This document shows positions 1-64,000 of a DNA stretch of 64,000 nucleotides, piece by piece. Under the pieces are notes generated by a model. The model did no database searches, was not told where the DNA came from, and saw nothing but the letters and a program-made list of their open reading frames with translations. Position 1 is the first letter of the stretch; each line of letters begins with the position of its first letter. The stretch is from a virus. The translations under genes were made by a program, and so were the position numbers. The stretch is taken from IMG/VR virus record IMGVR_UViG_3300036770_007495, positions 160,704 through 224,703 of that record. One strand, given 5' to 3'.

Positions 1-737
1 CCTGATCCATATGGCACAATGCTGCCCACTGGAACCTGATTGCTGCTCAACACCATGTATTGAGTTTGATAAGTTCCAGGAGTTGCAAACACAAGATTGC
101 CAAAGCTGTCAGTTGTCAAGACAGATCCTGCAGCACCATCAAATGCGGGCATGTTGAATACTGCTGCACCACCAGCTGCACCAAACTGAATTGCTTGTGA
201 CAATTGCAAAAATGCATTGTTGCGAGGTGTAATTTGATCAAACTGTTGATTTGCAGTTGTTTGAAGCTCACGCGCACCAACAAATTCTAATCCTAATCCT
301 GCAAGTTCAGTGTCAAGTTGCGCTGCACTCACAGTCTTGACACTCATGACACCAGTTGTTGCATTCAACTGCAATGTCTCATCATCAACTCTGTTGGCAA
401 GAGGTCCAGAGAAAAGTGTCCAATTGCCAGCGGTGCTGTATGGCTTTGCTGCAAGGCGATAAATGCCACCAGCAATGCTGTCATATGCTACATCACCTGC
501 TTCTGCTTCTGCAGCCCATGTGCTTGGATGCCCTGTTCCAAAATAAAGAAACAAAGATGTTGGAAGTGCACCAGTTGTTACACCATCACCAACAAAAAGT
601 CTGCGAGTATCAACAGTGTAGCCCAGTTCTCCTTCAGAGAGTACAACATTTGTACGTTCAGTATTAGAGCCGCGACGAATAAGCAGCTTTAAAAGTGTAT
701 TTTCTGTGATTTCAATTCTACCAGCACTATTGCTCAT
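1..737 (-). CDS. Tail fibre/appendage protein, N-terminal part (partial)
   Basis: The ATG lies at 735-737 and the frame stays open to the window edge, so about 245 residues are visible and the C-terminus is missing. Residues 36-52 read GELGYTVDTRRLFVGDG after an RRG element at 21-23. This is the short N-terminal module often seen in phage fibre and tropism-determinant proteins, and it recurs at residues 27-43 of the next upstream gene, so the two are paralogous at their N-termini. The rest is Ala/Thr/Gly-rich and beta-prone with no recognised domain. A late promoter sits 5 nt before the ATG and overlaps the stop codon of the upstream gene. A role as a virion appendage is inferred from the module and the neighbourhood. 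Confidence 0.7.
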   Translation of the reverse strand, partial: MSNSAGRIEITENTLLKLLIRRGSNTERTNVVLSEGELGYTVDTRRLFVGDGVTTGALPTSLFLYFGTGHPSTWAAEAEAGDVAYDSIAGGIYRLAAKPYSTAGNWTLFSGPLANRVDDETLQLNATTGVMSVKTVSAAQLDTELAGLGLEFVGARELQTTANQQFDQITPRNNAFLQLSQAIQFGAAGGAAVFNMPAFDGAAGSVLTTDSFGNLVFATPGTYQTQYMVLSSNQVPVGSIVPYGS

Positions 738-742
738 GCTTA

Positions 743-749
743 TATTTAG
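743..749 (-). promoter_or_regulatory. T4-like late promoter (CTAAATA), 5 nt before the ATG at 737
   Basis: CTAAATA on the minus strand contains the TAA stop (746-748) of the gene upstream. Flanking repeats pair GCT-CTTA with TAAG-AGC and leave CATG, which includes the start codon, bulged. Confidence 0.75.
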
Positions 750-1585
750 CTAAGAGCCATCAATTCGCTAGGAATATCAAACACAGGAATTGCTTTTTTA
801 CCATATGGTGCGCCCATGTCAACAACAATGAATCCTGCTGATGACAGAGTGTATGTTGCAGAACCTGTTCCAGTGGATGCAAGATACTGAGTTGTGCCTT
901 CTTTTGAACCCAACGGAAACTGGTTGTAGAACCCTCCAAATGCACCATATGAGCTCAAAGGCAAACGTGATGCATTGTAGAGTGATGACAATGCAATGGC
1001 ATTGCTCTTGATCTGAAGAGATTGTTCATCAATTGCTGCACACAAAGTCATTGAAGCTGTTGAGCCAATGCCCTGACCCAGCAAAGTTGAAACATTGATG
1101 TTTGCATTTGTGATTGTACCAACACGCAATTGATTGCTGCTAATGATGATGGTGGAATTATCCACTCTTGCACTCAATCCTTGTGTTGTTGCTGCAATTG
1201 CACCAGACAAGAATACAAGTGAAGAACTTGCAGTATTGATGGTGAGTTGATTGGATCCATTAAATTTGATGGAAGTACCATCAACTTGTGCACCAATATA
1301 CTTCCATGCTGATGTTTGCGTTGCATCAGTACCAGTCAATTGGTACAGCAAACTGTTTTCAACAACCAAGTCACCTTGATATGCTGCAAGAGATGTCTTG
1401 TTTGCAGCAATGGGTGTAAATGATTTAGACCCCACAACCAATCCGCCCATTGTTGCACCATCACCAACAAAAACTCTTTTGGAGTCAATGGTGTAACCCA
1501 ATTCACCTTGATCAAGAGTAATCAGCAGTCTTTGTGATTCAAGACCGCGGCGCAATTTGAGTTTAATGATTTTTATGTCAGGCAT
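746..1585 (-). CDS. Tail fibre/appendage protein
   Basis: The protein has 279 residues. I chose the ATG at 1583-1585 (MPDIKII) because it follows the previous stop by 5 nt; a longer frame to 1624 would overlap the upstream gene. Residues 12-14 (RRG) and 27-43 (GELGYTIDSKRVFVGDG) form the same N-terminal module as the 1-737 gene, a motif of phage fibre proteins. The middle and C-terminus are Ser/Thr/Ala-rich beta-prone sequence without recognised catalytic residues. There is no promoter of its own, so it is probably co-transcribed with the 1591-3192 gene. Likely a virion appendage subunit by context. Confidence 0.7.
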   Translation of the reverse strand: MPDIKIIKLKLRRGLESQRLLITLDQGELGYTIDSKRVFVGDGATMGGLVVGSKSFTPIAANKTSLAAYQGDLVVENSLLYQLTGTDATQTSAWKYIGAQVDGTSIKFNGSNQLTINTASSSLVFLSGAIAATTQGLSARVDNSTIIISSNQLRVGTITNANINVSTLLGQGIGSTASMTLCAAIDEQSLQIKSNAIALSSLYNASRLPLSSYGAFGGFYNQFPLGSKEGTTQYLASTGTGSATYTLSSAGFIVVDMGAPYGKKAIPVFDIPSELMALS

Positions 1586-1590
1586 ATTGT

Positions 1591-3192
1591 TTAGGGAATA
1601 TAAAATTCTTTGACGTACTTCCACACACCAATGCCGCCATCACATTCACCGCTGTGTGCAGCTCTGAAGCTTGTAGAGATAGTAGCGGATTTGATGCGAA
1701 TAAAACCAGTTGCAACTGCAGGCTGCAATCCATACTTTGTCAAATAATCAGTGATGTATGAAGTTGTAGTTCCTGTGCCAGATCTATTCTTGTAACAGAA
1801 AGCAATGTTGCGCTTGTCAATGTTGGGTGCATTGTTTGCGTCTGTTGTCTTGATGTCTACAGCAGAAGAAGTTGTTACATTTGTGACACTTGCATAGAAA
1901 TTCTTGTAATACAATTGATTGTCAAGATAAATGATGAGAGTTGTTACTCTATCAATAACTTTTGGTCTGCTGCTTGTGCCTGTTGATCTTGTGAAAGAAG
2001 AATTGTAAACATTGTCGCTGATGTCTGTTACAGAATTGTTGACAGTGAATGTGTAAAAACCGTCTCTGCACTTGTCATATGCGCGTGTAACAATTTCTAC
2101 AGCAATGAGTTTATTCTGCGCCATGTATTCAGGTGTTATTGTGTAAGTTTGAACACCAGTATTAATTGAGCAGCTGCCTTTCTCACCCTTTTCAGCAAGA
2201 TAGTAGTAATCTTTGTATCTGAAATTTGTGTAGAACATTTGAGGTTCATCAATTGCATAAAAGAGCGTATTGCCAATTGTGAGAACATTCATGTTGGTGC
2301 TGTCACCATTTTGACTGTACACACTAACTGATGATACTCCTTGTGAAAGTACAATTGCCCATCCATTGTCACCTGTTGCAGGAGTTGCAGGATTTGCTGC
2401 AGGGTTCACATGAGATCCTTTGGATACCTGAGTCATGTACATGTTGTTGTTGTACTGCTCATTGAACCAAACGGTGTATCTTCCTGCACCGCTGCGAGAT
2501 ACACTTGCAACATTGTATGCAGAACGAATAGTGGTGCTAACGCCCAGTGTGCCGGGTGCTGCAGTAACATTTTGTGGCAGCGGAAATGTAAAGTTGTTTG
2601 TATCAGTTCTTGTAACTGGGTATGAACCATTAAGTGTTGCATCAGAAGCAGTGAGGCTAATGATTTGTCCTGTAGCAAGACCATGATTAGCTTTGGTGCA
2701 CTGTACAATGCCACCGCTTGAACCTGTATCAACTGTATATGAAATTCCTGTGATGGGCTTGCCATCAAAATTTACCCAGCATTGACGAATGGGGCTAAGA
2801 AAAATTTGCTCAACAAGTCCTTTGCTGTTGACGTTGATGGTATCAATTTGAGAATATGATCCTTCAGGATTTGGATCCAAGTCAGGCAATGCTTCCAAAA
2901 CAACTTGACCAAAATCTACATGTCCATTGCCATCTGTCACAAGTGGAAACCCTTCACCAGAAACAGAATCAGTGTTAGTGTATTCCAACTCACCAGCAGA
3001 AAGTTTGCCAGAAATTGTGACGCTGCCACTCACCTGAATGCCATTGCCAGATACACCCAAAGCAAGTGCAGAAGCTTGACCACTACCATCATACATGGTT
3101 TGCAATCCCTGTGTAGGAAGTGCTGCACCTTCAGCATGCAATACACCCTCGTAGGTAGATTCAACTGTTTGATCGAGTAAACTGGTAGGCAT
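1591..3192 (-). CDS. Tail fibre/appendage protein
   Basis: A 533-residue protein starting MPTSLLDQTVES. Around residues 165-215 there is a beta-rich stretch with NHGLATGQIISLT, NGSYPVT and NNFTF, a pattern I associate with virion surface modules in environmental phages (memory, not searched). The end (GIGVWKYVKEFYIP) is aromatic, as is common where fibre tips fold. First gene of a two-gene unit with 746-1585. A late promoter lies 7 nt before the start. No enzymatic motif seen. Function is inferred from composition and position among tail genes. Confidence 0.6.
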   Translation of the reverse strand: MPTSLLDQTVESTYEGVLHAEGAALPTQGLQTMYDGSGQASALALGVSGNGIQVSGSVTISGKLSAGELEYTNTDSVSGEGFPLVTDGNGHVDFGQVVLEALPDLDPNPEGSYSQIDTINVNSKGLVEQIFLSPIRQCWVNFDGKPITGISYTVDTGSSGGIVQCTKANHGLATGQIISLTASDATLNGSYPVTRTDTNNFTFPLPQNVTAAPGTLGVSTTIRSAYNVASVSRSGAGRYTVWFNEQYNNNMYMTQVSKGSHVNPAANPATPATGDNGWAIVLSQGVSSVSVYSQNGDSTNMNVLTIGNTLFYAIDEPQMFYTNFRYKDYYYLAEKGEKGSCSINTGVQTYTITPEYMAQNKLIAVEIVTRAYDKCRDGFYTFTVNNSVTDISDNVYNSSFTRSTGTSSRPKVIDRVTTLIIYLDNQLYYKNFYASVTNVTTSSAVDIKTTDANNAPNIDKRNIAFCYKNRSGTGTTTSYITDYLTKYGLQPAVATGFIRIKSATISTSFRAAHSGECDGGIGVWKYVKEFYIP

Positions 3193-3199
3193 TTGCTTT

Positions 3200-3206
3200 T
3201 ATTTAT
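3200..3206 (-). promoter_or_regulatory. T4-like late promoter (ATAAATA), 7 nt before the ATG at 3192
   Basis: ATAAATA on the minus strand in the short gap between two structural genes. No Shine-Dalgarno sequence is present between motif and start. Confidence 0.75.
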
Positions 3207-3215
3207 CGCAATCGG

Positions 3216-5099
3216 TTAGTTTAACAATACTGTTTTAGAGCCTGATACAGAAGGTACAAAATTATTGATGCGTGTTTTTGTAATTTGAAGCACATCATTT
3301 TGCAAATCCCATATTTGCTTCAAAACTCTGTTGAGTGTACCTGGACTTGATGCAATTTCATTGTCATGCACATAGAAGTTGTTGGCATTGTCAATGGTAA
3401 TGCTGTTGAATTCATCATTTGTCAAAGCAACAATGCCTTGATTTACAAGATTGCCGATGTAGTCATAACTTGCTGCATATCTACCAGCAAGATAATTCTT
3501 TATGTACATTGTATTGGAGATGATTTTGTGCAATTCTTTGTTGAGAACAAATGCTTGAATCATTTCTGAATCATTAACTCTCAAGTTGTTGATTGCATAA
3601 ATGGTGAAGTCAGTTGATCCGAGCACACTTGTGTAGAGTGTTGGTTCTGTGTAATGTAAAATTCTGTTGAATGACTCACTCAAATATCCTGCAAAAACAA
3701 AAATCTCATCAGCATCCAAGTTGCTAGGCAAGAGTGACATGCTGCTTACTGCAATGCCTTTTCTCACAATGGCTCTTCCATCATTCCAGCGCCATTTTGC
3801 GCGATTGTAACGAGAAAACTCATTGTTCCAAATGTGGTCATTTGTAAATCCGCTTTTGTAAAATAGCCATTTGCCAATGCTTACATCTGGTCTGTTGACA
3901 AACTTTTTGAACACGTTTACATTGGTAAACATGTACATGATGTTGCTGTCATTGTATGAAAACTGCAATCCCTTGAAATATTCACCATCAATCAATTCAT
4001 CCTGCAAAATGTATTCTTGCTCAATGTTGAGATCCACATCACAAATTTGCAGAGTATTTGTTTTGGTTGTTAAATTGCTCACAATTACATAGACCTTGTC
4101 AAAAACATCATTGTATTGAAAAGCACGTGCAACTGTTGATGTGCCAATGGTGAATGCTCTGGTTGTTATGTATGATAGATTAGAATCATACACTTTGATG
4201 CATCTGTTGCCCTTGTCATGCACATACACACGATCAATGGAATCATTTGCATAAATTAAATCAGGGCCATTGAATTTTGTCTTGGCAAGAGCATTACCCT
4301 CACCACCAATTGATGCAACTAAAAATCTCTTGTTGGTAAGAGGTACATCATTGTTGTAAAAGCCACCAACATCATATTTGTAGACATTGTTTTGCTTAAC
4401 ATCACAAACATACATGAAATTGTTAGTGATGCTGAAGCTGCTGAGTTGCAAAAATGTTAAATCGCTGTTGGTATCAACATTTGCATTGTCATGAGTCACT
4501 TGCAATGATGTTAAATCAGGATTGCTACTCAACGCAATGATGGATGTAGGCGAAATGCCCAAGAAAGCATAGCCTACTTCATCTTGAATTTTTACAGCTT
4601 GCAGCTGAATTGCATTACCAATTGCACCAAGACCAACACCAGAAAAAGGTGTAAAAGTTGTAGCATCAGTTGGATCCTGTGCAATCCATGCTGGCAATGC
4701 ACTTAAACAACCTGCTGCACGATCAAAATTGTGTGGAATATCATTGCTTGCAATGAAGCATTTGGAATACAGATACAAAGAGTTGTTGTAGAGCTTATAC
4801 AGTCGGTCATTCAAAACTCTACCATTGAATGTCTCATTTGCTGCAATTTGTACATCAACATTGAAGTCATATGGCAGAGACAATTCATCTTTCAGAATTC
4901 TATCTCTAAAAAACTTTGAAGTCACCACATCTGCTGCATACGTATTTTTATCTGCAAGTTCTGCTGCATTATCAGCAATGTCTCTAGAAGCATAGATGTT
5001 TCCATCAACTACATGGTAGTATCCAACGTAGTCATTTCCGGTCAATGCAAAGTCTTTGCCGTTGGTGTATCCAACTTTGATGGAGGAGTAATCAATCAC
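3216..5099 (-). CDS. Tail/baseplate protein with NHL-like beta-propeller repeats
   Basis: A 627-residue protein whose start codon is GTG at 5097-5099, 5 nt from a late promoter. The only nearby ATG is out of frame and meets a stop at once. Residues ~225-420 contain repeating blade-like units such as FMYVCDVKQNNVYKYD, RVYVHDKGNRCIKVYD and DKVYVIVSN, the spacing of NHL/beta-propeller blades. Flanking parts are rich in Asn and Tyr. It directly follows the 1309-aa vWA protein, which has similar propeller blades, so the two may share ancestry or contact each other in the tail. No catalytic residues recognised. Carbohydrate or protein binding at the tail tip is plausible but inferred. Confidence 0.6.
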   Translation of the reverse strand: MIDYSSIKVGYTNGKDFALTGNDYVGYYHVVDGNIYASRDIADNAAELADKNTYAADVVTSKFFRDRILKDELSLPYDFNVDVQIAANETFNGRVLNDRLYKLYNNSLYLYSKCFIASNDIPHNFDRAAGCLSALPAWIAQDPTDATTFTPFSGVGLGAIGNAIQLQAVKIQDEVGYAFLGISPTSIIALSSNPDLTSLQVTHDNANVDTNSDLTFLQLSSFSITNNFMYVCDVKQNNVYKYDVGGFYNNDVPLTNKRFLVASIGGEGNALAKTKFNGPDLIYANDSIDRVYVHDKGNRCIKVYDSNLSYITTRAFTIGTSTVARAFQYNDVFDKVYVIVSNLTTKTNTLQICDVDLNIEQEYILQDELIDGEYFKGLQFSYNDSNIMYMFTNVNVFKKFVNRPDVSIGKWLFYKSGFTNDHIWNNEFSRYNRAKWRWNDGRAIVRKGIAVSSMSLLPSNLDADEIFVFAGYLSESFNRILHYTEPTLYTSVLGSTDFTIYAINNLRVNDSEMIQAFVLNKELHKIISNTMYIKNYLAGRYAASYDYIGNLVNQGIVALTNDEFNSITIDNANNFYVHDNEIASSPGTLNRVLKQIWDLQNDVLQITKTRINNFVPSVSGSKTVLLN

Positions 5100-5104
5100 A
5101 TGAA

Positions 5105-5111
5105 TATTTAC
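5105..5111 (-). promoter_or_regulatory. T4-like late promoter (GTAAATA), 5 nt before the GTG at 5099
   Basis: GTAAATA on the minus strand includes the TAA stop (5108-5110) of the preceding gene. The exact 5-nt spacing supports the GTG start. Confidence 0.7.
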
Positions 5112-8100
5112 TCATAGTCAACAAATTCAACACCCAAGATGTTGATTGTTGCTGGCAGAGATTGTGAAACTTGGCTCAAGACTTGTTGTTTGAGTGATGT
5201 CTTGAGTGATTCATTTGCAATGCCAGAGTTTTTGATGATGATGGATACATTGTTGCTCTTCATGCCTGGTGCTCCAAATGCAAACATGCGCTTGATGACA
5301 TCAATGTTGTTGCGCATGCCACAAGGCAAATGGAATGTTAAGTCAGATACATTGTAATCCTGCATTGTGATGAATCTTACATCATTTTCTGAAAGAGCTT
5401 TAGCATAAATTTTCGGATACAGCAGTGTTGCATTGCTTGCAAAGTATGCTTGCGGCTGTTTCAAGAATTGAGCAAGTGTTGCACCATTGACAAATTGTGT
5501 AGTTCCAAATGCAATTGCATTTGAAATCAATGGCTGCTGCACAGCATATTTTGCTGCACCAAAATTAACTACATCTGCTGTCTTGCCATCAATGAATATG
5601 GTTGCATTGCCCTGAATGCCATCAAGTCTCAAAGCAAAATGCTTGGTTCCTGGCAAGATGTTGTCAAGATCCACAGTTGTTGTGACTGTTTTGATGTCTC
5701 TATTGTTGTATTTGTTAGCAAGCTTCACCACAAAATCAAGCTTGTTGCCGCGATTCTTGTATTTTTGCTGCAAATATTGTGAATTTGTGAGATTGAGCGT
5801 TGCATTTTCAGAGTAAAGCACATCAGTTGCAACAGATGCAATGATGTTGCCTTGTGTATCCAGCTTTGCAAGATGTATTTTGTTGTTTGCATCTTTGGAT
5901 GCAACAATGGTTGTATGAACCAATGCACTGCCAATGTATTCATAGCAGTTGGTGATTGCAAAATTGATGGTGCTCAATGCATTGAGTGTACTGACATTGT
6001 ATTGCAACACACGCTCACTATTGTATTTTACAACCTTGAAGTCGCCATTGAGGATGTAAATGTTTTGATCCTTATCAACATCAAAATCTCTGATGTAGTT
6101 GATAACTTGAGCAGAGGAAAGTGACTTGAATGCTACATATTGCTCATTGGTTGCATAGTTGTAATTGACAATTTGATTGTTGTTATACAGATACAAGGCA
6201 GCATTGGTGCCATAAGGTATTGCTTTTGTGCCTAGAGTACCTACAATGCCACGATCACCATACAAAATACTCTTGGATGCAGGTGCTACTTCAAATGTTG
6301 ACAGAGTCTCTGTAGCAAAATTGAAGCGAGATACAGTCGTCTCATCAGCATGAAGAATATACACATCATCATTGTTTTGAACAACATCAATCCAGTTGAA
6401 AGTTGATGGAGCATTTGACAAAAGGCCAATGTCGTTGAGTGTTCGTACAATTAAATCAGCATAAAAGCTTGGTGTACTTGCTGCCAACACATTGTAAGAA
6501 TAGCTGATGTTGTTAAAATCAGACAATCCATTGGCGCCTGCATATGCACCATATCCATTTTGCACAGCTTCTAAAAATTGTCTAAAGCCTGTGTAAAGAT
6601 TTGGACCAGTATTGACTTGAAATACAACTGCACTATAAGCATATGGTGAAGTTGTTAGCAAATCACGCGCAGTAACAATATCATTGTTGTAAGTTGCAGT
6701 AGAAGCATTGATGTTGAATGTTGTGGAATCAGCACCATAAGGAGATGATTCATCTTGAAACACCAAATTAACAACTCTGGTTATTGTTGATGTTGTTCTT
6801 GGTGCAGAGACAACAATCATTGTGCGTTCTGTAGCACCATATTCACTAAAGAGCCTCACATTGACACGTTCATCATACAATGCTTCATCATTATTGAAGT
6901 AAGGAAGCAGTGTTTGCTTGAGAATTGTATCACGCATTTGAATCAAAGGCTCAAGAGTTGAGTTCATGGACCCTGAATCATCAAACCAAATGTTGAGCTC
7001 TGTGTTTACATCAATGAGACCTGCATCAGCAAGATTGTATTTGTCATACAGAGTGCCATCAGCATGCATTTTGTACAATGCATAGTTGGAGATGGCACCA
7101 AAGTCATCAATGGCATCAAAGCGTGGCACAAAAAGAGTTGGTTCAGGCAACAAAGTCTGTGTGATGCGATTGAAATCACTGTTGTAAATGTTGAGAGCAG
7201 ATGTGCTCTGCAACATGATGAGTGGTGTTACAACAGGATCTTTGATGAGAGCAAATCCAGTATCAGTCAAATTGCCAAGAACTTGATAAGCATTGAGATT
7301 TTTCCAATCATCACACTTGAGCCAGAAGGAAATGGTGAATGCATAATTTGCATTAATTGCATCATAGTTCTGAACTACATCATATGAATTGCCATTGAGT
7401 TCATATGCTTTGTTTGCAATGTAGGCATCTGAATACAGTTGATTGTTGCTTGTCTTCCACTGCAAACTATCAATGATGAGTGCATTGTCATGAGTTGCAA
7501 GATGTTCATTGATGCGTTTGTTGCCAATTCTGTAGTAGAAGTATTCTTGATTGGGTTCAAAAACTACATCACTCTTCTTATCAAAGAAATCATATGCAAA
7601 TGATTGCTGTTGCAAGTATGCAGATACAAAATCCTCATATGTTCCATATGTTACATTAACAGCTTTAGCTGCATCCAATGGTGACATCTTGTTGGAATTG
7701 TAGTATCTATCCACCCATTCAGCAGATGAATTATTTGGACCAGCAGATAGCCAGGTGCAAAGATATTGACCATCTTCACCTTGTGCAGCATTCTTGAGAG
7801 CAAGGATTTGATCAGCTGTGTAAGGTGAATCACCAGCATAAGCACCATCTGTTCTCAATGAAGCATCATTTACATTGAGTTGCTCATACGGATACAGAGA
7901 TGCAGATGTTTTGAATGATGAATATGCATCAGACTTAGCAACAAAGTCATTGGAAAACATTGTGAAGTTGATGGTGATGTTTTCATCACCCTTTTCTTGA
8001 CTGTTGCCTGCAAAAATGTTGGTGTAATCTCTGTTGATGGGACCAGCATTGTTGTTTCTTTGGTTGGTGTAACTTGCTTTGTCAAGAGTACCAAGTTGAG

Positions 8101-9037
8101 TTGACTGATTCTTGAGAACAATGGGTCTTGCTGGCACTTGCAGTGGAGTTGCATCTGCATATTGAGTAGCAACAAGCAAATTGCTTGGCAAATCATTGAG
8201 CAAAGTTGCATCATTGATGTTTAGCTTGTTGACATCATCAGTTGTGTATGAAGCCCATGAAGCATTCAATTTGCTACCCACTTGCAGTTCATTGGACCTC
8301 ACCAAAAAGTTAAAATTGTTGAACAGCAAGTAGTTGCTTGCATTGTATGCACTCAGCAATTGCAATTTGTTGCTATCAAAACCAGATACACCCAAAAATT
8401 TGGTGCGATTGCCTGAGAGAGGCTTTCTTAAGAACAAAGACTCACCAGATGAATCAAAAATGTATTCAAAAATTGTTTCGTCAATGTAATTGAAGTTGAG
8501 ATCATCGTAATCTGTGTATCCAGTAGCAAAAACTACATCTTCATTGCTGTTGATGGCAAGATAAAACTTCTCATGCTTGTATTTGTAGCAAATGCGTGCA
8601 TACTTCTCATCAAGCATTTCAAAATTGAAGAATGACTGATCAGGCACAGGCATGGAATCAAGTGCAAGCAATCTATGTGAAGTTGCTGCATTGAAATCAA
8701 ATGTGAATGTCTCTCTTTGACCATCAAAATACAAATACTTGGTAGCAGCATTTTGAGTAGCATCAATTGATAGACCCAGCTGTGTGGTTATGATTGAGCC
8801 CGGTTTCTTTTGCAGAGGTCTTAACTCAAAAACATCATCAAGACTCAATTCATTGGACAGCACCAGCGCGCTGTAATTGTTCATGGCAACATCTCTTGCG
8901 CTCAACATGAAATTGTGCAAGAAAATGTTGATGCCTTGCTGATTGTTGCTTGTGTTGCCTTTGAATTTAAAATCAACATCATCATGATAAGTGCAGCTTG
9001 CACTAGTCATGTGTGTCGAATAATTGAATACCTGCAT
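5108..9037 (-). CDS. Giant tail protein: ConA-like fold interrupted by vWA and beta-propeller domains
   Basis: A 1309-residue protein starting MQVFNYSTHM. Around residues 545-640 (AFTISFWLKCDDW) it looks like the first half of a LamG/concanavalin A-like sandwich. Residues ~675-870 look like a von Willebrand A domain opening with a MIDAS signature DDSGSMNS near residue 686. Residues ~875-1040 hold propeller-like strands (DVYILHADETTV, NIYILNGDFKVV). Residues ~1100-1230 (GNATIFIDGK, KIYAKALSENDV) look like the second half of the ConA-like fold. This order suggests vWA and propeller domains inserted in a lectin-type domain. Likely a large tail-tip or appendage adhesin. Domain calls are by eye. 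It has its own late promoter with a strong surrounding inverted repeat. Confidence 0.6.
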   Translation of the reverse strand: MQVFNYSTHMTSASCTYHDDVDFKFKGNTSNNQQGINIFLHNFMLSARDVAMNNYSALVLSNELSLDDVFELRPLQKKPGSIITTQLGLSIDATQNAATKYLYFDGQRETFTFDFNAATSHRLLALDSMPVPDQSFFNFEMLDEKYARICYKYKHEKFYLAINSNEDVVFATGYTDYDDLNFNYIDETIFEYIFDSSGESLFLRKPLSGNRTKFLGVSGFDSNKLQLLSAYNASNYLLFNNFNFLVRSNELQVGSKLNASWASYTTDDVNKLNINDATLLNDLPSNLLVATQYADATPLQVPARPIVLKNQSTQLGTLDKASYTNQRNNNAGPINRDYTNIFAGNSQEKGDENITINFTMFSNDFVAKSDAYSSFKTSASLYPYEQLNVNDASLRTDGAYAGDSPYTADQILALKNAAQGEDGQYLCTWLSAGPNNSSAEWVDRYYNSNKMSPLDAAKAVNVTYGTYEDFVSAYLQQQSFAYDFFDKKSDVVFEPNQEYFYYRIGNKRINEHLATHDNALIIDSLQWKTSNNQLYSDAYIANKAYELNGNSYDVVQNYDAINANYAFTISFWLKCDDWKNLNAYQVLGNLTDTGFALIKDPVVTPLIMLQSTSALNIYNSDFNRITQTLLPEPTLFVPRFDAIDDFGAISNYALYKMHADGTLYDKYNLADAGLIDVNTELNIWFDDSGSMNSTLEPLIQMRDTILKQTLLPYFNNDEALYDERVNVRLFSEYGATERTMIVVSAPRTTSTITRVVNLVFQDESSPYGADSTTFNINASTATYNNDIVTARDLLTTSPYAYSAVVFQVNTGPNLYTGFRQFLEAVQNGYGAYAGANGLSDFNNISYSYNVLAASTPSFYADLIVRTLNDIGLLSNAPSTFNWIDVVQNNDDVYILHADETTVSRFNFATETLSTFEVAPASKSILYGDRGIVGTLGTKAIPYGTNAALYLYNNNQIVNYNYATNEQYVAFKSLSSAQVINYIRDFDVDKDQNIYILNGDFKVVKYNSERVLQYNVSTLNALSTINFAITNCYEYIGSALVHTTIVASKDANNKIHLAKLDTQGNIIASVATDVLYSENATLNLTNSQYLQQKYKNRGNKLDFVVKLANKYNNRDIKTVTTTVDLDNILPGTKHFALRLDGIQGNATIFIDGKTADVVNFGAAKYAVQQPLISNAIAFGTTQFVNGATLAQFLKQPQAYFASNATLLYPKIYAKALSENDVRFITMQDYNVSDLTFHLPCGMRNNIDVIKRMFAFGAPGMKSNNVSIIIKNSGIANESLKTSLKQQVLSQVSQSLPATINILGVEFVDYE

Positions 9038-9058
9038 ATGAGTATTTAACTCATTGCA
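9033..9058 (-). repeat. Inverted repeat spanning a late promoter and start codon
   Basis: Arms TGCA-ATGAGT and ACTCAT-TGCA pair as 10 bp around a 5-nt loop. One unpaired base is the A of the ATG at 9037. The late promoter motif forms loop and inner stem. RNA read through from the 10015 gene would bury the start codon; RNA begun at the promoter would lack the upstream arm. Confidence 0.7.
9043..9049 (-). promoter_or_regulatory. T4-like late promoter (TTAAATA), 5 nt before the ATG at 9037
   Basis: TTAAATA on the minus strand at the loop of the 9033-9058 inverted repeat. Confidence 0.75.
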
Positions 9059-10015
9059 TTAGTATTTGATGCAAGGAAGTAATGCAATGTTGCGTGGTCT
9101 GGTTTCTATACCCTGCAACTGAACATTGCTATTTTCAACTCTTGCTAGAGTATTTGATGGCGGGCTATTTACAAAAGAATCTGTAAATGCATTTGGAGAA
9201 GACTTAACAAATCCTGCTGCAAGAGCAGACTCAGATGTAAGATATCTAGCAGAAAATTCTGAACCTACATCTACTACGCGTGTCAGGAGATTGTGCTCAC
9301 CAACTTGATGAGATTGATTGCTGCCAAAGGTTCTGCCTACATCAACATCAGCACGCTGATCACCGCCTGCTCGACTCCAGCCGCGAATAAATTCACCACG
9401 CAAATCTGGTAGTTCACCGCCACTGCCATATGTAGCACCAAGAATAGCGTAAAGATTAGAGAAATCAGCAGCAATTCCTTGTGCTATACCATTGCCATTC
9501 GGCACTTGACCACCACTGCAGATGAGATATCCAGTTGGCGCAGTTTGACCAGCAAACCAAAATACTGCGCCTGTTGGAACAGCAAATGCACCAGCACCAA
9601 CTGCTGCATCAACATATTGCTTGGTAACTGCATCCAGCAATTGAGTAGGATTTCCTGTGAGCGTCAAGTGTCCAGTCATGGTACCACCCGACAAAGCCAA
9701 AAATCCGGATTTTACATTGGCTAGAACTTGCGCGTCTTGTGTATCAACGTAGCCTTTGTTTGCTGCATCAAGAGTTTTAAATGGGCTGCCAGTAAGAGCC
9801 AAATAACCAGTCATTGCATCACCTGTTTTGCTCACTTTGTTGGTATAGATATCAGGTAGAATGATGCTGCTGATGGATTTGTAAAGTGTTGCAAAGCTTA
9901 CTTTTTTGGTGTATCCATCACCACCAATTTGATCAACAACAAAAACATCGCCATTGTAAAGCAATGAAGCTGGTGGGAGTTGAGAAATGTTGACTTGTTG
10001 TGCTTGCTGGGCCAT
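9059..10015 (-). CDS. Short tail fibre-like protein with phage tail collar domain
   Basis: A 318-residue protein. Residues ~63-90 and ~110-137 are two copies of a fibre repeat: TGDAMTGYLALTG ending in KGYVD, then GGTMTGHLTLTG ending in KQYVD. Residues ~140-225 form a tail collar domain: PTGAVFWFAGQTAPTGYLIC, then LPDLRGEFIRGWSRAGG. This domain is known from T4 gp12 and many short fibres, where it trimerises and presents the receptor-binding tip. The C-terminus ETRPRNIALLPCIKY is the usual ending of this family. It has its own late promoter 5 nt before the ATG. Most likely a short tail fibre or equivalent receptor-binding protein. Confidence 0.85.
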   Translation of the reverse strand: MAQQAQQVNISQLPPASLLYNGDVFVVDQIGGDGYTKKVSFATLYKSISSIILPDIYTNKVSKTGDAMTGYLALTGSPFKTLDAANKGYVDTQDAQVLANVKSGFLALSGGTMTGHLTLTGNPTQLLDAVTKQYVDAAVGAGAFAVPTGAVFWFAGQTAPTGYLICSGGQVPNGNGIAQGIAADFSNLYAILGATYGSGGELPDLRGEFIRGWSRAGGDQRADVDVGRTFGSNQSHQVGEHNLLTRVVDVGSEFSARYLTSESALAAGFVKSSPNAFTDSFVNSPPSNTLARVENSNVQLQGIETRPRNIALLPCIKY

Positions 10016-10020
10016 ATGTG

Positions 10021-10027
10021 TATTTAT
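10021..10027 (-). promoter_or_regulatory. T4-like late promoter (ATAAATA), 5 nt before the ATG at 10015
   Basis: ATAAATA on the minus strand in the 15-nt gap between genes. Confidence 0.8.
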
Positions 10028-10030
10028 GCG

Positions 10031-10678
10031 TCAAGAGGTGAGACGTGGAACGATGGAATACTGGAAAAAGCGTGTGGTGAGAGGCAACCCACTGCGAGTA
10101 GCAAGTTCTGCACCCACAACCTTGAGATTATCATCTTCTGCAACAATGGGCAGCTCGTTTTTGCTCAAATACAAATTGAAAGCATTGCCTTGAGCATCAC
10201 TTGCAACAGCAAAAACATCATGTGATGTAACAGGCATCAACTGTGTTGACATGATGTTGATCTCTTTTACAGTGTTGTAATAAGAATCTTTTGCCAACTC
10301 AAACAACACCTTGTGAGTGCCTGTGTAGCTGGATGCATACTGCAAAACAAACAAAGCAGTTAATGTTGTGACAAATGAGGATGTCTGTTTGACATAAGTA
10401 TGATTTATGTTTTGAGTGATGCTCATTATTTTGCCTGATTCAGCAATTTCAATGGCACCTGCAGATGCAATGGTGTTGTGCAAATCCAATGCATCTTCAT
10501 ATGTTGTTCCATCACCAAAATCCGCTACAATGTGCAGCACAGGATCTGTCTCTTCTTGAATTTGATACAAGTTGAAGTTGATGGGTGCAATGCCCTTGAT
10601 GAAATAAGGTCCATACACACTCACATAATCAGCAACAGGCTGTGTAGCAGATAGGTTGATGTTTAAAGTTGCATTCAT
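10031..10678 (-). CDS. PKD-like domain structural protein
   Basis: A 215-residue protein. VADFGDGTTYEDA (residues ~50-63) followed by NHTYVKQ (~112) is the hallmark of a PKD/Ig-like beta-sandwich, in which a DFGDG turn precedes an HxY strand. The rest is beta-prone. Its ATG overlaps the stop of the upstream 990-aa gene (TAATG), implying translational coupling and a shared transcript. The same domain type is found in the 715-aa protein at 38978-41125. Likely a tail or baseplate accessory subunit; partner unknown. Confidence 0.6.
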   Translation of the reverse strand: MNATLNINLSATQPVADYVSVYGPYFIKGIAPINFNLYQIQEETDPVLHIVADFGDGTTYEDALDLHNTIASAGAIEIAESGKIMSITQNINHTYVKQTSSFVTTLTALFVLQYASSYTGTHKVLFELAKDSYYNTVKEINIMSTQLMPVTSHDVFAVASDAQGNAFNLYLSKNELPIVAEDDNLKVVGAELATRSGLPLTTRFFQYSIVPRLTS

Positions 10679-13650
10679 TAGTTGAAGAAGAGAGCACCAT
10701 TTTGTGCATTGAAAGATGCATTGGCTGTTGACAACACATCAATGGTGGAGAATGTTGACAAAGCATTTACAAAGTTGTAAGTGAATGGCAAATCATCAGG
10801 AGCAAACACACCTGTCAAGTTGTCATCAAACACAATGGCATCACCAACCAAATTAAACCATGCGGCAAAAACATATGACATGTTGTTGAGGTCATAACCT
10901 GTCCATGACAATGCATATTTGTCATTCTGCTGTGCATATGAAACATTTGCATTTCCATAACGAACAATGTTGACGCTGCTCAATGGATTTGCAAACATTG
11001 AAGATAATGTTGATACATCTGCATTTGTTGGGAATTTCTTTTCAAATGCATTTGTTTTGACATTGTATCTGTAGATGGTTGGGTAAATGCATTTTGCATT
11101 GGTTGCACTCAAAGCATCTTCAAGCAATGTTGTTTTGAATGTCCAGACATCATTTGTATGTTCCACAAAGAAGCTGTTGGAGCATTGCTCATTTGCATTG
11201 ATAGTGATGGTGCTGTTGAATGTGCCAGTTTTGATGAAGTTGCCTACATCATCCATTTCAATTTTATCAAACACAACATAGTGAGGTGTTTTGATGATGA
11301 TGGTGTTGTAAATGAGATTGAAATTCTCAACACTTGTTGAGTAAATTTCATTTTTAACTGCAGCAGGATACTTGAAGAAGGTTGCAGACAATGCTGATGA
11401 GAGCGGCATCACCTGATTCTGAATGATGTTTTTCACAAGAATGCTACCAATCTTAGCTTTGATTTGCTCAAGTGTTTCATTGCTAATTTGTGCACTTGCT
11501 GCAACAATGGTAGTACATTCAGGATTTACTACTCCAATGTAATTGTCTAGTGATTCAGAATAATCATAATCAGCAATGGTGTAGCATTCATTGTTGAAGT
11601 AGTTGCTGTCAAACACCTGATAGATGTTGCTAGAGAGTGCTGGTGCTACAACAGTTGCTGTCAAAGCAGCCATGTTTCTACCAGGCACAAGCACATTGGT
11701 AGCGCTCAAACCTGCATCACACAAAATTGCATAATACACTTTGGAGTTGGCATTCCATGCAACAGAATCTGATGATACATCTGGTAAGATTGAATTGTCA
11801 GGTGCAGCAAAAAAGCCACCATCTCTGATGGAGCAAATGTAATTTGGATTGATGCTTGCGCATGCAAAGTATGGTGAGTATTCTCTAAAGTAAAGAGTGT
11901 ATTTGCTGCCTGTGAGTGTAAACATTCCTGCACTTGCAAATGTGTATCCAGTGGAGAAGGTTCCACCTCCAGGAGGCAATGCATCAATGGTCTTTGCAGT
12001 CAATCCTGTTCTGATGGATCCAAAATAATCATCATCTACAATTGCATAGTCGAAACCAAATCCTTGTTCAACATCATTGAATACATGTCCATCAATGGTG
12101 ATGCATTTGGAGTTGATGTTGTTGATGTTGTTGATGTTTTGATTGTAACGCTTGACATCTTTGAGCAAGCCAAATTCATTGCCATACACATCCTGCTTGT
12201 ATTGTGTAAAGATGCCTTCATCAAAAACGCGCTGCAAATGCACATCAAATGCAGATGCATTGTGTGTGTCAGCATTGATGTACAGAGGTTCAGAAAAGTA
12301 TGCAAAGAAGTTTTGCAAATACTCACTGCTCTTGATGTATCCATAAGCAAGACCTGCATCAAGCTTTTTGACATTGCCAGAATAGTCTATTGCAAACTGC
12401 AAAGGATATGGCAAATTGCTGAAGTAAAAATTGGTTACATTGCCATAAATGTTTGGATCAGGAAATACGTAAACATGGTTGGGCTTCAAGCTGCCCTGAT
12501 TTACATAATATGACTTGCTGGGAGCAGCAAATTGCAACACACCCATTTTGTCTGGGCGGAAAAACAATCCCAGCTGCTGGGCAGTTTTGAGTTGATCTTC
12601 TGGAACAGTTGCTGTGGTAACAAATCGTTTGTTGACAAGATTGCCACATGCATTTTCAGCCTTGAAAAGTGTGCCTGAAACAAACTGACTTTGCGAGTTG
12701 GTGGACAGGTAATAGAAGTCTGTACCAATGTATTTTTGCACCAATTTGCGCTTGAGTGCATATGTGGAAGACAATGCTTGTGTATCTGCATTGAGCAACT
12801 CAGCAATGGGATTGATTTCGCAATTGAAATCAAACAAAGTTTTCTCAATGAAGCGCTGCGGATTAATGACCAAGCCTGCACCAATTTCTTTGAGATAAAA
12901 AGGTGTTGCAAAGATGTCTGCAAGAACAGCATTGCTAAATCCAAGAAACAATTGCGCAGAAATTGTATTCACATTGCTTGTGAAGTACTTGCGACGCAAT
13001 TCATTTGTTATCTGCAAATCATCAGGTGTTGCAGATGGATCCAAATCAAAATAATTGCTGTATGTATCAAAGTAGTCAACTACATCAATTTGCAAAGTCT
13101 GCGCAATCTGCTGCAAATCAATGTTGATTGCGCCTTCATCTTCTGCTGCATACAAATAGTCAATGATGTTTTGAAATACTGTTTTCTCAATGGATGTTGT
13201 TGATCCTTTGATGCGTACTTCTTGAGATCTGGACTTTATTGCTTCACGCTTTTTAGCATAAAACAAGCAGATGTCTTTGAGCTTTTGAGCATAAAATGGA
13301 ATTGCAATGGCAAGATCTGATGCATCATCATAATCAAGATTGCTGAGAAATCGCTTCTCATCAATGGTAGTAAAATTGATGGCAATGTCTCTGAGCAGAT
13401 CCACATAACGCTGCCTGATTTCATTGGTTTGAACTGCAGGTGTTTCATTGGTCTGCAAATACCATTGCTGCAAATAATCATTGTAGCCTTGAGTAAATTG
13501 CTCTGGCGTAGCCACCTGCTTGGAATACTTGAGATATTCAAAGAAGGAGAATGGCTGAAAATTGTCCAAAGTGTCGGCGGTGCCAACGTTTGCATTGGTT
13601 ATTGAGTAGTCAACTGTTGCAGACCCAAAGTTGAAGTTGTTAGATGCCAT
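10678..13650 (-). CDS. Large tail/baseplate structural protein
   Basis: A 990-residue protein. I chose the ATG at 13648-13650 (MASNNFNF), which is 6 nt from the late promoter; a GTG one codon upstream would be only 3 nt away. The first ~170 residues look alpha-helical (FSFFEYLKYSKQ, FTQGYNDYLQQWYLQ), followed by ~800 residues of beta-rich, Asn/Tyr/Ser-rich sequence. Size and position next to fibre genes suggest a baseplate wedge or fibre-attachment protein, perhaps the counterpart of T4 gp7 or gp10, but I cannot confirm homology. Start codon and promoter lie between short GCCAT/ATGGC repeats. Confidence 0.55.
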   Translation of the reverse strand: MASNNFNFGSATVDYSITNANVGTADTLDNFQPFSFFEYLKYSKQVATPEQFTQGYNDYLQQWYLQTNETPAVQTNEIRQRYVDLLRDIAINFTTIDEKRFLSNLDYDDASDLAIAIPFYAQKLKDICLFYAKKREAIKSRSQEVRIKGSTTSIEKTVFQNIIDYLYAAEDEGAINIDLQQIAQTLQIDVVDYFDTYSNYFDLDPSATPDDLQITNELRRKYFTSNVNTISAQLFLGFSNAVLADIFATPFYLKEIGAGLVINPQRFIEKTLFDFNCEINPIAELLNADTQALSSTYALKRKLVQKYIGTDFYYLSTNSQSQFVSGTLFKAENACGNLVNKRFVTTATVPEDQLKTAQQLGLFFRPDKMGVLQFAAPSKSYYVNQGSLKPNHVYVFPDPNIYGNVTNFYFSNLPYPLQFAIDYSGNVKKLDAGLAYGYIKSSEYLQNFFAYFSEPLYINADTHNASAFDVHLQRVFDEGIFTQYKQDVYGNEFGLLKDVKRYNQNINNINNINSKCITIDGHVFNDVEQGFGFDYAIVDDDYFGSIRTGLTAKTIDALPPGGGTFSTGYTFASAGMFTLTGSKYTLYFREYSPYFACASINPNYICSIRDGGFFAAPDNSILPDVSSDSVAWNANSKVYYAILCDAGLSATNVLVPGRNMAALTATVVAPALSSNIYQVFDSNYFNNECYTIADYDYSESLDNYIGVVNPECTTIVAASAQISNETLEQIKAKIGSILVKNIIQNQVMPLSSALSATFFKYPAAVKNEIYSTSVENFNLIYNTIIIKTPHYVVFDKIEMDDVGNFIKTGTFNSTITINANEQCSNSFFVEHTNDVWTFKTTLLEDALSATNAKCIYPTIYRYNVKTNAFEKKFPTNADVSTLSSMFANPLSSVNIVRYGNANVSYAQQNDKYALSWTGYDLNNMSYVFAAWFNLVGDAIVFDDNLTGVFAPDDLPFTYNFVNALSTFSTIDVLSTANASFNAQNGALFFN

Positions 13651-13656
13651 CACAGT

Positions 13657-13663
13657 TATTTAA
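13657..13663 (-). promoter_or_regulatory. T4-like late promoter (TTAAATA), 6 nt before the ATG at 13650
   Basis: TTAAATA on the minus strand, flanked by a 5-bp repeat (13646-13650 with 13668-13672) that includes the ATG. Confidence 0.7.
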
Positions 13664-13693
13664 ACGCATGGCGCAGAAATGTAAATCATTTTA

Positions 13694-14152
13694 TCAACGG
13701 TACCAGGAATCATTACGCTCAAAAGCATCTTGAAGAGTTGATTCAGCAATTTCCATTTCTTCAAAAGTTACATCCTCAGTAACATCTACAGCATCTTTGT
13801 GTTCATCACCAACTTCAAAAATGCCTGTTACTTCCAAATCTTCAATTTCAGGCCAACGACTTCCAATGTATCCATTTGATGCATTTGGACGCTCTTCTTC
13901 TATGGTGTATGTAACTTCTCCTTCAAGCACATAATCACCTGGTCTGTTTGGAAATTTCACAGTAATGTCATCACCCTTCCATGTCTGCTGAACGAATCTA
14001 AAATCATCATCAAGATCACCATCATAGTCACGTTCTTCTTCCTGCTCCGCAGCAGAAGCAGAATGATCGTACTGCTCAACGTTTTCTTCACGCTTCTGCT
14101 TTTCTTTGGTTTCATTGTATACAACTCGATTGTAGAGTCTGTTAAAATTCAT
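13694..14152 (-). CDS. Acidic hypothetical protein
   Basis: A 152-residue protein, not recognised. A basic N-terminus (NFNRLYNRVVYNETKEKQKR) is followed by a very Glu/Asp-rich remainder with stretches such as EQEEERDYDGDLDDD. It has its own late promoter 5 nt before the ATG, so it belongs to the virion-assembly programme. Acidic late proteins are often scaffolds, head-core or assembly factors, but nothing specific supports that here. Confidence 0.6.
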   Translation of the reverse strand: MNFNRLYNRVVYNETKEKQKREENVEQYDHSASAAEQEEERDYDGDLDDDFRFVQQTWKGDDITVKFPNRPGDYVLEGEVTYTIEEERPNASNGYIGSRWPEIEDLEVTGIFEVGDEHKDAVDVTEDVTFEEMEIAESTLQDAFERNDSWYR

Positions 14153-14157
14153 AATGC

Positions 14158-14164
14158 TATTTAA
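14158..14164 (-). promoter_or_regulatory. T4-like late promoter (TTAAATA), 5 nt before the ATG at 14152
   Basis: TTAAATA on the minus strand overlaps the TAA stop (14161-14163) of the upstream peptidase-like gene. Confidence 0.75.
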
Positions 14165-14625
14165 TACTCGCCAATTGTTATTTTTGACATGGTTTTGTAC
14201 AGCTGCAGCACATATTTGAACTGTTTTTCATGCTTGCGGCACATTTTTTCTGCAGGTGAGCTAAAGTATTTGGACTCTGGCACAATTTGCTTTTCATGCC
14301 ACTTCATCACATTGAATTGATGCCAATGCATCATCTCATGCATGATGCTGATGAACAATTGTTTTTGTAGTTTTTTTGCATCAGTGCATTCAATTATTCT
14401 GTTGCACAAAAAAACTTCATCCTCAAATGCATAATATCCATAATTTACATCATCTCTCTTGTCTACTCTCAATGCAATGTAATGATGCTTTACTGGTGTT
14501 GAATCACAGTCAAAATGAACATTGTAGAATGCTGTATATGCAGCACCAAAAGTGACGCAATCAAAATTACACTCATCAAGAATTTTCTTGGCTATGCCTG
14601 ATGGATAAAAATGAAATACTTTCAT
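14161..14625 (-). CDS. HExxH metallopeptidase-like protein
   Basis: A 154-residue protein starting at MKVFHFYPSG; the open frame runs on upstream to 15114 but there it overlaps plus-strand neck genes. Residues 96-100 are HEMMH, the zinc-binding HExxH motif, followed by SSPAEKMCRKHE (122-133), where E127 could be the third ligand, as in SprT/WSS1-like and minigluzincin-type proteins. Cys-containing N-terminal part of unknown role. It is divergent from the neck operon and sits beside head and neck genes. Possible roles are virion maturation or host-protein cleavage; inactivity cannot be excluded. No clear late promoter at this start. Confidence 0.6.
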   Translation of the reverse strand: MKVFHFYPSGIAKKILDECNFDCVTFGAAYTAFYNVHFDCDSTPVKHHYIALRVDKRDDVNYGYYAFEDEVFLCNRIIECTDAKKLQKQLFISIMHEMMHWHQFNVMKWHEKQIVPESKYFSSPAEKMCRKHEKQFKYVLQLYKTMSKITIGEY

Positions 14626-14642
14626 AGCTTTTGCAAATGGGC

Positions 14643-14649
14643 ATAAATA
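14643..14649 (+). promoter_or_regulatory. Possible late promoter (ATAAATA) for the 14671 gene
   Basis: ATAAATA lies 21 nt before the ATG at 14671, or 3 nt before an in-frame TTG at 14653. The geometry is atypical for this genome. Confidence 0.45.
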
Positions 14650-14670
14650 AACTTGTCCATTGTATTTACT

Positions 14671-15081
14671 ATGAGCTTTCCAACATTCAAAACATTTTTT
14701 GAAACTACTGCAACTGATCCGACTGTTAATAAAGCTGTCAATGGATATGGTGATGGAAATGCTGCAGGCAAAATGAGAACCAGCCGCATAACTGGCACCA
14801 GCAAAAACCCAAATTTGCTTGCTCAAAGCTCCATCAACACTCAAACTGCAACTAAAAACAACAAGATTGACAAAGTTGCAAATAATCCTGCAGCACAAGA
14901 AGTTTTGAATGATCTTGATTTGCAAGAAATTCAAAACACTCACGGCATTGATTTGAATCAAATGCAAAATGATCAGCCCAAGCAAGTCAATGCAAAAATT
15001 AATGCAGCAGTTGTAAAGTCTGTTGATGCAACAGGCAAGCCAATTTACAGATTGATTCACTACAAGCCAATTCAGCAATGA
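14671..15081 (+). CDS. Hypothetical protein upstream of neck gene
   Basis: A 136-residue protein (MSFPTFKTFFE), not recognised. It is rich in Asn, Lys, Ala and Gln, with a likely helical centre (AAQEVLNDLDLQEIQ). Its stop overlaps the start of the neck gene (ATGA), so the two are translationally coupled. A position just before gp14 would suit gp13, but it is far shorter than T4 gp13 and I see no support for that identity. An in-frame TTG at 14653 could extend it by six residues. Confidence 0.6.
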   Translation: MSFPTFKTFFETTATDPTVNKAVNGYGDGNAAGKMRTSRITGTSKNPNLLAQSSINTQTATKNNKIDKVANNPAAQEVLNDLDLQEIQNTHGIDLNQMQNDQPKQVNAKINAAVVKSVDATGKPIYRLIHYKPIQQ

Positions 15082-15872
15082 GTTACTACTCCGGAGCATA
15101 TCAAGCACCAACATGCGGCGTGTTTTACACTGGCGCTAACAATGGAAACTTTGATTGTCAAGTCAATGTCAACAACTTGAACAACAATGCTTCTGAACGT
15201 GAAACCATCTCCAATTCCATTCAAGAAGCCATCAATCGATTTGGATCCACTGTAGCATACTATGTGAATACATACAATGTATCTGCTGCAAACAACATTT
15301 ATGGTGAAGATCCAACCAGCACATTCTTTGGTCCAACCAATGTGGTGATGTACATCAAATTGTCTGAAAATTCAGTTACATTGCGCAGATTTGGCTTTGA
15401 TAGTGGTGATGACATTACAGCATATGTGCACATCAGTTCATATTATGCAACATTTGCACCATTGAGTGTGTATCCTGCATTGCAGCAAGCCATTGAACCC
15501 AAAGCAGGTGATGTATTCCAGATGATTCAGTATGGTGCAACCAGACCAGGTGATCGCAATGGCAAATTCTTCGAAATCACTGAAAGAGTTGATCAAGAAA
15601 TGGATGATCCAAGCATGAATCCATTGGGTGGACACTACATGTGGAAATTGCGTGCTCGCCGTCTTGACTTTAGCTTTGAGCCTGGATTGTCTGGTGAAAG
15701 AGGTGCTGCACAGGTGTTTGACAATGCTCTCAATGGCATCATGCCTGGCGGTACACAACAACCTTCACCTGACAAGACATATCCCGGCAGCGCAGATGCA
15801 GAAAGCCTCAACATTTTTGATCAAAGTGTAAACAACACAAGTGTTTATGGAGAATATGGTTACAACCCTTGA
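15078..15872 (+). CDS. Neck protein (gp14-like)
   Basis: A 264-residue protein, close to the 256 aa of T4 gp14. Features recalled from T4-type neck proteins are the early YQAPTCGVFYTG segment, NSIQEAINRFGSTVAYYVN (~48-66), the FFGPTNVVMYIK stretch and a C-terminal acidic tail ending near VYGEYGYNP. Gp13 and gp14 close the filled head and make the platform for tail docking. It overlaps the upstream gene by 4 nt and is followed by an early-type nuclease gene with its own promoter. Confidence 0.75.
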   Translation: MSYYSGAYQAPTCGVFYTGANNGNFDCQVNVNNLNNNASERETISNSIQEAINRFGSTVAYYVNTYNVSAANNIYGEDPTSTFFGPTNVVMYIKLSENSVTLRRFGFDSGDDITAYVHISSYYATFAPLSVYPALQQAIEPKAGDVFQMIQYGATRPGDRNGKFFEITERVDQEMDDPSMNPLGGHYMWKLRARRLDFSFEPGLSGERGAAQVFDNALNGIMPGGTQQPSPDKTYPGSADAESLNIFDQSVNNTSVYGEYGYNP

Positions 15873-15896
15873 TTTTTCATTGCATGGTGTTATTAT
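15869..15896 (+). promoter_or_regulatory. Sigma70-like promoter for the nuclease gene
   Basis: TTGATT, a 16-nt spacer and TATTAT at 15891-15896 end 7 nt before the ATG at 15904. It overlaps the stop region of the neck gene and predicts a leaderless or nearly leaderless RNA. Confidence 0.55.
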
Positions 15897-15903
15897 TTGA
15901 TAG

Positions 15904-16620
15904 ATGATCACATTTGATGAAGCAAATCACAAGTATTACAATGAGTTTGGCACTGAATACATTAGTGTAACAACTTTTTTGAATACATTAAAGAAGCCTT
16001 TTGATACTGAAAAGCACGCTGCACGTGTTGCTGAAAAGAACAATACTACACCTGATGCAATCAAAGCAACATGGAAAGCATTGACTGTTGAAGCTCAAGA
16101 AAAGGGCAAGGCTTTTCACAAAGCCATGGAAGATTACATCAAATATGGAGAGATTGATGCTCAATATTCAGATCTCATCAAAAGTCTCAACAAGGCCAGT
16201 GAAGGCTTCAAGGCCAACAAGAAGACAGCAGAAGGTTTGCTGTGGAATGATGAATCACAAATTGCAGGAACAGCGGATTTGGTGTTGGAAAATGATGATG
16301 ATTTCTTCATCTTGGACTTCAAAACCAACAAAAAGTTCACTTTTATGAATGCTTTTGGTGAAAAATTACTTGCACCTCTCGACTTCTTAGATTATTGTGA
16401 GTTTACAATTTACTCTTTGCAATTGTCCTTGTATGCTTACATGAAGCAAAAGCTCACTGGAAAGCACTGCAAGGGGTTGAAAGTGCTTTACTTGACTGTA
16501 AATACATTCAACAACACAAGATATTGGAGAGAAATTCCCATCATCTATTGCAAAGACACCATTGAAAAACTAATACAACATCGCAAAGCATCTCTATCTA
16601 CACAGCATGCAAATACATGA
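15904..16620 (+). CDS. PD-(D/E)XK nuclease (RecB/Cas4-like exonuclease fold)
   Basis: A 238-residue protein. H72 in EKGKAFHKAMEDY, GTAD (122-125) and DFKTNKK (138-144) give the H...D...DxK arrangement of RecB-family nucleases, with D125, D138 and K140 as likely metal and catalytic residues. It probably degrades or processes DNA in recombination or host-DNA breakdown. Unlike its late neighbours it has a sigma70-type promoter, which suits an early or middle DNA-metabolism role. Its end overlaps the next start by 14 nt. Confidence 0.75.
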   Translation: MITFDEANHKYYNEFGTEYISVTTFLNTLKKPFDTEKHAARVAEKNNTTPDAIKATWKALTVEAQEKGKAFHKAMEDYIKYGEIDAQYSDLIKSLNKASEGFKANKKTAEGLLWNDESQIAGTADLVLENDDDFFILDFKTNKKFTFMNAFGEKLLAPLDFLDYCEFTIYSLQLSLYAYMKQKLTGKHCKGLKVLYLTVNTFNNTRYWREIPIIYCKDTIEKLIQHRKASLSTQHANT

Positions 16621-17020
16621 TACTGCAAATAGTCGGTTCTCCAAATCCAAAGTTGAAGAGTTTTGGAGAATGGTTGAAGGGGTAAAATGGGAAGAAGGCC
16701 GTAGTGCTGAAACCATTAAATTGGATCTGATGAAAATCATGACTCCCTCTTGTGCTGAAACCAACAAGCGCATTGCTTATTTCTATGCTCTGCATTTGGT
16801 TGATGCTTTCAAAAAGTGGCAGCATACAGCAGGTGATGAAGAGAAGTATGACATGATTGATCTTGAATTTGCTGCAAGCAATGCAGTTGGTGGTGGTAAA
16901 TTCAATTATGATCAGTTTGTTGCTGCACCGCAGTATCTTGCAGCAGAAGCTAATAATGTGTCTATTGAAGACAACTTCATGAAATGCTTGCCAACTGATG
17001 ATGATTACTACTATCAATAA
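16607..17020 (+). CDS. Hypothetical protein co-transcribed with nuclease
   Basis: A 137-residue protein starting MQIHDTANSRFSKSK, not recognised. Mostly helical in appearance, with an acidic C-terminus ending DDDYYYQ. It overlaps the nuclease gene by 14 nt and is followed by a strong bidirectional terminator, so the two form one unit. Position just upstream of the terminase might suggest a packaging factor, but it shows no helix-turn-helix or other small-terminase sign. Confidence 0.6.
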   Translation: MQIHDTANSRFSKSKVEEFWRMVEGVKWEEGRSAETIKLDLMKIMTPSCAETNKRIAYFYALHLVDAFKKWQHTAGDEEKYDMIDLEFAASNAVGGGKFNYDQFVAAPQYLAAEANNVSIEDNFMKCLPTDDDYYYQ

Positions 17021-17039
17021 TTAAAACAACAATCAACAA

Positions 17040-17080
17040 CAAAAAAAAAGAGCGGCATTTCTGCCGCTCTTTTTGTTTTC
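17040..17080. terminator. Bidirectional rho-independent terminator
   Basis: A GC-rich hairpin, AGAGCGGCA / TGCCGCTCT with a 4-nt TTTC loop, flanked by A and T runs on both sides. It separates the convergent 16607-17020 and 17098-17904 genes. Confidence 0.9.
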
Positions 17081-17097
17081 AATGTTCTCTTTTACTC

Positions 17098-17652
17098 TCA
17101 GTCAAAGATTGATTTGCCAGGAGTGAGCTTGCTGTTGACTTTCATGCTGCCTTTGCTCATGAGAGTCTTGCCCTTGTCACCAAGTGCCTTTGGTTCTGCT
17201 TCAAGATCAACGTTAACAGAGGCATCAGCCTTGCCGCCAGTCTTGCCTGTTACAGTACCGCCCACTTTCATCTTGCCCTTGCCCATGAGATCATGGCCTT
17301 TGTTGCCAATTGGCTTTGGAGAAGGCTCAACTACAACGCTTTCTGGAAATGCTCCTTCATCTTCGTCTTCATCATCCATCATCTCATCACCGAGATCAGC
17401 GCCAAGATCTTCTGCGCCCAATTCTTCATCGGTCATTTCATCTTCCATGCCGCCTTCAAGCTGGCCCATGAGTGCATCATGAAGCTTCTGTGCAAGTTCA
17501 CGTGGAAGAGAAATTGTGATTTCTGTTTCATCACCCATGTCATCAGAAACATCAACATCAAGAGCTTCAAGGTCTTGGTTTTCAGTATCCATGTCAGATG
17601 GGTTGTCCATCACTTCTTCGTAGAGAGTATCAAAAAGAGATTTTTGTGTCAT
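17098..17652 (-). CDS. Nested in-frame short form of the 17098-17904 gene
   Basis: An internal ATG at 17650-17652 (MTQKSLFDTLYEEV) has CTAAATA exactly 5 nt upstream, the preferred geometry in this genome. It would give a 184-residue product lacking the basic N-terminal region. This is inferred from promoter spacing only. Confidence 0.45.
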   Translation of the reverse strand: MTQKSLFDTLYEEVMDNPSDMDTENQDLEALDVDVSDDMGDETEITISLPRELAQKLHDALMGQLEGGMEDEMTDEELGAEDLGADLGDEMMDDEDEDEGAFPESVVVEPSPKPIGNKGHDLMGKGKMKVGGTVTGKTGGKADASVNVDLEAEPKALGDKGKTLMSKGSMKVNSKLTPGKSIFD

Positions 17653-17904
17653 ACCGGTATTTAGGGCCACTGCCTGTGCTTTTTCAACTCCTAAAGAAAA
17701 TTTTTGAGGCTCAAACAAATTATTTTTCTTGCCCTTCTTGGAGTCCAGTGCTGGTACAAAGCCTGAAGCATTGGCAGGGCCACCTTTTTTGTCCATGTCC
17801 ATGATTTCAGCGCCCATGGTTGGCTTTTTAATTTTCATTGTTGGCAGTGGCTTGCCGCCTTTGCCGCCTTTGAGTTTGATTTTGACTGTAGATTTGCGTT
17901 GCAT
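17098..17904 (-). CDS. Lys/Asp-rich late protein (possible head-core or assembly protein)
   Basis: A 268-residue protein. I chose the ATG at 17902-17904 because a late promoter lies exactly 5 nt upstream. Residues 1-40 are Lys/Gly-rich (KIKLKGGKGGKPLP). Residues ~120-200 are extremely acidic (ELGAEDLGADLGDEMMDDED). The C-terminus carries two similar units, KPIGNKGHDLMGKGKMKV and KALGDKGKTLMSKGSMKV. The family is not recognised. The charge pattern resembles prohead-core or scaffold proteins, which is inference. A second in-frame start with its own late promoter at 17652 suggests a shorter product too. Divergent from the large terminase. Confidence 0.65.
   Translation of the reverse strand: MQRKSTVKIKLKGGKGGKPLPTMKIKKPTMGAEIMDMDKKGGPANASGFVPALDSKKGKKNNLFEPQKFSLGVEKAQAVALNTGMTQKSLFDTLYEEVMDNPSDMDTENQDLEALDVDVSDDMGDETEITISLPRELAQKLHDALMGQLEGGMEDEMTDEELGAEDLGADLGDEMMDDEDEDEGAFPESVVVEPSPKPIGNKGHDLMGKGKMKVGGTVTGKTGGKADASVNVDLEAEPKALGDKGKTLMSKGSMKVNSKLTPGKSIFD
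17658..17664 (-). promoter_or_regulatory. Internal late promoter (CTAAATA), 5 nt before the ATG at 17652
   Basis: CTAAATA on the minus strand inside the 17098-17904 coding region, in frame with an internal ATG. Confidence 0.55.
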
Positions 17905-17909
17905 AGCAT

Positions 17910-17916
17910 TATTTAG
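17910..17916 (-). promoter_or_regulatory. T4-like late promoter (CTAAATA), 5 nt before the ATG at 17904
   Basis: CTAAATA on the minus strand, back-to-back with the plus-strand terminase promoter. TTGCA/TGCAA repeats flank it and overlap the start codon. Confidence 0.75.
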
Positions 17917-17923
17917 GGCTGCA

Positions 17924-17930
17924 ATAAATA
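17924..17930 (+). promoter_or_regulatory. T4-like late promoter (ATAAATA), 8 nt before the terminase ATG
   Basis: ATAAATA on the plus strand, separated by 7 nt from the divergent minus-strand motif. Confidence 0.7.
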
Positions 17931-17938
17931 AAAGCACT

Positions 17939-19657
17939 ATGGCAAATAAAAAAGGTGACTATTATCTCAACAATCCTGCGCTGCCTACCAGCAGGGCAGA
18001 GTTTGAGTATACACCAGAAATGTTGAAGGACATCAAAAAATGCGAGCAGAACTTGCTATTTTTTGCTGAAAACTATTTTTACATCATTGATCCAGATGAG
18101 GGCAGAACCATCATCAAGCTCTACAAGTATCAAAAAGATGCTTTGAGAATGCTGCGAGACAACAGATACAATTTGTTGCTTGCAAGTCGACAAATTGGTA
18201 AAACCACATTGCTGACCATTTATGCACTGTGGATTGCATGTTTCAATGAAGATCAAAACATCATGATTGTGGCTAACAAAGAGAGCACAGCCATTGAAAT
18301 CTTCCGAAGAGTGCGTCTAGCATATGAGCAATTGCCCAACTGGCTCAAGCCTGGTGTTGATGAATATGGCAAGACTAGTATGACGCTCAACAATGGTTCC
18401 AGAATTGGTATTTCCACAACAACAGGCAGTGCTGCTCGTGGTACTTCCTTGAATGTATTGATTCTTGATGAGTTGGCTTTCATTGATCCACCTTCCATCA
18501 TGGAAGATTTCTGGCGTTCTGTGTGGCCTACCATTTCTCGCTCTAAAAAATCCAAAGTTCTCATTGCATCCACTCCCAAAGGCACAGACAACTTGTTTTA
18601 TCAATTGTATGATGGCTCAGTAAAAGGTGAAAATGGCTTTGCCAGCATGACCATCAAATGGGATGCTGTGCCAGGGCGTGATGAAAAGTGGAAAAAAGAA
18701 CAAATCAAGCAAATTGGCAGCGTTGAATCATTCCTCCAAGAATATGAATGTGAATTTTTGCAGAGCGGTGAATCTTCCATTGACGTAGAAACATTTGAAC
18801 GCCTCAAGCAAAATTGTTCCATTGCACCCTATTCTTTGGATGATGGCAAGTATATGATTTGGCAGCAGCCCAAAGCAGATAGATTATACATTGTGGGTGT
18901 TGACGTTGCTGAAGGTGTGGGTCAGAACTATTCTGTTGCACAAATTCTCGACATAACTGATTTGACCAACATTGAACAAGTTGCTGTGTATCGAGACAAT
19001 GTAATTGCACCTGCTCAATTCACAACAAAACTGTTTGAGATATTGCAGCAGTGGGGTAATCCATTGGTGCTCATTGAAAGAAACAATTGCGGTGCTCAAG
19101 TTGTTGACAATTTGCGCAACATTCATCAGTATGAGAACATTGTGAGCTATGGTGCTGAACTAGCAGGTCGCAAAAAAGACTTTTTGGGTGTTGTTGCTCA
19201 TACCAACACCAAGCAGCGAGGTGTTCTCAACATGAGATATTGGGTGAATGTGCTCAATTGTGTTCGTTTCAATCACATGCAGACCATCATCGAGCTCAAA
19301 GACTTTGTGCGCAAAGCCAATGGCACATGGAGTGCACGAGGCAATGGCACAGATGACTGCGTCATGAGCCTCATTTGGGCACTTGTTGTTTTGGACAATG
19401 ATCCACAGTTTGGCATTTGCAGCCAATATTTTGAAGTTGTTGACTTGGATGAAAACAGCAAACCAAGAAGCATCAAGCCCATGGATTATGGCCTCAAATA
19501 TTTTACAGCCAACAACAAAAAATTTGATATGTTTGGCAACATGCTAGAGGCATCTAAATATGAAGATGCAGCTACTTTGCCAATTCTGTTTGGTTCTGCT
19601 GGTCAACAAAATGAAGATTTAGCTGACTTAGAATTGCAAGGCTGGAAAATTTTATGA
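17939..19657 (+). CDS. gp17: Terminase large subunit (gp17-like)
   Basis: A 572-residue protein; T4 gp17 is 610. The start is the ATG at 17939, 8 nt after a late promoter; the longer open frame overlaps the divergent gene. The ATPase domain has a Walker A-type RQIGKTT (84-90), Walker B VLILDE with D177/E178, and a coupling motif STPKGT. The C-terminal RNase H-fold nuclease has D322 (GVDVAEGVGQNYS), E380 (VLIER) and D472/D473 (GTDDC), spaced like the T4 nuclease residues. It pumps DNA into proheads and cuts concatemers. Its last 4 nt overlap the next gene. Confidence 0.95.
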   Translation: MANKKGDYYLNNPALPTSRAEFEYTPEMLKDIKKCEQNLLFFAENYFYIIDPDEGRTIIKLYKYQKDALRMLRDNRYNLLLASRQIGKTTLLTIYALWIACFNEDQNIMIVANKESTAIEIFRRVRLAYEQLPNWLKPGVDEYGKTSMTLNNGSRIGISTTTGSAARGTSLNVLILDELAFIDPPSIMEDFWRSVWPTISRSKKSKVLIASTPKGTDNLFYQLYDGSVKGENGFASMTIKWDAVPGRDEKWKKEQIKQIGSVESFLQEYECEFLQSGESSIDVETFERLKQNCSIAPYSLDDGKYMIWQQPKADRLYIVGVDVAEGVGQNYSVAQILDITDLTNIEQVAVYRDNVIAPAQFTTKLFEILQQWGNPLVLIERNNCGAQVVDNLRNIHQYENIVSYGAELAGRKKDFLGVVAHTNTKQRGVLNMRYWVNVLNCVRFNHMQTIIELKDFVRKANGTWSARGNGTDDCVMSLIWALVVLDNDPQFGICSQYFEVVDLDENSKPRSIKPMDYGLKYFTANNKKFDMFGNMLEASKYEDAATLPILFGSAGQQNEDLADLELQGWKIL

Positions 19658-20232
19658 GCGACATTAGACAGGCACCATTCAACAAAGCACGCGTTGACAA
19701 GTTTACACTGGTTGTAAATTTGCCGCCTGCTTTGAAAGGCATCAACAGCAAATTTGAACGCAACAACAAAACAGTGAATTTGGATGCATTGCAATTTTCT
19801 GTGTATGGAACCATCATTCCTGACATTGTTGTACCAGCCATTGAAACACGTTTTGGAGGCAGCACCATTTATGTATCATCTCACAACAGACCATCATTTC
19901 CTGCTGTGAGCATCAATTTCACCATTGACAATGAGTTCAACAATTACTGGTACATCTATCAGTGGCTCAACTTGATGCGTGATGAAAAGGAAGGTGTATT
20001 TGGCATTGTAAATGGCCGCGGCCTTGCTGAATCCAATGCTGCTCTCAAGCAATATTCCACCACTTTCACCTTGTATGGGCGTGATGAATTCAACAACAAT
20101 GTCATCAAATTTGACTATTTTAATGCTTTTCCTACAAAATTAGGCAGCATCACCTGGAATTATCAAGACAGCAAGGAAATAACATGCTCCTTTGATTTTG
20201 TGTTTTCCAACATTACTTCTGCCTTGCTTTAA
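19654..20232 (+). CDS. Tail tube protein family member (gp19-like)
   Basis: A 192-residue protein; T4 gp19 is 163. Its layout resembles gp19: a substrate-strand region IIPDIVVPAIETRFGG (~55-70), a central NYWYIYQWLNLMRDE segment, then AFPTKLGSITWNYQDSKEI and a closing beta strand. These match the order seen in T4-type tubes. Its ATG overlaps the terminase stop (ATGA), so it is coupled to terminase and precedes the sheath. Three tube-like genes exist in this window; which one forms the main tube is not decided by sequence alone. Confidence 0.65.
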   Translation: MSDIRQAPFNKARVDKFTLVVNLPPALKGINSKFERNNKTVNLDALQFSVYGTIIPDIVVPAIETRFGGSTIYVSSHNRPSFPAVSINFTIDNEFNNYWYIYQWLNLMRDEKEGVFGIVNGRGLAESNAALKQYSTTFTLYGRDEFNNNVIKFDYFNAFPTKLGSITWNYQDSKEITCSFDFVFSNITSALL

Positions 20233-20250
20233 ATTTGTGCCTGGATTTTC

Positions 20251-20257
20251 ATAAATA
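20251..20257 (+). promoter_or_regulatory. T4-like late promoter (ATAAATA), 5 nt before the sheath ATG
   Basis: ATAAATA on the plus strand between the tube-like and sheath genes. Confidence 0.8.
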
Positions 20258-20262
20258 TCTAC

Positions 20263-22905
20263 ATGGCATCAAGAATTATCAACTCTCCAGGGGTTCAAAT
20301 CAATGAAATCGATGAATCAGCAATTCAGGCAAATGTTTTTGGTACTGATGTATTGATCACTGGTTTCGCAAGCAAAGGCCCAACAGATGAAGTCATCAGT
20401 GTTTCTTCACTTTCTGAATTTGAACAGATTTTCGGCACACCAACCAATGCTGCAGAGCGTTATTTCTACTACTCTGTAAAGCCTCTGTTTGGAACAGGTG
20501 CTAATTTGCTGCTCAGCCGCTTGCCATATGGCGGCGGAAATGGTGATGGCTTTGGTTCACAATACAGCGCAGTAGTTTACCCTGTTGTTGCTGTATCTGG
20601 TAACCCAATTGATTTTAATCTTGCTGATGCTACTGCAACAGCTACAGCAGACATTAATCTTGCAACAGGTGCAGTATCATCTGTAGCAGTAGTACTGTCT
20701 GGTCAATATTATGCTGTTGCTCCAACAATCACAGTATCTGCTCCTCAGACACCTGGTACAACTGCAACATTTACAGCAAACATTACCCTTGCAGGCGCTG
20801 TATCTTCTCTTACTACTACTCAAGCAGGATCTGGATATACTTCTGCACCAACCATAACAATTGCTGCACCAAGCTACAACAACATTGGTGGTATTCTGCC
20901 AACACTTGATAGTGCAAGTGTTGATGCATATGTTCTTGGCAAGCCTCTTCACTTTACTCTTACCAAGGCTCAATATTTGTCATGCATCAATGGTGAAGCA
21001 TTTGTGTGGAACAAAACTCCAACAACAGCAGGTGTTGTACAAAACATTGCAAGCATCAGCGATTTCGGCAAAGCTGGCGTTGTAATCTTCAACAAAGCAC
21101 AAACAACCATCAATGACAAGTATGAAGGTTATTACATTGGCATGGTTGACAACACCAATGCAAATCCTGCAACTCAGTTTGATGGCATTGTTACAGCAAC
21201 AACAGTTAACGTTGCTGCTCCAAACGTTGGCAGCAAGGATACAACAACACCTGTTCCTGCAACTCGCCTCAACTTTGCATTGTCGGGTAGCAATGCATCC
21301 AATGGCACAATGTCGCAGGCATTTGAAAATGCTGCTTCATTCAACATTGGCACAAATCAATTCAACGATTACCTCACACTTGGAGTTGTGAAGCTTCGTC
21401 AGAGCATCTTCTCACCAGACACAATCAAGCTTGATTATGTTCTTGAAGAGAAGTTTGTTGCAAGCCTTGACTTCTACCGTCAGCGCACACCAGAAAATGG
21501 TGGTCCAATCACTTCTGCATACATTGGCAATGAAGTTGATAATGGCTCACGCAACATCACCATCATGGTCAACGACTTTGTGTCAAATCGCAATGGCGCA
21601 ACCTGGATTGGTCTTGATGGCTTGCCAAGCAAGAGTGTTAGAATGCTCAGCCGCGAGCTTGAAGGCTTGCTTACTGATGCAACAACATTTGCAAGTGTCT
21701 CTGGCACAATCGGCATTACACCTGGTGCATTCAATGCTGCAAAAACATCATTTGCAACTAATCTCAATGGTTATGCTGACGACTTGCTTGCACTTGGTGC
21801 ATATGTAAATCCAGCACCTGCTGATAAGACCATTGGTAGCTTGCCAAACAAGATTGATCGCATCCTTCAGTTGGTTGAAAATGATGAATTGTTTGACATT
21901 GACATCTCTGTTGAAGCTGGTCTTGGTACCATCTATGCAACAACTTGCGCAGCACGCACAAGTTACTATGATGACACCTTGATGAATTCAACATTGCAGC
22001 AAGCTCTTGGTTACTTGCAGACAACTCTCAATTACACCGCACCATCTGATGATACATTGGACTTGAGAGGCAACTACAACACCATCTTCAGCAAGTTTGC
22101 TGACTTTGCACGTGACAGACTGGATCACATCTTCATTGCTGATCCAATTCGTCACATCTTGGTGCAGGGCAACAATTCCAAGACACTCAATGACAATTCC
22201 AAGAGCTGGTCACAGCATGTGTTCTCACCATTGCGTCACCAGTTTGAGCTTGCCAACACCAGCTATGCAGCAGCATATGCAAACTGGGCACGAGTCAATG
22301 ATGGCTTCTCTCAGACAAATGTGTGGGTGCCATTCTCTGGCACAGTTGCATCAGACTTTGCTCGTTCCGACAGAGACTTTGCATACTGGGCAGCACCAGC
22401 AGGCTTCCGCCGCGGTTTGGTGAGCGAAGTGGATGACATTGCAATTGCTCCTAACCAGAAGCAGCGCGATGACTTGTACAAGTTCAACCTCAATCCAATC
22501 ACACAGTTTGTGCGCGAAGGCATTGTAATCTTTGGTCAGAAGACTCTCAACCGCATTCCAAGTGCATTTGACCGAGTCAACGTCCGCCGCTTGTTCATCT
22601 TGCTTGAGAAGCAGACCAAGGCAATTGCTCGCTACTATGTGTTTGAGCCAAACACCTTGTACACTCGCACACGTCTTGTGGATGACTTGACACCAAACTT
22701 TGAAGCTGCTAAAACAGCAACAATCAATCAGGGCATCTACGACTACATCATTGTTTGCGATGACAGAAACAACCCACCATCTGTCATTGATGCAAACGAG
22801 CTTGTGGTTGACATTTACATCAAGCCAGTTCGCACTGCAGAGTTCATCTTGGTGAACTTCCATGCAACAAGAACAAGTGCCAACTTCCAAGAAATCTTGA
22901 GATAA
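20263..22905 (+). CDS. gp18: Tail sheath protein (gp18-like)
   Basis: An 880-residue protein; T4 gp18 is 659. The N-terminus (SPGVQINEID, VLITGFASKGPTDE) and C-terminus (YDYIIVCDDRNNPP through VDIYIKPVRTAEFILVNF) are typical of contractile sheaths and form the conserved inner domain. Residues ~119-205 are an insertion with two similar beta units, AVSSVAVVLSGQYYAVAPTI and AVSSLTTTQAGSGYTSAPTI, of a kind seen in adhesins and fibres. This may be an outward-facing decoration. It forms the contractile cylinder around the tube. A strong terminator follows the gene. Confidence 0.95.
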   Translation: MASRIINSPGVQINEIDESAIQANVFGTDVLITGFASKGPTDEVISVSSLSEFEQIFGTPTNAAERYFYYSVKPLFGTGANLLLSRLPYGGGNGDGFGSQYSAVVYPVVAVSGNPIDFNLADATATATADINLATGAVSSVAVVLSGQYYAVAPTITVSAPQTPGTTATFTANITLAGAVSSLTTTQAGSGYTSAPTITIAAPSYNNIGGILPTLDSASVDAYVLGKPLHFTLTKAQYLSCINGEAFVWNKTPTTAGVVQNIASISDFGKAGVVIFNKAQTTINDKYEGYYIGMVDNTNANPATQFDGIVTATTVNVAAPNVGSKDTTTPVPATRLNFALSGSNASNGTMSQAFENAASFNIGTNQFNDYLTLGVVKLRQSIFSPDTIKLDYVLEEKFVASLDFYRQRTPENGGPITSAYIGNEVDNGSRNITIMVNDFVSNRNGATWIGLDGLPSKSVRMLSRELEGLLTDATTFASVSGTIGITPGAFNAAKTSFATNLNGYADDLLALGAYVNPAPADKTIGSLPNKIDRILQLVENDELFDIDISVEAGLGTIYATTCAARTSYYDDTLMNSTLQQALGYLQTTLNYTAPSDDTLDLRGNYNTIFSKFADFARDRLDHIFIADPIRHILVQGNNSKTLNDNSKSWSQHVFSPLRHQFELANTSYAAAYANWARVNDGFSQTNVWVPFSGTVASDFARSDRDFAYWAAPAGFRRGLVSEVDDIAIAPNQKQRDDLYKFNLNPITQFVREGIVIFGQKTLNRIPSAFDRVNVRRLFILLEKQTKAIARYYVFEPNTLYTRTRLVDDLTPNFEAAKTATINQGIYDYIIVCDDRNNPPSVIDANELVVDIYIKPVRTAEFILVNFHATRTSANFQEILR

Positions 22906-22917
22906 GACACAAAAACA

Positions 22918-22952
22918 AAGAGGAGTGCAGCGCAAGCTGCACTCTTTTTTTG
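22918..22952 (+). terminator. Rho-independent terminator after the sheath gene
   Basis: A 9-bp stem GAGTGCAGC / GCTGCACTC with a GCAA tetraloop, followed by seven T residues. Confidence 0.9.
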
Positions 22953-22960
22953 TTTAAACC

Positions 22961-22967
22961 ATAAATA
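22961..22967 (+). promoter_or_regulatory. T4-like late promoter (ATAAATA), 5 nt before the ATG at 22973
   Basis: ATAAATA on the plus strand, just downstream of the sheath terminator. Confidence 0.8.
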
Positions 22968-22972
22968 CTAAC

Positions 22973-23467
22973 ATGAACGAAGACCTAAAAGAGCTGCAAA
23001 ACATCTATGAAAGTGCTGTCAATGAAGGCATTTTGAATAGAATTGGTGCCAACATTGCAGGTGCAGTTGGGACTGCAGGTGGTGCACTCAAGGGAGCATA
23101 TTATGGTGCAACAGGCAATGTGCAAGGTGCAGCTGATGCAGCATTAAAAGCAAAAAATGCTAAATTTGATTCATACAAAAAAGCTGCTGATGCAAAGTTA
23201 GAAAAAGTTTTTAACGAAGTGGTGACCGATCTTACAAAGCTCAATTTGGTAGATCAAGCAAGAATGAAGCCATACATTGATGGATTCAAACAAAACCTTG
23301 CAACTTCTTTTACTCAATTTTTGCAGGGATTGACTGCTACAGTTGCACAAGCTCCAGCAGCCCCCACTCAAACCACACAGCAAACTACTCAAACCATCCC
23401 ACCATCTCCACCAGCAAGTACTACTGCTACGCCTCCTGCTGCATCACAGCCGGTTGGTCCTATGTAA
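22973..23467 (+). CDS. Hypothetical late protein with Pro/Thr-rich tail
   Basis: A 164-residue protein. The N-terminus LKELQNIYESAVNEGIL is followed by a Gly/Ala-rich region (AVGTAGGALKGAYYGATG), a Lys-rich helical middle, and a C-terminal ~40 residues of Pro, Thr and Gln. The family is not recognised; short late proteins starting with a LxxIYE-type helix are common in T4-like environmental phages. Late promoter at ideal spacing. Role unknown; Gly/Ala stretches could interact with membranes. Confidence 0.6.
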   Translation: MNEDLKELQNIYESAVNEGILNRIGANIAGAVGTAGGALKGAYYGATGNVQGAADAALKAKNAKFDSYKKAADAKLEKVFNEVVTDLTKLNLVDQARMKPYIDGFKQNLATSFTQFLQGLTATVAQAPAAPTQTTQQTTQTIPPSPPASTTATPPAASQPVGPM

Positions 23468-23483
23468 TGCATTTGCATAATTT

Positions 23484-23924
23484 ATGGCTCACAAAGAGTT
23501 TAAACAAGGCGTTTACAAGCCCATCAACAGGCAGAAATACATTGGTGATAAACTGCCTTTTTATAGATCAGGTTATGAGCTAAAATTCATGCGATGGGCT
23601 GATGCTAACCCCAATGTTTTGAAGTGGGGAAGTGAAAGCATCATTGTCCCTTACAAGAGCCCCATTGATGGTAAAATGCATCGCTATTTTGTAGATAATG
23701 TGGTCATCATCAAAGAAGGAGAAAACATCAAAAAATATCTCATTGAGATCAAACCACACAAACAAACACAGCCGCCAACTGCTCATGGCAACAAAAAACA
23801 GACCACCATTTTGTATGAGCAAGCTACATATGTCATCAATCAAGCCAAATGGGAAGCAGCAAAGAAGTGGTGCAAAGATCATGAATGGGAGTTTCTCATC
23901 TTAACAGAGAAGCATTTGCCATAA
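23484..23924 (+). CDS. gp4: Head completion protein (gp4-like)
   Basis: A 146-residue protein; T4 gp4 is 150. Strongly reminiscent of T4 gp4: YKPINRQKYIGDKLPFYRSG, YELKFMRWADANPNVLKWGS (31-50), then HRYFVDNVVI and YLIEIKPHKQ. E32, D71 and E88-x-K90 form a TnsA/PD-(D/E)XK-like set, in agreement with a nuclease-fold head-completion factor that trims or protects packaged DNA ends before tail joining. It follows the 22973 gene by 16 nt. Its stop codon lies inside the next late promoter. Confidence 0.9.
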   Translation: MAHKEFKQGVYKPINRQKYIGDKLPFYRSGYELKFMRWADANPNVLKWGSESIIVPYKSPIDGKMHRYFVDNVVIIKEGENIKKYLIEIKPHKQTQPPTAHGNKKQTTILYEQATYVINQAKWEAAKKWCKDHEWEFLILTEKHLP

Positions 23925-23927
23925 ATA
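23921..23927 (+). promoter_or_regulatory. T4-like late promoter (ATAAATA), 5 nt before the ATG at 23933
   Basis: ATAAATA includes the TAA stop of gp4. Two adjacent ATGs follow; the second is at the preferred 5-nt distance. Confidence 0.75.
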
Positions 23928-23932
23928 CTATG

Positions 23933-24820
23933 ATGCAAGATTTTAAAACATTTTACAGACAGCACTTAATTGAAGAATCATTCAAACAAGATCTTGCAAT
24001 GATGGCACTTGCTGTATCACTTGCACTCACAACTGGCATTGGGCTGCATAAAATTGGTTTCATACAAGACAGGGACAGCGTTGAATATGCATTGAGAAAT
24101 GCACAAGACATGGGATACAATGTTCAGGAGATTGTACAGCAATCTAAACAGCCAGAGATTCAACAAAAAGCAAAAGAAATTCTGCAACAAAAACAAGATG
24201 ACAAGGCTGAACAGATGTACAAAAAAGCTGTTGAGCCGCCTGCTCAGCCTCTACAACCTTCTGTTTTGAAGCCTGCTAAAGAGACTGAACAAGAATTTCT
24301 CAGAGCAGCCATGGAATACATCAAAGAAAATGAGCTTGGTCAAGCAGGCATAGAATATCATAAACCATACCGAGATCACAAAGGCAAACCCACCATTGGC
24401 ATTGGTCATTTGATTACACCCAAAGAGCAAAGCAAGGGCATTTTTAAGAAAGGCATTTCTGAAGATCAGGTTTATGAGTTGTTTACCAAAGATATTCAAA
24501 CCAAGCTGCAAACAGCACGCAGAATATTTCCCAAGTATGATGAATTTCCGCTTGATTTGAAAATCAAGTTGTTGGATGGAATTTTCCGTGGTGATGTATC
24601 AGGATCACCCACCACCATCAAGCTCATCAATGCAGGCAAATGGGAAAAAGCGGCAAATGAGTTTCTTGACAACAAAGAATACAAAGAAGCAGTTAAAAAA
24701 GGATATGGTACTGGGCCACGCATGAAGAAAATTGCAGATGCAATCAAAGCAATGGGTAATAAACAGCAGCCAGAAGCAACAAAACCTAAATTGCAACCAG
24801 AAACAACGCCGTTTTATTAA
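23933..24820 (+). CDS. T4-type lysozyme domain protein with N-terminal membrane segment
   Basis: A 295-residue protein (MQDFKTFYRQ). Residues ~20-42 (DLAMMALAVSLALTTGIGL) are a probable membrane segment. A Gln/Lys/Pro-rich linker runs to about residue 120. The C-terminal domain matches GH24 lysozymes: a catalytic Glu in IKENELG, Asp in PYRDHKGKP and Thr in KPTIGIGHLIT, the E-D-T triad of T4 lysozyme. It cleaves peptidoglycan, either as a membrane-tethered endolysin or a virion-carried entry enzyme; its place among tail genes leaves both open. Late promoter overlaps the gp4 stop. Confidence 0.8.
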   Translation: MQDFKTFYRQHLIEESFKQDLAMMALAVSLALTTGIGLHKIGFIQDRDSVEYALRNAQDMGYNVQEIVQQSKQPEIQQKAKEILQQKQDDKAEQMYKKAVEPPAQPLQPSVLKPAKETEQEFLRAAMEYIKENELGQAGIEYHKPYRDHKGKPTIGIGHLITPKEQSKGIFKKGISEDQVYELFTKDIQTKLQTARRIFPKYDEFPLDLKIKLLDGIFRGDVSGSPTTIKLINAGKWEKAANEFLDNKEYKEAVKKGYGTGPRMKKIADAIKAMGNKQQPEATKPKLQPETTPFY

Positions 24821-24829
24821 CGGTGAACA

Positions 24830-24836
24830 ATAAATA
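24830..24836 (+). promoter_or_regulatory. T4-like late promoter (ATAAATA), 5 nt before the ATG at 24842
   Basis: ATAAATA on the plus strand, 9 nt after the lysozyme stop. Confidence 0.8.
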
Positions 24837-24841
24837 CTCAT

Positions 24842-25390
24842 ATGGCACAGACAAATCAAACCATTGGAAACTTTTATGACCGCGCAGTAGCTCGTGAATT
24901 CTCACGCGACTTCTTGTTTCGAGTTCTGAACATCACTTTTGCAGGCGGTGCTGTCTTCAATGAAGATGAGCTTGTTTATGCAAAAACAGCAAAACTACCT
25001 GCTCGTCAAATTACCAACGTGCAGAGCAAGTACATGGGTCTCAACTTCAACTTAGCTGGCACAGCTGTATATCCAGGCAGCGACAGCTATGCAATTTCTT
25101 TTTATTGTGATGCCAATTCTTTGCTGAGAAACAAATTTTTGCAGGAATCTCGTCGTGTGTTCGATGATGCAACCAGCACAGGTGATTACAACATTGCTGG
25201 TCGTGCAAGTTCCATCACTTTGTTGCAGCTTGACAAGGCATTGGAACCAGTTTCCACATTCCGTCTTGTGGGTGCCAACATCAAAAACGTGGGTGAAATT
25301 CAATACAACATGGCAGATGGCACTGGTCAGCCTGTTAATTTTGATGCTACCATCTCTTATCACTTCTTTGAAGAGAACGCACCAGCCTAA
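24842..25390 (+). CDS. gp19: Tail tube protein (gp19-like)
   Basis: A 182-residue protein. SRDFLFRVLNITF (~20-32), KTAKLPARQITNVQSKYMGL (~49-68), FNLAGTAVYPG and AISFYCDAN, then FRLVGANIKNVGEIQYNM (~140-157) follow the gp19 pattern I recall from T4-like cyanophages. Of the three tube-like genes here it is the best match to a main tail tube, which polymerises inside the sheath and conducts DNA. Late promoter 5 nt upstream; stop overlaps the next promoter. Confidence 0.8.
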   Translation: MAQTNQTIGNFYDRAVAREFSRDFLFRVLNITFAGGAVFNEDELVYAKTAKLPARQITNVQSKYMGLNFNLAGTAVYPGSDSYAISFYCDANSLLRNKFLQESRRVFDDATSTGDYNIAGRASSITLLQLDKALEPVSTFRLVGANIKNVGEIQYNMADGTGQPVNFDATISYHFFEENAPA

Positions 25391-25396
25391 TAAATA
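25390..25396 (+). promoter_or_regulatory. T4-like late promoter (ATAAATA), 5 nt before the GTG at 25402
   Basis: The first A is the last base of the upstream TAA stop. CCTAA/TTAGG repeats flank it, the second reaching the GTG. Confidence 0.75.
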
Positions 25397-25401
25397 GTTA
25401 G

Positions 25402-26109
25402 GTGCCACAGTCACCACGAGAAACCTATTTAGCACTCCTAGACAGATGGGAGTATAATCTTGCACTCAATTCTCAGTGGGTGCTCATCATTCACGATTTG
25501 CCCCGCATTCAAGGCATTGTGAGAAAAGTACAGCCTCTAGAAGCATGGACACCCAACTCAGATTGGAACATCAATGAAGTCATCTACGAAAAACTCACCA
25601 ACGAGCAGGTGCAAACAACAGAAGCCATGGGATGCTTCTTTGTCAACAATGTTGTTGTGCCTGGTGAAGCATACAATCAAGAAGAAGCTACCATTTCCAA
25701 CAGTGGTGGTTACATCAATGTGGGTGTAGCAGGCAAGAGAACATCTTTTTCTGGCAAACGAGTAGCAACATCATTCAGAGAAACCAATTTAGACTTTGTT
25801 GAGACAGTGCTGCGCCCATGGGTCATTGCATGTTCACACATTGGCTTCTTTGCTTTTCAGTCAGCTGCAGACAATGTTAAGATTCCTAGAATGCAGCTCA
25901 TCAATTTTTCACGCCTCAAGCATACTCCTGTGTCACCTTATGATTCTGAAACATTCAGACCCATCAGAAAAATCTACAACTTCTACAATGTAGCACCCAT
26001 TGAGATTGATACCAAGACATACGATTACACTGAAGACCAAGGAACACCGCAAATGAGACAAGTGGGCTGGATTTTTGACAATTACAGCATACAATACTCT
26101 AGACAATGA
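25402..26109 (+). CDS. Tube-like tail protein (gp19 superfamily; possible tube initiator)
   Basis: A 235-residue protein starting with GTG, supported by exact late-promoter spacing. It has the tube-family layout in enlarged form: GIVRKVQPLEAW, then KRTSFSGKRVATSFRETNLD and PWVIACSHIGFF, ending QVGWIFDNYSIQYSRQ. It follows the gp19-like gene immediately, so it may be a specialised tube-end or baseplate tube-initiator protein. Family-level call by strand pattern only. Overlaps the next gene by 4 nt. Confidence 0.55.
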   Translation: MPQSPRETYLALLDRWEYNLALNSQWVLIIHDLPRIQGIVRKVQPLEAWTPNSDWNINEVIYEKLTNEQVQTTEAMGCFFVNNVVVPGEAYNQEEATISNSGGYINVGVAGKRTSFSGKRVATSFRETNLDFVETVLRPWVIACSHIGFFAFQSAADNVKIPRMQLINFSRLKHTPVSPYDSETFRPIRKIYNFYNVAPIEIDTKTYDYTEDQGTPQMRQVGWIFDNYSIQYSRQ

Positions 26110-26966
26110 TGCAACATGCATTTTATTCAGAGCTAGACTTGCCTTGTGCTAAACAAAAAATGTTGGTGAGTCAAATGAGCAGCAGCATGTTTATGCAGCT
26201 GCAAAAGTATTTGTTGGAAAACAATGATGATCTCATTGAACAATATTTCAATTACATCATTACAAATTGCAACAAACATGCAATGGATGCAAAAAAGCTC
26301 AACTGCATTGATAAGCTTGCATGCTTGATGAAGATTCGAAGCATCAGTTGTGGAGATGCAGTCATTTTCACCAATCAACAAAACGTTCAAGCAAGCATGA
26401 GCATGAACAGCATCATCAACTCATTGTTGTGCTGCAAAGAACATGTATTCAATGTTTCCAAAGATGTTCAAATAACCATTGGACTACCAAACAGCATAAA
26501 TTTGCATGAAGCATCCAGAGTAATTGAGCAATGCATCAAAAGCATCACTGCAAATGGTGCTTGCTTTGATGCAAATGACTTGACTGAACAACAGATGCAG
26601 CAATTCATGCAAAATTTGAATGCATCTGCTGTTGCACACATCAACAGATTCATTTCAATGCATGCAGATTTGAAAATCATTGCATTTCAAGGCAATCAAC
26701 ACCTGCAACTTGATGACATCATCTTGAGCCCATTCAATGACTCCATCATTGAATTTTGCAAGTTCATTTTCAAAGATGATTTGATGAATCAATACAAGAA
26801 TATTCACACTCTGTGCAGCAAATCTCATCTGACACCTGACTTTTTGCTGAGCATTGCACCCATTGAGCAGCAATTGTATATCAAACTGTTGGCTGAAGAG
26901 ATTGAAGCAACCAATGAGCAGTTGAAACAACAGGATAAATCAGTAAATATGCCAAATTATGGATAA
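26106..26966 (+). CDS. Baseplate hub/assembly factor candidate (gp26/gp51-like)
   Basis: A 286-residue, mostly helical protein. SELDLPCAKQKMLVSQMSSS near residue 8 resembles the motif of the next gene (KFKPMTVAQQQQIIKNLAN), and the two share size and layout, so they look like a paralogous pair. In T4-like phages gp26 and gp51 are related hub-assembly proteins placed near the tape measure, which fits this position. Coupled to the tube-like gene upstream (ATGA) and overlapping the next gene by 8 nt. Identity not certain. Confidence 0.5.
   Translation: MMQHAFYSELDLPCAKQKMLVSQMSSSMFMQLQKYLLENNDDLIEQYFNYIITNCNKHAMDAKKLNCIDKLACLMKIRSISCGDAVIFTNQQNVQASMSMNSIINSLLCCKEHVFNVSKDVQITIGLPNSINLHEASRVIEQCIKSITANGACFDANDLTEQQMQQFMQNLNASAVAHINRFISMHADLKIIAFQGNQHLQLDDIILSPFNDSIIEFCKFIFKDDLMNQYKNIHTLCSKSHLTPDFLLSIAPIEQQLYIKLLAEEIEATNEQLKQQDKSVNMPNYG
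26943..26949 (+). promoter_or_regulatory. Possible late promoter (GTAAATA), 9 nt before the ATG at 26959
   Basis: Lies inside the end of the 26106 gene; spacing is longer than usual. Confidence 0.4.
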
Positions 26967-27678
26967 CTTCTCAAATGTACTGACTCAACTCAAGAAAATC
27001 AATGAAGAGTCAATCATTGACTGCTTTGTACCTTCTGCCAACAAGCAAGTCAAGTTCAAACCCATGACTGTTGCACAACAACAGCAAATCATCAAGAATC
27101 TTGCCAATGGTGCATCTGACAACCTCAAAATCATCAACAGCATCAATGACATCATCATTGCCAACAGCATTGATTGCAATGATTTGAAAATCATTGACAG
27201 AGAAGTTGTGTTGCTGCAATACAGACTGCATGATGCAACCATTGATGAACAAGATCAAACAAAAATCAAAGATGCAATCAAGAGCATCAAAAAAGAATCC
27301 AAAAACATTGCTTTGACTCATGCAGTTGCAGGGTATGGCATCACCATCAACTGTGCAATTCCATCATTGCAGCGCGATTCTGCCATCAATGCAGCTGCTG
27401 TTGCATCTTTTGAATCAAACAATGTTACCAGAGTGCAGGACATGGCTGCAGCATTGTATGCATATCAAATCATCAAGTTTATCAACAGCATCACTGTTGC
27501 AGACAACACAGTTTCCTTTGAGAGCATTGAGGATCTCCCCAGTTTGATGCAGATCATTGATAACCTACCAGTTGATCTCAACAATGCAGTGCTAACTTAT
27601 GCAAATGGTGTTCAGAACACTTTCACCAAAGCACTCAAAGATAAAAACATTGCATTGCAGACACCAACAATGCAATGA
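26959..27678 (+). CDS. Baseplate hub/assembly factor candidate (gp26/gp51-like)
   Basis: A 239-residue protein. The N-terminal segment CFVPSANKQVKFKPMTVAQQ (~22-41) is the recurring start of the T4 baseplate family: a short strand, then a helix beginning MTVAQQ. The remainder is helical (IKDAIKSIKKESKNIALTHA). It lies directly before the tape measure, as hub-assembly or chaperone genes do. It overlaps the upstream gene by 8 nt in another frame; I see no slippery sequence that would fuse them. Confidence 0.6.
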   Translation: MDNFSNVLTQLKKINEESIIDCFVPSANKQVKFKPMTVAQQQQIIKNLANGASDNLKIINSINDIIIANSIDCNDLKIIDREVVLLQYRLHDATIDEQDQTKIKDAIKSIKKESKNIALTHAVAGYGITINCAIPSLQRDSAINAAAVASFESNNVTRVQDMAAALYAYQIIKFINSITVADNTVSFESIEDLPSLMQIIDNLPVDLNNAVLTYANGVQNTFTKALKDKNIALQTPTMQ

Positions 27679-27682
27679 TGTG

Positions 27683-27689
27683 ATAAATA
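27683..27689 (+). promoter_or_regulatory. T4-like late promoter (ATAAATA), 6 nt before the ATG at 27696
   Basis: ATAAATA on the plus strand between the hub-factor and tape-measure genes. Confidence 0.8.
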
Positions 27690-27695
27690 TCTTGG

Positions 27696-29585
27696 ATGAC
27701 CGCTGAGGAACTCCAAAATGCTATTCAAGCACTCAAAAACTCCATTGAGCTATTTTCTGCTCAATTGGAAGCTGTGGCATTGGGTATTCCAAGAAATCCA
27801 GCTGCAAATGCAGCTGCAGAACCAACAATTCCTGTTGCTCAGCAAGCTGAAGCCCTTGAAACAGCAAACAAGCGCAATGGTGATGTGGGTCCAAGTGATA
27901 TAAAGTTCATTGATGCACTGCACAAAAAATTCAAGCCATTGTTTGATGAACTCAAGCCAAAAACATCAACAGGCATTGATAAAGAAGGTGCTGACATTGA
28001 AGATGTTCTCAAAGGTGAAGAAGCAGAGAAAGTTACCAAGGTTTCCATTGTTAGCATCAGTGAGGGTGCATTAGAAAGCATCAAAGATGCTCTCAAGCCA
28101 AAGAATGAAACACCTGCTGGTGGAGGCTTTCTCTCAGGCATCATGGGCTTTCTTGGAGGAGCTGGTGCAACTGCAGCTGGTGGTGGTCTCATTAGTCTTT
28201 TGACTGCATTGCCTGCTGCATTGCCTGGTATTTTGGTCGCATTGGGTGCAATCATTGGTGTTGCTGTAGCATTGAGTGCGGCAGTAACCGTTGTCGTTAA
28301 AACATTGAGCTGGCTCAAAGACGACATTGTTGGATTGTTTCCAGTCATTGATAAATTTGCAGAAATATTCACTGACTTTGCTGTTGCTGTCATCCCTGTG
28401 ATTGGCAAGGCATTGACAGAGTTTACTGCAACAGTTTTGCCTGCTTTGATAGATGCATTTACAACATTTGCATCAGTTGTAATTCCTGCAGTCATTGGAG
28501 CCATTTCAGATCTCATCAGTTCACCTGGATTCAAATTTCTAGCAGGTGCACTCATTACACTTGCATCACAAACAATTGATGTGCTGGGCAATCTTTTGAC
28601 CAACACCATTGCATTGGTAAAATCAGTTGTAACAGACATCAAAGACATGTTGGTGAGTTTGTTTGAAAATGCAAAAGCAATCATTATTCCTGTTGTGTCT
28701 GACATCAAGGAAATGTTCATTGCATTGATTGAGCCTATTGAAAGAACATTAACAAATTTGTTCAACAACATTAGAGAAGTTCTTATTCCCATCTCAAATG
28801 ATGTAAAAGAGACATTCATTGCAATTGGTGAACAGGTGCAGAAAACTGTGCTTGGATCATTGGAAAAAATTGATGCAATCTTCTCCAAAATACCAGATGT
28901 GTTTGGTGGTGTGTTTGATAAAATTGCTGAATTTTCCAACAAGGTATCCATTGGCAAAATTGGCGTAGTAGCTGCTGAAATTGGAGCATTAGCATTTAAT
29001 TTGGGTGCATTGACTGCATCAGATTTGCTAGGCAGCCTCACAAGTTTCTTTTCTGACAGCCCATTTGAAAAAATCATTGATTTTCAAAACAAACTTGATG
29101 TCAACAAATTTTCTATCCTGTCTACACTTGCTCCTGCTTTGCAAAAGCTCATGGATGTAAATGTTGATCAACTCCAAGGAGTAAGCAGTGTTCTTGATGA
29201 ATTAGTTGACAAGAGCATTGAAGTAAGCAAAACTGTTGAAAAAATTTTCTCAGGAAGTGGTTTGTTTAAGAAATCAGGCGGCATTCTTGAACTTGTTGAT
29301 AAGCTTGAAGGTGCTAAGCAGGGTGCTGAAAATACCATCACATCTGTATTGGTGAAAACATCTGATGCTCAAAGAAAAGTCTCAGAACTTCAACTCAATG
29401 AAGCAAAAATGACCAACAAGATTCTCAGCGACATCTTTAGAAAAATGGATGCAATGAGCATGAATGCTGCACCAAAAACATCTGCAGCAAGACCCGGCAC
29501 AATAACAGTTGACGAATCTTTGCCTCTACAGTTCACATCTACCAACACCAGACAGCAGATATTGCAGTCAGGCAACAGTAAGTGA
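27696..29585 (+). CDS. gp29: Tail tape measure protein (gp29-like)
   Basis: A 629-residue protein; T4 gp29 is 590. Residues ~140-300 alternate Gly/Ala-rich hydrophobic stretches (GIMGFLGGAGATAAGGGLIS, ALPGILVALGAIIGVAVALS) with amphipathic helices, then ~300-460 carry repeating helical units such as VTDIKDMLVSLFENAKAIII, VSDIKEMFIALIEPIERTL and SNDVKETFIAIGEQV. This helical repeat plus membrane-active core is typical of tape measures, which set tail length and are ejected. Position between hub factors and the tube initiator agrees. Confidence 0.8.
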   Translation: MTAEELQNAIQALKNSIELFSAQLEAVALGIPRNPAANAAAEPTIPVAQQAEALETANKRNGDVGPSDIKFIDALHKKFKPLFDELKPKTSTGIDKEGADIEDVLKGEEAEKVTKVSIVSISEGALESIKDALKPKNETPAGGGFLSGIMGFLGGAGATAAGGGLISLLTALPAALPGILVALGAIIGVAVALSAAVTVVVKTLSWLKDDIVGLFPVIDKFAEIFTDFAVAVIPVIGKALTEFTATVLPALIDAFTTFASVVIPAVIGAISDLISSPGFKFLAGALITLASQTIDVLGNLLTNTIALVKSVVTDIKDMLVSLFENAKAIIIPVVSDIKEMFIALIEPIERTLTNLFNNIREVLIPISNDVKETFIAIGEQVQKTVLGSLEKIDAIFSKIPDVFGGVFDKIAEFSNKVSIGKIGVVAAEIGALAFNLGALTASDLLGSLTSFFSDSPFEKIIDFQNKLDVNKFSILSTLAPALQKLMDVNVDQLQGVSSVLDELVDKSIEVSKTVEKIFSGSGLFKKSGGILELVDKLEGAKQGAENTITSVLVKTSDAQRKVSELQLNEAKMTNKILSDIFRKMDAMSMNAAPKTSAARPGTITVDESLPLQFTSTNTRQQILQSGNSK

Positions 29586-29595
29586 CATCAACGCA

Positions 29596-29621
29596 CCATT
29601 GATGGATAAATACTATCATGG
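29596..29621 (+). repeat. Imperfect inverted repeat around a late promoter and ATG
   Basis: CCA-TGAT (one bulged T) pairs with ATCA-TGG over 7 bp. The ATG at 29618-29620 lies wholly in the downstream arm. Confidence 0.5.
29606..29612 (+). promoter_or_regulatory. T4-like late promoter (ATAAATA), 5 nt before the ATG at 29618
   Basis: ATAAATA on the plus strand in the loop of a small inverted repeat. Confidence 0.8.
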
Positions 29622-30709
29622 CCCTGTTTAAGATCAAAAAAGAGCAAATGCTTCCATCTAATTTGGAGTATTATGCTGCTGTTCCGGATTCTGTAGATGC
29701 AGGCGCTATTGCAGCAACTTCACCCATCAATGGTCAAAATGTTGTTGCACGCAAAGTGCCACAACCAATCAAATCTGCAAACATCATTGATGTATATAGA
29801 ACTTTTGATTGGACAGCTTCACCACTCAACAATGCAAATTTCAACAGCATTGCCAAGACACCATTTGCAAAATTAACTGAGTACAGAATGGATGATTTAT
29901 CCATCATCAACTCAATGCTCTATTATGCACAAGCTTTTGGTGATCAAATTGGTACTGCTGCAAACACTGTTGCGCCCAATGTTGTAAATGACATTCAAAA
30001 CTTGTCAAGCACAGTCAGAGACAAAGTTTTAGGCGCTTTGGGAACAAATACTCAGCAGCAGCGCAAATCACAAGAGAGCATTTGGATGAAGCCATATGAA
30101 GGATTGTATTCCTTGCAGCCAACTCAATTTACATATTTTTTGCCTTATTTTGAAAATGATGCATTCAACAGAATTGAATCTAGCTATGAAGATATGACCT
30201 CACCGGGTCTGAAAGGCTTCAAAGCAGGTGCTGAAGGTACAATGGGATTTGGTAAGCTTATAGCACCAGGTCAGTACATTGAATCTCCAAAGATGTTTGC
30301 ACTTTCAGATGCTAATGCACCTAGAGTTGATATTAAATTTCCACTGCTTAACACACTGTCTTTTGAAGGTGCTGTCAGAAATTATCAATTGTTGTGGCTA
30401 CTTACATTTCAAAATACACCACAGCGTGTAACAAAGTCTGTGGTGGAAATGCCGCGCATGTATGATGTACACATTCCTGGTGTTACATTTATGAAATTTG
30501 CATACATTGAATCCATGAAAGTTGATTTCATTGGTGTGCGACGCCGCGTAACTATTCCTATGCCATCTTGTGAAGCGCCTGGGCAGCCTGTTGAAATAGA
30601 GGTTGTAATGCCAGATGCATATCAGGTAACATTGTCACTCAAATCCACAATCATGAACGCAAACAACATGATGCTGGAAAACTGGAAAATTTCAACACCG
30701 CAAACATGA
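29618..30709 (+). CDS. Baseplate tube cap/initiator (gp48/gp54-like)
   Basis: A 363-residue protein, the same length class as T4 gp48 (364) and gp54 (320). Segments YSLQPTQFTYFLPYFENDAF (~166-185), IESPKMFAL, NYQLLWLLTFQNTPQRV and MPDAYQVTLSLKSTIMNANN at the C-terminus resemble the tube-initiator family of T4-like phages. These proteins seat on the baseplate hub and nucleate tube growth. It sits between tape measure and gp53, with an own late promoter. I cannot separate gp48 from gp54 by eye. Confidence 0.7.
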   Translation: MALFKIKKEQMLPSNLEYYAAVPDSVDAGAIAATSPINGQNVVARKVPQPIKSANIIDVYRTFDWTASPLNNANFNSIAKTPFAKLTEYRMDDLSIINSMLYYAQAFGDQIGTAANTVAPNVVNDIQNLSSTVRDKVLGALGTNTQQQRKSQESIWMKPYEGLYSLQPTQFTYFLPYFENDAFNRIESSYEDMTSPGLKGFKAGAEGTMGFGKLIAPGQYIESPKMFALSDANAPRVDIKFPLLNTLSFEGAVRNYQLLWLLTFQNTPQRVTKSVVEMPRMYDVHIPGVTFMKFAYIESMKVDFIGVRRRVTIPMPSCEAPGQPVEIEVVMPDAYQVTLSLKSTIMNANNMMLENWKISTPQT

Positions 30710-31080
30710 GCTTCATAACCAACAAACCATCTTTGCCTCAATCAGTGCCTGACATTCCACCTGTTGGAGCTGAGTATTATGAAAACATCTTCAACATGTA
30801 CAAGACGCAAGATGAAGATGCATACAACTATTTCAACATCAGCAACAAGGTGCAGATTGATACCAGCAACATTGATGAAAATTATGTAGAATATTTTTAC
30901 ATTGATGCACCATTGCCTTTGACAACATTGAGTTACAGAATTTTTGGAACCCAGCATTTGTGGTGGCTCATTGTTGCAATGAACAAGCTTAACCCAATTG
31001 ATATTCCATCTGCAGGTACTGTTATTGCAGTACCCAAGCAGCAATTCATTGCAGACGTATTAAATGCTATCAGAAGATGA
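30706..31080 (+). CDS. gp53: Baseplate wedge protein (gp53-like)
   Basis: A 124-residue protein. TTLSYRIFGTQHLWWLIVAM (~76-95) followed by NKLNPIDIPSAGTVIAVP is the conserved heart of gp53-type wedge proteins, where a WWLI...N motif precedes a LysM-like strand. T4 gp53 is 196, so this is a compact version. It joins wedge complexes around the hub. ATGA overlap with both neighbours shows tight translational coupling. Confidence 0.8.
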   Translation: MSFITNKPSLPQSVPDIPPVGAEYYENIFNMYKTQDEDAYNYFNISNKVQIDTSNIDENYVEYFYIDAPLPLTTLSYRIFGTQHLWWLIVAMNKLNPIDIPSAGTVIAVPKQQFIADVLNAIRR

Positions 31081-32513
31081 GCAACAAAAAAATCAATGTT
31101 GAATTTTTCAACAACCAAGCATACAAGTTCAATGCTGCAATTTATGATGCAGATGGCAATTACATGTCTCTCAATGCTGCAGCATTTCAAAATTTGACAA
31201 TTGAAGATAGCATTTTCATTCCATTCAACATTGGTACTGCAACCATTGTGAATGTGAACAATGTGCTGCAGTCATCATATGTACCAGATGCACCTGCATT
31301 GAATTTTGCAGGCAACAATCACGACTTGCTTGCCATTGACATCATGCCCGCAGTATCAAAACAAGGCATCAATGTTGATACACAAGATGAATTCTTGTGC
31401 AAGACATTCAATATAAATTCGTTGTTTTGCATCAATGAGCTACAAGACTCAGATGAGAAGTCAGATCGCACCAGCAACACCATGAATTTTCGTGATGCAT
31501 ATCATCAGATTATGCTTGAGAATGCTTCGCAGATTACTTCTATTGAAGCTCTTGGTAATCTTGGAAGATTGCAGGGCAATGTTGCAGATCTCAACAATTC
31601 AGAAAGAGCCATTGAAACAGGTGAATTGCTCAAGCAGTTGCTCATTAAAACATTTGGTACAGAGGATATCATTGATGCAGACAATTTTGACAGAGGATAT
31701 GGCAAAATAATGTTTGCAAGTCAAGCAAACTCTAATGCATTTCAAGACATGATGCACATCAATAGCTTGCAGCTTGGTGAGCAAAACCATGACTCATGCA
31801 TCATTCATTTTGATCGCTACACCAAGAAGTTTAGCAACATTGCTCTCAGCAGATATTTTGAATTGCAAAATACTGATGCTAAAACTTATGTGCTTGAGAC
31901 GTTTGTTGTTTCTGATGGTCAATCTGGTGATGGCTCAAAAAAATCTCCTTCAGGCCCAGGCATAGACATTGCATGCAACATCATTGAATACAAACTTTCA
32001 CCCATCAATGGCAATGAGTTTACTCGCAAGATAACCAATGCAGTTTACAATGCAACAGCTGCAGCAGACAGAAATCACTATGTGGGAATGAAAGACAACA
32101 ATCTCAAGTCTGTTTTTGAGAAGTACAAGCAGCTGTATGTTGATCCATTCAAAACTCTTGCTCCAGGTGCAACACCCAGCATTGATTTCAACAAGTTCAT
32201 TGATCAAAAAACACTGAGACCCAGAATTGTCAACACCACATTGCCTTTCAAATATGAGCAGTTGCCACGCAATTCTATGTTTGTGGATTTGATTGTTTCA
32301 GGTGGAGACAACATTGTGTTCCGCACACTTGGCTCTACTCACAGACGCAGCGGTCGATTCATTGACATCACTTCAACATCGCAAATCTCTGACAACAAAC
32401 TTGCCAACACTTTGCTGGGCAGATGGTTCATTGTCAAAGTAACGCATGTATTTTCTGGCAATAAATACTTCAACATCATTGAAGCAATCAAAACATACAA
32501 AACAACGGAATGA
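31077..32513 (+). CDS. Baseplate hub protein candidate (gp27-like position)
   Basis: A 478-residue protein. Weak direct similarity, but the C-terminus (STHRRSGRFIDITS ... LLGRWFIVKVTHVFSGNKYF) has the shape of hub beta-barrel proteins: a receptor-like barrel followed by a WFIVKVTH strand and a final amphipathic strand. Its place between gp53 and another hub-type gene supports a hub subunit such as gp27. Overlaps both neighbours by 4 nt. An ATAAATA inside its end (32461) has no start codon at usual distance and is ignored. Confidence 0.55.
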   Translation: MSNKKINVEFFNNQAYKFNAAIYDADGNYMSLNAAAFQNLTIEDSIFIPFNIGTATIVNVNNVLQSSYVPDAPALNFAGNNHDLLAIDIMPAVSKQGINVDTQDEFLCKTFNINSLFCINELQDSDEKSDRTSNTMNFRDAYHQIMLENASQITSIEALGNLGRLQGNVADLNNSERAIETGELLKQLLIKTFGTEDIIDADNFDRGYGKIMFASQANSNAFQDMMHINSLQLGEQNHDSCIIHFDRYTKKFSNIALSRYFELQNTDAKTYVLETFVVSDGQSGDGSKKSPSGPGIDIACNIIEYKLSPINGNEFTRKITNAVYNATAAADRNHYVGMKDNNLKSVFEKYKQLYVDPFKTLAPGATPSIDFNKFIDQKTLRPRIVNTTLPFKYEQLPRNSMFVDLIVSGGDNIVFRTLGSTHRRSGRFIDITSTSQISDNKLANTLLGRWFIVKVTHVFSGNKYFNIIEAIKTYKTTE

Positions 32514-34039
32514 TTCTTGCCAAGACCAACACACCATTTTTAATTGAGGCTACTGCATTGCATAGCCTTGAGTTTGTGCGCAACAATACAAACTTGTGTA
32601 CATTTACAAATGCATTGAGTGCAGAGTATGATTTGGCATTTACATACAAAGCCATCAATGAATCACCAGACCCAGTTGATGCATTGAGAAAATACATGCA
32701 GAAGATTGTGCTCATTGGCAACCAATTGGACCCTCAAACTTTGATTCTGCAAGTGGATAATGTGCTTGCATATCCTGAGCAAATGAGAGATCCTCTCATC
32801 AGAGAAATTGATGAAGCCATTGCTGTAGCCAAGAAAAAAAGATCATCATCTGGTTTTGATTTTCCAAGTCAACTAGCAAAGATAATCAATGACTGTTCTA
32901 GTCCTTGCAATTATTTCAAACCATTGGGAGATGTCATTGGTCTTATGAGTGCATCAACACAGATGAACACCAACAATGTTACTGTGCCATGGGACAAAGA
33001 TTCCAACATTCTGCATGCACCACTCAATGTTGCAAATGCTACCTTTAGCAAAATTTCAACAGGCGCACAGCAAATTCTTGCTGGTGCTGCTTCAGCTGCA
33101 AAGAGTGTTTACAGCAATGGTTTGCAGCCATTGTTTAGCAGTGCTCGCAGAGCAGTGGAAGGCAATTTGGTCAATCAAGGCAAGAGCATGAGCTTTGTTG
33201 CTCATGGTTCATATCTTGCAACAGATCCTTTTCCTTACTTTCAAACTCAGAACAATGCAAGCAACATTCTTGCAAGATCAAAGTCTTCATTGCGTGATTG
33301 CTCACGCATCAATGAGTTTAAATACAGATACAATCCAACTGATGCGCAGATGAATCTTGCAATTTCATCACCTGCAGCAATTTCAATGAACACAGAAGGA
33401 ACAGTTGCCAAAGTAGATGCATTTGGCAAGATCATAATTCCTGACAAGAAGCCTGCAACAATGAGCATCAAAGAATCCATGGATTACAAGCAAAGCAATT
33501 ATGAAGTAGATGATGCAGAAAACTGGAACCTGTATCCTAAAACTGGCAATGCAGCAACTGAACCTAAACCAGGTGCAGGTGCTGATGGCAGTGCCCCTCC
33601 AGCAGCAAATGCAAGGGGTAGCAAGGTTACAGATTATGGACAGCCAGATGATCCATATCTTGACTCAAACACTGCACAAGGCATTGGCATTGAAGGCATT
33701 GGTGAAGGAACTGGCCCTGCAGGCTTGCAGGGTGGCAATTATTTGCTCAAAGATTACTCCATGGCTGTTTCACCTGATGTTGAAGCACAAATGAGATCCA
33801 CTGGAATCAAGCCAGGTGATTGGGTGACTGTTTCTACTACAGATGGACGCACACTGACCAAGCGTTGGGATGATCGCACAGCAAGCAACTTGAGCGGTCG
33901 TGTAGATTTCTACTCACCAGTTGGCAGATCCCCACAATTGGATGCAGGTGTAGTGAGCATTGCAAAAACTTCTGGTCCTCCTCTAGGATATGTGCAGCCG
34001 CCACGATATGTGAGCGGTCAAGCAGTGGGTATTAAGTAA
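32510..34039 (+). CDS. Hub/tail-spike candidate with C-terminal barrel-like domain
   Basis: A 509-residue protein. The N-terminal ~300 residues are mixed alpha/beta without recognised family. An Ala/Gly/Pro-rich linker (~345-370) precedes a C-terminal part with DDPYLDSNTAQGIG and then PGDWVTVSTTDGRTLTKRWD followed by GRVDFYSP, which resembles a double-psi beta-barrel (RlpA/expansin type). Such a domain could bind or open peptidoglycan at the tail tip. It occupies the position where T4-like phages carry hub and tail-lysozyme functions, but lacks a visible lysozyme triad. Last gene of the overlapping unit begun at 29618. Confidence 0.5.
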   Translation: MILAKTNTPFLIEATALHSLEFVRNNTNLCTFTNALSAEYDLAFTYKAINESPDPVDALRKYMQKIVLIGNQLDPQTLILQVDNVLAYPEQMRDPLIREIDEAIAVAKKKRSSSGFDFPSQLAKIINDCSSPCNYFKPLGDVIGLMSASTQMNTNNVTVPWDKDSNILHAPLNVANATFSKISTGAQQILAGAASAAKSVYSNGLQPLFSSARRAVEGNLVNQGKSMSFVAHGSYLATDPFPYFQTQNNASNILARSKSSLRDCSRINEFKYRYNPTDAQMNLAISSPAAISMNTEGTVAKVDAFGKIIIPDKKPATMSIKESMDYKQSNYEVDDAENWNLYPKTGNAATEPKPGAGADGSAPPAANARGSKVTDYGQPDDPYLDSNTAQGIGIEGIGEGTGPAGLQGGNYLLKDYSMAVSPDVEAQMRSTGIKPGDWVTVSTTDGRTLTKRWDDRTASNLSGRVDFYSPVGRSPQLDAGVVSIAKTSGPPLGYVQPPRYVSGQAVGIK

Positions 34040-34511
34040 CAGGAGTTGACTCTGCTTCAATGACCTTCTCTTGCTGAGTTTCTTTGGAAGCTTCTTGCAA
34101 AAGCTTCATTACTTCGCTGCGAGTCATCATGAGACGAGTTGCATTGTCACGTTCATTGATTTTGTTGCGTGACTCCACATCCATTTCTTTGATCTTGATG
34201 GATGTTTGTGCTCTCTTGTTGGAGTTGAGCACTTTGTTGAGCGTTTCAATTGCAGATGAAGCAGCATTGATCAAATTTGCCATGGCTTCAGCAGATTCTT
34301 CAGATGGTGATGCACCCAGCACAGTTTGAAACTCATCCACCATGTTCAAGCTTTTGTTGATCAAGTCGCTTGCTTTGTCAATGACAAACTTCTCCAAATT
34401 ATCTGGCGTAACAGGATCTGTGGTTGTGATTTGCGTCTCTTTCTTTGCATCAAACCCTTTGAGTTGATTCAAAATATTGTTTACTGCATCTTGTGTATCA
34501 GTGTCATCCAT
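34032..34511 (-). CDS. Candidate terminase small subunit (gp16-like)
   Basis: A 159-residue protein; T4 gp16 is 164. It is all-helical with a long central coiled coil (EEESAEA-type heptads, AANLINAASSAIETLNKVL region, then SIKIKEMDVESRNKINERD), the architecture of T4 gp16 oligomerisation domains. It has an own late promoter. In T4, gene 16 lies beside 17; here it would be displaced by about 14 kb and inverted. Overlaps the end of the convergent 32510 gene by 8 nt. Identity rests on size, helical pattern and lateness. Confidence 0.45.
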   Translation of the reverse strand: MDDTDTQDAVNNILNQLKGFDAKKETQITTTDPVTPDNLEKFVIDKASDLINKSLNMVDEFQTVLGASPSEESAEAMANLINAASSAIETLNKVLNSNKRAQTSIKIKEMDVESRNKINERDNATRLMMTRSEVMKLLQEASKETQQEKVIEAESTPVT

Positions 34512-34517
34512 TTCTTT

Positions 34518-34524
34518 TATTTAT
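34518..34524 (-). promoter_or_regulatory. T4-like late promoter (ATAAATA), 6 nt before the ATG at 34511
   Basis: ATAAATA on the minus strand, diverging from the early-type dUTPase promoter. Confidence 0.75.
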
Positions 34525-34533
34525 TTTTGTGCC

Positions 34534-34561
34534 TTGAAAACTCAAATGCATCTGTTACATT
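34534..34561 (+). promoter_or_regulatory. Sigma70-like promoter for the dUTPase operon
   Basis: TTGAAA at 34534-34539, a 16-nt spacer and TACATT at 34556-34561, ending 6 nt before the ATG at 34568. It predicts transcription starting at or next to the start codon. Confidence 0.6.
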
Positions 34562-34567
34562 GACTAT

Positions 34568-35062
34568 ATGACTGAAAATTCTCTTACAATGCCAACATCT
34601 GGATGCTTGAATGTGCACAGTGAATTTGATTTGTTCACCAAGCTCAAGTTTACCAAGACGCATGAAAATGCTAAACTACCACAGAAGAATCATGCATCAG
34701 ATACTGGTTATGATGTGTTCTGTGTTGAAGACAAAGTGATTCCTGCTCGTGGTTCTGCTGTTGTTGATGTGGGTCTTAAATTTGCTCACATTCCCTTTGG
34801 CACCTGGATCAAAGTGGAAGGTCGATCTGGACTTGGATTCAAGCATGGCATCATGCCACATCCTGGCATCATTGACAATGGATACAGAGGTGATGCAGGC
34901 ATCAAGCTTTACAACATGACTGATGTTGATTATCATGTCAAGGCTGGTGATCGCATTGCACAGTTTGTGATGTATCCAATGATAGCAGCTTCTAGTGTTG
35001 AATTTGGTGAAGCACAAGAATCTGATCGTGGTGAAAAAGGTTTTGGAGCATCTGGAAAATAA
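34568..35062 (+). CDS. dut: dUTP diphosphatase (trimeric dUTPase)
   Basis: A 164-residue protein with all five dUTPase motifs: ASDTGYDV (43-50), RSGLGFKHG (86-94), GIIDNGYRGD (100-109) with the catalytic Asp and the uracil-side Tyr, GDRIAQFV (127-134) and RGEKGFGASG (154-163). It hydrolyses dUTP to dUMP and pyrophosphate, keeping uracil out of phage DNA and feeding dTMP synthesis. It leads an early-type operon with the 30-aa peptide and the clamp loader. Confidence 0.95.
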   Translation: MTENSLTMPTSGCLNVHSEFDLFTKLKFTKTHENAKLPQKNHASDTGYDVFCVEDKVIPARGSAVVDVGLKFAHIPFGTWIKVEGRSGLGFKHGIMPHPGIIDNGYRGDAGIKLYNMTDVDYHVKAGDRIAQFVMYPMIAASSVEFGEAQESDRGEKGFGASGK

Positions 35063-35066
35063 TCTT

Positions 35067-35159
35067 ATGGCAAAAATACAACGAGTAAAAGAAGTGGTGC
35101 GCAAGGGCGTTCGCATTCGCAAAACTGTCACAGTTACAACCAAGCGAGTCAAAAAGTAA
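35067..35159 (+). CDS. 30-residue highly basic peptide
   Basis: A 30-codon frame starting MAKIQRVKEVVRKG and ending TTKRVKK fits exactly between dUTPase and clamp loader. It begins 4 nt after the dUTPase stop and overlaps the next start as TAATG. About 12 of 30 residues are Lys or Arg. This tight packing is the pattern of true genes here. A nucleic-acid-binding or host-enzyme-modulating peptide is possible; the family is not recognised. Confidence 0.55.
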   Translation: MAKIQRVKEVVRKGVRIRKTVTVTTKRVKK

Positions 35160-36091
35160 TGTCTAAACTAGATGGATTGTGGGTTGAAAAATATCGACCC
35201 AAAACATTGAATGAGATGTGCTTGAATGAAGACATCAAGCAGCTCATCATCAATTACACCAACAAGCAGGAGATTCCCAACCTGTTGCTTGTTGGCAAGC
35301 CTGGCATTGGCAAAACAAGTCTTGCGCGCATCATTGTGCAAGACTTGCTTCAATGTCAGTATCTTTACATCAATGCTTCAGATGAAAATGGCATTGATAC
35401 AGTTCGTGGCAAAATCATGAACTTCGCGCAAACCAGAAGCATTGATGGCAAAATCAAAGTCATCTTGCTTGATGAGGTGGATGGTTTCTCTGAACAAGGT
35501 CAAAATGCATTGCGCAACACCATGGAAGAGTATGCCAAGTATACTCGCTTCATCTTGACTGCAAATTATTTGCATCGCATCAAGCCTGCACTGCAGAGTC
35601 GTTGTCAAAGCATCCATGTTGAATCTTCTCTTGTGGATGTTGTGAAGCGCTGTGCAAACATCTTGAAGCAAGAGAACATCAAGATTGAAAACAGTGATAC
35701 CAAAGCATTTGGCAACATCATCAAGTCTCTGTATCCTGACATTCGCAAAATCATTGGCAATTTGCAGCGCATGTGCTCTTCAGGAGTTCTTGTGGTGTCT
35801 CAAAGCAATGATGCTGATGTTGCCAAGGATGTGTTGCAGAAAATCATTGCCAAGACTGATTGTGTTGCATTGAGACAGTTCATCATCAACAATGAAGATG
35901 AATTTGCAGCAGATTACAACAATTTGCTGAAAAATATGCTCAATGCAGTGTATTCACATGAGCATTTGCTAGATGCACAAAAACAGATGCTAATTTGCAT
36001 CATTGCAGAGCACTTGTATCGCGCTGCATTTGTCATGGATCAGGAAATCAATGCATTTCATTGTTGCCTGAACATGCTCAACATCACTTGA
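35159..36091 (+). CDS. gp44: Sliding clamp loader ATPase (gp44-like)
   Basis: A 310-residue protein; T4 gp44 is 319. LWVEKYRPKTLNEM (7-20), Walker A GKPGIGKTS (46-54), Walker B LLDEVD (103-108), sensor-1 region FILTANY (131-137) and the SRC motif (147-149) identify an AAA+ RFC/gp44 clamp-loader subunit, which opens the gp45 clamp on DNA. Gp62 and gp45 are not visible in the window. Third gene of the dUTPase operon; its end overlaps the convergent 36084 gene by 8 nt. Confidence 0.95.
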   Translation: MSKLDGLWVEKYRPKTLNEMCLNEDIKQLIINYTNKQEIPNLLLVGKPGIGKTSLARIIVQDLLQCQYLYINASDENGIDTVRGKIMNFAQTRSIDGKIKVILLDEVDGFSEQGQNALRNTMEEYAKYTRFILTANYLHRIKPALQSRCQSIHVESSLVDVVKRCANILKQENIKIENSDTKAFGNIIKSLYPDIRKIIGNLQRMCSSGVLVVSQSNDADVAKDVLQKIIAKTDCVALRQFIINNEDEFAADYNNLLKNMLNAVYSHEHLLDAQKQMLICIIAEHLYRAAFVMDQEINAFHCCLNMLNIT

Positions 36092-36647
36092 GATACTTTA
36101 CGTACTCTTTAGCAGAAGATGCTGGGATTTTCTCGTTTTTATCAGCGAGAGAGTCATCAGCATCTTTTAGTTTGCCACCTTGATCAGTCATGCGTGTCTG
36201 CTTGTAGGTGTCTGTGTTGGCATCCATGACAACTGGCTCAGGCTTGAGAGTTACCATGTTGTCTCTCTTGAGAGCAGCAGGAAGTGGTGCATAATTGACA
36301 CCATAATCAAGACGCTGCATCAAATCACATGGAACTGTGATGGCATTGTAATAGCGACCACCACCATAATCAATGGCAATGTCAAGCACTGCTTGGCCGT
36401 TCATATTGAACTCATTGCCAGGTGCTCTGGAAGGATATTCATTCTTAACAGCAACAACACGAAGATTCATTTCTTTGCCCATGTCTGCAATGCTGTCAAC
36501 AGCCTGCTGCATAGTGGGTGTCATTTCCTTGTAGCACTTGGTAGATTTGTAGTTGTCAGCAAATTTAACATAATCACCCATCAAATAGCCTCCGATTTGA
36601 TAGCGCTTTTGTGTATTCTCCAAGAGATCTAGATATTTGCTTTTCAT
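36084..36647 (-). CDS. Hypothetical late protein
   Basis: A 187-residue protein. I chose the second of two ATGs (36645-36647, MKSKYLDLLENTQ) because it is 6 nt from the late promoter while the first would touch it. IGGYLMGDYVKFADNYKS (~16-33) and a mid-protein FNMNGQAVLDIAIDYGGGRY are notable. The C-terminus is charged. Resembles uncharacterised conserved proteins of T4-like environmental phages in general style; function unknown. Confidence 0.6.
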   Translation of the reverse strand: MKSKYLDLLENTQKRYQIGGYLMGDYVKFADNYKSTKCYKEMTPTMQQAVDSIADMGKEMNLRVVAVKNEYPSRAPGNEFNMNGQAVLDIAIDYGGGRYYNAITVPCDLMQRLDYGVNYAPLPAALKRDNMVTLKPEPVVMDANTDTYKQTRMTDQGGKLKDADDSLADKNEKIPASSAKEYVKYLK

Positions 36648-36653
36648 CAACAT

Positions 36654-36660
36654 TATTTAT
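36654..36660 (-). promoter_or_regulatory. T4-like late promoter (ATAAATA), 6 nt before the ATG at 36647
   Basis: Sits in a 5-bp palindrome (AACAT/ATGTT, 36649-36663) and is divergent from the gp25 promoter 11 nt away. Confidence 0.75.
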
Positions 36661-36663
36661 GTT

Positions 36664-36693
36664 ATTGGCTGCTAAATAATAGCAATGGCCAAT
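36664..36693 (+). repeat. 11-bp inverted repeat with the gp25 start codon as a bulge
   Basis: ATTGGC-TGCTA pairs with TAGCA-GCCAAT around a 5-nt loop. The three bases left unpaired are exactly the ATG at 36685-36687. The late promoter lies across the loop. Confidence 0.75.
36672..36678 (+). promoter_or_regulatory. T4-like late promoter (CTAAATA), 6 nt before the gp25 ATG
   Basis: CTAAATA on the plus strand, inside the 11-bp inverted repeat. Confidence 0.75.
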
Positions 36694-37161
36694 GTTAATA
36701 TTGTGTTTCCCAAAGTGGAAAAAGTGAATGAAAATTTCACGTATTCTGACTTGCATCTTGATTTGCAAGTGCAGCAGCTTGTAACCAATGAATCTGCTAA
36801 ACTCATGCAACAGCAAGACGTTGTAGCAGATTATGATTTGGGAGCAATTCGCAACAGCATCATCAACATCTTTCTCACTTCACCTGGTGACAAACTGCTG
36901 AATCCAGAATTTGGCATTGATTTGAGAGATTATTTGTTTTTGGCTGTATCTGATACAGTTGCAGCCAGCATCTATGATGACATCTACAACAACATCACTC
37001 GTTTTGAGCCTCGCATTGCTCTCAACAAGCTTCAAGTGATTCCTGATTATGATAACCAGCAGTACACGATAAATATGTCTATAAGTGTTCCATTGTTGAG
37101 GGTTGATGAGTACATTCTGAACTTGTACCTCAACAGTGAAGGATACGTTGTATTTGCATAA
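36685..37161 (+). CDS. gp25: Baseplate wedge protein (gp25-like)
   Basis: A 158-residue protein; T4 gp25 is 132. The core AIRNSIINIFLTSPGDKLLN followed by PEFGIDLRDYLF (~52-86) is the gp25/GpW-family signature, also shared with type VI secretion TssE. It joins gp6 and gp53 at the inner wedge and starts sheath polymerisation. Followed after 2 nt by gp6. Start codon lies in a strong inverted repeat, hinting at late-only translation. Confidence 0.9.
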   Translation: MANVNIVFPKVEKVNENFTYSDLHLDLQVQQLVTNESAKLMQQQDVVADYDLGAIRNSIINIFLTSPGDKLLNPEFGIDLRDYLFLAVSDTVAASIYDDIYNNITRFEPRIALNKLQVIPDYDNQQYTINMSISVPLLRVDEYILNLYLNSEGYVVFA

Positions 37162-37163
37162 TT

Positions 37164-38981
37164 ATGGCTGCTCAAAACTTCACAGAATTCAATCTTCCTA
37201 AAAATGCTTATGCGGCATTTGATGCGGTGAGTCTCAAGAGCCTCATCATTGATAGGCTCAAGGCATCCAACGTATTTACTGATCAAGCATATGAAGGAAG
37301 CAATTTGTCAGCCATCATTGACATCATTGCTTATGCATATCACGTTTCATTGTTTTATCTCAACAATCAAGCATCTGAAGCATATTTCAATCAAGCATCA
37401 TTGTATGAGAACATGAACAAATTGGTTGCATTGATTGGATACAATCCAGTTGGATCTCAAACATCCATTGCACCATTTGTAGCAACAGCACAAAGTGGTC
37501 TGCCCATTGGAACATACATCATTCCAAGATACTCATTCATTGCTACCAATGGCATTTTCTTCTCTGTAACTCAAGACATTTATTTTGACAAGACCATTGA
37601 TGGTGAAGAAATCATTGCATCCATTGGAGATCAGAACTTGCTTTACCAAGGGCAAATGAGAGAATACCCTGCTCAAACAGCCATTGGAGAAGAATTTGAA
37701 ATTGTTACATTGACTGTCAACAGTCAAGTCAATACCAATGAGCCATTTGTAGACAACAACAACATTTTTGTTTACATCAAGGATGTTGATTCAGGTGCAT
37801 GGAGTGAATGGAAACCAGTTGCATCTCTTTTCACAGAATCAGCAACAAGCAAATCATTTGAAAAGCGTCTCAATGATCAAGGTCTTTTTGAGTTGAAGTT
37901 TGGTGATGGCATCACTGGCAAGAAGCTCAATGCTGGTGACACCATTGCAATCTACTACCTGCTCAGCAATGGAGCAGCAGGAGTCATCTCTGCTAGCGCA
38001 ATTGCTGACGGTACTTTTGTAAGATTTGTTACTCCGCAGTATCGCGAAATCATCAACAACATCTATGCATCAGATGATCCTGTTGCAACACAAACTCAAC
38101 TCAACAGCTTGTTCATTGAAAATACAAACAGATCAACTGACATCAAGCCTTTGGAAAATGTTGAAGACATCAGAGCAAATGCACCAAAAATGTTTGCTGC
38201 TCAAAACAGAGCAGTAACAGAATCAGATTTCAATGCATTTGTTGCTCGCAACTTCACAAGCATCATCAGAGATTCACAAACCATCAACAACACAACTTAC
38301 ATCAATGAATACATCAAGTATTTTTATGACATTGGCTTGAAGCAGCCAAATGATGACTCAAGAGTATTGCTCAATCAAGTTGCATTTGCTGATGCATGTG
38401 ACTTCAACAATGTTTACATTTTTACTGTGCCAAGAAACTTCTTGGTTGGTGAATCACAGCCACAAACTTTGCCCATTGCTCTCAAACAGCTCATGGTGAA
38501 TGAATTGCAGGCTGTAAAAATGCAAAACGTTGAAATTGTGCCAAGTGATCCAGTGTATGTTGCAGTTGATGTGGGTGTTGCTGCAATTGGTGAAATACCG
38601 ACAGAGAGCATTCGCAACAATTCATTCTTGGTCATCAAGAAGCAAGCCAATTCAAAAATCTCAAGCAATCAAATCAAAACCAGTGTATACAATGCCATCA
38701 TCAACTACTTCTCTGTTGATGCAATGAAACTTGGTCAGCAGCTCAACTTTTTTGACTTGACAAGAGACATTCTTGCCATTGCAGGAGTAGCAAGCGTCAG
38801 TACACTGCGCAATGTTGATGGAGAAGTTGCATCAATACCAGGGTTGAGCTTTGTGTTATGGAATCCTCAATATGCACAAGAGGACATCATTGTGACATCA
38901 CAAAACATCAAGTTGCCGGTGTTCAAATATCCTTTCTTGATTGATAAGACTGCATTAATCAACAAAATTTTAGTTGAATGA
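37164..38981 (+). CDS. gp6: Baseplate wedge protein (gp6-like)
   Basis: A 605-residue protein; T4 gp6 is 660. Opening helices (YAAFDAVSLKSLIIDRLK ... FTDQAYEGSNLSAIIDIIAY) and the mid-protein FELKFGDGITGKKLNAGDTI plus AVTESDFNAFVARNF are hallmarks of the gp6/baseplate-J family. It forms the gp6 ring holding the wedges together. Immediately follows gp25 and overlaps the next gene by 4 nt, the usual 25-6 gene order of T4 relatives. Confidence 0.9.
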   Translation: MAAQNFTEFNLPKNAYAAFDAVSLKSLIIDRLKASNVFTDQAYEGSNLSAIIDIIAYAYHVSLFYLNNQASEAYFNQASLYENMNKLVALIGYNPVGSQTSIAPFVATAQSGLPIGTYIIPRYSFIATNGIFFSVTQDIYFDKTIDGEEIIASIGDQNLLYQGQMREYPAQTAIGEEFEIVTLTVNSQVNTNEPFVDNNNIFVYIKDVDSGAWSEWKPVASLFTESATSKSFEKRLNDQGLFELKFGDGITGKKLNAGDTIAIYYLLSNGAAGVISASAIADGTFVRFVTPQYREIINNIYASDDPVATQTQLNSLFIENTNRSTDIKPLENVEDIRANAPKMFAAQNRAVTESDFNAFVARNFTSIIRDSQTINNTTYINEYIKYFYDIGLKQPNDDSRVLLNQVAFADACDFNNVYIFTVPRNFLVGESQPQTLPIALKQLMVNELQAVKMQNVEIVPSDPVYVAVDVGVAAIGEIPTESIRNNSFLVIKKQANSKISSNQIKTSVYNAIINYFSVDAMKLGQQLNFFDLTRDILAIAGVASVSTLRNVDGEVASIPGLSFVLWNPQYAQEDIIVTSQNIKLPVFKYPFLIDKTALINKILVE

Positions 38982-41125
38982 GTGATGTTCCTTACAGCTA
39001 CGTATACTTTGATGTACTCAATTTCTCAAATGCATATTCTACCACAGGATATGCACTGAGTGTGTGTCCATTTACATTCTCACCTCGTGTGCAGAATGAT
39101 GCTACACTTTCCAACAAGAGAATTTTGTGGGACTTTGGTGATGGTACAACATCAACTGCAGTGACTGCAATGCACGCATACAACTTGCCTGGAACTTATC
39201 AGGTTACCATGTATTTGTATGATGCTCAAGGCAATGCATATTACAATGCATATGATGCTACAGTAACAGTTAGCAATTATTTGAATGATGCCATTGTTTT
39301 GTCTGCAAACAATTTCAACTTCATTACATCAGATGTAAATGACAATGCATTTGATGTCTATAGATTCAACTCTTGGCAAAACAAGCCAAAAACAGAATTC
39401 ACTATCTTGTTGCATGCCAGCGGCAACAATGCTCCTTACATTGATGAGCAGCAATACAACAAAGACAAATATGCGCATTTGAAGAAGTATAGCCAGTTTT
39501 ATCAATTGGTTTACAACAACAATTTGCAATTGTTTGAATATGTTCCAACCAACAACATTGCAACAACATCAACCAATTTGTATGCAAGATTGTCATCAGG
39601 TGCATTGGTGCCATGTGCTGCTTCTGATGCAGGATCCATCTTCATTGGCACATCTGGATATGCACAATGTGCTTATGCGGATGATGAGCCTACCACAAGT
39701 CATCCAACGCTCATTTTTGCTTCATTTGACAACGTTGCTTTCAAGGATCCCAACAATCTATACCTTGACACACCTTTTAATAAACAAACGTTGCAGACCA
39801 ATGCGCAATCGTTTTATTGCACCATCTCCTCACTTGCACCAAACAAAATCTTCATCACCAGCACAGGCATAAGTGCAATGCCAGTCAATACTGTGCAGTT
39901 CACCAATGCTCCAATTCCATTTGTGGTGCAAATTGCAACTGCAACAGATGCAGCATGCAAATATTGTTCAAATCTTAAGCGTGTGGATGCAATGGGTTCA
40001 TTGTCAGCCAACACCATTCAAATTTATGCATTTGATGCAACCACACAGCAAGTGCTCACAAGCGCCATTGTGGATGATTTTGGTGAATTTGCAAACTACA
40101 ACACAGGCATTTACAAAGGCTACTGTGCATTCTCTTCACCATTGACTGGTGTAAAAATTGCTGCAGTTGCAAGCGTATCTTCTGTTTTTGGAACTGTAAC
40201 ATTGTCTGCAACAACTGATGCATTGGAGATTGTTGACAACAACTTTGCTGTATTCAAAATCAATGAAAACTTTGACCAAGCAGCAAAGTACAAAAGCTAC
40301 CGCTTCCAAGAAACATTGCTTGACAAAGATGTGTTCTTTGATTCATTCTTGGGCACCATTGTTGGCAATGTTTCAGCAGCACCTGATGCACCAGGCAAGC
40401 GCATTCATGAAAAGCAAGCCAACTTTGTAAACAACACACAATTTGTTGATGTGTGCAACATTGATGCATTATATGCACTCAAAACCATGTTGGATGCCAA
40501 CATCTATCAGTTTGAAAAGTACAATTTTGCCACACCTGCAGAATTGTCTCGCATCATTGATCTCATCAGCATTAAACAGAGCAAACTTTGGGGTGCCATC
40601 AATGAATATGCTGAAAACTTTGATAAAAAAGGATATGTGACCAATGCATTGTATGGCATCAACTTGGGTGATGCACTTGATTCACAAACAACAATTTTGA
40701 CTGCCGGATCTGCTGCAGGTCACATTGTTGCATATGAAAAATTCAGTGGTAAGTATTTGCTCATCAACACTGATTTGTTGAGCTCAGCCAATGTGCAATT
40801 CATTGATGCAAACAAGCAAACATATGCATTGAGCGCATACAATGACTTTTGGGGGTGGGGGTTGGTGTTGCCTGATCCATTTGATGCAACAATCTTCAAT
40901 CACTACTATGATTTCTATGCATATGTTGCAACACCTGCTGGAAATGTACTCAACTCCACCATCAACTGGTCTGATGCACTCAACACCATCACCAGATCAC
41001 AAAGCTCATATGCTTCATGGACTGCAAAAAATGGCACCATGGAAAAACTTTTGCAACAAGCTCTCTTGCAAGGATTGACTGTGTTTTCCAACATAACAGG
41101 CCAGAGTGCTGCTTACATTGCATAA
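38978..41125 (+). CDS. Large baseplate-associated protein with N-terminal PKD domain
   Basis: A 715-residue protein. ILWDFGDGTTSTAV (~49-62) then HAYNLPGTYQVTMYLYD (~67-83) is a clear PKD domain. The remaining ~600 residues are beta-rich, Asn/Ala/Phe-rich and unrecognised. It follows gp6 with an ATGA overlap, where T4 relatives carry peripheral wedge proteins, so a wedge or fibre-docking role is inferred. A short G-rich stretch (near 40851-40865) encodes FWGWGLVLP. Its stop lies in the next late promoter. Confidence 0.6.
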   Translation: MSDVPYSYVYFDVLNFSNAYSTTGYALSVCPFTFSPRVQNDATLSNKRILWDFGDGTTSTAVTAMHAYNLPGTYQVTMYLYDAQGNAYYNAYDATVTVSNYLNDAIVLSANNFNFITSDVNDNAFDVYRFNSWQNKPKTEFTILLHASGNNAPYIDEQQYNKDKYAHLKKYSQFYQLVYNNNLQLFEYVPTNNIATTSTNLYARLSSGALVPCAASDAGSIFIGTSGYAQCAYADDEPTTSHPTLIFASFDNVAFKDPNNLYLDTPFNKQTLQTNAQSFYCTISSLAPNKIFITSTGISAMPVNTVQFTNAPIPFVVQIATATDAACKYCSNLKRVDAMGSLSANTIQIYAFDATTQQVLTSAIVDDFGEFANYNTGIYKGYCAFSSPLTGVKIAAVASVSSVFGTVTLSATTDALEIVDNNFAVFKINENFDQAAKYKSYRFQETLLDKDVFFDSFLGTIVGNVSAAPDAPGKRIHEKQANFVNNTQFVDVCNIDALYALKTMLDANIYQFEKYNFATPAELSRIIDLISIKQSKLWGAINEYAENFDKKGYVTNALYGINLGDALDSQTTILTAGSAAGHIVAYEKFSGKYLLINTDLLSSANVQFIDANKQTYALSAYNDFWGWGLVLPDPFDATIFNHYYDFYAYVATPAGNVLNSTINWSDALNTITRSQSSYASWTAKNGTMEKLLQQALLQGLTVFSNITGQSAAYIA

Positions 41126-41128
41126 ATA
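41122..41128 (+). promoter_or_regulatory. T4-like late promoter (ATAAATA), 5 nt before the ATG at 41134
   Basis: ATAAATA contains the TAA stop (41123-41125) of the upstream gene. Confidence 0.8.
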
Positions 41129-41133
41129 TCATC

Positions 41134-41544
41134 ATGAAATACTCTCTTGAAGCCGAACTCATCTGGGAAAACTATCTTAGTCCCAAAGAAGGTGGACTGC
41201 CTTTGCAAGCTGATCCTGCACAAGGAATGCCATACAGCGCATCACCAGGTGGTTCATCAGAAGATTGTGAACAAATGGCTTCAGCAGAACCAGCAGGTGA
41301 AGAAAAAGAAATTCGCATGGCCTTGGCTGATTTGCAAGCACTCATCAAGCAATCTACACAATTGATGCAGCAACTTGAAACAAAATCAACCATTCCAGGT
41401 TGGGTGCAGGCCAAAATTACTGTTGCAAATCACAACATCACAGATGTTGCTCAATACATGGATTTTGAATCCAATGAAGATTGCGGCTGCAGCAAAATGC
41501 AACAGCCTATGCAAGTTAAAGCAATGAGAATTGTTGCCATTTGA
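41134..41544 (+). CDS. Conserved hypothetical late protein
   Basis: A 136-residue protein (MKYSLEAELIWENY). A helical, Gln-rich centre leads to STIPGWVQAKITVANHNITD (~97-116), a PGWVQAKIT-type motif that I recall from small conserved proteins in many T4-like and other phages. A Cys-containing CGC segment lies near the C-terminus. Start chosen by late-promoter spacing; the open frame extends further upstream inside the 715-aa gene. Function unknown. Confidence 0.65.
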   Translation: MKYSLEAELIWENYLSPKEGGLPLQADPAQGMPYSASPGGSSEDCEQMASAEPAGEEKEIRMALADLQALIKQSTQLMQQLETKSTIPGWVQAKITVANHNITDVAQYMDFESNEDCGCSKMQQPMQVKAMRIVAI

Positions 41545-41546
41545 GA

Positions 41547-41930
41547 TTATAGTTGATTAACTATTTCTGCTCTTCTGATTGCTGAAATAATGTTTTGAGA
41601 TACCAAAGCATCCAAGCCGGCTACTACTCTAGGATCATCTGATACAACTATACCACGCCAACAAGCAAGCAAAAGTCTCAATGCAGCAATGGTAGAGTCT
41701 TCTGATGTACTTATACCTGCCATTTCTTGCAAAGTAAATTCAGAAATAAACTCTTCTGTATTGTTCCAGACTTTTACCAATTGAGATGCATTCCATTGCT
41801 GTAATGCAGCATCATAAGTATCATCTAATTCTTGCTGAGAAGGTGCAGGTAATCCATCTGCAAATGTTATTATACCATCAGACTCATTAGCCTGTCTTCC
41901 CATGAATGCCAAGTGAAATAAATGTGTCAT
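41547..41930 (-). CDS. Hypothetical protein downstream of tail fibre
   Basis: A 127-residue protein. Residues ~30-75 (APSQQELDDTYDAALQQWNA) look helical, and it ends AIRRAEIVNQL. It starts 1 nt after the fibre stop, so it belongs to the five-gene fibre/glycan unit. Small genes right after fibres are often fibre-assembly or adhesin-capping proteins, but no family is recognised here. Confidence 0.6.
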   Translation of the reverse strand: MTHLFHLAFMGRQANESDGIITFADGLPAPSQQELDDTYDAALQQWNASQLVKVWNNTEEFISEFTLQEMAGISTSEDSTIAALRLLLACWRGIVVSDDPRVVAGLDALVSQNIISAIRRAEIVNQL

Positions 41931-41931
41931 A

Positions 41932-43470
41932 TTATGCTTTTAGTTTATACCAAACCAAGAAAGAATTTGCAAGATAAGTAACAGTACCGGTAACACCACT
42001 TTCAACTTTTGTCTGAACTGTGAGATTTCCAGCATTGGCACCATTGTAAATAAAACCATTTACTCTTGCATTTCTTGCTGTGGCACCACCGCTGTTAGCA
42101 TTGGTTGTCACAGCACCATAAGCAGTAGCAAGGCTATTGCCTTCAGCTGCTGTAGAGTTAGCAATATAACCTTGTGCTAAAACTATTGTTGGGCTTGCAG
42201 GTCCAGTTATACCGAGCTCGCTGCCGGTTGTAGTTGCATTAGCAGTGTATTGAATATAACATTCAAAGTAGTATCTAGTATTAGGTTCCATGAAGAAAGA
42301 TAAGCCATCAACATTTTGAAGGGTTGTGTTGTTTGTAGTAGCAAAATTACCTGTCAATACAGCAACATTGGTTGCAAGAGATGACAATGATACTGTATTA
42401 CCACTTGTTATAGCTAAACTTGCTGTTGATTCTGTAAATACTAATGATTGAACTGTGGCCCATGAAGCAGAGTTTGAATTAACAGTGCTATATACTGATG
42501 CATTGTTAGCACTTTGTGATGCAAAACTTGTATATGTGCTGTTCCAGTTGTTAGAATTACCGCCAGTAGCTGCAACAATGCCCTGGCTAGATAAATTATT
42601 AACAAATGTATAATCTGCAAGTGATGCTGTTATGTTAGAACCAATTATATGAGCATTGTTGAGTGAATTTGTATTGTTAGATTGACCACCAAGAATAGAA
42701 GATCTGACACCGCTCGCGACATTGGATACTCCACCACCAACAAAAGAATATGTATTAGATGATGTGTTAGAATCACCCCCACCGACTGCACTAGCTACTC
42801 CACTAGCAATATTAGATTTGCCACCACCAATGCATGCATTAGTATTAGATGTAGAATTGAGATATCCACCTGCTATGACAGATTGAATACCTGCTGCAGC
42901 ATTGCCATTTCCGCCACCAACAGTTGAACTGGTGTTGGATGCGGTATTATTTATACCACCGCTAATTACACTATTCTCACCGCTTGCAACTTCTCCAGCC
43001 GCAGCTCTTAGTTTTTGCCAATCAGTTGCATAGATGCCTCGCTTATTGCCTCCTGATTCACTACCATCAGATATTTGTGCAAGTGTAGCACCAGTTCCTT
43101 TTGCTATTAATGCTGCATCAATATTATCTACTGTAGAAATTGCTGTGAGGGCATGAACAGTTCTAACATTGTTAGGAGATGCTGTTGATGATACTTGTTT
43201 AAAAATAGTCAAACCGTCACTTGAGACACTACCGCCCCATGTTGCTGAATTAGCATTAACAGTGGTATAAGCAGAAGACCATGTTGCTGAATTAGCATTG
43301 ACAGTTGTAGTAGTATTAACACCCTGAGTAAGATTCACAACCAAACCTGCATCAGTTTTGTATCTCAATGTTTTATCAGCTGCAGCATAAATTGCCATGT
43401 TGCCACTGCTTGGAGTAGCTGGCTCACTCGTCTCTGCAAATATTGCTGGAAATTTAAAATTGGGATCCAT
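41932..43470 (-). CDS. Tail fibre with YadA-like 15-residue head repeats
   Basis: A 512-residue protein. Residues ~165-275 contain seven consecutive 15-residue repeats of the type SSTVGGGNGNAAAG, SVIAGGYLNSTSN, SAVGGGDSNTSSN, the left-handed trimeric beta-roll of YadA/Hia adhesin heads. The region before (GLTIFKQVSSTASPNN through TDWQKLRAAAGEVASG) is nearly shared with the 45208 fibre. C-terminal ~200 residues form a distinct, probably receptor-facing part. Follows the sulfotransferase after 5 nt. Likely a trimeric fibre; receptor unknown. Confidence 0.8.
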   Translation of the reverse strand: MDPNFKFPAIFAETSEPATPSSGNMAIYAAADKTLRYKTDAGLVVNLTQGVNTTTTVNANSATWSSAYTTVNANSATWGGSVSSDGLTIFKQVSSTASPNNVRTVHALTAISTVDNIDAALIAKGTGATLAQISDGSESGGNKRGIYATDWQKLRAAAGEVASGENSVISGGINNTASNTSSTVGGGNGNAAAGIQSVIAGGYLNSTSNTNACIGGGKSNIASGVASAVGGGDSNTSSNTYSFVGGGVSNVASGVRSSILGGQSNNTNSLNNAHIIGSNITASLADYTFVNNLSSQGIVAATGGNSNNWNSTYTSFASQSANNASVYSTVNSNSASWATVQSLVFTESTASLAITSGNTVSLSSLATNVAVLTGNFATTNNTTLQNVDGLSFFMEPNTRYYFECYIQYTANATTTGSELGITGPASPTIVLAQGYIANSTAAEGNSLATAYGAVTTNANSGGATARNARVNGFIYNGANAGNLTVQTKVESGVTGTVTYLANSFLVWYKLKA

Positions 43471-43475
43471 ATGTA

Positions 43476-44057
43476 TTAATAGCCAAAAGCTTCAAAGTCC
43501 TGTTTATAGAAACTGCGAACTTTTTCTTCTAGATATTTATCATAGTAATCTGAAACTTCACCTCTAAAACTTTTTCTTTCATGCGTGAAAAAAGGAATGC
43601 GAAATTTTTGTTTGAGCATCTCAAAGCATTCATTGAGTTGTTCATACTTAAAAACATGCATATGCTTGTTGATAAAATTGATTTGGGGTTCTAGATGCCT
43701 GTCAAACAAAAACATTCTTTCCTCTTGCGGCAAATCAAGACATTCGATAAAATCAGAGAAACTCAGCCCCCTGAATTCCGCCCCTCGACCTTCTATCAAA
43801 TTTATGTGGTGATACTCAGATATAAATCTGTCAAGAGGATTTCTCACTACAGCAAACCAATAATAATCTTTTGCTTGCGGATGCTTTTGCAATATCTCAT
43901 TGGGATACAAATGCTGCGGACACACTCTCAACTCTTCATCATAACGATGATTGTACAGGCTTTCTGAATTCATCATGCCTAGAGCTCGCTCAATGGTGGT
44001 GCCAGCTGTCTTGGGCACATGAACAAAAACAACTCTTTTACTGTGGGAAATAGGCAT
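43476..44057 (-). CDS. Sulfotransferase
   Basis: A 193-residue protein. RVVFVHVPKTAGTTIERAL (8-26) is the PAPS 5'-phosphosulfate loop (PKTAGTT) of the sulfotransferase family, and WFAVVRNPLDRFISEYHH is the 3'-phosphate-binding RNP...S motif. It should move sulfate from PAPS to a hydroxyl, probably of a sugar. I chose MPISHSKR (44055-44057); an upstream ATG at 44090 would deepen the overlap with the GT8 gene. Sandwiched between GT8 and a fibre gene, it likely acts on the same glycan. A cytoplasmic phage virion-modification role is inferred. Confidence 0.85.
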   Translation of the reverse strand: MPISHSKRVVFVHVPKTAGTTIERALGMMNSESLYNHRYDEELRVCPQHLYPNEILQKHPQAKDYYWFAVVRNPLDRFISEYHHINLIEGRGAEFRGLSFSDFIECLDLPQEERMFLFDRHLEPQINFINKHMHVFKYEQLNECFEMLKQKFRIPFFTHERKSFRGEVSDYYDKYLEEKVRSFYKQDFEAFGY

Positions 44058-45201
44058 CCTTGTATTCCTTGATGAAGTTAACTTTTGCAACAGGATTTAG
44101 AGCTGGTGCAATGAAATGAATCAATGTGCGATCTCCAATTTCTTTTTCATACAAGAGAGGTTCTGCTGTGGATATGAGTTTAACTTTGTTATCAAGTTTG
44201 CTATTTTCTGTTAAGTTGTAAGAACAGAAATAATGATTCATAAATGACTGCTCAAAAAAGTATATGCCTGGCCACACACTCATGAGCCAGTTTACATTCT
44301 CAAAATGCTTTCTCATCTTGTCTGAGTTTACAAAAAGAAACTGGCCTGCATTAAAGGCCAATTGATTGCTATCATGCATTGCTTCAACTTGCTCTCTTGT
44401 CAAACACTTCAAACCATGATATTCACTATGATGTGAGGCAAAAGTTACCTTTGCTCTATTAATTGCAACATACAGCACTTCATGCTCATGGTCTTCATCA
44501 AAAATAGAATGAATATCTTTTGCAGCTAAAATATCAGCATCTAAAAATAGAATTTTGTTATAATCGTCAATCTCTGTAAAATCAAAAATTTTGGTTTTGT
44601 TTTTAGATATTTCTACGCCATCATCTGTATCTTCTATGATGTGATATTTGAATACAGCACCTGTTGGCTTGATTGCTTCAATGTCATCAGCCCATGACTG
44701 TGGCGCAATGAATAACACATCAAAATCTATTTGTGATGCTGTTTGAAAAATGCTCTCTATGCTAAGCTTTACCAACTTAAGGTAGTCTTTGTTGCCGCCA
44801 ACGCTGTAATATATCAGATTTTTTACACCTTTTGTGCCAATGACTTCATTGGTTGCACTCATGTAGCGCTCATTCAAAGCTTTCAAAATTTTTGCTTTGT
44901 TTTGATCTGTATTTTTGTAACTAGAATCCAGATTTATTTTGAATGGTCTTAGCAATTTCAATTGACTAGCTTCTTCAAACACCCAATTGTGTTTGAGTGC
45001 TTTGGTAAAAATTTGCTCGCTTGCATTTTTGAATTTTACTTTGAGAGAAATAGACTTGGCATTCCTAAACATTTTCTCAGAAATCAGAAAATGATGCAAC
45101 CGCAGCTGTGTGCTAAGCAATGGAAGTCTTAATCCATCAACTAATAATTCAGCAGATGCTACATCTTGTATATTAAGTGAGGGTGGTCTGAGTTTAATCA
45201 T
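44038..45201 (-). CDS. Glycosyltransferase family 8-like protein
   Basis: A 387-residue protein. YNKILFLDADILAAKDI (214-230) carries the D221-x-D223 metal-binding motif of GT8-type GT-A enzymes. Earlier, NLIYYSVGG and DFDVLFIAPQSW match the nucleotide-sugar strand, and LAFNAGQFLFVNS (~285) the acceptor-side NxG loop of the family. The first ~120 residues are an extra N-terminal region that may bind the acceptor. It transfers a sugar from a nucleotide donor. It lies between two fibre genes and next to a sulfotransferase, so a fibre, virion or host glycan is the likely acceptor. Confidence 0.8.
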   Translation of the reverse strand: MIKLRPPSLNIQDVASAELLVDGLRLPLLSTQLRLHHFLISEKMFRNAKSISLKVKFKNASEQIFTKALKHNWVFEEASQLKLLRPFKINLDSSYKNTDQNKAKILKALNERYMSATNEVIGTKGVKNLIYYSVGGNKDYLKLVKLSIESIFQTASQIDFDVLFIAPQSWADDIEAIKPTGAVFKYHIIEDTDDGVEISKNKTKIFDFTEIDDYNKILFLDADILAAKDIHSIFDEDHEHEVLYVAINRAKVTFASHHSEYHGLKCLTREQVEAMHDSNQLAFNAGQFLFVNSDKMRKHFENVNWLMSVWPGIYFFEQSFMNHYFCSYNLTENSKLDNKVKLISTAEPLLYEKEIGDRTLIHFIAPALNPVAKVNFIKEYKDAYFPQ

Positions 45202-45207
45202 AATTTA

Positions 45208-47115
45208 TTATGGATAAGCAGGTGGCTCAAACACCCAAATTCCTGATACATGTGCAATCCATCGCACTCTTTCTGCAGCATTTGATGCACCTGTAACAGT
45301 AAAGACTTGTTCTGGGACTGCAGAGGTTTCTATGCCAAATCCAATTGCGCCAGCAGTTGTTACATCTGTTCCAATGGATTCAATGTGTAAAAGTTCTTCA
45401 TTGTAAGAATTGCTAGCTACTTTGCGTATCACAACTTTTCTCATGGCTTGTGAGAAGTTTTGACTATCATCAAATCCAAGAACTTGAATGGTAAACATGG
45501 CCATCATTGCCTGATTAGGCACTAAAAGTGATGTGATGTTGCTATTGCCAGGTGGATTATTTGCATTGTCTACTGAGAGAACAACAGTACCACCATTTAT
45601 AACTGTACCATACAAAACGTATTGAACGTGTTGTGCATCACCAGCAGATCCAAAATAACTGCTTGCATATGCATATTGACCGTGTGTGGGTGCTACTGCA
45701 CCATATCCACCTGGTATTGTAGAATAACTGCCAACTGCATTGTTGGTACTACCACCTGCAACTGTTGAATAAGTTCCGTTTGCAAAGTTGCCTGCACCGC
45801 CTGCAATAGTTGAATATGCACTGTTTGCACTATTATTAATCCCGCCACCAACTGTTGCATAAGATGAGAATGCATTGTTGCTTTGACCACCTGCAATGGT
45901 TGAAGTCTGACCGCCTGCTGTATTGTCAAGACCACCACCAATTGTTGCCCAAAAAGCAGATGTATCGTTGCTTTGACCACCTGCAATGGTTGAAGCTTGT
46001 CCAGCTGCATTGTTTTCATTGCCACCTCCTACAACTGCCTGAACAGCTGATGCTGTATTAGAGAGTCCGCCACCTATTACAGAATAATTGCCGCTTGCAA
46101 CTTGCGATGTTAATGCTCTGGTTTTCTGCCAATCAGTTGCATATTGACCTCTTTTATCGCCATTCGCTGAGGTGTTGTCAGGAATTTGAGCAAGAGTAGC
46201 ACCTGTGCCTTTAGCCACCAATGCTACATCAACGTTTGCAACTGCTGAAACAACAGTAAGCGCATGAACAGTTGTTACATTGTTGGGAGATGCTGTTGAT
46301 GAAACTTCTTTAAAAATAGTCAACCCACCACCTGAACTAGTGCCTGTGCCCCATGTTGCAGAATTGGCATTGACAGTTGAATACACAGAAGCATTATTAG
46401 CACTCTGTGCATTGATGGTTGTATATGCTGAAGACCAACGCGCAGAGTTGGCATTGACTGTAGTATAAGAACTGCCCCAGAGTGTGCTGTTGCTGTTGCC
46501 GCTGTAAATGATGCTGTTGCCACTCATGGCACCATTCACAGAAAACTTGGCATTGGGTGTTGTTGTGTTGATGCCTACATTCTCTGCAGAAGAGAAATAC
46601 ATGAGCGTCACGCCTGCACCGGCACCAGAAAGAATGCCAGGATTACCTAGCATGTATTTGAAACCATTGTATACATCAGGGCCAATGGCACCATATTGAT
46701 AGGTTGCATTGCCATTGTTAAATGCAATGCCTGCCAAGTTGCCTTGCATGCCAAGACTACCAAGAGAAATCAGGCCACTTTGATAGCTGCCTGGAACTTG
46801 CATCACTTCTGCTGCAAGTGTTCCTGAACGATCTGTACCTTGAATTCGTATTTTTGCTGCACCAACTGTTGTGCTCTCAAATACTGCAACTTCGGCACCA
46901 CCATTGCCTGAAACATACAGCATTGATGAAGGGGTAAAAGTTCCAATGCCAACACGGCCACTGGTCAGTATGACCATTTTTGTGGTTCCATTGGTGTCAA
47001 GATTTAAACTGTTTCCTGCAGTTGCTCCAACACTACTGCTTACCAAAACGTTGGCAGCAGATAATGTCTGCGGAACAGAAGCATTATCATAAACCTTGAA
47101 AGGAACTAAACTCAT
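45208..47115 (-). CDS. Tail fibre with YadA-like 15-residue head repeats
   Basis: A 635-residue protein. Residues ~70-90 (RVGIGTFTPSSMLYVSGNG) are a common fibre shaft segment. About nine 15-residue repeats (STIAGGQSNDTSA, ATIGGGLDNTAGG, STVAGGSTNNAVG) at ~345-485 form a YadA-type trimeric head. The block TIFKEVSSTASPNNV ... TDWQKTRAL is shared with the 41932 fibre, and the NASVYSTVN-type linker with two other fibres. First gene of the fibre-GT8-sulfotransferase-fibre unit, with its own late promoter. Confidence 0.8.
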   Translation of the reverse strand: MSLVPFKVYDNASVPQTLSAANVLVSSSVGATAGNSLNLDTNGTTKMVILTSGRVGIGTFTPSSMLYVSGNGGAEVAVFESTTVGAAKIRIQGTDRSGTLAAEVMQVPGSYQSGLISLGSLGMQGNLAGIAFNNGNATYQYGAIGPDVYNGFKYMLGNPGILSGAGAGVTLMYFSSAENVGINTTTPNAKFSVNGAMSGNSIIYSGNSNSTLWGSSYTTVNANSARWSSAYTTINAQSANNASVYSTVNANSATWGTGTSSGGGLTIFKEVSSTASPNNVTTVHALTVVSAVANVDVALVAKGTGATLAQIPDNTSANGDKRGQYATDWQKTRALTSQVASGNYSVIGGGLSNTASAVQAVVGGGNENNAAGQASTIAGGQSNDTSAFWATIGGGLDNTAGGQTSTIAGGQSNNAFSSYATVGGGINNSANSAYSTIAGGAGNFANGTYSTVAGGSTNNAVGSYSTIPGGYGAVAPTHGQYAYASSYFGSAGDAQHVQYVLYGTVINGGTVVLSVDNANNPPGNSNITSLLVPNQAMMAMFTIQVLGFDDSQNFSQAMRKVVIRKVASNSYNEELLHIESIGTDVTTAGAIGFGIETSAVPEQVFTVTGASNAAERVRWIAHVSGIWVFEPPAYP

Positions 47116-47121
47116 TTGAGT

Positions 47122-47128
47122 TATTTAT
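47122..47128 (-). promoter_or_regulatory. T4-like late promoter (ATAAATA), 6 nt before the ATG at 47115
   Basis: ATAAATA on the minus strand; presumably drives the five-gene fibre/glycan unit down to 41547. Confidence 0.8.
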
Positions 47129-47152
47129 GAACTATACAATGTAGTTCAAATA

Positions 47153-49003
47153 TTATGCATTGTAAAATGCAGTGCCTTCAATGAGTGCTGTTGTATTATC
47201 AGCAAAGGATGTGATAGTGAGAATGTAATCGCTGCCAGATACACTTACATCAACATCAACCAACTGTGTTTGTGCTTGATTATCAACAATTGCGTACACT
47301 GTTCCCTTGGTGTTGTTGCCAGCAGTTTCAATGGTTGCAATGACTTCAAATGCTGTTCTGTTGTTGCCATTGATGAGAACAACTGTGTATTTGACAGCAG
47401 CAAGATTTGCAACAGCAAAGGTGGTAACAGCTGTTCCTGTAGATGCAACAGTTGATACAAACAACTTCTTGTTGAGGTCTTTTGTACCATTTTCTACAAC
47501 AACGCCTGTTGTAGAAACAGCATTGTTGGTGGAGAGTGTTCCAGTGACAGATGTATTGGATCCAAGAGTGATGAGTGTTCCTGAATCAGTGATGTTGCTG
47601 TTGGCAAGAGTGTTGGCATCAGTTGCCTTTGGTACTGCATTGGCAGTAAGATTTACGCTGCCATTGTCAACAAGAGTAGAGCCCCAAACGCGGCTATCAA
47701 TGGTGCGTTTCTTGAGTGTTCCACTTTCTTCTGTGACAACGCTGTCGCCAGAACCTGTTGCAATGGTGCCAACTGTTGCAGTGCCACCAACTGTGATGCT
47801 GCCACTTGCAGAGATGTTGCCAACAACTGAGAGCTTTTCACCTGGTGCATCAGTACCAATGCCAACAGCACCAGTATCAGCAAATACAATGGATCCACCT
47901 TCTTTGTCAACAAATGTTGCAATGGGCTCAACGCCAGTTTGTCTTACATACAATGCTGGGCCAGTGCCTGAATTGATGACTGACAATGCACTTGTTGTTG
48001 TAACAGTTGTGTCAATGTATACAATGTCACCAAGCACAGACAAGTTGCCTGTGACGGTTGTATTGCCTGCAACTGTCAAACCAGCAAACTGTGGTGAGTC
48101 GCTGGTCTGCAAACCAGTGTCTACATCAAATGTAACCAGATTCTGTGTGAGAAGTCTGACTGTACCCTGTGAAGGAGAAGATGCAGAATTGAATAGTGCT
48201 GCTGATTGAGTATTGTAAGAAGAGTAAACACTTGCATTGGCTGCACTCTGTGCATTGATGGTAGTGTATGCAGAATCCCACTTGGGTGAATTTGCAAGCT
48301 TGTTGTCAATCTCAGTTTCTGTGTAGTACCTGCCATCCAAGTCAATGGTGCCTACGCTTGTTGCAGTGACGTGACCAAATGCATCAATTGTTGTGCCAAG
48401 GCTTTGAATTACAATGCCATTGGAATTGGTGCTTGCAATGGAAGCGCCGCCAAATGTATTGTGACCAATTTCAACTGCAGCACCTTCTCCGGTGCCACTT
48501 GAGGACAGACCTCTGTTGACAGTAACTGTTGCAACATAATCACCTGTTGTATCAGTTCCAAGTTCAACAGAGTTTGGTTGAATTGCAAGTGTTGTGGTTC
48601 CAACATTGGTTGAACCATCAAATGTTACGGAACCTGCAACATCTCCTGAAAGTGTAATTGTGATGGGTGCTGCCCATTTTGTTGCTGTACTTGCATTGCC
48701 TGCAAGTGAGCCAATGAAGCTTGATGCATTGACTGTGCCAAAAGTTGGAGTGAAGCTGACACCAACAGTGACTGGTGTACCAGAATCATAGGATGCATTT
48801 GTGGCTGTTAAGTTGGTGCTGAATGTAAGAGGTGCACCACCAGACAAAGCACCAGCAAAAATTGAGTACAAATCCTGACCAGCAGAGAGAATTTTACCTG
48901 CTGTATCAATGGAAACATCGCTAGCACCTTTTGCAAAGTAAGCACCATACTGGCCGTAGATGCGGTTTTTTACTCTGAAATCATCAATCAAGTTAGTAGC
49001 CAT
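47153..49003 (-). CDS. Long tail fibre protein
   Basis: A 616-residue protein. N-terminal AGKILSAGQDLYSIF (~35-49) recurs in the 979-aa fibre (ATGQILSGGVDLADIF), suggesting a shared attachment module. The shaft has SPQFAGLTVAGNTTVTGNLS and AVGIGTDAPGEKLSVVGNIS, the SVxGNIxxSG repeats typical of phage fibres. KWDSAYTTINAQSAANASVY is a linker shared with the YadA-type fibres. No intramolecular chaperone or peptidase motif found at the C-terminus. Probably one segment of a multi-protein fibre. Confidence 0.8.
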   Translation of the reverse strand: MATNLIDDFRVKNRIYGQYGAYFAKGASDVSIDTAGKILSAGQDLYSIFAGALSGGAPLTFSTNLTATNASYDSGTPVTVGVSFTPTFGTVNASSFIGSLAGNASTATKWAAPITITLSGDVAGSVTFDGSTNVGTTTLAIQPNSVELGTDTTGDYVATVTVNRGLSSSGTGEGAAVEIGHNTFGGASIASTNSNGIVIQSLGTTIDAFGHVTATSVGTIDLDGRYYTETEIDNKLANSPKWDSAYTTINAQSAANASVYSSYNTQSAALFNSASSPSQGTVRLLTQNLVTFDVDTGLQTSDSPQFAGLTVAGNTTVTGNLSVLGDIVYIDTTVTTTSALSVINSGTGPALYVRQTGVEPIATFVDKEGGSIVFADTGAVGIGTDAPGEKLSVVGNISASGSITVGGTATVGTIATGSGDSVVTEESGTLKKRTIDSRVWGSTLVDNGSVNLTANAVPKATDANTLANSNITDSGTLITLGSNTSVTGTLSTNNAVSTTGVVVENGTKDLNKKLFVSTVASTGTAVTTFAVANLAAVKYTVVLINGNNRTAFEVIATIETAGNNTKGTVYAIVDNQAQTQLVDVDVSVSGSDYILTITSFADNTTALIEGTAFYNA

Positions 49004-49010
49004 TGTCGGT

Positions 49011-49017
49011 TATTTAT
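49011..49017 (-). promoter_or_regulatory. T4-like late promoter (ATAAATA), 7 nt before the ATG at 49003
   Basis: ATAAATA on the minus strand in the 31-nt gap between two fibre genes; CCAT/ATGG flanks place the ATG in a short arm. Confidence 0.75.
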
Positions 49018-49034
49018 GGTTGTATGCTTTTGTT

Positions 49035-51974
49035 TCAACCAGCTGCAAACAAATTTGTGCGCAGGCATTTGAATACCTTGTCTGTAGCATTGCCCTGTAG
49101 AGAATGTGCTGTGAGTGAAACTGCCAATCCATTGGTAATGGTGCCATATTCTACCAACGGACCAGTGCTAGTAAACAAAATACCATATTCAGAAGATGCT
49201 GCTTCTGCACCATCACCAATTGTATTGATCTCACTGTAGTGCACTTTGTTGAGCACTGTGTCTCTCACTTCAATGATGTACTTGCATGAGTTGAAATCAG
49301 TTAGACTGTATGAATCAATGATGCCAAAATCAGCAATGGATGTCTTCTCAAAATTTGAAATGGGCTTTGGATTGATTTCAAGATAGTGAGACGCATTGCT
49401 GCCATCACCAGTTGCAAGCATGTAAATTCTGCCATTGGCTGTAAGATTGATGGTGCCGCTCTTTTTAACAATGCCATTGTACCATTCAGTGTTGATGAAA
49501 TTGGTCAGTGAAGTCTGTGCACTATCACGATTGATGTACAAAGTATCAACCAATTGATTGGTATTGCCGCCAGAGAAATAAATTGCACTGCTGGAACTCA
49601 CTGTGCCTGCAACAGTCAAATTGCCGCTGATGGCAACACTGCCAGTCACATCAAATCCAGACAATTCATACTGCTTGATGTCAATGTATGTGATGTTGGC
49701 AGATGTTGCTTCAAGCAAAGATGTTGTAAGCGTGCCCTGCACCGTAACATTGCCTGTTACAGTGCCGCCAGACAGAGGCAGATAATTGCCAGATGCATTG
49801 TTGTTAGCATTGATCCAAATGGCTGATGCAGAATTATAAACAAGTGTCTGTCCATCTTGTACATCGGTGATGCGAACATTGTGCAGCTCATCCAATTCAT
49901 AGCCATTGTCTATTTCAACATAAATTTTTCCATTGACTGTTGAATTGAGAGAAAATCCGACCTTGACAAGGTGATTTGGTGCCTGTGGTTTGATGTTTGT
50001 TATTGCACCCGCAGCAGTTGAGGAGAGATAAAGTGTGGTGCCTTCAGGATATGCTCTTGTATCAATGCCTTCAAGCTCACCCATGGTCATGATGTAGCCT
50101 TCTTGGTTGATTGCAGTTGATCCCATGGTTATACCAATGGTATCTGCTGATCTAAGATCAGAAGTAGCAAGTGCAGGCCACATTTTGCCTCTGTTGCCTT
50201 GCACACCTGATAGATAAACTACTGTGCCTTTGGGAATTTCACTGCCTGTTTTGTTGACACCAATGATCCACAACATTTTATTGATGGGATACTTGAGTAC
50301 AGGATCTCCATCCATGAATACCAAAGTACGCTCAGCACTATCATAGTATAAGCGCCCATCAACATGAACAGGTGCAACATCTCTGAGGGTGAATGTCAGC
50401 ATCTCAGCATTGAAAGCACTCATGGTGCTTACATTGACAGTGTTGCCAAATGGTGTTATACCCAAATCGCCAGATGATGTATTAAATGTAAGAGTTTGAT
50501 ACCCTCCTCCACCGCTAGAAAAAATGTCTGCTAGATCCACACCACCAGACAGAATCTGACCTGTTGCAACATTGAGCGTGCCGTTCATTGTGCCACCATC
50601 TGCATACTGAACAGCAACAGTGCCGCCTCCTGCATATGACTGAGCATAAATGGCAAACTTCTTATACAAGTCAGTCTGCAAATTGGCAACATGAGACTTG
50701 ACCTCATTTGACATTTCTGTCTTGATGGCTCCCAATGCATCTTTGAAAACATTGGCTTGAGATGCTCGAGCTTCAGAAATGATGCCTTCATCAGGAGCAT
50801 TGTCTTTGAGAGCATGAACTTGCTCTGCAAACACTTCTTCCACACATTCGCGAACTGATTTGATTTGCTTGGTTGCTATTTTGTCAGCAGCTTCTTCAAG
50901 CGTCTGTTGAGCATGATCTTTGAGCTGTTGTTTTAAGTCATCAACAGATTCTTTGATTTGATCAATTTGCTGTTTTGAAACATCTTGCAGCCATGTGGTT
51001 TGCTTGGCAAAAAATGCAGCAATGCCATCATCAAAATTTTTGACGTTTTCAGTTACAACATTCTCATTGAATTCTTTGAGCTGCTGTTCAACATGCAACT
51101 TGAGATTTTCATCTGCATCCTTGATGACTGCTTGCAGAGACTCTGACAGTTGCGTAATTTTGCTGGTGAGCTCACCCTGCAGTGCATTCTTTGCTTCAAC
51201 ATTTGCAGCAAATATTTTTTCAGACAAATGTGTGAAAGTGCTGTGCTCTTGTTCCTGCACAACAGTCTCAAATTGGTCTTCCAGACGCTTGCATGCTTTT
51301 CTGAGCACATCAATGGTATGCTTGTTGATTTTGATTTCTGCAGTCTGTTTCCACTGCTCAAACAAATCAGCAAACTTCTCTGCACCATCATTGATCTTCT
51401 GATTGATGATGTTTTCCGCTTTGTTTTGAATGCCAAGTGCAGAAGCTGCAATGCTTTGACGAGCATCATCAATGGATTCATCAATGCGTTCCAGCAATTG
51501 CTGCTCAACTTGCTGCAAAAACTCAACAATTTTGTTTTCTTTGTTGGCTTTGGATTCTTCCTGCAATGCAGTCCAATTGTGCTGATTTTCTAAATCAACA
51601 TCTTCAACAATTTCTTCTTGTTCAATGAGATCATCAACTTCTGCTGCCTGTTCGTGAAGCAGTGCTTCAGATTCAAATTCTATGGCAATGCCATGCAGCA
51701 GTGCGTGTTCATTGATGAACACTTGAGATGGTGCATTGGATTCTACAACAACCTTGAACTCAATGTCTTTGTAAATTTTGCTGCCATATTCTACATCAAC
51801 TTTGATGATGGGGCAACCATCTACGTATCTCTCTGCTGATTTGATGAAAGCTGCATTTTCATTGAGCGTAATGTTGAATACGTTGAAAAATGCTTCATCA
51901 ACCTGGCTGCATCGAATAATGTTCTCACCTGTTTTAGTGAGATTGAAATTGAATTGTTGGTTGTCCAGGCGCAT
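49035..51974 (-). CDS. Long tail fibre with extended coiled coil
   Basis: A 979-residue protein. Residues ~1-95 are a beta-type N-terminal domain. Residues ~100-440 are a long Gln/Glu/Lys-rich coiled coil (EFLQQVEQQLLERIDESIDD, QLKDHAQQTLEEAADKIATK). From ~470 on it becomes fibre-like with ATGQILSGGVDLADIFSSGG, YLPLSGGTVTGNVTVQGTL and SGNLTVAGTVSS. A coiled-coil stalk followed by a beta shaft suits a proximal fibre anchored to the baseplate. Late promoter 15 nt upstream, farther than usual. Confidence 0.8.
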   Translation of the reverse strand: MRLDNQQFNFNLTKTGENIIRCSQVDEAFFNVFNITLNENAAFIKSAERYVDGCPIIKVDVEYGSKIYKDIEFKVVVESNAPSQVFINEHALLHGIAIEFESEALLHEQAAEVDDLIEQEEIVEDVDLENQHNWTALQEESKANKENKIVEFLQQVEQQLLERIDESIDDARQSIAASALGIQNKAENIINQKINDGAEKFADLFEQWKQTAEIKINKHTIDVLRKACKRLEDQFETVVQEQEHSTFTHLSEKIFAANVEAKNALQGELTSKITQLSESLQAVIKDADENLKLHVEQQLKEFNENVVTENVKNFDDGIAAFFAKQTTWLQDVSKQQIDQIKESVDDLKQQLKDHAQQTLEEAADKIATKQIKSVRECVEEVFAEQVHALKDNAPDEGIISEARASQANVFKDALGAIKTEMSNEVKSHVANLQTDLYKKFAIYAQSYAGGGTVAVQYADGGTMNGTLNVATGQILSGGVDLADIFSSGGGGYQTLTFNTSSGDLGITPFGNTVNVSTMSAFNAEMLTFTLRDVAPVHVDGRLYYDSAERTLVFMDGDPVLKYPINKMLWIIGVNKTGSEIPKGTVVYLSGVQGNRGKMWPALATSDLRSADTIGITMGSTAINQEGYIMTMGELEGIDTRAYPEGTTLYLSSTAAGAITNIKPQAPNHLVKVGFSLNSTVNGKIYVEIDNGYELDELHNVRITDVQDGQTLVYNSASAIWINANNNASGNYLPLSGGTVTGNVTVQGTLTTSLLEATSANITYIDIKQYELSGFDVTGSVAISGNLTVAGTVSSSSAIYFSGGNTNQLVDTLYINRDSAQTSLTNFINTEWYNGIVKKSGTINLTANGRIYMLATGDGSNASHYLEINPKPISNFEKTSIADFGIIDSYSLTDFNSCKYIIEVRDTVLNKVHYSEINTIGDGAEAASSEYGILFTSTGPLVEYGTITNGLAVSLTAHSLQGNATDKVFKCLRTNLFAAG

Positions 51975-51989
51975 ATCTCGTTGCCCGGA

Positions 51990-51996
51990 TATTTAT
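51990..51996 (-). promoter_or_regulatory. Late promoter (ATAAATA), 15 nt before the ATG at 51974
   Basis: ATAAATA on the minus strand with unusually long distance to the start; GCATA and TATGC flanking repeats include the ATG. Confidence 0.6.
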
Positions 51997-52008
51997 GCAT
52001 CATTTTCA

Positions 52009-52257
52009 CTATGTACAGGGCAAGATTTCAAATGAATCATCTGGATACCACCAGATGTTGTAATTCTTTTTGAAATTTTCCAATTGCTCTGCGGTTGGCT
52101 TCTTTTTGGTGATGCGCATGATGCGATCACATTGAGCCTGAGCTGTTAAAAATTTGTATGGATGAGCAGCCATTTCACCCCACCATGCAATGTCTTCATA
52201 TGCAACTTTGTATGCATGTGTCTGTACATGCTGAGTAGCCAAGTCTTCTTTATTCAT
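52009..52257 (-). CDS. Hypothetical protein downstream of rmlA
   Basis: An 82-residue protein containing EDIAWWGEMAAHPYKFLTA and a C-terminal NIWWYPDDSFEILPCT. Tryptophan-rich; not recognised. It overlaps the rmlA stop by 4 nt, so it is translationally coupled to the sugar genes and may serve the same pathway or be a small assembly protein. Confidence 0.6.
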   Translation of the reverse strand: MNKEDLATQHVQTHAYKVAYEDIAWWGEMAAHPYKFLTAQAQCDRIMRITKKKPTAEQLENFKKNYNIWWYPDDSFEILPCT

Positions 52258-52970
52258 TTGAGTTCAAATTTGCGATTGCTGCGCTGTTCAATGGCTCTGA
52301 TCATGTTGGCACAATCAAGCAAGTCGTCATGATTGCCTGCATCAAACCAGAATCCATCCAGCTTCTGAACATACACACCATTGATTTCATTGATCTTTTT
52401 GATGAGATCAACAATTTCAAGTTCTCCTCGTGCAGAAGGCTTCAGATGTTTGGCCCAATGACATGCAGAATTGTCAAACACATACAAGCCTACAACAGCA
52501 TCATTGCTTACAAATGATGTTGGCTTTTCCACAATTTGCTCAATGTAACCATTTTTGGTTTTGACTACACCATATCGCTCTGGATGAGTGACTTCAAATG
52601 TGAAGATGCTGTTGGGAGTTGCATTGATTTTGGCATTGTTGATGATGATGTTGTCTCCCAGCACCAATGCAACATCATCTCCTGCAATCCATTTTTCTGC
52701 AATGGTGAATGCTTGTGGTAATCCTGCAGGCTCTGGCTGCACTTCAAACGTCAAATCGACATCATTGATGTGCCTCAATGCTTGCTTGAACAATGATTGT
52801 TGTTCAGGAGTTGTGATGACCATGATGTCTGTGATGCCCATGTCACGCAATGTCATGATGGGGTAGTAAATCATGGGATTTTTATACACTGGCAGCAACT
52901 GTTTGCTAACAGCATGTGTCAATGGATACAGTCGAGTGCCTTTGCCTCCTGCAAGAACAATGCCTTTCAT
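52254..52970 (-). CDS. rmlA: Glucose-1-phosphate thymidylyltransferase
   Basis: A 238-residue protein; cellular RmlA is about 290, so this is a short form lacking the usual C-terminal helical extension. GGKGTRLYPLT (8-18) with K23 is the nucleotide-binding signature; VLGDNI, VVEKP-type IVEKPTSF and FWFDAGNHDDL near the C-terminus complete the family. It makes dTDP-glucose from dTTP and glucose-1-phosphate, the first step to dTDP-6-deoxyhexoses. Overlaps rmlB and the 82-aa gene by 4 nt each. Confidence 0.92.
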   Translation of the reverse strand: MKGIVLAGGKGTRLYPLTHAVSKQLLPVYKNPMIYYPIMTLRDMGITDIMVITTPEQQSLFKQALRHINDVDLTFEVQPEPAGLPQAFTIAEKWIAGDDVALVLGDNIIINNAKINATPNSIFTFEVTHPERYGVVKTKNGYIEQIVEKPTSFVSNDAVVGLYVFDNSACHWAKHLKPSARGELEIVDLIKKINEINGVYVQKLDGFWFDAGNHDDLLDCANMIRAIEQRSNRKFELK

Positions 52971-53968
52971 TTCAGAATATAATGCTCCAGAGTCTTGGCA
53001 ATGCCACTGGAAAAGTCAAATTGTGGTTTCCAATTGAAGCGCGTTTGCATTTTGGTGCTGTCAATTGCATAACGACGATCATGACCAGGGCGATCATCAA
53101 CAAACTTGATGAAGTCAGCATATGATTGCGTTGCATTGCCACGTGGCGCCATTTCATCCAATTGTTTGCAAATGGTGTTGACCAAATCAATGTTGCGAAT
53201 CTCATTGCTTGCACCAATGCAGAAATGTTCACCTGGCTGTGTATCACCCATGAGCACTTGCATCACACCTGCAGCATGATCCTGCACATAAATCCAATCT
53301 CTCACCTGCATGCCATCACCATACACTGGAATGTCTTTGTATTCTAATGCATTTTTGATGACCTTGGGAATCAACTTCTCAACATGCTGTCCTGGTCCAT
53401 AGTTGTTGGAGCAATGAGTGATGGCTGCATTGAGCTTGTAAGTGTTGCAATATGCTTCTACCAACATGTCAGCACTTGCTTTGGTTGCTGAATAAGGATT
53501 GCGTGGATTGTAACAAGTTTGTTCATTGAATGCAGGAGCATTGGGTTCTAAGTGCCCAAATACTTCGTCAGTAGATACTTGTACAAATTTGTTTTGACTG
53601 TTGGCTCCCCAAATGCTCTTGCAACATTCTAGTAGGCACATGGTGCCATTGACATTGGTTCTCAAAAACTCTGAATTGCTTTTGATGGAGTTATCAACAT
53701 GTGTCTCAGCAGCAAAATTTACAATGGCATCAATGTTGTGCTTTTCAATGATGTATTGCATGATGCTTCTGTCAGAGATGTCTGCTTTCATGAACACACC
53801 ATATGAGCATCCCAACACTTTATGCTCATATGCAGCTGCAGGTGCATTGGTAGCAGCATATGTGAGCTTGTCTACATTGATGATGTTTTTGATTCTGGGA
53901 TTTTGCATGGCTAGTTGAATAAACTGCCAGCCAATGAAACCGTATCCGCCTGTTACAAGTAAGTTCAT
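52967..53968 (-). CDS. rmlB: dTDP-glucose 4,6-dehydratase
   Basis: A 333-residue extended SDR protein. NAD-binding TGGYGFIG (6-13), the active-site trio T133-D134-E135 in VSTDEVFG that marks RmlB, and Y159-x-x-x-K163 (YSATK) are all intact, as is NNYGPGQH. It converts dTDP-glucose to dTDP-4-keto-6-deoxyglucose. Coupled on both sides by ATGA overlaps, so it is produced together with RmlA and the reductase. Confidence 0.95.
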   Translation of the reverse strand: MNLLVTGGYGFIGWQFIQLAMQNPRIKNIINVDKLTYAATNAPAAAYEHKVLGCSYGVFMKADISDRSIMQYIIEKHNIDAIVNFAAETHVDNSIKSNSEFLRTNVNGTMCLLECCKSIWGANSQNKFVQVSTDEVFGHLEPNAPAFNEQTCYNPRNPYSATKASADMLVEAYCNTYKLNAAITHCSNNYGPGQHVEKLIPKVIKNALEYKDIPVYGDGMQVRDWIYVQDHAAGVMQVLMGDTQPGEHFCIGASNEIRNIDLVNTICKQLDEMAPRGNATQSYADFIKFVDDRPGHDRRYAIDSTKMQTRFNWKPQFDFSSGIAKTLEHYILK

Positions 53969-54855
53969 TTGTTGTTGATGTTGAAAGAAAGTTGATCAAT
54001 TGCCATCATCATTGCATCTTCAATGGGTGTCATGTGCAATTTGTGTGCAATGGCTTTGGATGCATCAAGTACACAATTGGATCTTGGTGCAGCAACTGTT
54101 TTGTTGAATTCATCAATGCTCTTGAAATACAATTTGTCTTTGATGAGATTTTTTTCTTTGAGCATTGCAACAACTTGCTGAGTATTGAGATGTCCTGGCT
54201 GTGTCAAATTGAAAGGAGACATTTTGAATTTATAAGAGTTACTTGCAATGTACACAACATTGCGAGCAAATTCAGGCAAATAGGTGAAAGAGTTGGTGGC
54301 ATTCAACAACACATCATAGTTGATGATTTTCATCAAATAGTTTCTTGGTGATGGTGCATCATCAAATGGAATTCTCAATCTGCAAACAAAAGCTTCATCT
54401 TGTAGCAACTGTTCTGCAAGTGATTTGGATCTGCTGTACCAAGAGCTTGTTGTTGATGCAAATCCAAAATTATGCTCATCTTTTTCTGTAAATTTGTGTG
54501 ACGGCAATTCACCTCTCTCACAATTTGCATCATTGTAGATGCATCCTGAAGAAACATGAACAAAAACAATGTTGTGCTTCTTGCATACATTATGAATTGC
54601 AACAGGCAAAAACACATTGCCTTCCAACACAGGCTGCTTGTTGATTTCGCGCTCACAAACATCAACATTTGGTGCACCTACATAACCACCACAGTTGATG
54701 ACTGCATCAATGTTCTTGTTGATGAGCAGGCGCGTAAACTGCTGCTCATCCAAGGGAAATCTCACTGAAGCAGTGGCAAAAGGAATATGCTGTCTGCACA
54801 GTTCTTTTGCAATTGCCTCACCAACGTATCCCGTCGCTCCAAGTAATAAGATCAT
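53965..54855 (-). CDS. dTDP-4-keto-6-deoxysugar reductase (RmlD-like SDR)
   Basis: A 296-residue protein, RmlD-size. NAD(P)-binding GATGYVG (6-12), NCGGYVGAPNVDVCE (~54-68), VSSGCIYND (101-109) and Y140-x-x-x-K144 (YSRSK) give a complete SDR active site. It should reduce the 4-keto sugar made by RmlB. No RmlC epimerase gene is visible in the window, so it might be a combined epimerase/reductase like plant NRS/ER or act on an unepimerised sugar. First enzyme gene after a 42-aa membrane peptide that overlaps its start. Confidence 0.8.
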   Translation of the reverse strand: MILLLGATGYVGEAIAKELCRQHIPFATASVRFPLDEQQFTRLLINKNIDAVINCGGYVGAPNVDVCEREINKQPVLEGNVFLPVAIHNVCKKHNIVFVHVSSGCIYNDANCERGELPSHKFTEKDEHNFGFASTTSSWYSRSKSLAEQLLQDEAFVCRLRIPFDDAPSPRNYLMKIINYDVLLNATNSFTYLPEFARNVVYIASNSYKFKMSPFNLTQPGHLNTQQVVAMLKEKNLIKDKLYFKSIDEFNKTVAAPRSNCVLDASKAIAHKLHMTPIEDAMMMAIDQLSFNINNK

Positions 54856-54946
54856 ATTTGTGAATGATTTTATTTACTACAATTAACAACGAAGTCAATG
54901 AACCAATGAACAATGCAAAGTAGAATAGAGCCTTGGAAATACTCAT
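54818..54946 (-). CDS. 42-residue single-span membrane peptide
   Basis: Starts at ATG 54944-54946, exactly 5 nt from a late promoter. MSISKALFYFALFIGSLTSL then a positive KIIHKYD and a tryptophan-containing end. One hydrophobic helix (~6-25) with a Lys/His-rich C-terminal flank. It overlaps the reductase start by 38 nt in another frame. Late timing and one membrane span would suit a holin- or antiholin-like or envelope-acting peptide, but this is inference. Confidence 0.6.
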   Translation of the reverse strand: MSISKALFYFALFIGSLTSLLIVVNKIIHKYDLITWSDGIRW

Positions 54947-54950
54947 GAGG

Positions 54951-57617
54951 TTATTTATTTGTTGATGCAACAACTCTTTCGTACAAGCCAAAGAAACCAT
55001 GCTTTGGCTTTGGTTTGTAGTGATCAAACAATGCTTGTTGCTGATGTTGTTGTAGCTCAGCAAAAGAAGATGTATTGCGAAGCGTATTTCCATCCAGATA
55101 ATACATCAATCCAGATCCATTGATGGCCACCGGAGTGCCATTCAAATCACCTTTGATCAAGGTTCTCCCACCCAATTTGAATCCTTTGTTGCGCATTTCT
55201 GCTTGTGCATTGGCAATATCACGCTCACCAAAATTTATAAACAACAATTGCGGCTTAAATCCTGCATTGATGAGCATTGCAATGTTTGGCAACATTTGCT
55301 GAAAATCAGCTGAATCGTAACCATTGCCTCTCAGAGAAATCATTTTTTGAATGTTGTCCATGGATGCAGGCACCATGAGTGATCTACCAAATGAATTTCG
55401 CAATAAATCATTGTTGCCAAATGCAAGTTCAGGACGATTGGCAATCAATTCATTGTTGGATTGTGCCTTGAGATCAGCAAAAAATCCGCGGCGCTTGTCA
55501 GCAATGACATACTTTTGACTCAGTTTGATTTTGGCAATTTTGGGATACATTCTGCCAAAATCAGATGATGGATCAATGATGGCCATGAGCTGTGCAAAGT
55601 GTGGTGCAACTTTGTTGATGAATTTTTTGTTGCGATTTACATATGCAGAAATTTCATCATTGTTCATGATGGCATTGGCAGCTCTAGTGACTACACTTGA
55701 TGGCTTGCGGGTGATGCTGTTGTCAATTGCAGTGACTATTTTTTTGATGCTTGTTTCTCGTGGCAAGTTTAATTTTGCAGCAATATCAAACAACCCTGTG
55801 ATGGTATTTGCATTTACTTCACCGCGCACATCTGCTGTGAGTCTGTTGGTGATGCTTTGTGCATACAAGTCAAATAGTTTTTGCTTGTTTTCGGGTGTTG
55901 AATTTTCAATGTATGTAGCAAAGCTGTCTAGTACTTGTGGTGAGCTAGCAATGATTCCTTTTGGATCTTTCCAGTTGAATGCACCACCCATGCTCATGTA
56001 ATAGCTGAATGAATCATTGATTGCTTCTACTGCAGCTTTGTACTCATCAAATCGTCTATCAGACTTGTTGATGGTACCCATCAAAGCTTTGACGCCAATT
56101 GCAACTCCCTGAAGCACATCAACGTTGATTGTTGCATCAAAATACAAGCGCTCTTCTTCCACAAGCTTTGCTATTTGAGAAGCAATTTTTTTGCCAAGTT
56201 CAGGTCTGTATGCATAAACCACAGGCAAAGATTCACTAATGAATTTGATGAGCTTATTGAAGCCTTGTGCATCATTATCAAGCAAATCCGTATCTTGTGG
56301 GAATGATTGCTTGAATGAATCAATCAAAGATGGAATGTATTGTGCAGCATATTTTTCATAGCTAAAATCAGTACCCACAAGACTTGATTCATGCATGCTC
56401 ACTAGTGATTTGAACAATGGCGCAAAAGATGCAATTTTTTTGCCTGGATAGTAGTTGCGCAATGACATCAAACCAATGCCAACTTGTGCCTGATAATCTG
56501 CTTCGTTGATCATTTTGTTGGTTTTGATGCCACACAACTTTGTAGCAAATGTAATGTTTGATGGAACCTGCACATCAGTTAACTTTGAAACTGATTCAAG
56601 ATCTGGCATTCTCACCAAAAATCTGACATAATCATCATACCGATAATGACCTGTTGGCCACTTAACACCATAATTATAAAATGCAGAACTGCCACTGGCA
56701 ATGCGGTCAAATGATACTTTAAACGCATTGGCAATGATGGGTTCATCATTGCTATGATTCAAAAAGAAATCCAAAATAGCTTCATAAGAAGCTGGTGACA
56801 TGGTGTATACAGAGTTGGAGTGATTGAATCTATTCTTAATTTCTGCTGCACTGTAACCATGTGAAGGTTTGGGTACAATGGCATAGTCCATGAACCCATA
56901 CACATCAACTGCAACCCAGCATGGATAGTAGTTGGGCATGAGAGGCAAGCACCAATAACCACTGCATCTTTCTGATCTACCGCTGGTAAAAAAGTCAGGA
57001 TCCTTTTTTGGATCTCTGTTGCCCATCAAAATTTTTGCTGCATCTGCTGAATCAACTCTAAAAAATTTATACATTGAGTTGGCATACACCTCATCAACAT
57101 TGTTTTCTTGAAAAGCAGCAAGAGTTTTTTGCAAATTTGGGTGAGTAGCTTGTTCAAAGTCATATCTGCGGGTGATGTATGCATCCATTGCAGCAATGAG
57201 ACCAGGCAGTGGTTCTCCTTGTCTGTCCTTGACATTTTCATCAGGATAAAAGACTTTGAAGCTCATCAAGTCTTTGCTAACTTCAGGATTGTTGCGTGCA
57301 GTCTGTACGCGATATACATTCAATGCTTCACGTGCTGCTGGCGCCTGATCTGGCGTAACATTGCCAGAATACAAATTGGCCATGATGAAATCCAAATAGC
57401 GGGAATCACCATTGAGTGCACCTGTTTGCGCATTTGTTGTTACATTGTATGTTGGATCAAATGATTTAGCAATGTTGTCAATGAAAGTTTCCTTGGGTAA
57501 TGTTGCTGCACCACCAAAAATGCCATGAGTATAATTATTATACAATTCTAAAAATTTCGGATCTTTGAGAATTTTGTTTCTTTTGGATGCGTAATCTTCT
57601 AATAACAAGTGAACCAT
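54951..57617 (-). CDS. Unknown 888-residue late protein
   Basis: Not recognised. Starts MVHLLLEDYASKRNK. Mostly alpha-helical looking, with a Cys/Trp-rich patch RCSGYWCLPLMPNYYPCWVA (~218-237) and a GVKWPTGHYRYDDYVRFLVR segment (~325-345). The C-terminal ~60 residues (GSGLMYYLDGNTL ... HGFFGLYERVVAS) are distinct. Size, late promoter and isolated position suggest a virion or ejected internal protein; an enzyme cannot be excluded. Its promoter lies in a perfect 10-bp inverted repeat with the start codon in the arm. Confidence 0.6.
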   Translation of the reverse strand: MVHLLLEDYASKRNKILKDPKFLELYNNYTHGIFGGAATLPKETFIDNIAKSFDPTYNVTTNAQTGALNGDSRYLDFIMANLYSGNVTPDQAPAAREALNVYRVQTARNNPEVSKDLMSFKVFYPDENVKDRQGEPLPGLIAAMDAYITRRYDFEQATHPNLQKTLAAFQENNVDEVYANSMYKFFRVDSADAAKILMGNRDPKKDPDFFTSGRSERCSGYWCLPLMPNYYPCWVAVDVYGFMDYAIVPKPSHGYSAAEIKNRFNHSNSVYTMSPASYEAILDFFLNHSNDEPIIANAFKVSFDRIASGSSAFYNYGVKWPTGHYRYDDYVRFLVRMPDLESVSKLTDVQVPSNITFATKLCGIKTNKMINEADYQAQVGIGLMSLRNYYPGKKIASFAPLFKSLVSMHESSLVGTDFSYEKYAAQYIPSLIDSFKQSFPQDTDLLDNDAQGFNKLIKFISESLPVVYAYRPELGKKIASQIAKLVEEERLYFDATINVDVLQGVAIGVKALMGTINKSDRRFDEYKAAVEAINDSFSYYMSMGGAFNWKDPKGIIASSPQVLDSFATYIENSTPENKQKLFDLYAQSITNRLTADVRGEVNANTITGLFDIAAKLNLPRETSIKKIVTAIDNSITRKPSSVVTRAANAIMNNDEISAYVNRNKKFINKVAPHFAQLMAIIDPSSDFGRMYPKIAKIKLSQKYVIADKRRGFFADLKAQSNNELIANRPELAFGNNDLLRNSFGRSLMVPASMDNIQKMISLRGNGYDSADFQQMLPNIAMLINAGFKPQLLFINFGERDIANAQAEMRNKGFKLGGRTLIKGDLNGTPVAINGSGLMYYLDGNTLRNTSSFAELQQHQQQALFDHYKPKPKHGFFGLYERVVASTNK
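54952..54958 (-). promoter_or_regulatory. T4-like late promoter (ATAAATA), 5 nt before the ATG at 54946
   Basis: ATAAATA overlaps the TAA stop (54951-54953) of the 888-aa gene. Likely drives the membrane peptide and the sugar-nucleotide genes. Confidence 0.75.
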
Positions 57618-57638
57618 GCATGTATTTATGCATGGTTC
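57611..57638 (-). repeat. Perfect 10-bp inverted repeat spanning a late promoter and ATG
   Basis: GAACCATGCA (57611-57620) and TGCATGGTTC (57629-57638) flank an 8-nt loop holding most of the ATAAATA motif. The start codon (57615-57617) is inside one arm. It lies between the early operon ending at 57669 and the late 888-aa gene. Confidence 0.8.
57623..57629 (-). promoter_or_regulatory. T4-like late promoter (ATAAATA), 5 nt before the ATG at 57617
   Basis: ATAAATA on the minus strand in the loop of the 57611-57638 inverted repeat. Confidence 0.8.
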
Positions 57639-57668
57639 TTGAGAGATCCTGCGGATTAAGCAGCAAAA

Positions 57669-57917
57669 CTACTTGTTTTGAATCTTGATGAGGTGTTCTA
57701 CGAGATCTGCAACTCCATCCTTTTCAAGAATCACCTGATCACCATATGGAGAACCTTCAAACAGAATTCTCCAGCACCAGCGCAATCTTTGCCGCAATGT
57801 TGCTTTGTGTGTATTTTGCATTTCCCAAATGGAAAACTCTGTTTGTTCAAGTTCATCATCATAAGCAACGCGAAGAATTTCGCTGCTGCATGCGCATTTG
57901 AAGTATTGTTCTTTCAT
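57669..57917 (-). CDS. Hypothetical early-type protein
   Basis: An 82-residue protein with an N-terminal CACS and a basic centre (RQRLRWCWRIL), not recognised. Overlaps the YopX-like gene by 4 nt. Last gene of the compact early-type unit; no obvious terminator follows before the late 888-aa gene, so read-through is likely. Confidence 0.6.
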   Translation of the reverse strand: MKEQYFKCACSSEILRVAYDDELEQTEFSIWEMQNTHKATLRQRLRWCWRILFEGSPYGDQVILEKDGVADLVEHLIKIQNK

Positions 57918-58390
57918 TTTAGCAGTTTGGGGTTTTCAAAGATGTTGCCGATGACCTCATATCTATGAGTTGCACTAGTCATATTTTCAATATCATCATA
58001 TCTCTTGTGATCATAAGACCAGCAAAAGCTTGGAAAAAGGAAAATAATTTCACCAACAAAGTCGCCATCTTCGATGAGCTCTGAAGTAAAAACACCTTTT
58101 GAGGTTTCGATGCTTTTAGAATGGCATCTGCTATACTTGACAATGTCGCCTTCGTAAATTTCTTTTCCGTTTTTGTCTTTCAGCCCGGTGTATTGCTGGA
58201 TAACGCAAGTTGGCGCAGGCGATGCAGTGTATTTATCGCCATGATCGCCATCAATTGCACCAACATAATCAGTCAGCCTGCCTGTAAATGGGCAAATGCT
58301 CCAATTGCTGTAACAGTGCAAGGAACTACTGTTCTCAAGCCAAGTTTTGTTTTGTTTGTCCCAAATGCGAAATTTTAGTTCTCTATTCAT
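57914..58390 (-). CDS. YopX-family protein
   Basis: A 158-residue protein. I chose MNRELKFRIWDKQNKTWLE (58388-58390); the longer frame to 58549 would lie within the macro gene. ELKFRIWD at the start, then QQYTGLKDKNGKEIYEGDIV (~75-94) and a C-terminal YEVIGNIFENPKLL are the YopX domain pattern of many phage and prophage accessory proteins. Function unknown. Coupled to both neighbours. Confidence 0.85.
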   Translation of the reverse strand: MNRELKFRIWDKQNKTWLENSSSLHCYSNWSICPFTGRLTDYVGAIDGDHGDKYTASPAPTCVIQQYTGLKDKNGKEIYEGDIVKYSRCHSKSIETSKGVFTSELIEDGDFVGEIIFLFPSFCWSYDHKRYDDIENMTSATHRYEVIGNIFENPKLLK

Positions 58391-58895
58391 GCTTGCAAAT
58401 ATATACGTCGTTGAAGCTCTTTTCAAACGTTTTGTTGATAATTTCTTCCACAATGTTCCAATCGGCACCACCCAAACCGCAGCCGATTTTGTATGGAATG
58501 TAGATGTCTTGAAGTTCGTTTCTAATATCTGGCAAACCCATAATTCCAAGGGTTTCGATTGCTATATCATTGCCTAAAAATGTTGTATTTGCGATTCTTT
58601 TAAATCCTGCAATAAGAGCAGAGTATTCTGTTTGCCTTTCTCTGGTACCAACATTGTTCTGACCAAAAAGATTAGCGACAATAACATTATGAGCTACATT
58701 TACTTCAAACACGCTGCCTAACAGCATAATGGGAAGCTTTTGACGCTTCACATGATCGCGGTATTCTTCTGCGTTTTTGGGCCATTTGCGTGCAATTGCG
58801 CCTGCCAATCCCCCAACTGCACCAAGACAGTTAACAGAGTGAACAATAACGCCTTTATCTACTGTTAAAATGTCTTTGTTAATTGTTGTTATCAT
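58383..58895 (-). CDS. Macro domain protein (ADP-ribose-1''-phosphatase-like)
   Basis: A 170-residue protein. VHSVNCLGAVGGLAGAIARK (18-37) is the ADP-ribose binding loop of macro domains and IPYKIGCGLGGADWNIVEEI (133-152) the second phosphate loop. The family removes the 1''-phosphate from ADP-ribose or cleaves ADP-ribose from proteins and nucleic acids, and is known to counter ADP-ribose-based defence or recycle tRNA-splicing by-products. Member of the early-type unit, overlapping YopX by 8 nt. Confidence 0.88.
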   Translation of the reverse strand: MITTINKDILTVDKGVIVHSVNCLGAVGGLAGAIARKWPKNAEEYRDHVKRQKLPIMLLGSVFEVNVAHNVIVANLFGQNNVGTRERQTEYSALIAGFKRIANTTFLGNDIAIETLGIMGLPDIRNELQDIYIPYKIGCGLGGADWNIVEEIINKTFEKSFNDVYICKHE

Positions 58896-58898
58896 ATT

Positions 58899-59180
58899 TT
58901 AAAAAGGTTCATTTACAATTTCTACATCAAATTCATCACAACCACAAAACTCACCATCCCATCTCTCTCCTTTTCCAAAGATTTCGATTTCATATTCGAG
59001 TTGTGTATTGCGAAGTCCGCGAACACATATTGCTTTCATACCTGGAAAATTAACACAGCTTTCCCATTCGTCAAGTGAAACTCTTTGAAGTTGTTCAGGT
59101 GCATTGCAATTGTAATCATATACTTCTGTTCCTTCTTTGAACCAAGTGTCAGGCTTTGCTGTTAGTTTGACGAATTTCAT
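58899..59180 (-). CDS. Hypothetical protein
   Basis: A 93-residue acidic protein (MKFVKLTAKPDTWFKEGTEV). Start at 59178-59180 overlaps the stop of the 27-codon frame upstream (ATGA), favouring it over the earlier in-frame ATG at 59207. Contains FGKGERWDGEFCGCDEFDV. Domain not recognised. Confidence 0.55.
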   Translation of the reverse strand: MKFVKLTAKPDTWFKEGTEVYDYNCNAPEQLQRVSLDEWESCVNFPGMKAICVRGLRNTQLEYEIEIFGKGERWDGEFCGCDEFDVEIVNEPF

Positions 59181-59260
59181 AATTTTGATCTTTGTTTGTC
59201 TATCCACTCGGAAATAATTTCCGCAATTTTTAAACCAATATGTAATAAAAACAATGGCAT
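59177..59260 (-). CDS. 27-residue hydrophobic peptide
   Basis: Short frame beginning MPLFLLHIGLKIAEIISEW with a basic tail KQRSKL. It starts 3 nt after the preceding stop and ends with an ATGA overlap into the next gene, filling an otherwise unexplained gap. Amphipathic, possibly membrane-associated. Too short to judge by composition alone. Confidence 0.4.
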   Translation of the reverse strand: MPLFLLHIGLKIAEIISEWIDKQRSKL

Positions 59261-59263
59261 AAT

Positions 59264-59539
59264 TTATTCTTTAATAGGCCATTCAAACATATTAAGATGA
59301 AAGAAAGCGTCACTCAATCCTTCACCTTCTAACCACACTGCACACCATGAAGAGTAAACTTCACAATAGCGAACAGTATAGATTTTTCCAACCTCTAAGT
59401 TGTCTTTGGCAAATTGAATGACATTGACAAAGTGCGGATAAAACATTCCATCAGCACCTTTGAATCTTACTTTATGACCTTTACAAGGCCATCTGCTATC
59501 TTTATTTTCAAAAAGAGCAAAAAATTGTTCGTCGTTCAT
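59264..59539 (-). CDS. Hypothetical early-type protein
   Basis: A 91-residue protein. RWPCKGHKVRFKGADGMFYP and KIYTVRYCEVYSSWCAVWLE look like an SH3-like small barrel. Overlaps the upstream gene by one base (TGATG). Not recognised. Confidence 0.55.
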   Translation of the reverse strand: MNDEQFFALFENKDSRWPCKGHKVRFKGADGMFYPHFVNVIQFAKDNLEVGKIYTVRYCEVYSSWCAVWLEGEGLSDAFFHLNMFEWPIKE

Positions 59540-59871
59540 CAGCAGTAGGTTTTTGTGTCAGCAACACTGCAAACAGTTGTTCCTAACTCTGGTGGTGGTG
59601 ATCCTGTGCCGTCACTGCAAATGATTTTGTGCGGATCAAATCCTGGATATGTCGGCATGGGAGCATAAGGAGGGTATTTTGGATATTCTGTATCTTTTGG
59701 CCTCCTTTTTTCCCATTCTTCTTCTTTCTTTTCTTTGCGAATAGGAGTTTTCTTCTCAAACAGCAAGGTCAAATGATCTCTGATGATTTGAGTCTGTTCT
59801 TTATTGATGGTTTCTGCATTGGAAATCTCAAGAAATCCATGCAACCATATTGCGAATTGTTCGTAGTTCAT
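59539..59871 (-). CDS. Conserved hypothetical phage protein
   Basis: A 110-residue protein. MNYEQFAIWLHGFLEISNAE followed by TINKEQTQIIRDHLTLLFEK is a pattern I recall from short proteins found in many T4-like phages. A Lys/Glu and Pro/Tyr-rich linker leads to a C-terminus with CSDGT...CSVADTKTYC. Function unknown; member of the early-type unit. Confidence 0.65.
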   Translation of the reverse strand: MNYEQFAIWLHGFLEISNAETINKEQTQIIRDHLTLLFEKKTPIRKEKKEEEWEKRRPKDTEYPKYPPYAPMPTYPGFDPHKIICSDGTGSPPPELGTTVCSVADTKTYC

Positions 59872-59874
59872 AAT

Positions 59875-60198
59875 TTATTCGTCTCTCCAGCGTTTGTTAG
59901 GAATACCTCGTTTATCTGCAACATATTGTGCTACACCATCATACCCATCTCTGCGATACATTTCAAAAAACTTTGCAATGTCACATGTTGGTAGATTTTC
60001 AGCATCAGCAGCAGGCGCAAAGTAATCGTTGATGTTGATGTAAAGATTGATGGTACCATCTCCATAATCATTGCCAACGAACAATATACTTTCATCCAGA
60101 AGAAATGCAACCATGCTTTCAACATCTGCATGAATGCCAAGATTATGCTCAGTCAAGTCAATGTAATAAGTGCGATCAATGGTAATGGTTTCAGTCAT
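59875..60198 (-). CDS. Hypothetical protein
   Basis: A 107-residue acidic protein (MTETITIDRTYYIDLTEHN). Start at 60196-60198 gives the 8-nt overlap with the release-factor gene that is typical of this unit. It contains NLYININDYFAPAADAEN and ends GIPNKRWRDE. Not recognised. Confidence 0.55.
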   Translation of the reverse strand: MTETITIDRTYYIDLTEHNLGIHADVESMVAFLLDESILFVGNDYGDGTINLYININDYFAPAADAENLPTCDIAKFFEMYRRDGYDGVAQYVADKRGIPNKRWRDE

Positions 60199-60589
60199 GT
60201 CGTTCTGTTTCTTGGTATTCAACCCATTTGCCTTTTTCATCTTTCATCTCAATTTTGAGATTGTCAGGGTGCATGTCTCGCTCCACTGCATCTTCAACTC
60301 TCTGCTTGCGCAGTTTTGCTTCTTCAGCAGATTCAAGTCGGCGACTTGTTTCAAGCTTCAGCCACAATTGAAACTTTTCTGAATTGGCCATTCGCCTGAA
60401 TGCTTCAACTTTGTTGCGTCGTTGTTCGCGGTGGTCACGAGAGATGCCTTCTGCACCACTTGCCTTGTGGCGGCAGCGACAAGCAGATGCAGTTTTGTTT
60501 TGATGCTGACCGCCTTTGCCACCAGCACAAAAATACATCCAGTCGCAATCATCCGCAGTAACACTGAAAAGTAATTCTTTATCACTCAT
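60191..60589 (-). CDS. Release factor-like GGQ domain protein
   Basis: A 132-residue protein. CAGGKGGQHQNKTASACRCR (21-40) carries the GGQ motif (26-28) that triggers peptidyl-tRNA hydrolysis, followed by a basic helix (RDHREQRRNKVEAFRRM). It has no codon-recognition domain, so it is like ArfB/YaeJ or mitochondrial ICT1-type rescue factors. It may free ribosomes stalled during infection. Start chosen at 60587-60589 (MSDKELL). Confidence 0.85.
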   Translation of the reverse strand: MSDKELLFSVTADDCDWMYFCAGGKGGQHQNKTASACRCRHKASGAEGISRDHREQRRNKVEAFRRMANSEKFQLWLKLETSRRLESAEEAKLRKQRVEDAVERDMHPDNLKIEMKDEKGKWVEYQETERHD

Positions 60590-61109
60590 TGTTTTTCTTA
60601 CTATAGAGTTTATCCCATTCTTTGTCAACTGCATTCAAAGCATCGTGGGCAAGCTGCGCCAAATGTTGTCTCAAAATATTACCATCATCTAAATTATAAT
60701 TAGATGCAATATCTCTCAAAGCATTATGCATAATATCCCACTGATTTTGGAAGCATTCATAATCTTTTAAATTGATTTCACCGTATTTGCATTTGACTGC
60801 TTGACAGTTGGTGGGAGAGCAGCAGCCAGTCTCACCACAACTACCGCAAGTTTCGCAGTAGTTAGAATCTTCTGGATAATTGTCAGGGTCACAAATTAGT
60901 GGTCTGACTTGATTATTGTCAGTGAACTCTGCAACGATTTCTTCTTCAAGAAAAAAACAAACTTCTTTAGAAGTGGGGATTATAAATCCGTAACAAATTT
61001 CGCCTACGATCTCTACCTCTCCCGTAAAAACTCCCTCACCCATGTAACGATTGTAATCGTATGGGCCTTGGCAGTTGATCATGTATTTTTTGTCTTTGAT
61101 TGGAATCAT
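60582..61109 (-). CDS. Cys-rich hypothetical protein
   Basis: A 175-residue protein. Between residues ~80 and 108 eight cysteines occur in a cluster (CETCGSCGETGCCSPTNC), suggesting a zinc or metal site. The C-terminal part is helical (LRQHLAQLAHDALNAVDKE). Domain not recognised. Starts 1 nt after the upstream stop and overlaps the GGQ gene by 8 nt. Confidence 0.6.
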   Translation of the reverse strand: MIPIKDKKYMINCQGPYDYNRYMGEGVFTGEVEIVGEICYGFIIPTSKEVCFFLEEEIVAEFTDNNQVRPLICDPDNYPEDSNYCETCGSCGETGCCSPTNCQAVKCKYGEINLKDYECFQNQWDIMHNALRDIASNYNLDDGNILRQHLAQLAHDALNAVDKEWDKLYSKKNNE

Positions 61110-61110
61110 A

Positions 61111-61701
61111 CTATTGTTTAACTGGTTTATATCCTTCGTAAATGCTTTCTTTCAAAAGATCAGGTGAGAGGGTTTTGTACCAACCACCTCGAACGCAAAG
61201 AACACCAGGCTTGCCAGTTACTTCGCAAGTCTTGTTGCACAAATACTCAGCCATGTGAATCATGCCACGAACTTGCTCATCACCGCCTGAGATGTAAAAA
61301 CGAAGCTCGCCATATTTTTCTTTGATTTGATCAATCTTTACAGCAGGTGGATAAACTTTGTCATATTCAACACACTTGTAAGAACGACGACGAAACTTCT
61401 CAATGAAAGCAAAAACTGGTTTATTGAACTGCCACTTGTTGAACTGCGGAAACAGTTTGATAAACTTCCTGTGCATCCAATCTAGAGATTCAGCAATGCT
61501 AATCCAAACGTAATACATCTTGTTAACTACTCTGCGCTTGTGGCGATATGTATGCTTGGTGTAGCTTGTGATTGAGCCGCACAAGTCAGCTACAATCTGC
61601 TTCCATCCATTGGGTACCCATGCACCGCATGGGCAGGGATCACCTTTTTCATAAAAGAGGTGAGGATACTTGAGCACAAGATACTCTTCAAACTGTTCCA
61701 T
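61111..61701 (-). CDS. Conserved hypothetical phage protein
   Basis: A 196-residue protein. GDPCPCGAW near the N-terminus and PAVKIDQIKEKYGELRFYIS (~137-156) followed by CNKTCEVTGKPG resemble a widespread unnamed phage protein (recall). Basic middle region. First gene of the long early-type unit running to 57669; a sigma70-like promoter lies directly upstream. Confidence 0.65.
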   Translation of the reverse strand: MEQFEEYLVLKYPHLFYEKGDPCPCGAWVPNGWKQIVADLCGSITSYTKHTYRHKRRVVNKMYYVWISIAESLDWMHRKFIKLFPQFNKWQFNKPVFAFIEKFRRRSYKCVEYDKVYPPAVKIDQIKEKYGELRFYISGGDEQVRGMIHMAEYLCNKTCEVTGKPGVLCVRGGWYKTLSPDLLKESIYEGYKPVKQ

Positions 61702-61706
61702 GCATT

Positions 61707-61734
61707 AATATGCATTCAAACAGACAGAAGTCAA
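61707..61734 (-). promoter_or_regulatory. Sigma70-like promoter for the early-type unit
   Basis: TTGACT (61729-61734 on the minus strand), a 16-nt spacer and CATATT (61707-61712), ending 5 nt before the ATG at 61701. A TATTAA at 61705-61710 with an 18-nt spacer is an alternative -10. Confidence 0.5.
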
Positions 61735-61737
61735 CAA

Positions 61738-61772
61738 AAAAAGAGAGAAGTGTTGCCACTTCTCTCTCTTGA
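61738..61772 (-). terminator. Rho-independent terminator after the lipoprotein gene
   Basis: Read on the minus strand, GAGAGAAGTG / CACTTCTCTC with a 4-nt loop is followed by a T-run. Confidence 0.85.
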
Positions 61773-61802
61773 TCTTACTTGGTCTTACTTGGTCTTACTT
61801 GG
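61773..61802. repeat. Tandem 10-bp repeat over the lipoprotein stop
   Basis: Three near-identical 10-bp units of the form GGTCTTACTT. Each unit carries AAGTAA on the minus strand, so the stop codon at 61795 is repeated downstream. Confidence 0.8.
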
Positions 61803-62061
61803 ACGGTTGAGGTGTTCCCACCTCTACAATTGGTCGCCGAGGAGCATACCTGATGCCTGCAGTGAATGAACCATAAGGTTCAACACCAAAGACGTTGGTA
61901 GAGGCATGCCCACTCACCTGATATCCCTTTTCAACCTTTTCAGTTGAGAAGCCAACGGATGCACCTGTGCGTGCCTGATCAAGTGCTGCATCAGTTGTGC
62001 TCTTGACAGAGGTGCAGCTGACGAGACCCATGAGCATTGTTGCTAGTAGTAGTGTTTTCAT
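61795..62061 (-). CDS. Small outer-membrane-type lipoprotein
   Basis: An 88-residue protein. MKTLLLATMLMGLVSCTSVK is a lipoprotein signal with lipobox LVSC, so Cys16 should be lipidated. Mature ~73 residues include GYQVSGHASTNVFGVEPYGS and a Pro-rich end. Position among early genes but with a late-type promoter (TATAAATT, 5 nt before the ATG). A spanin-like lysis role or superinfection exclusion are both possible; no partner spanin was seen. Confidence 0.7.
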   Translation of the reverse strand: MKTLLLATMLMGLVSCTSVKSTTDAALDQARTGASVGFSTEKVEKGYQVSGHASTNVFGVEPYGSFTAGIRYAPRRPIVEVGTPQPSK

Positions 62062-62090
62062 GTTGTAATTTATAATACGTTCAACAAAAA
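62055..62090 (-). repeat. Imperfect inverted repeat around late-type promoter and ATG
   Basis: TTTT-TGTTG pairs with CAACA-AAAA on the minus strand over 9 bp; the two unpaired bases are TG of the ATG at 62061. The promoter motif lies in the loop. Confidence 0.55.
62067..62074 (-). promoter_or_regulatory. Late-type promoter (TATAAATT), 5 nt before the ATG at 62061
   Basis: One mismatch from TATAAATA, at the preferred distance. It sits at the boundary of early-type genes. Confidence 0.55.
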
Positions 62091-62324
62091 TCAAGCTTCT
62101 GTTCCATTGATGTAAGAACTCTCATTGGTGAAGATGTTCTTAATTTTTACCAAGACAGCAGGCTTTGCAAAATCATCATCAAGAGATTCTGCGAACCATG
62201 CATGACCTTTTGGGGAGCTTGCATCAGTCCAGTATTTGCCAGTCTGCCCATAATTGAGCGTAGGGTGGCTGCGGGTGAAGATGCACCCTATTCCGTTGAT
62301 GTAATTTGTGTTTTGTTTATGCAT
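62091..62324 (-). CDS. Hypothetical protein
   Basis: A 77-residue protein (MHKQNTNYINGIGC). It contains SPKGHAWFAESLDDDFAKPA. Start at 62322-62324 overlaps the phosphoesterase stop by 8 nt. Not recognised. Confidence 0.55.
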   Translation of the reverse strand: MHKQNTNYINGIGCIFTRSHPTLNYGQTGKYWTDASSPKGHAWFAESLDDDFAKPAVLVKIKNIFTNESSYINGTEA

Positions 62325-63030
62325 AGTGGTAACCGTAGTGTTCATCGATGTTGAGGCACCTAAAGACTGTATCACCATGAGTGATCAGATTGCTCTCATG
62401 AAAGTGTCCATAAATCCAGTCTTTGGGTTTGGTTTTCTCATAAAGATAATCAACCAATTGACTTTCTTCAATGAGATCATTTTTCAGATCAGCATCTTGA
62501 TTACACCAGCTTTCAATTTTGCTGAAGCCTTTGAATGCTCCACAGACACCTGGTCGTGTATGTGTCACAACCAAGTCATATTGGCGATCTTTGTATGGGA
62601 AGTCATTTTCAAGTTTGAGATTAAATCCCTCATCACTCCACCAAGACTTGCCTTCTGTACGCCAAGTACGATCAATGCTCACTGCACCACCCACAAGCAG
62701 GATGCTCTTGCCCAGCAGCTCTAGTTCGGAGTAGTCTTGCAGCAGAGTGATGTTGGAGAAGTCAAATGGATTATTGGTCTGCTTGAAGTATTCAGGATCA
62801 TCATGATTGCCGCGAATGGCATACAGATGACAGTTTTTATTTACCAACAGTTCATTGAGTCTTGGAAAAGCTTCATTCTTGTAGTAGTTGGGCTTGTGAA
62901 ATCCTACGCCAAAATCACCCACTTGAATGATGTATGCATCTTCATAACCAAGACGATTGATGTCATAGCGCAGTTTGTTGTACTCGCCATGAATATCGCC
63001 TACCAGGATGATTTTATCTTTTTCTTTCAC
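62317..63030 (-). CDS. Calcineurin-like metallophosphoesterase
   Basis: A 237-residue protein. The motif series GDIHGE, GDFGVGF, RGNHDDP, VVTHTRPG and YGHFHES is complete for a di-metal phosphoesterase. Substrate unknown: in phages such enzymes act on protein phosphates, nucleotides or RNA ends. The start is GTG at 63028-63030, supported by a near-consensus promoter ending 6 nt before it. Confidence 0.9.
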   Translation of the reverse strand: MKEKDKIILVGDIHGEYNKLRYDINRLGYEDAYIIQVGDFGVGFHKPNYYKNEAFPRLNELLVNKNCHLYAIRGNHDDPEYFKQTNNPFDFSNITLLQDYSELELLGKSILLVGGAVSIDRTWRTEGKSWWSDEGFNLKLENDFPYKDRQYDLVVTHTRPGVCGAFKGFSKIESWCNQDADLKNDLIEESQLVDYLYEKTKPKDWIYGHFHESNLITHGDTVFRCLNIDEHYGYHYA

Positions 63031-63036
63031 AGATGT

Positions 63037-63065
63037 ATTATAGCTTCTTATTCAAATTTTATCAA
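63037..63065 (-). promoter_or_regulatory. Near-consensus sigma70 promoter for the phosphoesterase gene
   Basis: TTGATA (63060-63065), a 17-nt spacer and TATAAT (63037-63042) on the minus strand, ending 6 nt before the GTG. Transcription should begin at the start codon itself. Confidence 0.8.
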
Positions 63066-63260
63066 CTACTTTTCTAAATGAAAGTCATTCATGACATAAT
63101 CCCACAAGTAGTCATCATGTTGCTTCTTGCCATCAGAAACCTGCTTCAAAAGCATGTCCCAGTGTTCGTCAATTTCTTTTTGCAAGAACTGAATATGATT
63201 TTTGTAGACCTCTACTAACGCAATTTCTTGTTTGTTGTATGTGCGAGTTCCTAGTTTCAT
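63066..63260 (-). CDS. Small hypothetical protein
   Basis: A 64-residue helical protein (MKLGTRTYNKQEIALVEVYK) with many charged residues. Overlaps the phosphatase gene by 4 nt. Not recognised. Confidence 0.55.
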   Translation of the reverse strand: MKLGTRTYNKQEIALVEVYKNHIQFLQKEIDEHWDMLLKQVSDGKKQHDDYLWDYVMNDFHLEK

Positions 63261-63691
63261 TTGATCATAAGATAATTGTGCAACATTATGTCGTTAGGAC
63301 TTGGCATTAGTTTGTCGGGAATTCTTGCATCATAGAGCTCTTGTTTTGCATCATGGATAGTTTTTCCATCACGCTCGCATTTTGCGATAACAACTGCTGC
63401 AGGACTGCGACTATATCCGGCAAAACAATGAACCAGCAAACGTTCATGAGGAGCAAGGCTGTGAATAAAATCAAGCAGCTTGCGAATGTGTCCTTCATTG
63501 GGTGCATATTTTGCGTCTTTGGGATTGACTGCTAGTGATCCAAATGTTTCATCTTCAAAGTCAAGAAACATATACTTCTTGCCTTCACGAAATTTTTCAG
63601 GCATGAAATGTCCGAGAGAGATTACTGCGTCATATTCATGCGCATATTTCTCTGCATTAGCAAAATCGGTGTAGTGGTTAATCGTTGTCAT
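63257..63691 (-). CDS. Dual-specificity/tyrosine protein phosphatase-like protein
   Basis: A 144-residue protein. VHCFAGYSRSPA (87-98) contains H-C89-x5-R95-S, the cysteine-phosphatase P-loop, and FLDFEDETFG (~42-51) may supply the general acid Asp. Compact DSP fold. It may reverse host protein phosphorylation. Start MTTINHYTDF (63689-63691) gives a 14-nt overlap with the upstream gene; a longer frame is less likely. Confidence 0.85.
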   Translation of the reverse strand: MTTINHYTDFANAEKYAHEYDAVISLGHFMPEKFREGKKYMFLDFEDETFGSLAVNPKDAKYAPNEGHIRKLLDFIHSLAPHERLLVHCFAGYSRSPAAVVIAKCERDGKTIHDAKQELYDARIPDKLMPSPNDIMLHNYLMIK

Positions 63692-63935
63692 GAAATGGTT
63701 CTTTGCCAATGTGGTCGTATCTTTCAGAAACTCCAGCATTAAAAATAGCTAAGATTTCTTGTTCAAATGCAATTTGATCAGAATCAGCAATCTTGTCAGT
63801 CAAAGTATCTAAAATGTTGATGAGTATGCCAGCAACACCTTTTGGAGTTGCATCAAACGATTCAACGATTCTAGTACCAACTCGACCTTTTTGTTCGTCA
63901 AGGTAGATGCTAATTACATGAGTCCAGTCTTGCAT
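63678..63935 (-). CDS. Hypothetical protein
   Basis: An 85-residue protein (MQDWTHVISIYLDEQKGRV). I placed the start at 63933-63935, 1 nt after the stop of the preceding partial gene. It contains ESFDATPKGVAGILINILDT. Not recognised. Confidence 0.55.
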   Translation of the reverse strand: MQDWTHVISIYLDEQKGRVGTRIVESFDATPKGVAGILINILDTLTDKIADSDQIAFEQEILAIFNAGVSERYDHIGKEPFHDND

Positions 63936-63936
63936 A

Positions 63937-64000
63937 TTAATGTCCAAAAGCTTCAATGGTATACTTGAAAGGATTGCCTTCAATGTTTTTGACAAGATCA
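63937..64000 (-). CDS. C-terminal end of an unidentified gene (partial)
   Basis: An open frame entering from the right edge ends KYTIEAFGH followed by TAA at 63937-63939. Its position immediately before the next gene shows it is a real gene end; nothing more can be said. Confidence 0.5.
   Translation of the reverse strand, partial: DLVKNIEGNPFKYTIEAFGH

Follow-up and report, generated by a model that had tools for sequence, protein, structure and literature searches.

Late promoter boxes of the T4 type placed for predicted leaderless starts in a T4-related phage genome and its relatives

In the 224,703-bp genome of a T4-related phage, we found T4-type late promoter boxes most often 5 nt ahead of start codons that lack Shine-Dalgarno (SD) sequences. 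We consider it likely (probability of about 0.83) that these late promoters are set for a leaderless start, that the early promoters are set alike, and that leaderless initiation would be a property of the whole phage. A prediction of leaderless late mRNAs had been made in a first-pass annotation of part of this genome; those of its predictions at the level of sequence that were tested hold, but its scope was too narrow, as early genes appear to be included and the major capsid gene 23 is an exception.

Late boxes and start codons in the genome

The stretch of DNA that was analysed (the window, 64,000 nt) corresponds to bases 160704-224703 of the IMG/VR record IMGVR_UViG_3300036770_007495. A 127-bp direct repeat is common to both ends of the record, which is thus a complete circular assembly, and 297 genes were called in it using a simple coding-score gene caller. 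Core genes of the T4 superfamily are present (gp17, 18, 20, 21, 23, 25, 6, 43, 44, 46, 47, and uvsW). The window itself encodes the terminase, sheath, tube, a tape-measure-like protein, gp25, gp6, and the clamp loader gp44, while gp20, gp21, gp23, gp43, gp46, gp47, uvsW, uvsX, gp41, and gp32 are encoded outside it. No isolated phage close at the DNA level was found, and the best identities with cultured relatives are 38% for the terminase, 34% for the capsid, and 28% for gp6. The clade is a large, apparently uncultured group of T4-related water phages. It may correspond to the Far-T4 phages, uncultured members of the T4 superfamily from fresh and marine waters (Roux et al. 2015, PMC4360716) that carry phoH and whose gp23 is divergent and longer; phoH is found in this genome too. 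Promoters are not mentioned in that paper.

The window contains 44 NTAAATA sites, 26 of which lie 5-8 nt ahead of an ATG or GTG that opens an ORF of 40 codons or more (gap 5, 16 sites; gap 6, six; gaps 7 and 8, two each; Table 1). Two of the 26 are doubtful, namely 25417 (antisense ORF) and 54946 (ORF of 42 aa only). This is essentially the count of the first-pass annotation (29 motifs, with 17, 6, and 2 at gaps 5, 6, and 7), the small excess of which probably reflects weaker boxes, and the boxes it had placed 5 nt before the GTG starts at 5099 (GTAAATA) and 25402 were recovered as well. Boxes at 36648-36660 (minus strand) and 36672-36684 (plus strand) form a divergent pair. We also observed two late boxes within 17652-17937 on the minus strand, each with a 5-nt gap to an in-frame ATG of one and the same ORF, which stands opposite the terminase start and possibly makes two protein forms.

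Table 1. Late boxes and sigma70-type promoters located in the window, and the gene 23 leader located elsewhere in the genome. Positions run from the promoter element to the base next to the start codon and are window positions unless marked otherwise.
Element	Spacer (nt)	Start codon	Gene	Position	Strand
Late box CTAAATA (743-749)	5	ATG 737		738-749	-
Late box ATAAATA	7	ATG 3192		3193-3206	-
Late box GTAAATA	5	GTG 5099		5100-5111	-
Late box TTAAATA	5	ATG 9037	1309-aa protein	9038-9049	-
Late box ATAAATA	5	ATG 10015	tail collar fibre	10016-10027	-
Late box TTAAATA	6	ATG 13650		13651-13663	-
Late box TTAAATA	5	ATG 14152		14153-14164	-
Late box CTAAATA	5	ATG 17652	internal start, ORF of 17904	17653-17664	-
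Late box CTAAATA	5	ATG 17904		17905-17916	-
Late box ATAAATA	8	ATG 17939	terminase large subunit	17924-17938	+
Late box ATAAATA	5	ATG 20263	tail sheath	20251-20262	+
Late box ATAAATA	5	ATG 22973		22961-22972	+
Late box ATAAATA	5	ATG 23933	lysozyme-domain protein	23921-23932	+
Late box ATAAATA	5	ATG 24842	tail tube	24830-24841	+
Late box ATAAATA	5	GTG 25402		25390-25401	+
Late box ATAAATA	6	ATG 27696	tape-measure-like protein	27683-27695	+
Late box ATAAATA	5	ATG 29618		29606-29617	+
Late box ATAAATA	6	ATG 34511		34512-34524	-
Sigma70-type CTTGAA...TACATT	6	ATG 34568	dUTPase	34530-34567	+
Late box ATAAATA	6	ATG 36647		36648-36660	-
Late box CTAAATA	6	ATG 36685	gp25-like baseplate wedge	36672-36684	+
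Late box ATAAATA	5	ATG 41134		41122-41133	+
Late box ATAAATA	6	ATG 47115		47116-47128	-
Late box ATAAATA	7	ATG 49003		49004-49017	-
Late box ATAAATA	5	ATG 57617	888-aa protein	57618-57629	-
Sigma70-type GTTGAT...TATAAT	6	GTG 63030		63031-63068	-
Hairpin leader			gene 23	genome 83770-83911 (outside window)	

Counted over the complete genome, the 5-nt peak is kept: [ACT]TAAATA occurs 105 times, with gaps to called starts of 5 nt in 30 cases, 6 nt in 12, and 7 nt in five, and with three or fewer at every other distance. ATAAATA at 5 nt is the commonest heptamer at a fixed distance before called starts genome-wide (22 genes), and control heptamers of like composition produced no comparable peak in the whole genome. 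When the upstream regions were shuffled 1000 times with dinucleotides preserved, gap 5 was occupied 0.20 times on average (maximum 3; maximum at any position 4), compared with the 30 boxes observed.

SD matches of at least 4 nt precede 7% of the late-box genes and 15% of the other genes, against 18.6% of control stretches. SD enrichment at other distances was not found except upstream of gene 23. The start codons of promoter-proximal genes are AUG (or GUG) without SD.

Spacing in relatives and signs of the transcription start

Hundreds of related IMG/VR contigs have the 5-nt peak as well, as does a 203-kb relative (G002), so that the motif-to-start statistics proposed as a check in the first-pass annotation give the same peak in this genome and in its relatives. 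Clade members other than this genome are mostly partial contigs to which a mechanical ORF rule was applied, the start being the nearest downstream ATG with an open frame of 50 or more codons. Under this rule, 80 capsid-matched contigs (70-92% identity) have 252 boxes at gap 5, three at gap 4, and 36 at gap 6. De-duplicated sets of contigs chosen through gp21, DUF1501, gp55 (counted around the gp55 genes), and gp6 retain the peak, the last with a gp6 identity of only 39-46%. Among 317 orthologues of late-box genes, 172 have the box at gap 5, 42 at gap 6, and 21 at gap 7. Spacing is kept across orthologues and the spacer sequence differs; in the prohead protease gp21, for example, 60 of 85 orthologues are at gap 5 with a weakly constrained spacer. 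All 112 gp23 sequences of the group, that of this phage among them, cluster on a single branch of a gp23 tree, which separates from T4, S-RSM4, Mosig, and Cr30 at a split with low support.

The late system of T4 (gp55/gp33/gp45) resembles the one described here in its TATAAATA-like box, its gp55 homologue, and its late gene classes (sheath, tube, portal, prohead protease, and terminase). However, T4 TATAAATA sites lie 14-28 nt from starts that have a strong SD, and the first box base is T in T4 but A, C, T, or G in this phage. S-RSM4, P-SSM2, and Mosig belong to the same superfamily and share the NATAAATA late box and gp55, but their boxes are mostly about 15-34 nt upstream and thus leadered (S-RSM4, 19 nt and farther by the ORF rule; pelagiphage Mosig TATAAATA sites, mostly 16-32 nt; P-SSM2 annotated genes, centred on 21-25 nt). 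The 5-nt peak was not found in XG4, phiM9, Cr30, or Rhodothermus phage RM378, which are also T4-like. The cultured Aeromonas phage Aeh1, outside this clade, has CTAAATA with C at -12 as its late promoter (PMC1524935), as do part of the boxes here.

Late-box genes lie close to the upstream gene (median distance 17.5 nt), and the spacing might accordingly be a by-product of genome compaction, with most protein coming from longer transcripts that are read through or processed. We regard this as improbable, because T4, P-SSM2, S-RSM4, and Mosig are compact too and, like cultured T4-like phages in general, mostly keep about 14-34 nt between box and start, because early genes have more intergenic space (median 37 nt) with the same spacing, and because the peak in the capsid-matched contigs is so sharp. 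Read-through transcripts would, moreover, be without SD as well. A still smaller probability attaches to the idea that the boxes are promoters but that translation begins at in-frame codons farther downstream, on mRNAs with ordinary leaders. Start codons are indeed set here by ORF rules and known from sequence alone, yet orthologues retain the box-adjacent ATG where their starts align, an SD signal is absent from the genome, and the second codon is biased towards the GCN/TCN type that is typical of true N-termini (G at +4, 0.50; C at +5, 0.55).

Promoters set for a leaderless start, the reading that we prefer, predict where transcription begins. Relative to +1, the late boxes of T4 span -13 to -6 (PMC1524935), and a 5-nt gap thus places +1 on the A of the ATG. 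The base at -1 is A in none of 34 late gap-5 genes and none of 18 early gap-6 genes, and in 63 of the 194 genes without a late or early promoter at the start; it is T or C in 93% of 198 pooled orthologues. A pyrimidine at -1 and a purine at +1 are the usual pattern of bacterial transcription initiation, and the observed preference fits such initiation. In gap-7 orthologues, A stands at box+6 in 74%, as if these messages started two bases before the AUG. In gap-6 orthologues the figure is only 49%, which counts against our explanation.

The late sigma factor gp55 is encoded outside the window (PHROG match, E 1e-25; phmmer matches to Mosig, E 1e-19, S-RSM4, 5e-16, and T4, 8e-9). Also against our explanation, sequence searches with T4 and P-SSM2 queries and Pfam detected neither a T4-type gp45 nor a gp33, although a diverged gp33 could be missed because it is short. 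A protein without family match (genome 146252-146968) gave a low-confidence model (pLDDT 54) that resembles the PCNA fold (E 8e-10), and by this fold it is a candidate for a highly diverged gp45 clamp.

The motif, its spacing and conservation, gp55, the -1/+1 preference, the absence of SD, and the contrast with T4 and cyanophages are all read from the sequences; the actual 5' ends, their use by ribosomes, the role of the clamp, and the identity of the host are inferred. The gp55-like sigma factor of the phage would direct the host RNA polymerase to the late boxes, probably joined by a sliding clamp. Selection would have fixed the position of the box such that the start codon begins at box end + 6, with transcription of gap-6 and gap-7 genes starting 1-2 nt before that codon. 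Late mRNAs are accordingly predicted, with support from the spacing, to begin at the start codon, that is, with AUG and rarely GUG, and a ribosome with pre-bound initiator tRNA would recognise this 5'-terminal codon. The most likely cause would be a host in which translation depends little on SD pairing.

Early promoters, gene 23 and genes without promoters

Genes without a late box show a sharp peak of TATAAT-type -10 hexamers 5-6 nt before the ATG, together with TTGA[CT] at 28-30 nt. A hexamer at -12 to -7 again places +1 on the ATG. The pattern GTTG[AC]-N17-19-TANN[AC]T has 30 sites from which an ORF start is no more than 60 nt away, and in 18 of them an ATG lies at 5-8 nt; no such case was found in T4, S-RSM4, Mosig, or XG4. 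Relatives share the arrangement (23 matches, versus one in a reversed control). As these sigma70-type promoters (GTTGA...TATAAT) end about 6 nt before the ATG, early mRNAs should be leaderless too, and promoters of the host-sigma type would be set in the same way as the late ones. A GGAAAC/GAAAC-like element is often found within the early -35/-10 spacer at genome 12000-50000, for example before genome 23268 and 32257, and is possibly an extra recognition element.

Gene 23 differs from the other late genes. It has a hairpin leader that is conserved across the clade, with an SD-like AAAGGA. By eye, the stems vary in sequence and keep their pairing (GCATAT/ATATGC, GTACTTT/AAAGTAC, and CATAGAT/ATCTATG), and the hairpin is often followed on its 3' side by GGTCGA, then AAAGGA or GAAAGA, and then the ATG. 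No Rfam family matched the capsid upstream regions at gathering scores, and the leader is a candidate cis-regulatory RNA. It perhaps lets the capsid message outcompete leaderless messages or be regulated apart from them. The late box upstream of gene 23, when found, is mostly 55-114 nt away, and the box thus behaves like a promoter and not like part of a start-codon signal.

These two gene classes bear on whether ATAAATA could be a signal in the RNA instead of a promoter, such as an A/U-rich ribosome-standby site of the kind proposed for SD-poor bacteria. Its enrichment on the sense strand by starts in a genome without SD would agree with this, but we give it a very slight chance. The box matches the T4 late box in sequence and occurs in the same genomes as a gp55 gene, the box of gene 23 lies far upstream when a leader intervenes, and Y at -1 with A at +1 are features of transcription starts. 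In early genes, moreover, this place is taken by another element (-35/-10), and two unrelated promoter types under one placement rule argue strongly against a translation signal.

About 194 of the 297 called genes have neither a promoter at the start nor an SD, a further point against our explanation. Most are close to an upstream gene on the same strand (59% within -60 to 30 nt) and are therefore probably internal cistrons, which need another route of initiation. The upstream gene is overlapping or abutting for 83 of 193 promoterless, three of 57 late, and five of 46 early genes.

Precedents, host and further features of the genome

Leaderless phage mRNAs are already known, since middle and late transcripts of the Thermus phage phiYS40 are mostly without leaders (PMC3594737), like those predicted here. 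phiYS40 has been reported to raise IF2 and lower IF3. Unlike in phiYS40, early genes appear leaderless too in the phage described here. To our knowledge, phiYS40 does not use a gp55/late-box system. In T4, the textbook example of late transcription, mRNAs have leaders and are SD-driven, and in the open-access literature, to which our search was confined, we found no report of leaderless mRNAs from T4-type late promoters. The same promoter and sigma factor would here be shifted by about 20 nt relative to T4, bringing promoter and start codon together. If this holds, one virus clade would possess a large natural set of leaderless genes, with gene 23 predicted to be set apart by its structured leader, and would show phage promoters adapting to the mode of translation initiation of the host. 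Start codons could then be annotated exactly from promoters, and there would be an indication of what this widespread and apparently uncultured group of phages infects.

One late-box gene (genome 72465-73721) encodes a DUF1501 protein and is shared with 22 related phage contigs. Among cellular proteins, its closest relatives are those of Verrucomicrobiales (59-62% identity), followed by Planctomycetes. This gene suggests hosts in the Verrucomicrobiota, a phylum that we name tentatively, at a little under even odds. Akkermansia is among the Verrucomicrobia listed as SD-scarce (PMC10783764). In 800 kb from one Verrucomicrobia single-cell genome, an SD peak was absent and TANNNT was in excess at 6 and 8 nt ahead of starts (26 and 21, vs about 7); no clear peak was seen in a second genome. 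The capsid protein had no match in 388 Verrucomicrobiota genomes, which thus provide no direct host link. An Actinobacterial host was considered because leaderless mRNAs are common there, and was rejected, WhiB being absent from this genome and from the 203-kb relative. On balance, we favour the view that the whole clade runs both early and late infection on leaderless mRNAs, gene 23 excepted, matched to SD-scarce hosts that are perhaps Verrucomicrobiota.

The genome also encodes 23 tRNA genes clustered at genome 62309-71668, and at least two late-box genes begin directly after tRNA-like 3' ends (genome 59068 and 71680). Just ahead of a late-box gene, ARAGORN called a tmRNA (genome 58613-59056) with the tag GAEQCMLLNQTLG; because this tag is odd, the call may be false or may represent a phage tmRNA. 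A short ORF in the tRNA region (genome 69446-69739) has a weak match to gp23 (E 3e-5) and is possibly a fragment of a capsid gene. Finally, the minus strand carries a cluster for sugar or cell-surface modification at genome 106589-117504, including an epimerase, a C-methyltransferase, and others.

Follow-up and report, generated by a model that had tools for sequence, protein, structure and literature searches.

An insertion of a vWA-type domain into a beta-propeller has been described for the integrin alpha chain, where the I domain is located between propeller blades 2 and 3 (PMC10659397). Among bacterial systems, PilB (vWA) and PilC (ConA-like) of Streptococcus sanguinis are adhesive modules carried on a filament; PilB binds proteins through its vWA domain, and its metal site is dispensable for ligand binding in vitro (PMC8179133). 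The type IV pilus tip adhesin PilY1 combines a vWA domain with a seven-bladed propeller in one surface protein; the vWA stands N-terminal to the propeller, not within it, and no lectin fold is described (PMC11891296). Within the phage-tail-derived contractile fibres of eCIS, the fibre group eBAP4 carries VWA (Pfam VWA) along with PKD and lectin modules; these domains are described as separate units strung along a bulky shaft, and no nesting is described (PMC12923769). Lastly, haloviruses encode a vWA-MIDAS protein adjoining an AAA ATPase, and an adaptor role has been suggested for this protein (PMC7911831).

The protein analysed here, of 1309 amino acids and encoded by a T4-like virus, is predicted to resemble in part all but the last of these. 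Its vWA-type domain sits within a propeller, itself held between the halves of a ConA/LamG-like fold. Integrin propellers are of the FG-GAP type and pair with a beta subunit, and, unlike that of the phage protein, they are not nested in a lectin fold. Neither the phage protein nor its family profile found any sequence match in the PDB and no sequence relation to integrin was detected, although the inserted vWA has integrin domains among its closest structural matches; convergence is considered far more likely than kinship. PilB and PilC, for their part, are separate pilins with terminal rather than nested modules, on a pilus and not a phage tail.

Genomic setting

The gene belongs to a virus record of 224,703 bases, of which bases 160704-224703 make up the 64,000-nucleotide stretch of DNA that was analysed (the window). 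The contig (~224.7 kb) is that of a T4-like myovirus. Its contractile-tail set within the window comprises sheath, tape measure, gp6-type baseplate wedge and terminase, and the sheath shares roughly 32-39% identity with those of T4-like phages across about one-third of the protein. The open reading frame starts with ATG and has no internal stops; the start Met is the same as in relatives (MQVFNYS or MQVLDYA), and no clear Shine-Dalgarno sequence was found ahead of it.

In relatives with enough flanking sequence, the gene order is gp6-type wedge, PKD-like, ~970-aa, the homolog of the 1309-aa protein, and a ~640-aa (propeller-like) protein. All of these neighbours have counterparts in the window, with 29-44% identity to those of one relative, L016 (Table 1), but the wedge and PKD-like genes sit apart there on the opposite strand, whereas in relatives the wedge heads the row. 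An earlier note on this DNA, made from the letters alone, had called the product a tail protein, and the gene is indeed encoded inside a conserved tail/baseplate structural module, with a collar fibre neighbour in addition to the wedge, PKD-like, ~970-aa and ~640-aa partners.

Table 1. Positions in the window of the gene, its predicted domains and its module neighbours.
Feature	Positions	Strand	Basis
Whole gene: 1309-aa tail/baseplate-module protein, predicted nested ConA(propeller(vWA))	5108..9037	-	intact ORF
Residues 1-516, N-terminal body	7490..9037	-	most conserved part: 78% to L002, 48% to L005
Residues ~517-600, N-terminal half of ConA/LamG-like fold	7238..7489	-	joined-halves Laminin_G_3 profile
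Residues ~601-669, predicted first two propeller blades, before vWA	7031..7237	-	model 118-185, within aligned propeller
Residues ~670-880, inserted vWA-type domain (predicted)	6398..7030	-	absent from aligned relatives except L002
Residues 686-690 DDSGS, putative MIDAS loop 1 (D686, S688, S690)	6968..6982	-	D and both S invariant in 5-member subfamily
Residues 760-764 FQDES, candidate MIDAS loop 3 (D762)	6746..6760	-	FQDE invariant in 5/5
Residues ~881-1074, remaining propeller blades (predicted)	5816..6397	-	AlphaFold2 model and VIA-align
Residues ~1075-1232, C-terminal half of ConA/LamG-like fold	5342..5815	-	relatives match Laminin_G_3 at profile 75-150
Residues 1233-1309 plus stop codon, C-terminal alpha/beta domain (conserved)	5108..5341	-	77% to L002
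627-aa downstream neighbour, resembling a propeller by eye	3216..5099	-	conserved beside relatives; 29% to L016 11171-13102
Upstream neighbour, tail collar fibre protein	9059..10015	-	Pfam Collar E 2.6e-8; phrog_523 E 7e-26
991-aa protein, in relatives a conserved partner on the upstream side of the 1309-aa gene	10678..13653	-	33% to L016
gp6-type baseplate wedge protein	37164..38981	+	phrog_219 E 6e-42; 44% to L016
PKD-like 715-aa protein, partner of gp6-type gene in relatives	38978..41125	+	33% to L016

Lectin-like fold and beta-propeller

Searches of the 1309-aa protein against Pfam, PHROGs, the PDB and 50,697 phage records returned nothing but a few weak matches that look like chance; likewise, no deposited phage matched the family members L016 and L024 or the related vWA domains of two further contigs, L040 and L042. 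The N-terminal body, which has the motifs GN[SD]QEKG and FFDK.SD, found no match in the PDB or Pfam. The best viral structural match by far (BFVD) was A0A6J7X8W6 from an uncultured Caudovirales phage (E 4e-43, TM 0.57 over the query), which shares 920 alignment columns with the model, at 15% identity.

The lectin-like fold was assessed with Pfam Laminin_G_3 (profile length 151, curated cut-off 27.6 bits). The joined ConA halves of relative L013 scored 31.4 bits in a single stretch spanning profile positions 2-150 of 151, whereas the C-terminal half of L013 alone scored 20.2 bits over 75-150; the joined halves of L015 reached 26.8 bits; those of L016 and L024 gave no Laminin_G_3 match. With the order swapped as a control (C-terminal half before N-terminal half), the total was 31.5 bits but fell into two stretches. 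Since the swapped control scores the same, the total is no proof of the order of the halves; it is their complementary parts of the profile, together with the single stretch in native order, that argue for one ConA domain in two halves. The split lectin fold proposed in the earlier note is accordingly borne out for the family, in which, by these profile matches, the two pieces are read as halves of one domain. The reading is weaker for the window protein, whose own joined halves (15.1 bits, E 0.027, profile 5-109) lie below the cut-off, and it leans on the relatives.

An AlphaFold2 model of residues 484-1309, from an alignment of 24 rows, was good in the propeller and its flanks and of low pLDDT in the vWA. 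By VIA-align, model residues 118-603 (residues 601-1086 of the protein) superposed on seven-bladed propellers at Z ~20 with the vWA skipped; 1ri6 (Z 20.2; 3.3 A over 259 residues) and further seven-bladed rings headed the list. As the alignment runs from residue 601, the propeller begins ahead of the vWA (601-669), a part that had gone unnoticed when propeller-like strands were first pointed out at 875-1040. DSSP assigned 26 strands, equal to 6 to 7 blades; six units are visible by eye in the sequence, the nearest solved rings have seven, and comparison of the propeller with itself did not settle the number. With the blade register read by eye, the vWA is preceded by eight modelled strands, or two blades, and followed by a new four-strand blade. 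The model therefore has the vWA where the second blade passes into the third, as in integrin alpha; in propellers generally, connections of this type are on the top face. All three folds named in the earlier note were recovered, but not side by side between the lectin halves as it had placed them: the vWA is inside the propeller.

The inserted vWA-type domain

The inserted unit is ~210 aa long, has clean borders, and is missing from the aligned relatives bar one (L002). Because it was unresolved in the large model, it was folded separately from three sequences (those of the window, L002 and L040), which gave alternating strands and helices at pLDDT 74.4 and pTM 0.80. VIA-align, applied to Foldseek's candidates, ranked nearly all vWA proteins at the top: VWF A1 (1fns; Z 8.7, 154 residues, 3.8 A) was followed by PilB (7ba2; Z 8.1), the best-ranked bacterial vWA, and integrin beta (4wk2; Z 7.9), with integrins continuing to Z 7.6. 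These Z scores are moderate. Hydrolases had come first in Foldseek for this model but superposed poorly, and the slower aligner was decisive; Foldseek alone and Pfam did not recognize the inserted domain as a vWA, and the Pfam VWA models found no match up to E 10 in any of five subfamily members.

The sequence DDSGSMNS at residues 686-693 provides D686-x-S688-x-S690, and across the five subfamily members, at 35-56% identity to the window protein, neither D-x-S-G-S-M nor FQDE varies. D762 of the invariant FQDE comes just behind a modelled strand and is on that ground a candidate for loop 3; T739 is the only invariant candidate for the loop-2 Thr, and a tentative one. The earlier proposal of a vWA domain with a MIDAS signature near residue 686 is upheld by this motif and by the ranking of the modelled fold; structure prediction agreed, and the subfamily is too divergent for the missing Pfam match to speak either way. 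Residues 670-880 are, with moderate confidence, a vWA-type domain.

Relatives and origin of the insertion

A relative of similar length and 70% identity is encoded on a second virus contig, L002. Another, of 1099 aa on contig L005, was found by scanning with a neighbouring gene and matches residues 1-669 and 882-1309, with nothing in between. A profile scan brought the total to 28 loci, the newly found ones at 26-33% identity. In an alignment of the window protein and 20 relatives (n=21), 17 are single chains including that of the window (L032 being partial) and four are encoded as two adjacent ORFs; the vWA insert was present in one of the 20 relatives, L002. The tree pairs the window protein with L002 and places vWA-free L005 as their sister, with the split-gene group next. 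By parsimony, from which its direction is also taken, the vWA appears to be a single gain, inserted between blades two and three in the common ancestor of the window and L002 phages; the two carriers, forming a single lineage, count as one event. The vWA is the sole novelty, the lectin-propeller body being the ordinary form of the family. No flanking repeats that might explain the insertion were found.

In the split-gene relatives (L012-L015), the break falls within blade 2, ~20 residues ahead of the point of vWA insertion. The ORFs are separated by 2 nt in L012 and, in L013-L015, by a single nucleotide; in every case an ATG comes soon after the TAA stop, for which reason a real gene split is preferred; a programmed frameshift is less favoured, neither being proven.

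The carriers differ unevenly along their length. Between the window protein and L002, identity is 60-62% in the propeller and 55% in the vWA, compared with 78% in the N-terminal body, 75% in the C-terminal ConA half and 77% at the C-terminus. Such faster change of the propeller and vWA is expected for an exposed part.

The same vWA subfamily elsewhere, and a second vWA

Scanning with the single vWA sequence found no relatives, whereas profile scans did. On the 94-kb virus contig L040, a subfamily vWA (41% identity) ends a GGVVVGG-repeat protein of 376 aa; the gene after it resembles this one in its start and repeats and finishes in NHL/LDL-receptor-like propeller repeats, so that the ends of these proteins look exchangeable. 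On L042, a subfamily vWA comes behind a phrog_14478 virion protein, whose profile match extends as far as residue 1514 of 1760, and on L041 another occurs in a secreted-looking protein of 1575 aa from a Verrucomicrobia MAG. The L042 contig was binned as a bacterium, and its genes are viral.

A second vWA (Pfam VWA_2, 29.4 bits; 25.5 bits on scanning the ORF as protein) was recognized in a 576-aa fibre-module gene just past the left end of the window, on the same strand. The L002 phage also has this second vWA (66%), so both carrier phages possess a vWA in two fibre-module proteins each. In the L016, L024 and L021 phages, the match is limited to residues 2-229 of the 576-aa protein and VWA_2 was not found; these records are fragmentary, but the matched genes are present. 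The L005 contig stops inside its copy of the gene. Compared directly, the profile of the inserted vWA did not match the second vWA protein, and the two are treated as different subfamilies for that reason.

Proposed role

On balance, the 1309-aa protein is probably a baseplate or tail-tip adhesin to which the vWA was added as a binding or specificity module. In its body, a ConA/LamG-like jelly roll bearing the propeller comes after the conserved N-terminal domain, as profile and fold evidence shows for the family, and the propeller probably holds the vWA out from this conserved part. The DxSxS site would be free for a divalent metal that binds an acidic group of a host-surface protein, in the manner of an integrin I domain, while the propeller and lectin fold would hold or bind glycans. 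The tail-tip location and the possible recognition of both protein and sugar put forward in the earlier note would accord with this reading. Against it, the propeller alone might carry all binding, and PilB can bind its ligand in vitro without the metal site. The likeness to an integrin head suggests that the virus may have gained a new grip on cells. If so, phage tails would join pili and eukaryotic adhesion receptors as places where protein-binding vWA adhesins are known, and would provide an independent test of why a vWA lands between propeller blades 2 and 3; the two carriers, their vWA-free sister and the vWA-free wider family form a natural before-and-after set for the effect of the vWA. 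A broader proposal, possible but tentative, is that DxSGSM...FQDE...GLxD marks a mobile phage vWA module plugged into unrelated virion proteins (a T4-like propeller, the end of a phrog_14478 protein, the end of a repeat protein) and giving metal-dependent protein binding, its blade 2/3 placement here having re-invented the integrin alpha head.

Of the alternatives to an adhesive vWA, the one that survives best, though unlikely, is that the domain is a structural or assembly module that makes no contact with the host: it would bind a neighbouring tail protein, through a protein interface or bridged by a metal, and stabilize this lineage's baseplate. Inside cells, vWA domains frequently serve as protein-protein adaptors, and the 1309-aa protein is part of a conserved structural module. 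The adaptor role suggested for the halovirus vWA-MIDAS protein beside an AAA ATPase (PMC7911831) would also accord with such a use. Yet the module is built without the vWA in all aligned relatives but one, the vWA and its propeller are the fastest-changing parts, and both carrier phages have gained a second vWA in a further fibre-module gene.

Less likely still, the target of the vWA would be environmental (mucus, extracellular matrix, particles or an algal surface) and not the host, and its binding would hold the phage near its prey. Ig-like decorations on phage capsids offer a parallel for environment binding, the 41% relative forms an apparently interchangeable end of the L040 repeat protein, and another relative lies in the secreted-looking Verrucomicrobia MAG protein. 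Against these, the vWA here is encoded in a tail/baseplate module and not in a capsid decoration gene.

Very improbable is a frozen accident, in which a loop merely tolerates a neutral domain that does nothing: the blade just before it does tolerate a gene split in L012-L015, but the vWA is still open and foldable, with D-S-S and FQDE invariant despite drift to 55% identity between the carriers. An assembly chimera or annotation artefact, conceivable for a contig known from metagenomic data alone, is refuted by the identical insertion borders in the independent contig L002 at 70% identity, and the gene has neither stop nor frameshift and a GC content in the vWA equal to that of most of its length.

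Division of the gene between two ORFs

Four relatives (L012 to L015) carry the gene for the studied protein as a pair of neighbouring ORFs, separated by 1 nt in three of them and by 2 nt in the other. The break is located within the propeller in each case, which places the halves of the lectin fold on two chains.

Other vWA proteins and possibly exchangeable ends

The vWA domain of the phage's second vWA gene is retained in the phage of L002, the contig whose counterpart of the studied protein is 70% identical, and is absent from more distant relatives; the N-terminus ahead of this domain looks lectin-like. On the 94-kb virus contig L040, two adjacent genes (5470-8202) encode proteins with similar N-termini, both carrying GGVVVGG repeats, whereas their C-terminal ends differ, one being a vWA domain and the other a propeller; an exchange of end modules is possible. 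Contig QMKT01000054.1 is assigned to an Epsilonproteobacteria MAG, yet it encodes phage virion proteins and is probably a virus contig placed in a bacterial bin.

Fibre, tail and other neighbours

The Mtd_N-domain fibre protein (292 aa in the window, 362 aa in L002) contains internal repeats (like YASGGIAATAQGLSAKVDN) that are unequal in copy number between the two phages. In the more distant relative L021, long Ser/Thr/Val-rich low-complexity stretches extend the downstream neighbour well beyond its usual length of approximately 640 aa. With tblastn, likeness of the window's tail sheath to known T4-like sheaths was limited to approximately the C-terminal third, and the remainder is a large extra part. 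A metallopeptidase-like HEMMH motif lies in the second half of a further window ORF, the true start of which is doubtful because its first half is overlapped by a plus-strand ORF (14653-15081).

Coordinates of the features discussed
Feature	Location	Strand	Remarks
Two-ORF break points	L012:9411-9420; L013:9998-10005; L014:9965-9972; L015:9983-9990
Second vWA gene	G000:C1:157670-158002; L038:961-2691	minus	left of window; Pfam VWA_2, DQTAS site
Locus on the contig encoding phage virion proteins	L042:1265-6547 (QMKT01000054.1)		phrog_13977, phrog_14478
Mtd_N-domain fibre protein	window 746-1624; L002:15540-16628		Pfam E 9e-10
Downstream neighbour in L021	L021:11291-14935		1214 aa
Tail sheath	window 20263-22905		880 aa
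ORF with HEMMH motif	window 14161-15114	minus

What the first reader, a model, noticed from the sequence alone, without database searches (positions are those of the whole stretch)
36664..36693. gp25 start codon is the only bulge in an 11-bp hairpin around its late promoter
Seen: ATTGGC-TGCTA and TAGCA-GCCAAT pair perfectly apart from the three start-codon bases, with the late promoter across the loop. Known: in T4, genes e and soc have hairpins that hide the ribosome site in early read-through RNA but not in late RNA. Inference: here the same logic is built around leaderless starts, because RNA begun at the late promoter lacks the upstream arm.
Basis: partly seen in the sequence, partly recalled or inferred. 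Interest (0 to 1): 0.78.

Follow-up and report, generated by a model that had tools for sequence, protein, structure and literature searches.

The report
Leaderless phage gene with unconserved hairpin
The hairpin around the start of this phage's baseplate gene is really there but is not kept by its relatives, whereas the predicted leaderless late start is kept very widely, and a different gene in the same window carries a promoter-spanning hairpin that evolution has preserved by matched changes on both arms.

Summary
The reading for gp25 is not supported. The closest relative (85% identical protein) keeps promoter and start but has two uncompensated changes in the upstream arm; more distant relatives keep the promoter while the outer helix is lost (pair counts equal shuffles). 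Predicted masking of the start is no stronger than with shuffled upstream sequence (p=0.33).

Two parts of the idea survive. (1) The leaderless late start is well supported at sequence level: TAAATA-N5-ATG occurs 42 times against 5 in the control, and box and gp25 start are 11 nt apart in 49 of 79 related loci, where T4 late RNA would begin. T4, KVP40 and Syn9 lack this peak. (2) The T4 gene e logic fits another gene here, the 888-aa gene 54951-57617(-): its 11-bp hairpin spans the promoter, takes in the AUG, and is kept in three lineages with four two-sided compensations plus wobble pairs, directly downstream of a co-directional array of early-type genes. The endolysin is a weaker case.

The parts
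36664..36674 (+). upstream arm of the reported hairpin (ATTGGCTGCTA)
   Evidence: sequence; not conserved
36673..36678 (+). late promoter box TAAATA of gp25
   Evidence: kept in 67 of 79 related loci within 9-17 nt of the start
36684..36684 (+). predicted late transcription start (+1), one base before the ATG
   Evidence: inferred from T4 late-promoter geometry (own knowledge); not mapped
36680..36693 (+). downstream arm TAGCA + bulged ATG (36685-36687) + GCCAAT
   Evidence: sequence
36685..37161 (+). gp25-like baseplate wedge gene, 158 aa
   Evidence: PF04965; PHROG 261
36654..36659 (-). late promoter box of the divergent gene, back to back with that of gp25
   Evidence: kept in relatives
36084..36647 (-). 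divergent gene of unknown function; conserved start is ATG 36647 (12 nt after the box)
   Evidence: cluster 10; no Pfam or PHROG match
35159..36091 (+). clamp-loader (gp44-like) gene, nearest possible source of read-through RNA into gp25
   Evidence: PHROG 168
57611..57638 (-). promoter-spanning hairpin GAACCATGCAT/ATGCATGGTTC that takes in the ATG; covaries in relatives
57623..57628 (-). late promoter box TAAATA in the loop of that hairpin; predicted +1 is 57617, the A of the ATG
   Evidence: +1 inferred
54951..57617 (-). 888-aa gene of unknown function
   Evidence: no curated Pfam, PHROG function or PDB match; model poor
57914..63995 (-). array of small early-type genes on the same strand upstream of the 888-aa gene
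   Evidence: ORFs; same arrangement in G001, G004, G006; early type inferred from content

Best explanation
gp25 is a leaderless late gene: a T4-type late promoter box sits 12 nt before its start codon, so late RNA should begin one base before the AUG. The hairpin at 36664-36693 is a lineage-specific, probably neutral inverted repeat and not a maintained translation switch. Shown here: anatomy, fixed promoter-start spacing, lack of conservation at gp25, covariation at the 888-aa gene. Inferred: the transcription start, the timing of expression and the translational effect.
For: gp25 pairing not kept while the promoter is; structure not better than shuffles. Fixed spacing: 42 against 5 control matches, 42 against 4 in G001, 49 of 79 gp25 loci at 11 nt, no such peak in T4, KVP40 or Syn9. 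888-aa gene: 97.7% of cells paired, 4 pairs changed on both sides, covariation 0.606 against at most 0.182 when slid; only one of 43 ortholog clusters above the null maximum (16.2 against 10.0); three G-U pairs in G003/G004; early-type genes upstream on the same strand. T4 precedent in PMC3014915 section 29.
Against: Two promoter-centred hairpins in one window against 0.19 expected, and G001 also folds the gp25 start region fairly well with other pairs (-10.3 kcal/mol; p 0.01-0.04), so a recent gp25 switch is not excluded. The 888-aa covariation rests on three lineages. No RNA 5' ends are available.
Confidence: 0.68

Rival explanations
1. The gp25 hairpin is a genuine, recently evolved T4 gene e-type switch limited to this lineage: it silences gp25 in RNA reading through from the clamp-loader gene.
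For: Perfect 11-bp pairing with the start as bulge; clamp-loader gene on the same strand upstream; location on a promoter is unusual; G001 also folds this region, with other pairs.
Against: Two uncompensated changes in G001 and no outer helix further away; opening cost p=0.33; about 570 nt, including a whole antisense gene, separate the clamp-loader gene from gp25.
Confidence: 0.2
2. The palindrome is a DNA element, for example a binding site for a dimeric regulator shared by the two back-to-back late promoters, or an aid to promoter melting.
For: All 11 pairs are Watson-Crick and one arm lies between two divergent late promoters.
Against: Not kept in relatives that keep both promoters; no recurring palindrome sequence at other promoters. 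At the 888-aa gene the G-U pairs favour RNA.
Confidence: 0.06
3. It is the counterpart of the stem at the T4 gene 25 initiation region, which brings a distant Shine-Dalgarno site close to the AUG and activates translation.
For: Same gene; [quoted passage not shown]
Against: Here the promoter box itself lies in the loop and the stem takes in codons 2-3, so late RNA would lack the 5' arm. The review states that distant T4 relatives lack the stem.
Confidence: 0.02

Closest known systems
T4 gene e (lysozyme), soc, 49 and I-TevI inhibitory hairpins (PMC3014915, section 29)
   Same: Hairpin over a translation start in long early RNA, with the late promoter in the DNA of the 5' arm region so that late RNA lacks that arm. 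Fits the 888-aa gene and possibly the endolysin here.
   Different: T4 starts keep a leader with a Shine-Dalgarno site; here the predicted +1 is the start codon, so the late message would be leaderless. At gp25 the helix is not conserved.
T4 gene 25 split initiation region stem (PMC3014915, section 29)
   Same: Hairpin at the start of the same gene.
   Different: The T4 stem lies between Shine-Dalgarno and AUG and activates; this one would enclose the promoter and the AUG.
T4-type late promoters (TATAAATA)
   Same: Same core box TAAATA ahead of structural genes.
   Different: In a 49-kb T4 stretch the box-to-ATG distance peaks at 30-35 nt; here at 11-12 nt. Pelagibacter phage HTVC008M shows the 11-nt peak (8 sites), KVP40 and Syn9 do not.

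Membership tests
T4 gene e-type inhibitory hairpin, at gp25 (36664-36693) | helix that takes in or flanks the start codon in read-through RNA | tested here: met
   opening cost 6.6 against 1.1 kcal/mol in RNA begun at +1, though not above shuffles
T4 gene e-type inhibitory hairpin, at gp25 (36664-36693) | helix kept in relatives that keep the late promoter | tested here: not met
T4 gene e-type inhibitory hairpin, at gp25 (36664-36693) | long early RNA reads into the gene and is poorly translated | not testable with these tools
   needs RNA mapping and reporters
T4 gene e-type inhibitory hairpin, at the 888-aa gene (57611-57638) | helix takes in the start codon, with the late promoter placed so that late RNA lacks the 5' arm | tested here: met
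   +1 inferred
T4 gene e-type inhibitory hairpin, at the 888-aa gene (57611-57638) | helix kept by compensating changes in relatives | tested here: met
   three lineages
T4 gene e-type inhibitory hairpin, at the 888-aa gene (57611-57638) | source of early read-through upstream on the same strand | tested here: inconclusive
   gene order fits in four genomes; expression time inferred
T4 gene e-type inhibitory hairpin, at the 888-aa gene (57611-57638) | measured repression of read-through RNA | not testable with these tools
   needs reporters
Leaderless mRNA | promoter spaced so that +1 is at the start codon | tested here: met
Leaderless mRNA | mapped 5' end at the start codon | not testable with these tools
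   needs differential RNA-seq

The most novel reading that the evidence does not exclude
A group of T4-like phages has rebuilt the T4 gene e switch for leaderless late mRNAs: at selected genes exposed to early read-through (the 888-aa gene, the endolysin, a 378-aa gene, a GroES-like gene) the DNA just upstream of the late +1 encodes an arm that pairs over the AUG, so the same start codon is closed in early RNA and becomes a free 5'-terminal AUG in late RNA.
Probability: 0.35. Interest if true: 0.68.

Novelty: new variant of a known kind. Interest (0 to 1): 0.45.

Why it matters
T4 late genes have leaders with Shine-Dalgarno sites. A widespread group of environmental relatives appears to start late RNAs at the AUG itself, which leaves a read-through hairpin as one of few cis-acting ways to keep a late protein off early in infection. 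The 888-aa gene and the endolysin make this directly testable. For gp25 itself the lesson is that a striking hairpin seen in one genome is not evidence of a switch.

Tried and rejected
Permuting upstream segments among starts gave a strong signal in this genome (p=0.0001), but dinucleotide shuffles of each upstream segment gave little (5 of 62 at p<=0.05 against 3.1 expected; 7 of 62), and G001 and G004 showed none, so I do not claim a genome-wide design. A first permutation test let the TAAATA box pair and was replaced. An AlphaFold2 model of the 888-aa protein was too poor to search (pLDDT 49). Wider profile scans for more orthologs of the 888-aa and 378-aa genes found no new lineages. Endolysin relatives L215-L220 lack the promoter box and the hairpin. 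Papers on pelagimyophages and phage AR9 do not describe this architecture; the former reports that late-promoter prediction failed in its phages. The held library is only part of the literature, so absence there is weak evidence of novelty.

Full report
What was checked. The finding describes an 11-bp hairpin at 36664-36693. The sequence is ATTGGC-TGCTA-AATAA-TAGCA-[ATG]-GCCAAT, so the pairing, the coordinates, the lone bulge and the promoter box TAAATA (36673-36678) are as stated. The gene is gp25-like (PF04965, 1.7e-13; PHROG 261).

Is it more than chance? Hairpins of this quality occur 21 times in the window against 10.1 +- 3.0 in shuffles; two of them are centred on a TAAATA box where 0.19 are expected. 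The location is therefore mildly unusual. As a structure it is ordinary: z about -2, and the cost of opening the start in read-through RNA (6.6 kcal/mol) is reached by a third of shuffled upstream sequences.

Is it conserved? The closest relative, L001 (gp25 85% identical), keeps TAAATAATAGCAATGGCCAAT exactly but has ACTGGCTGTTA as upstream arm: one mismatch, one G-U, no compensation. L002-L005 (64-65% identical) keep the promoter and not the pairing. Over six lineages the outer helix is 47% paired and all covariation measures equal shuffles. Among 26 non-redundant related gp25 starts the promoter stays and fold energies run from -10.3 to 0. A caveat is that G001 folds the same region with other pairs, so a young, lineage-specific switch is not excluded.

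What is conserved. Late starts in this phage sit at a fixed 11-12 nt from TAAATA. TAAATA-N5-ATG occurs 42 times in the 224.7-kb record against 5 for the reversed pattern, and 42 against 4 in G001. At gp25 the spacing is 11 in 49 and 12 in 8 of the 67 loci with a promoter, out of 79 loci, and some of these starts are GTG. By the geometry of T4 late promoters (own knowledge) this puts +1 at the start codon. Long ORFs of the window rarely carry a Shine-Dalgarno-like motif (2 of 52), against 25 of 39 in a T4 stretch; T4, KVP40 and Syn9 lack the 11-nt peak, while HTVC008M shows it. Low motif frequency alone is not decisive, since Syn9 also shows few.

Where the switch idea does hold. The other hairpin centred on a promoter, 57611-57638 on the minus strand, belongs to an 888-aa gene of unknown function (54951-57617). 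Orthologs in G001 and G003/G004 keep the helix with different letters: GAACCATGCAT/ATGCATGGTTC, GATCCATGCA/TGCATGGATC and TTGATGTGCAT/ATGCATGTTAA. Four of 11 pairs show two-sided change and 97.7% of cells pair; sliding the partner by one to three columns drops the covariation score from 0.606 to at most 0.182 (G003 and G004 are near-identical there, so three lineages count). Of 43 ortholog clusters this is the only one above the whole null distribution (16.2 against a maximum of 10.0 in 1015 mismatched pairings). Three G-U pairs in the G003/G004 version point to RNA rather than DNA. A fourth, distant lineage (G006) has a 6-bp stem of unrelated sequence over the same promoter, not significant alone (p 0.08-0.28). 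In all four genomes small genes of early type lie directly upstream on the same strand, the setting in which early RNA could read through. Predicted opening cost of the start in G000 and G001 is 12.2 and 14.2 kcal/mol in read-through RNA and 0.1-0.2 in leaderless RNA.

Weaker cases. The endolysin (Amidase_2, PF01510) has a promoter-spanning hairpin in this genome and in G006 (p 0.02-0.07 by dinucleotide shuffle), but not in G010 or in L215-L220, and G001 lacks the TAAATA box there. A 378-aa gene has the strongest single hairpin in the genome (gain 17.3, p=0.007), and its G001 ortholog has an unrelated one that also takes in the AUG. A GroES-like gene is similar. These are leads, picked from about 60 starts.

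How it most likely works. For gp25: late RNA begins one base before the AUG and is translated as leaderless RNA; the hairpin is incidental (about 0.7 likely). For the 888-aa gene: early RNA reading through from the upstream array folds with the AUG inside the stem; late RNA starts at the AUG, lacks the upstream arm and is open. This is the T4 gene e principle (PMC3014915, section 29) applied to a leaderless start. Anatomy and covariation are shown; transcription start, timing and translational effect are inferred.

Noticed in passing
window TAAATA sites; whole record; L001-L084: Late promoter box and start codon are 11-12 nt apart at most late genes, implying leaderless late mRNAs across many environmental T4-like phages, including GTG starts at the predicted +1.
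   Followed up: yes
57611-57638 (-): Covarying promoter-spanning hairpin at the start of the 888-aa gene, downstream of an early-type gene array on the same strand.
   Followed up: yes
L210:2142-2918 (-) and L213:1402-2172 (-): Endolysin (Amidase_2) start lies in a promoter-spanning hairpin in this genome and in distant G006, but not in other relatives.
   Followed up: partly
L207:212 and L241:1495: A 378-aa gene has the strongest start hairpin of the genome; its ortholog in G001 has an unrelated hairpin that also takes in the AUG.
   Followed up: partly
36654-36678: Two late promoter boxes stand back to back, 13 nt apart here and 13-14 nt apart in relatives; the distance from the minus box to the gp25 ATG stays constant in the close relatives.
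   Followed up: partly
36647-36653 (-): The divergent gene probably starts at ATG 36647, not at the upstream in-frame ATG 36653, which lies before the predicted +1 and is absent in G002/G004.
   Followed up: yes
L231 (Pelagibacter phage HTVC008M, NC_020484 1-50000): A cultured phage shows the same 11-nt promoter-to-ATG peak (8 sites), so the leaderless prediction could be tested there.
   Followed up: partly
window around 47134: An 11-bp hairpin lies just upstream of the minus-strand late promoter at 47127 and does not cover the start codon; role unknown.
   Followed up: no
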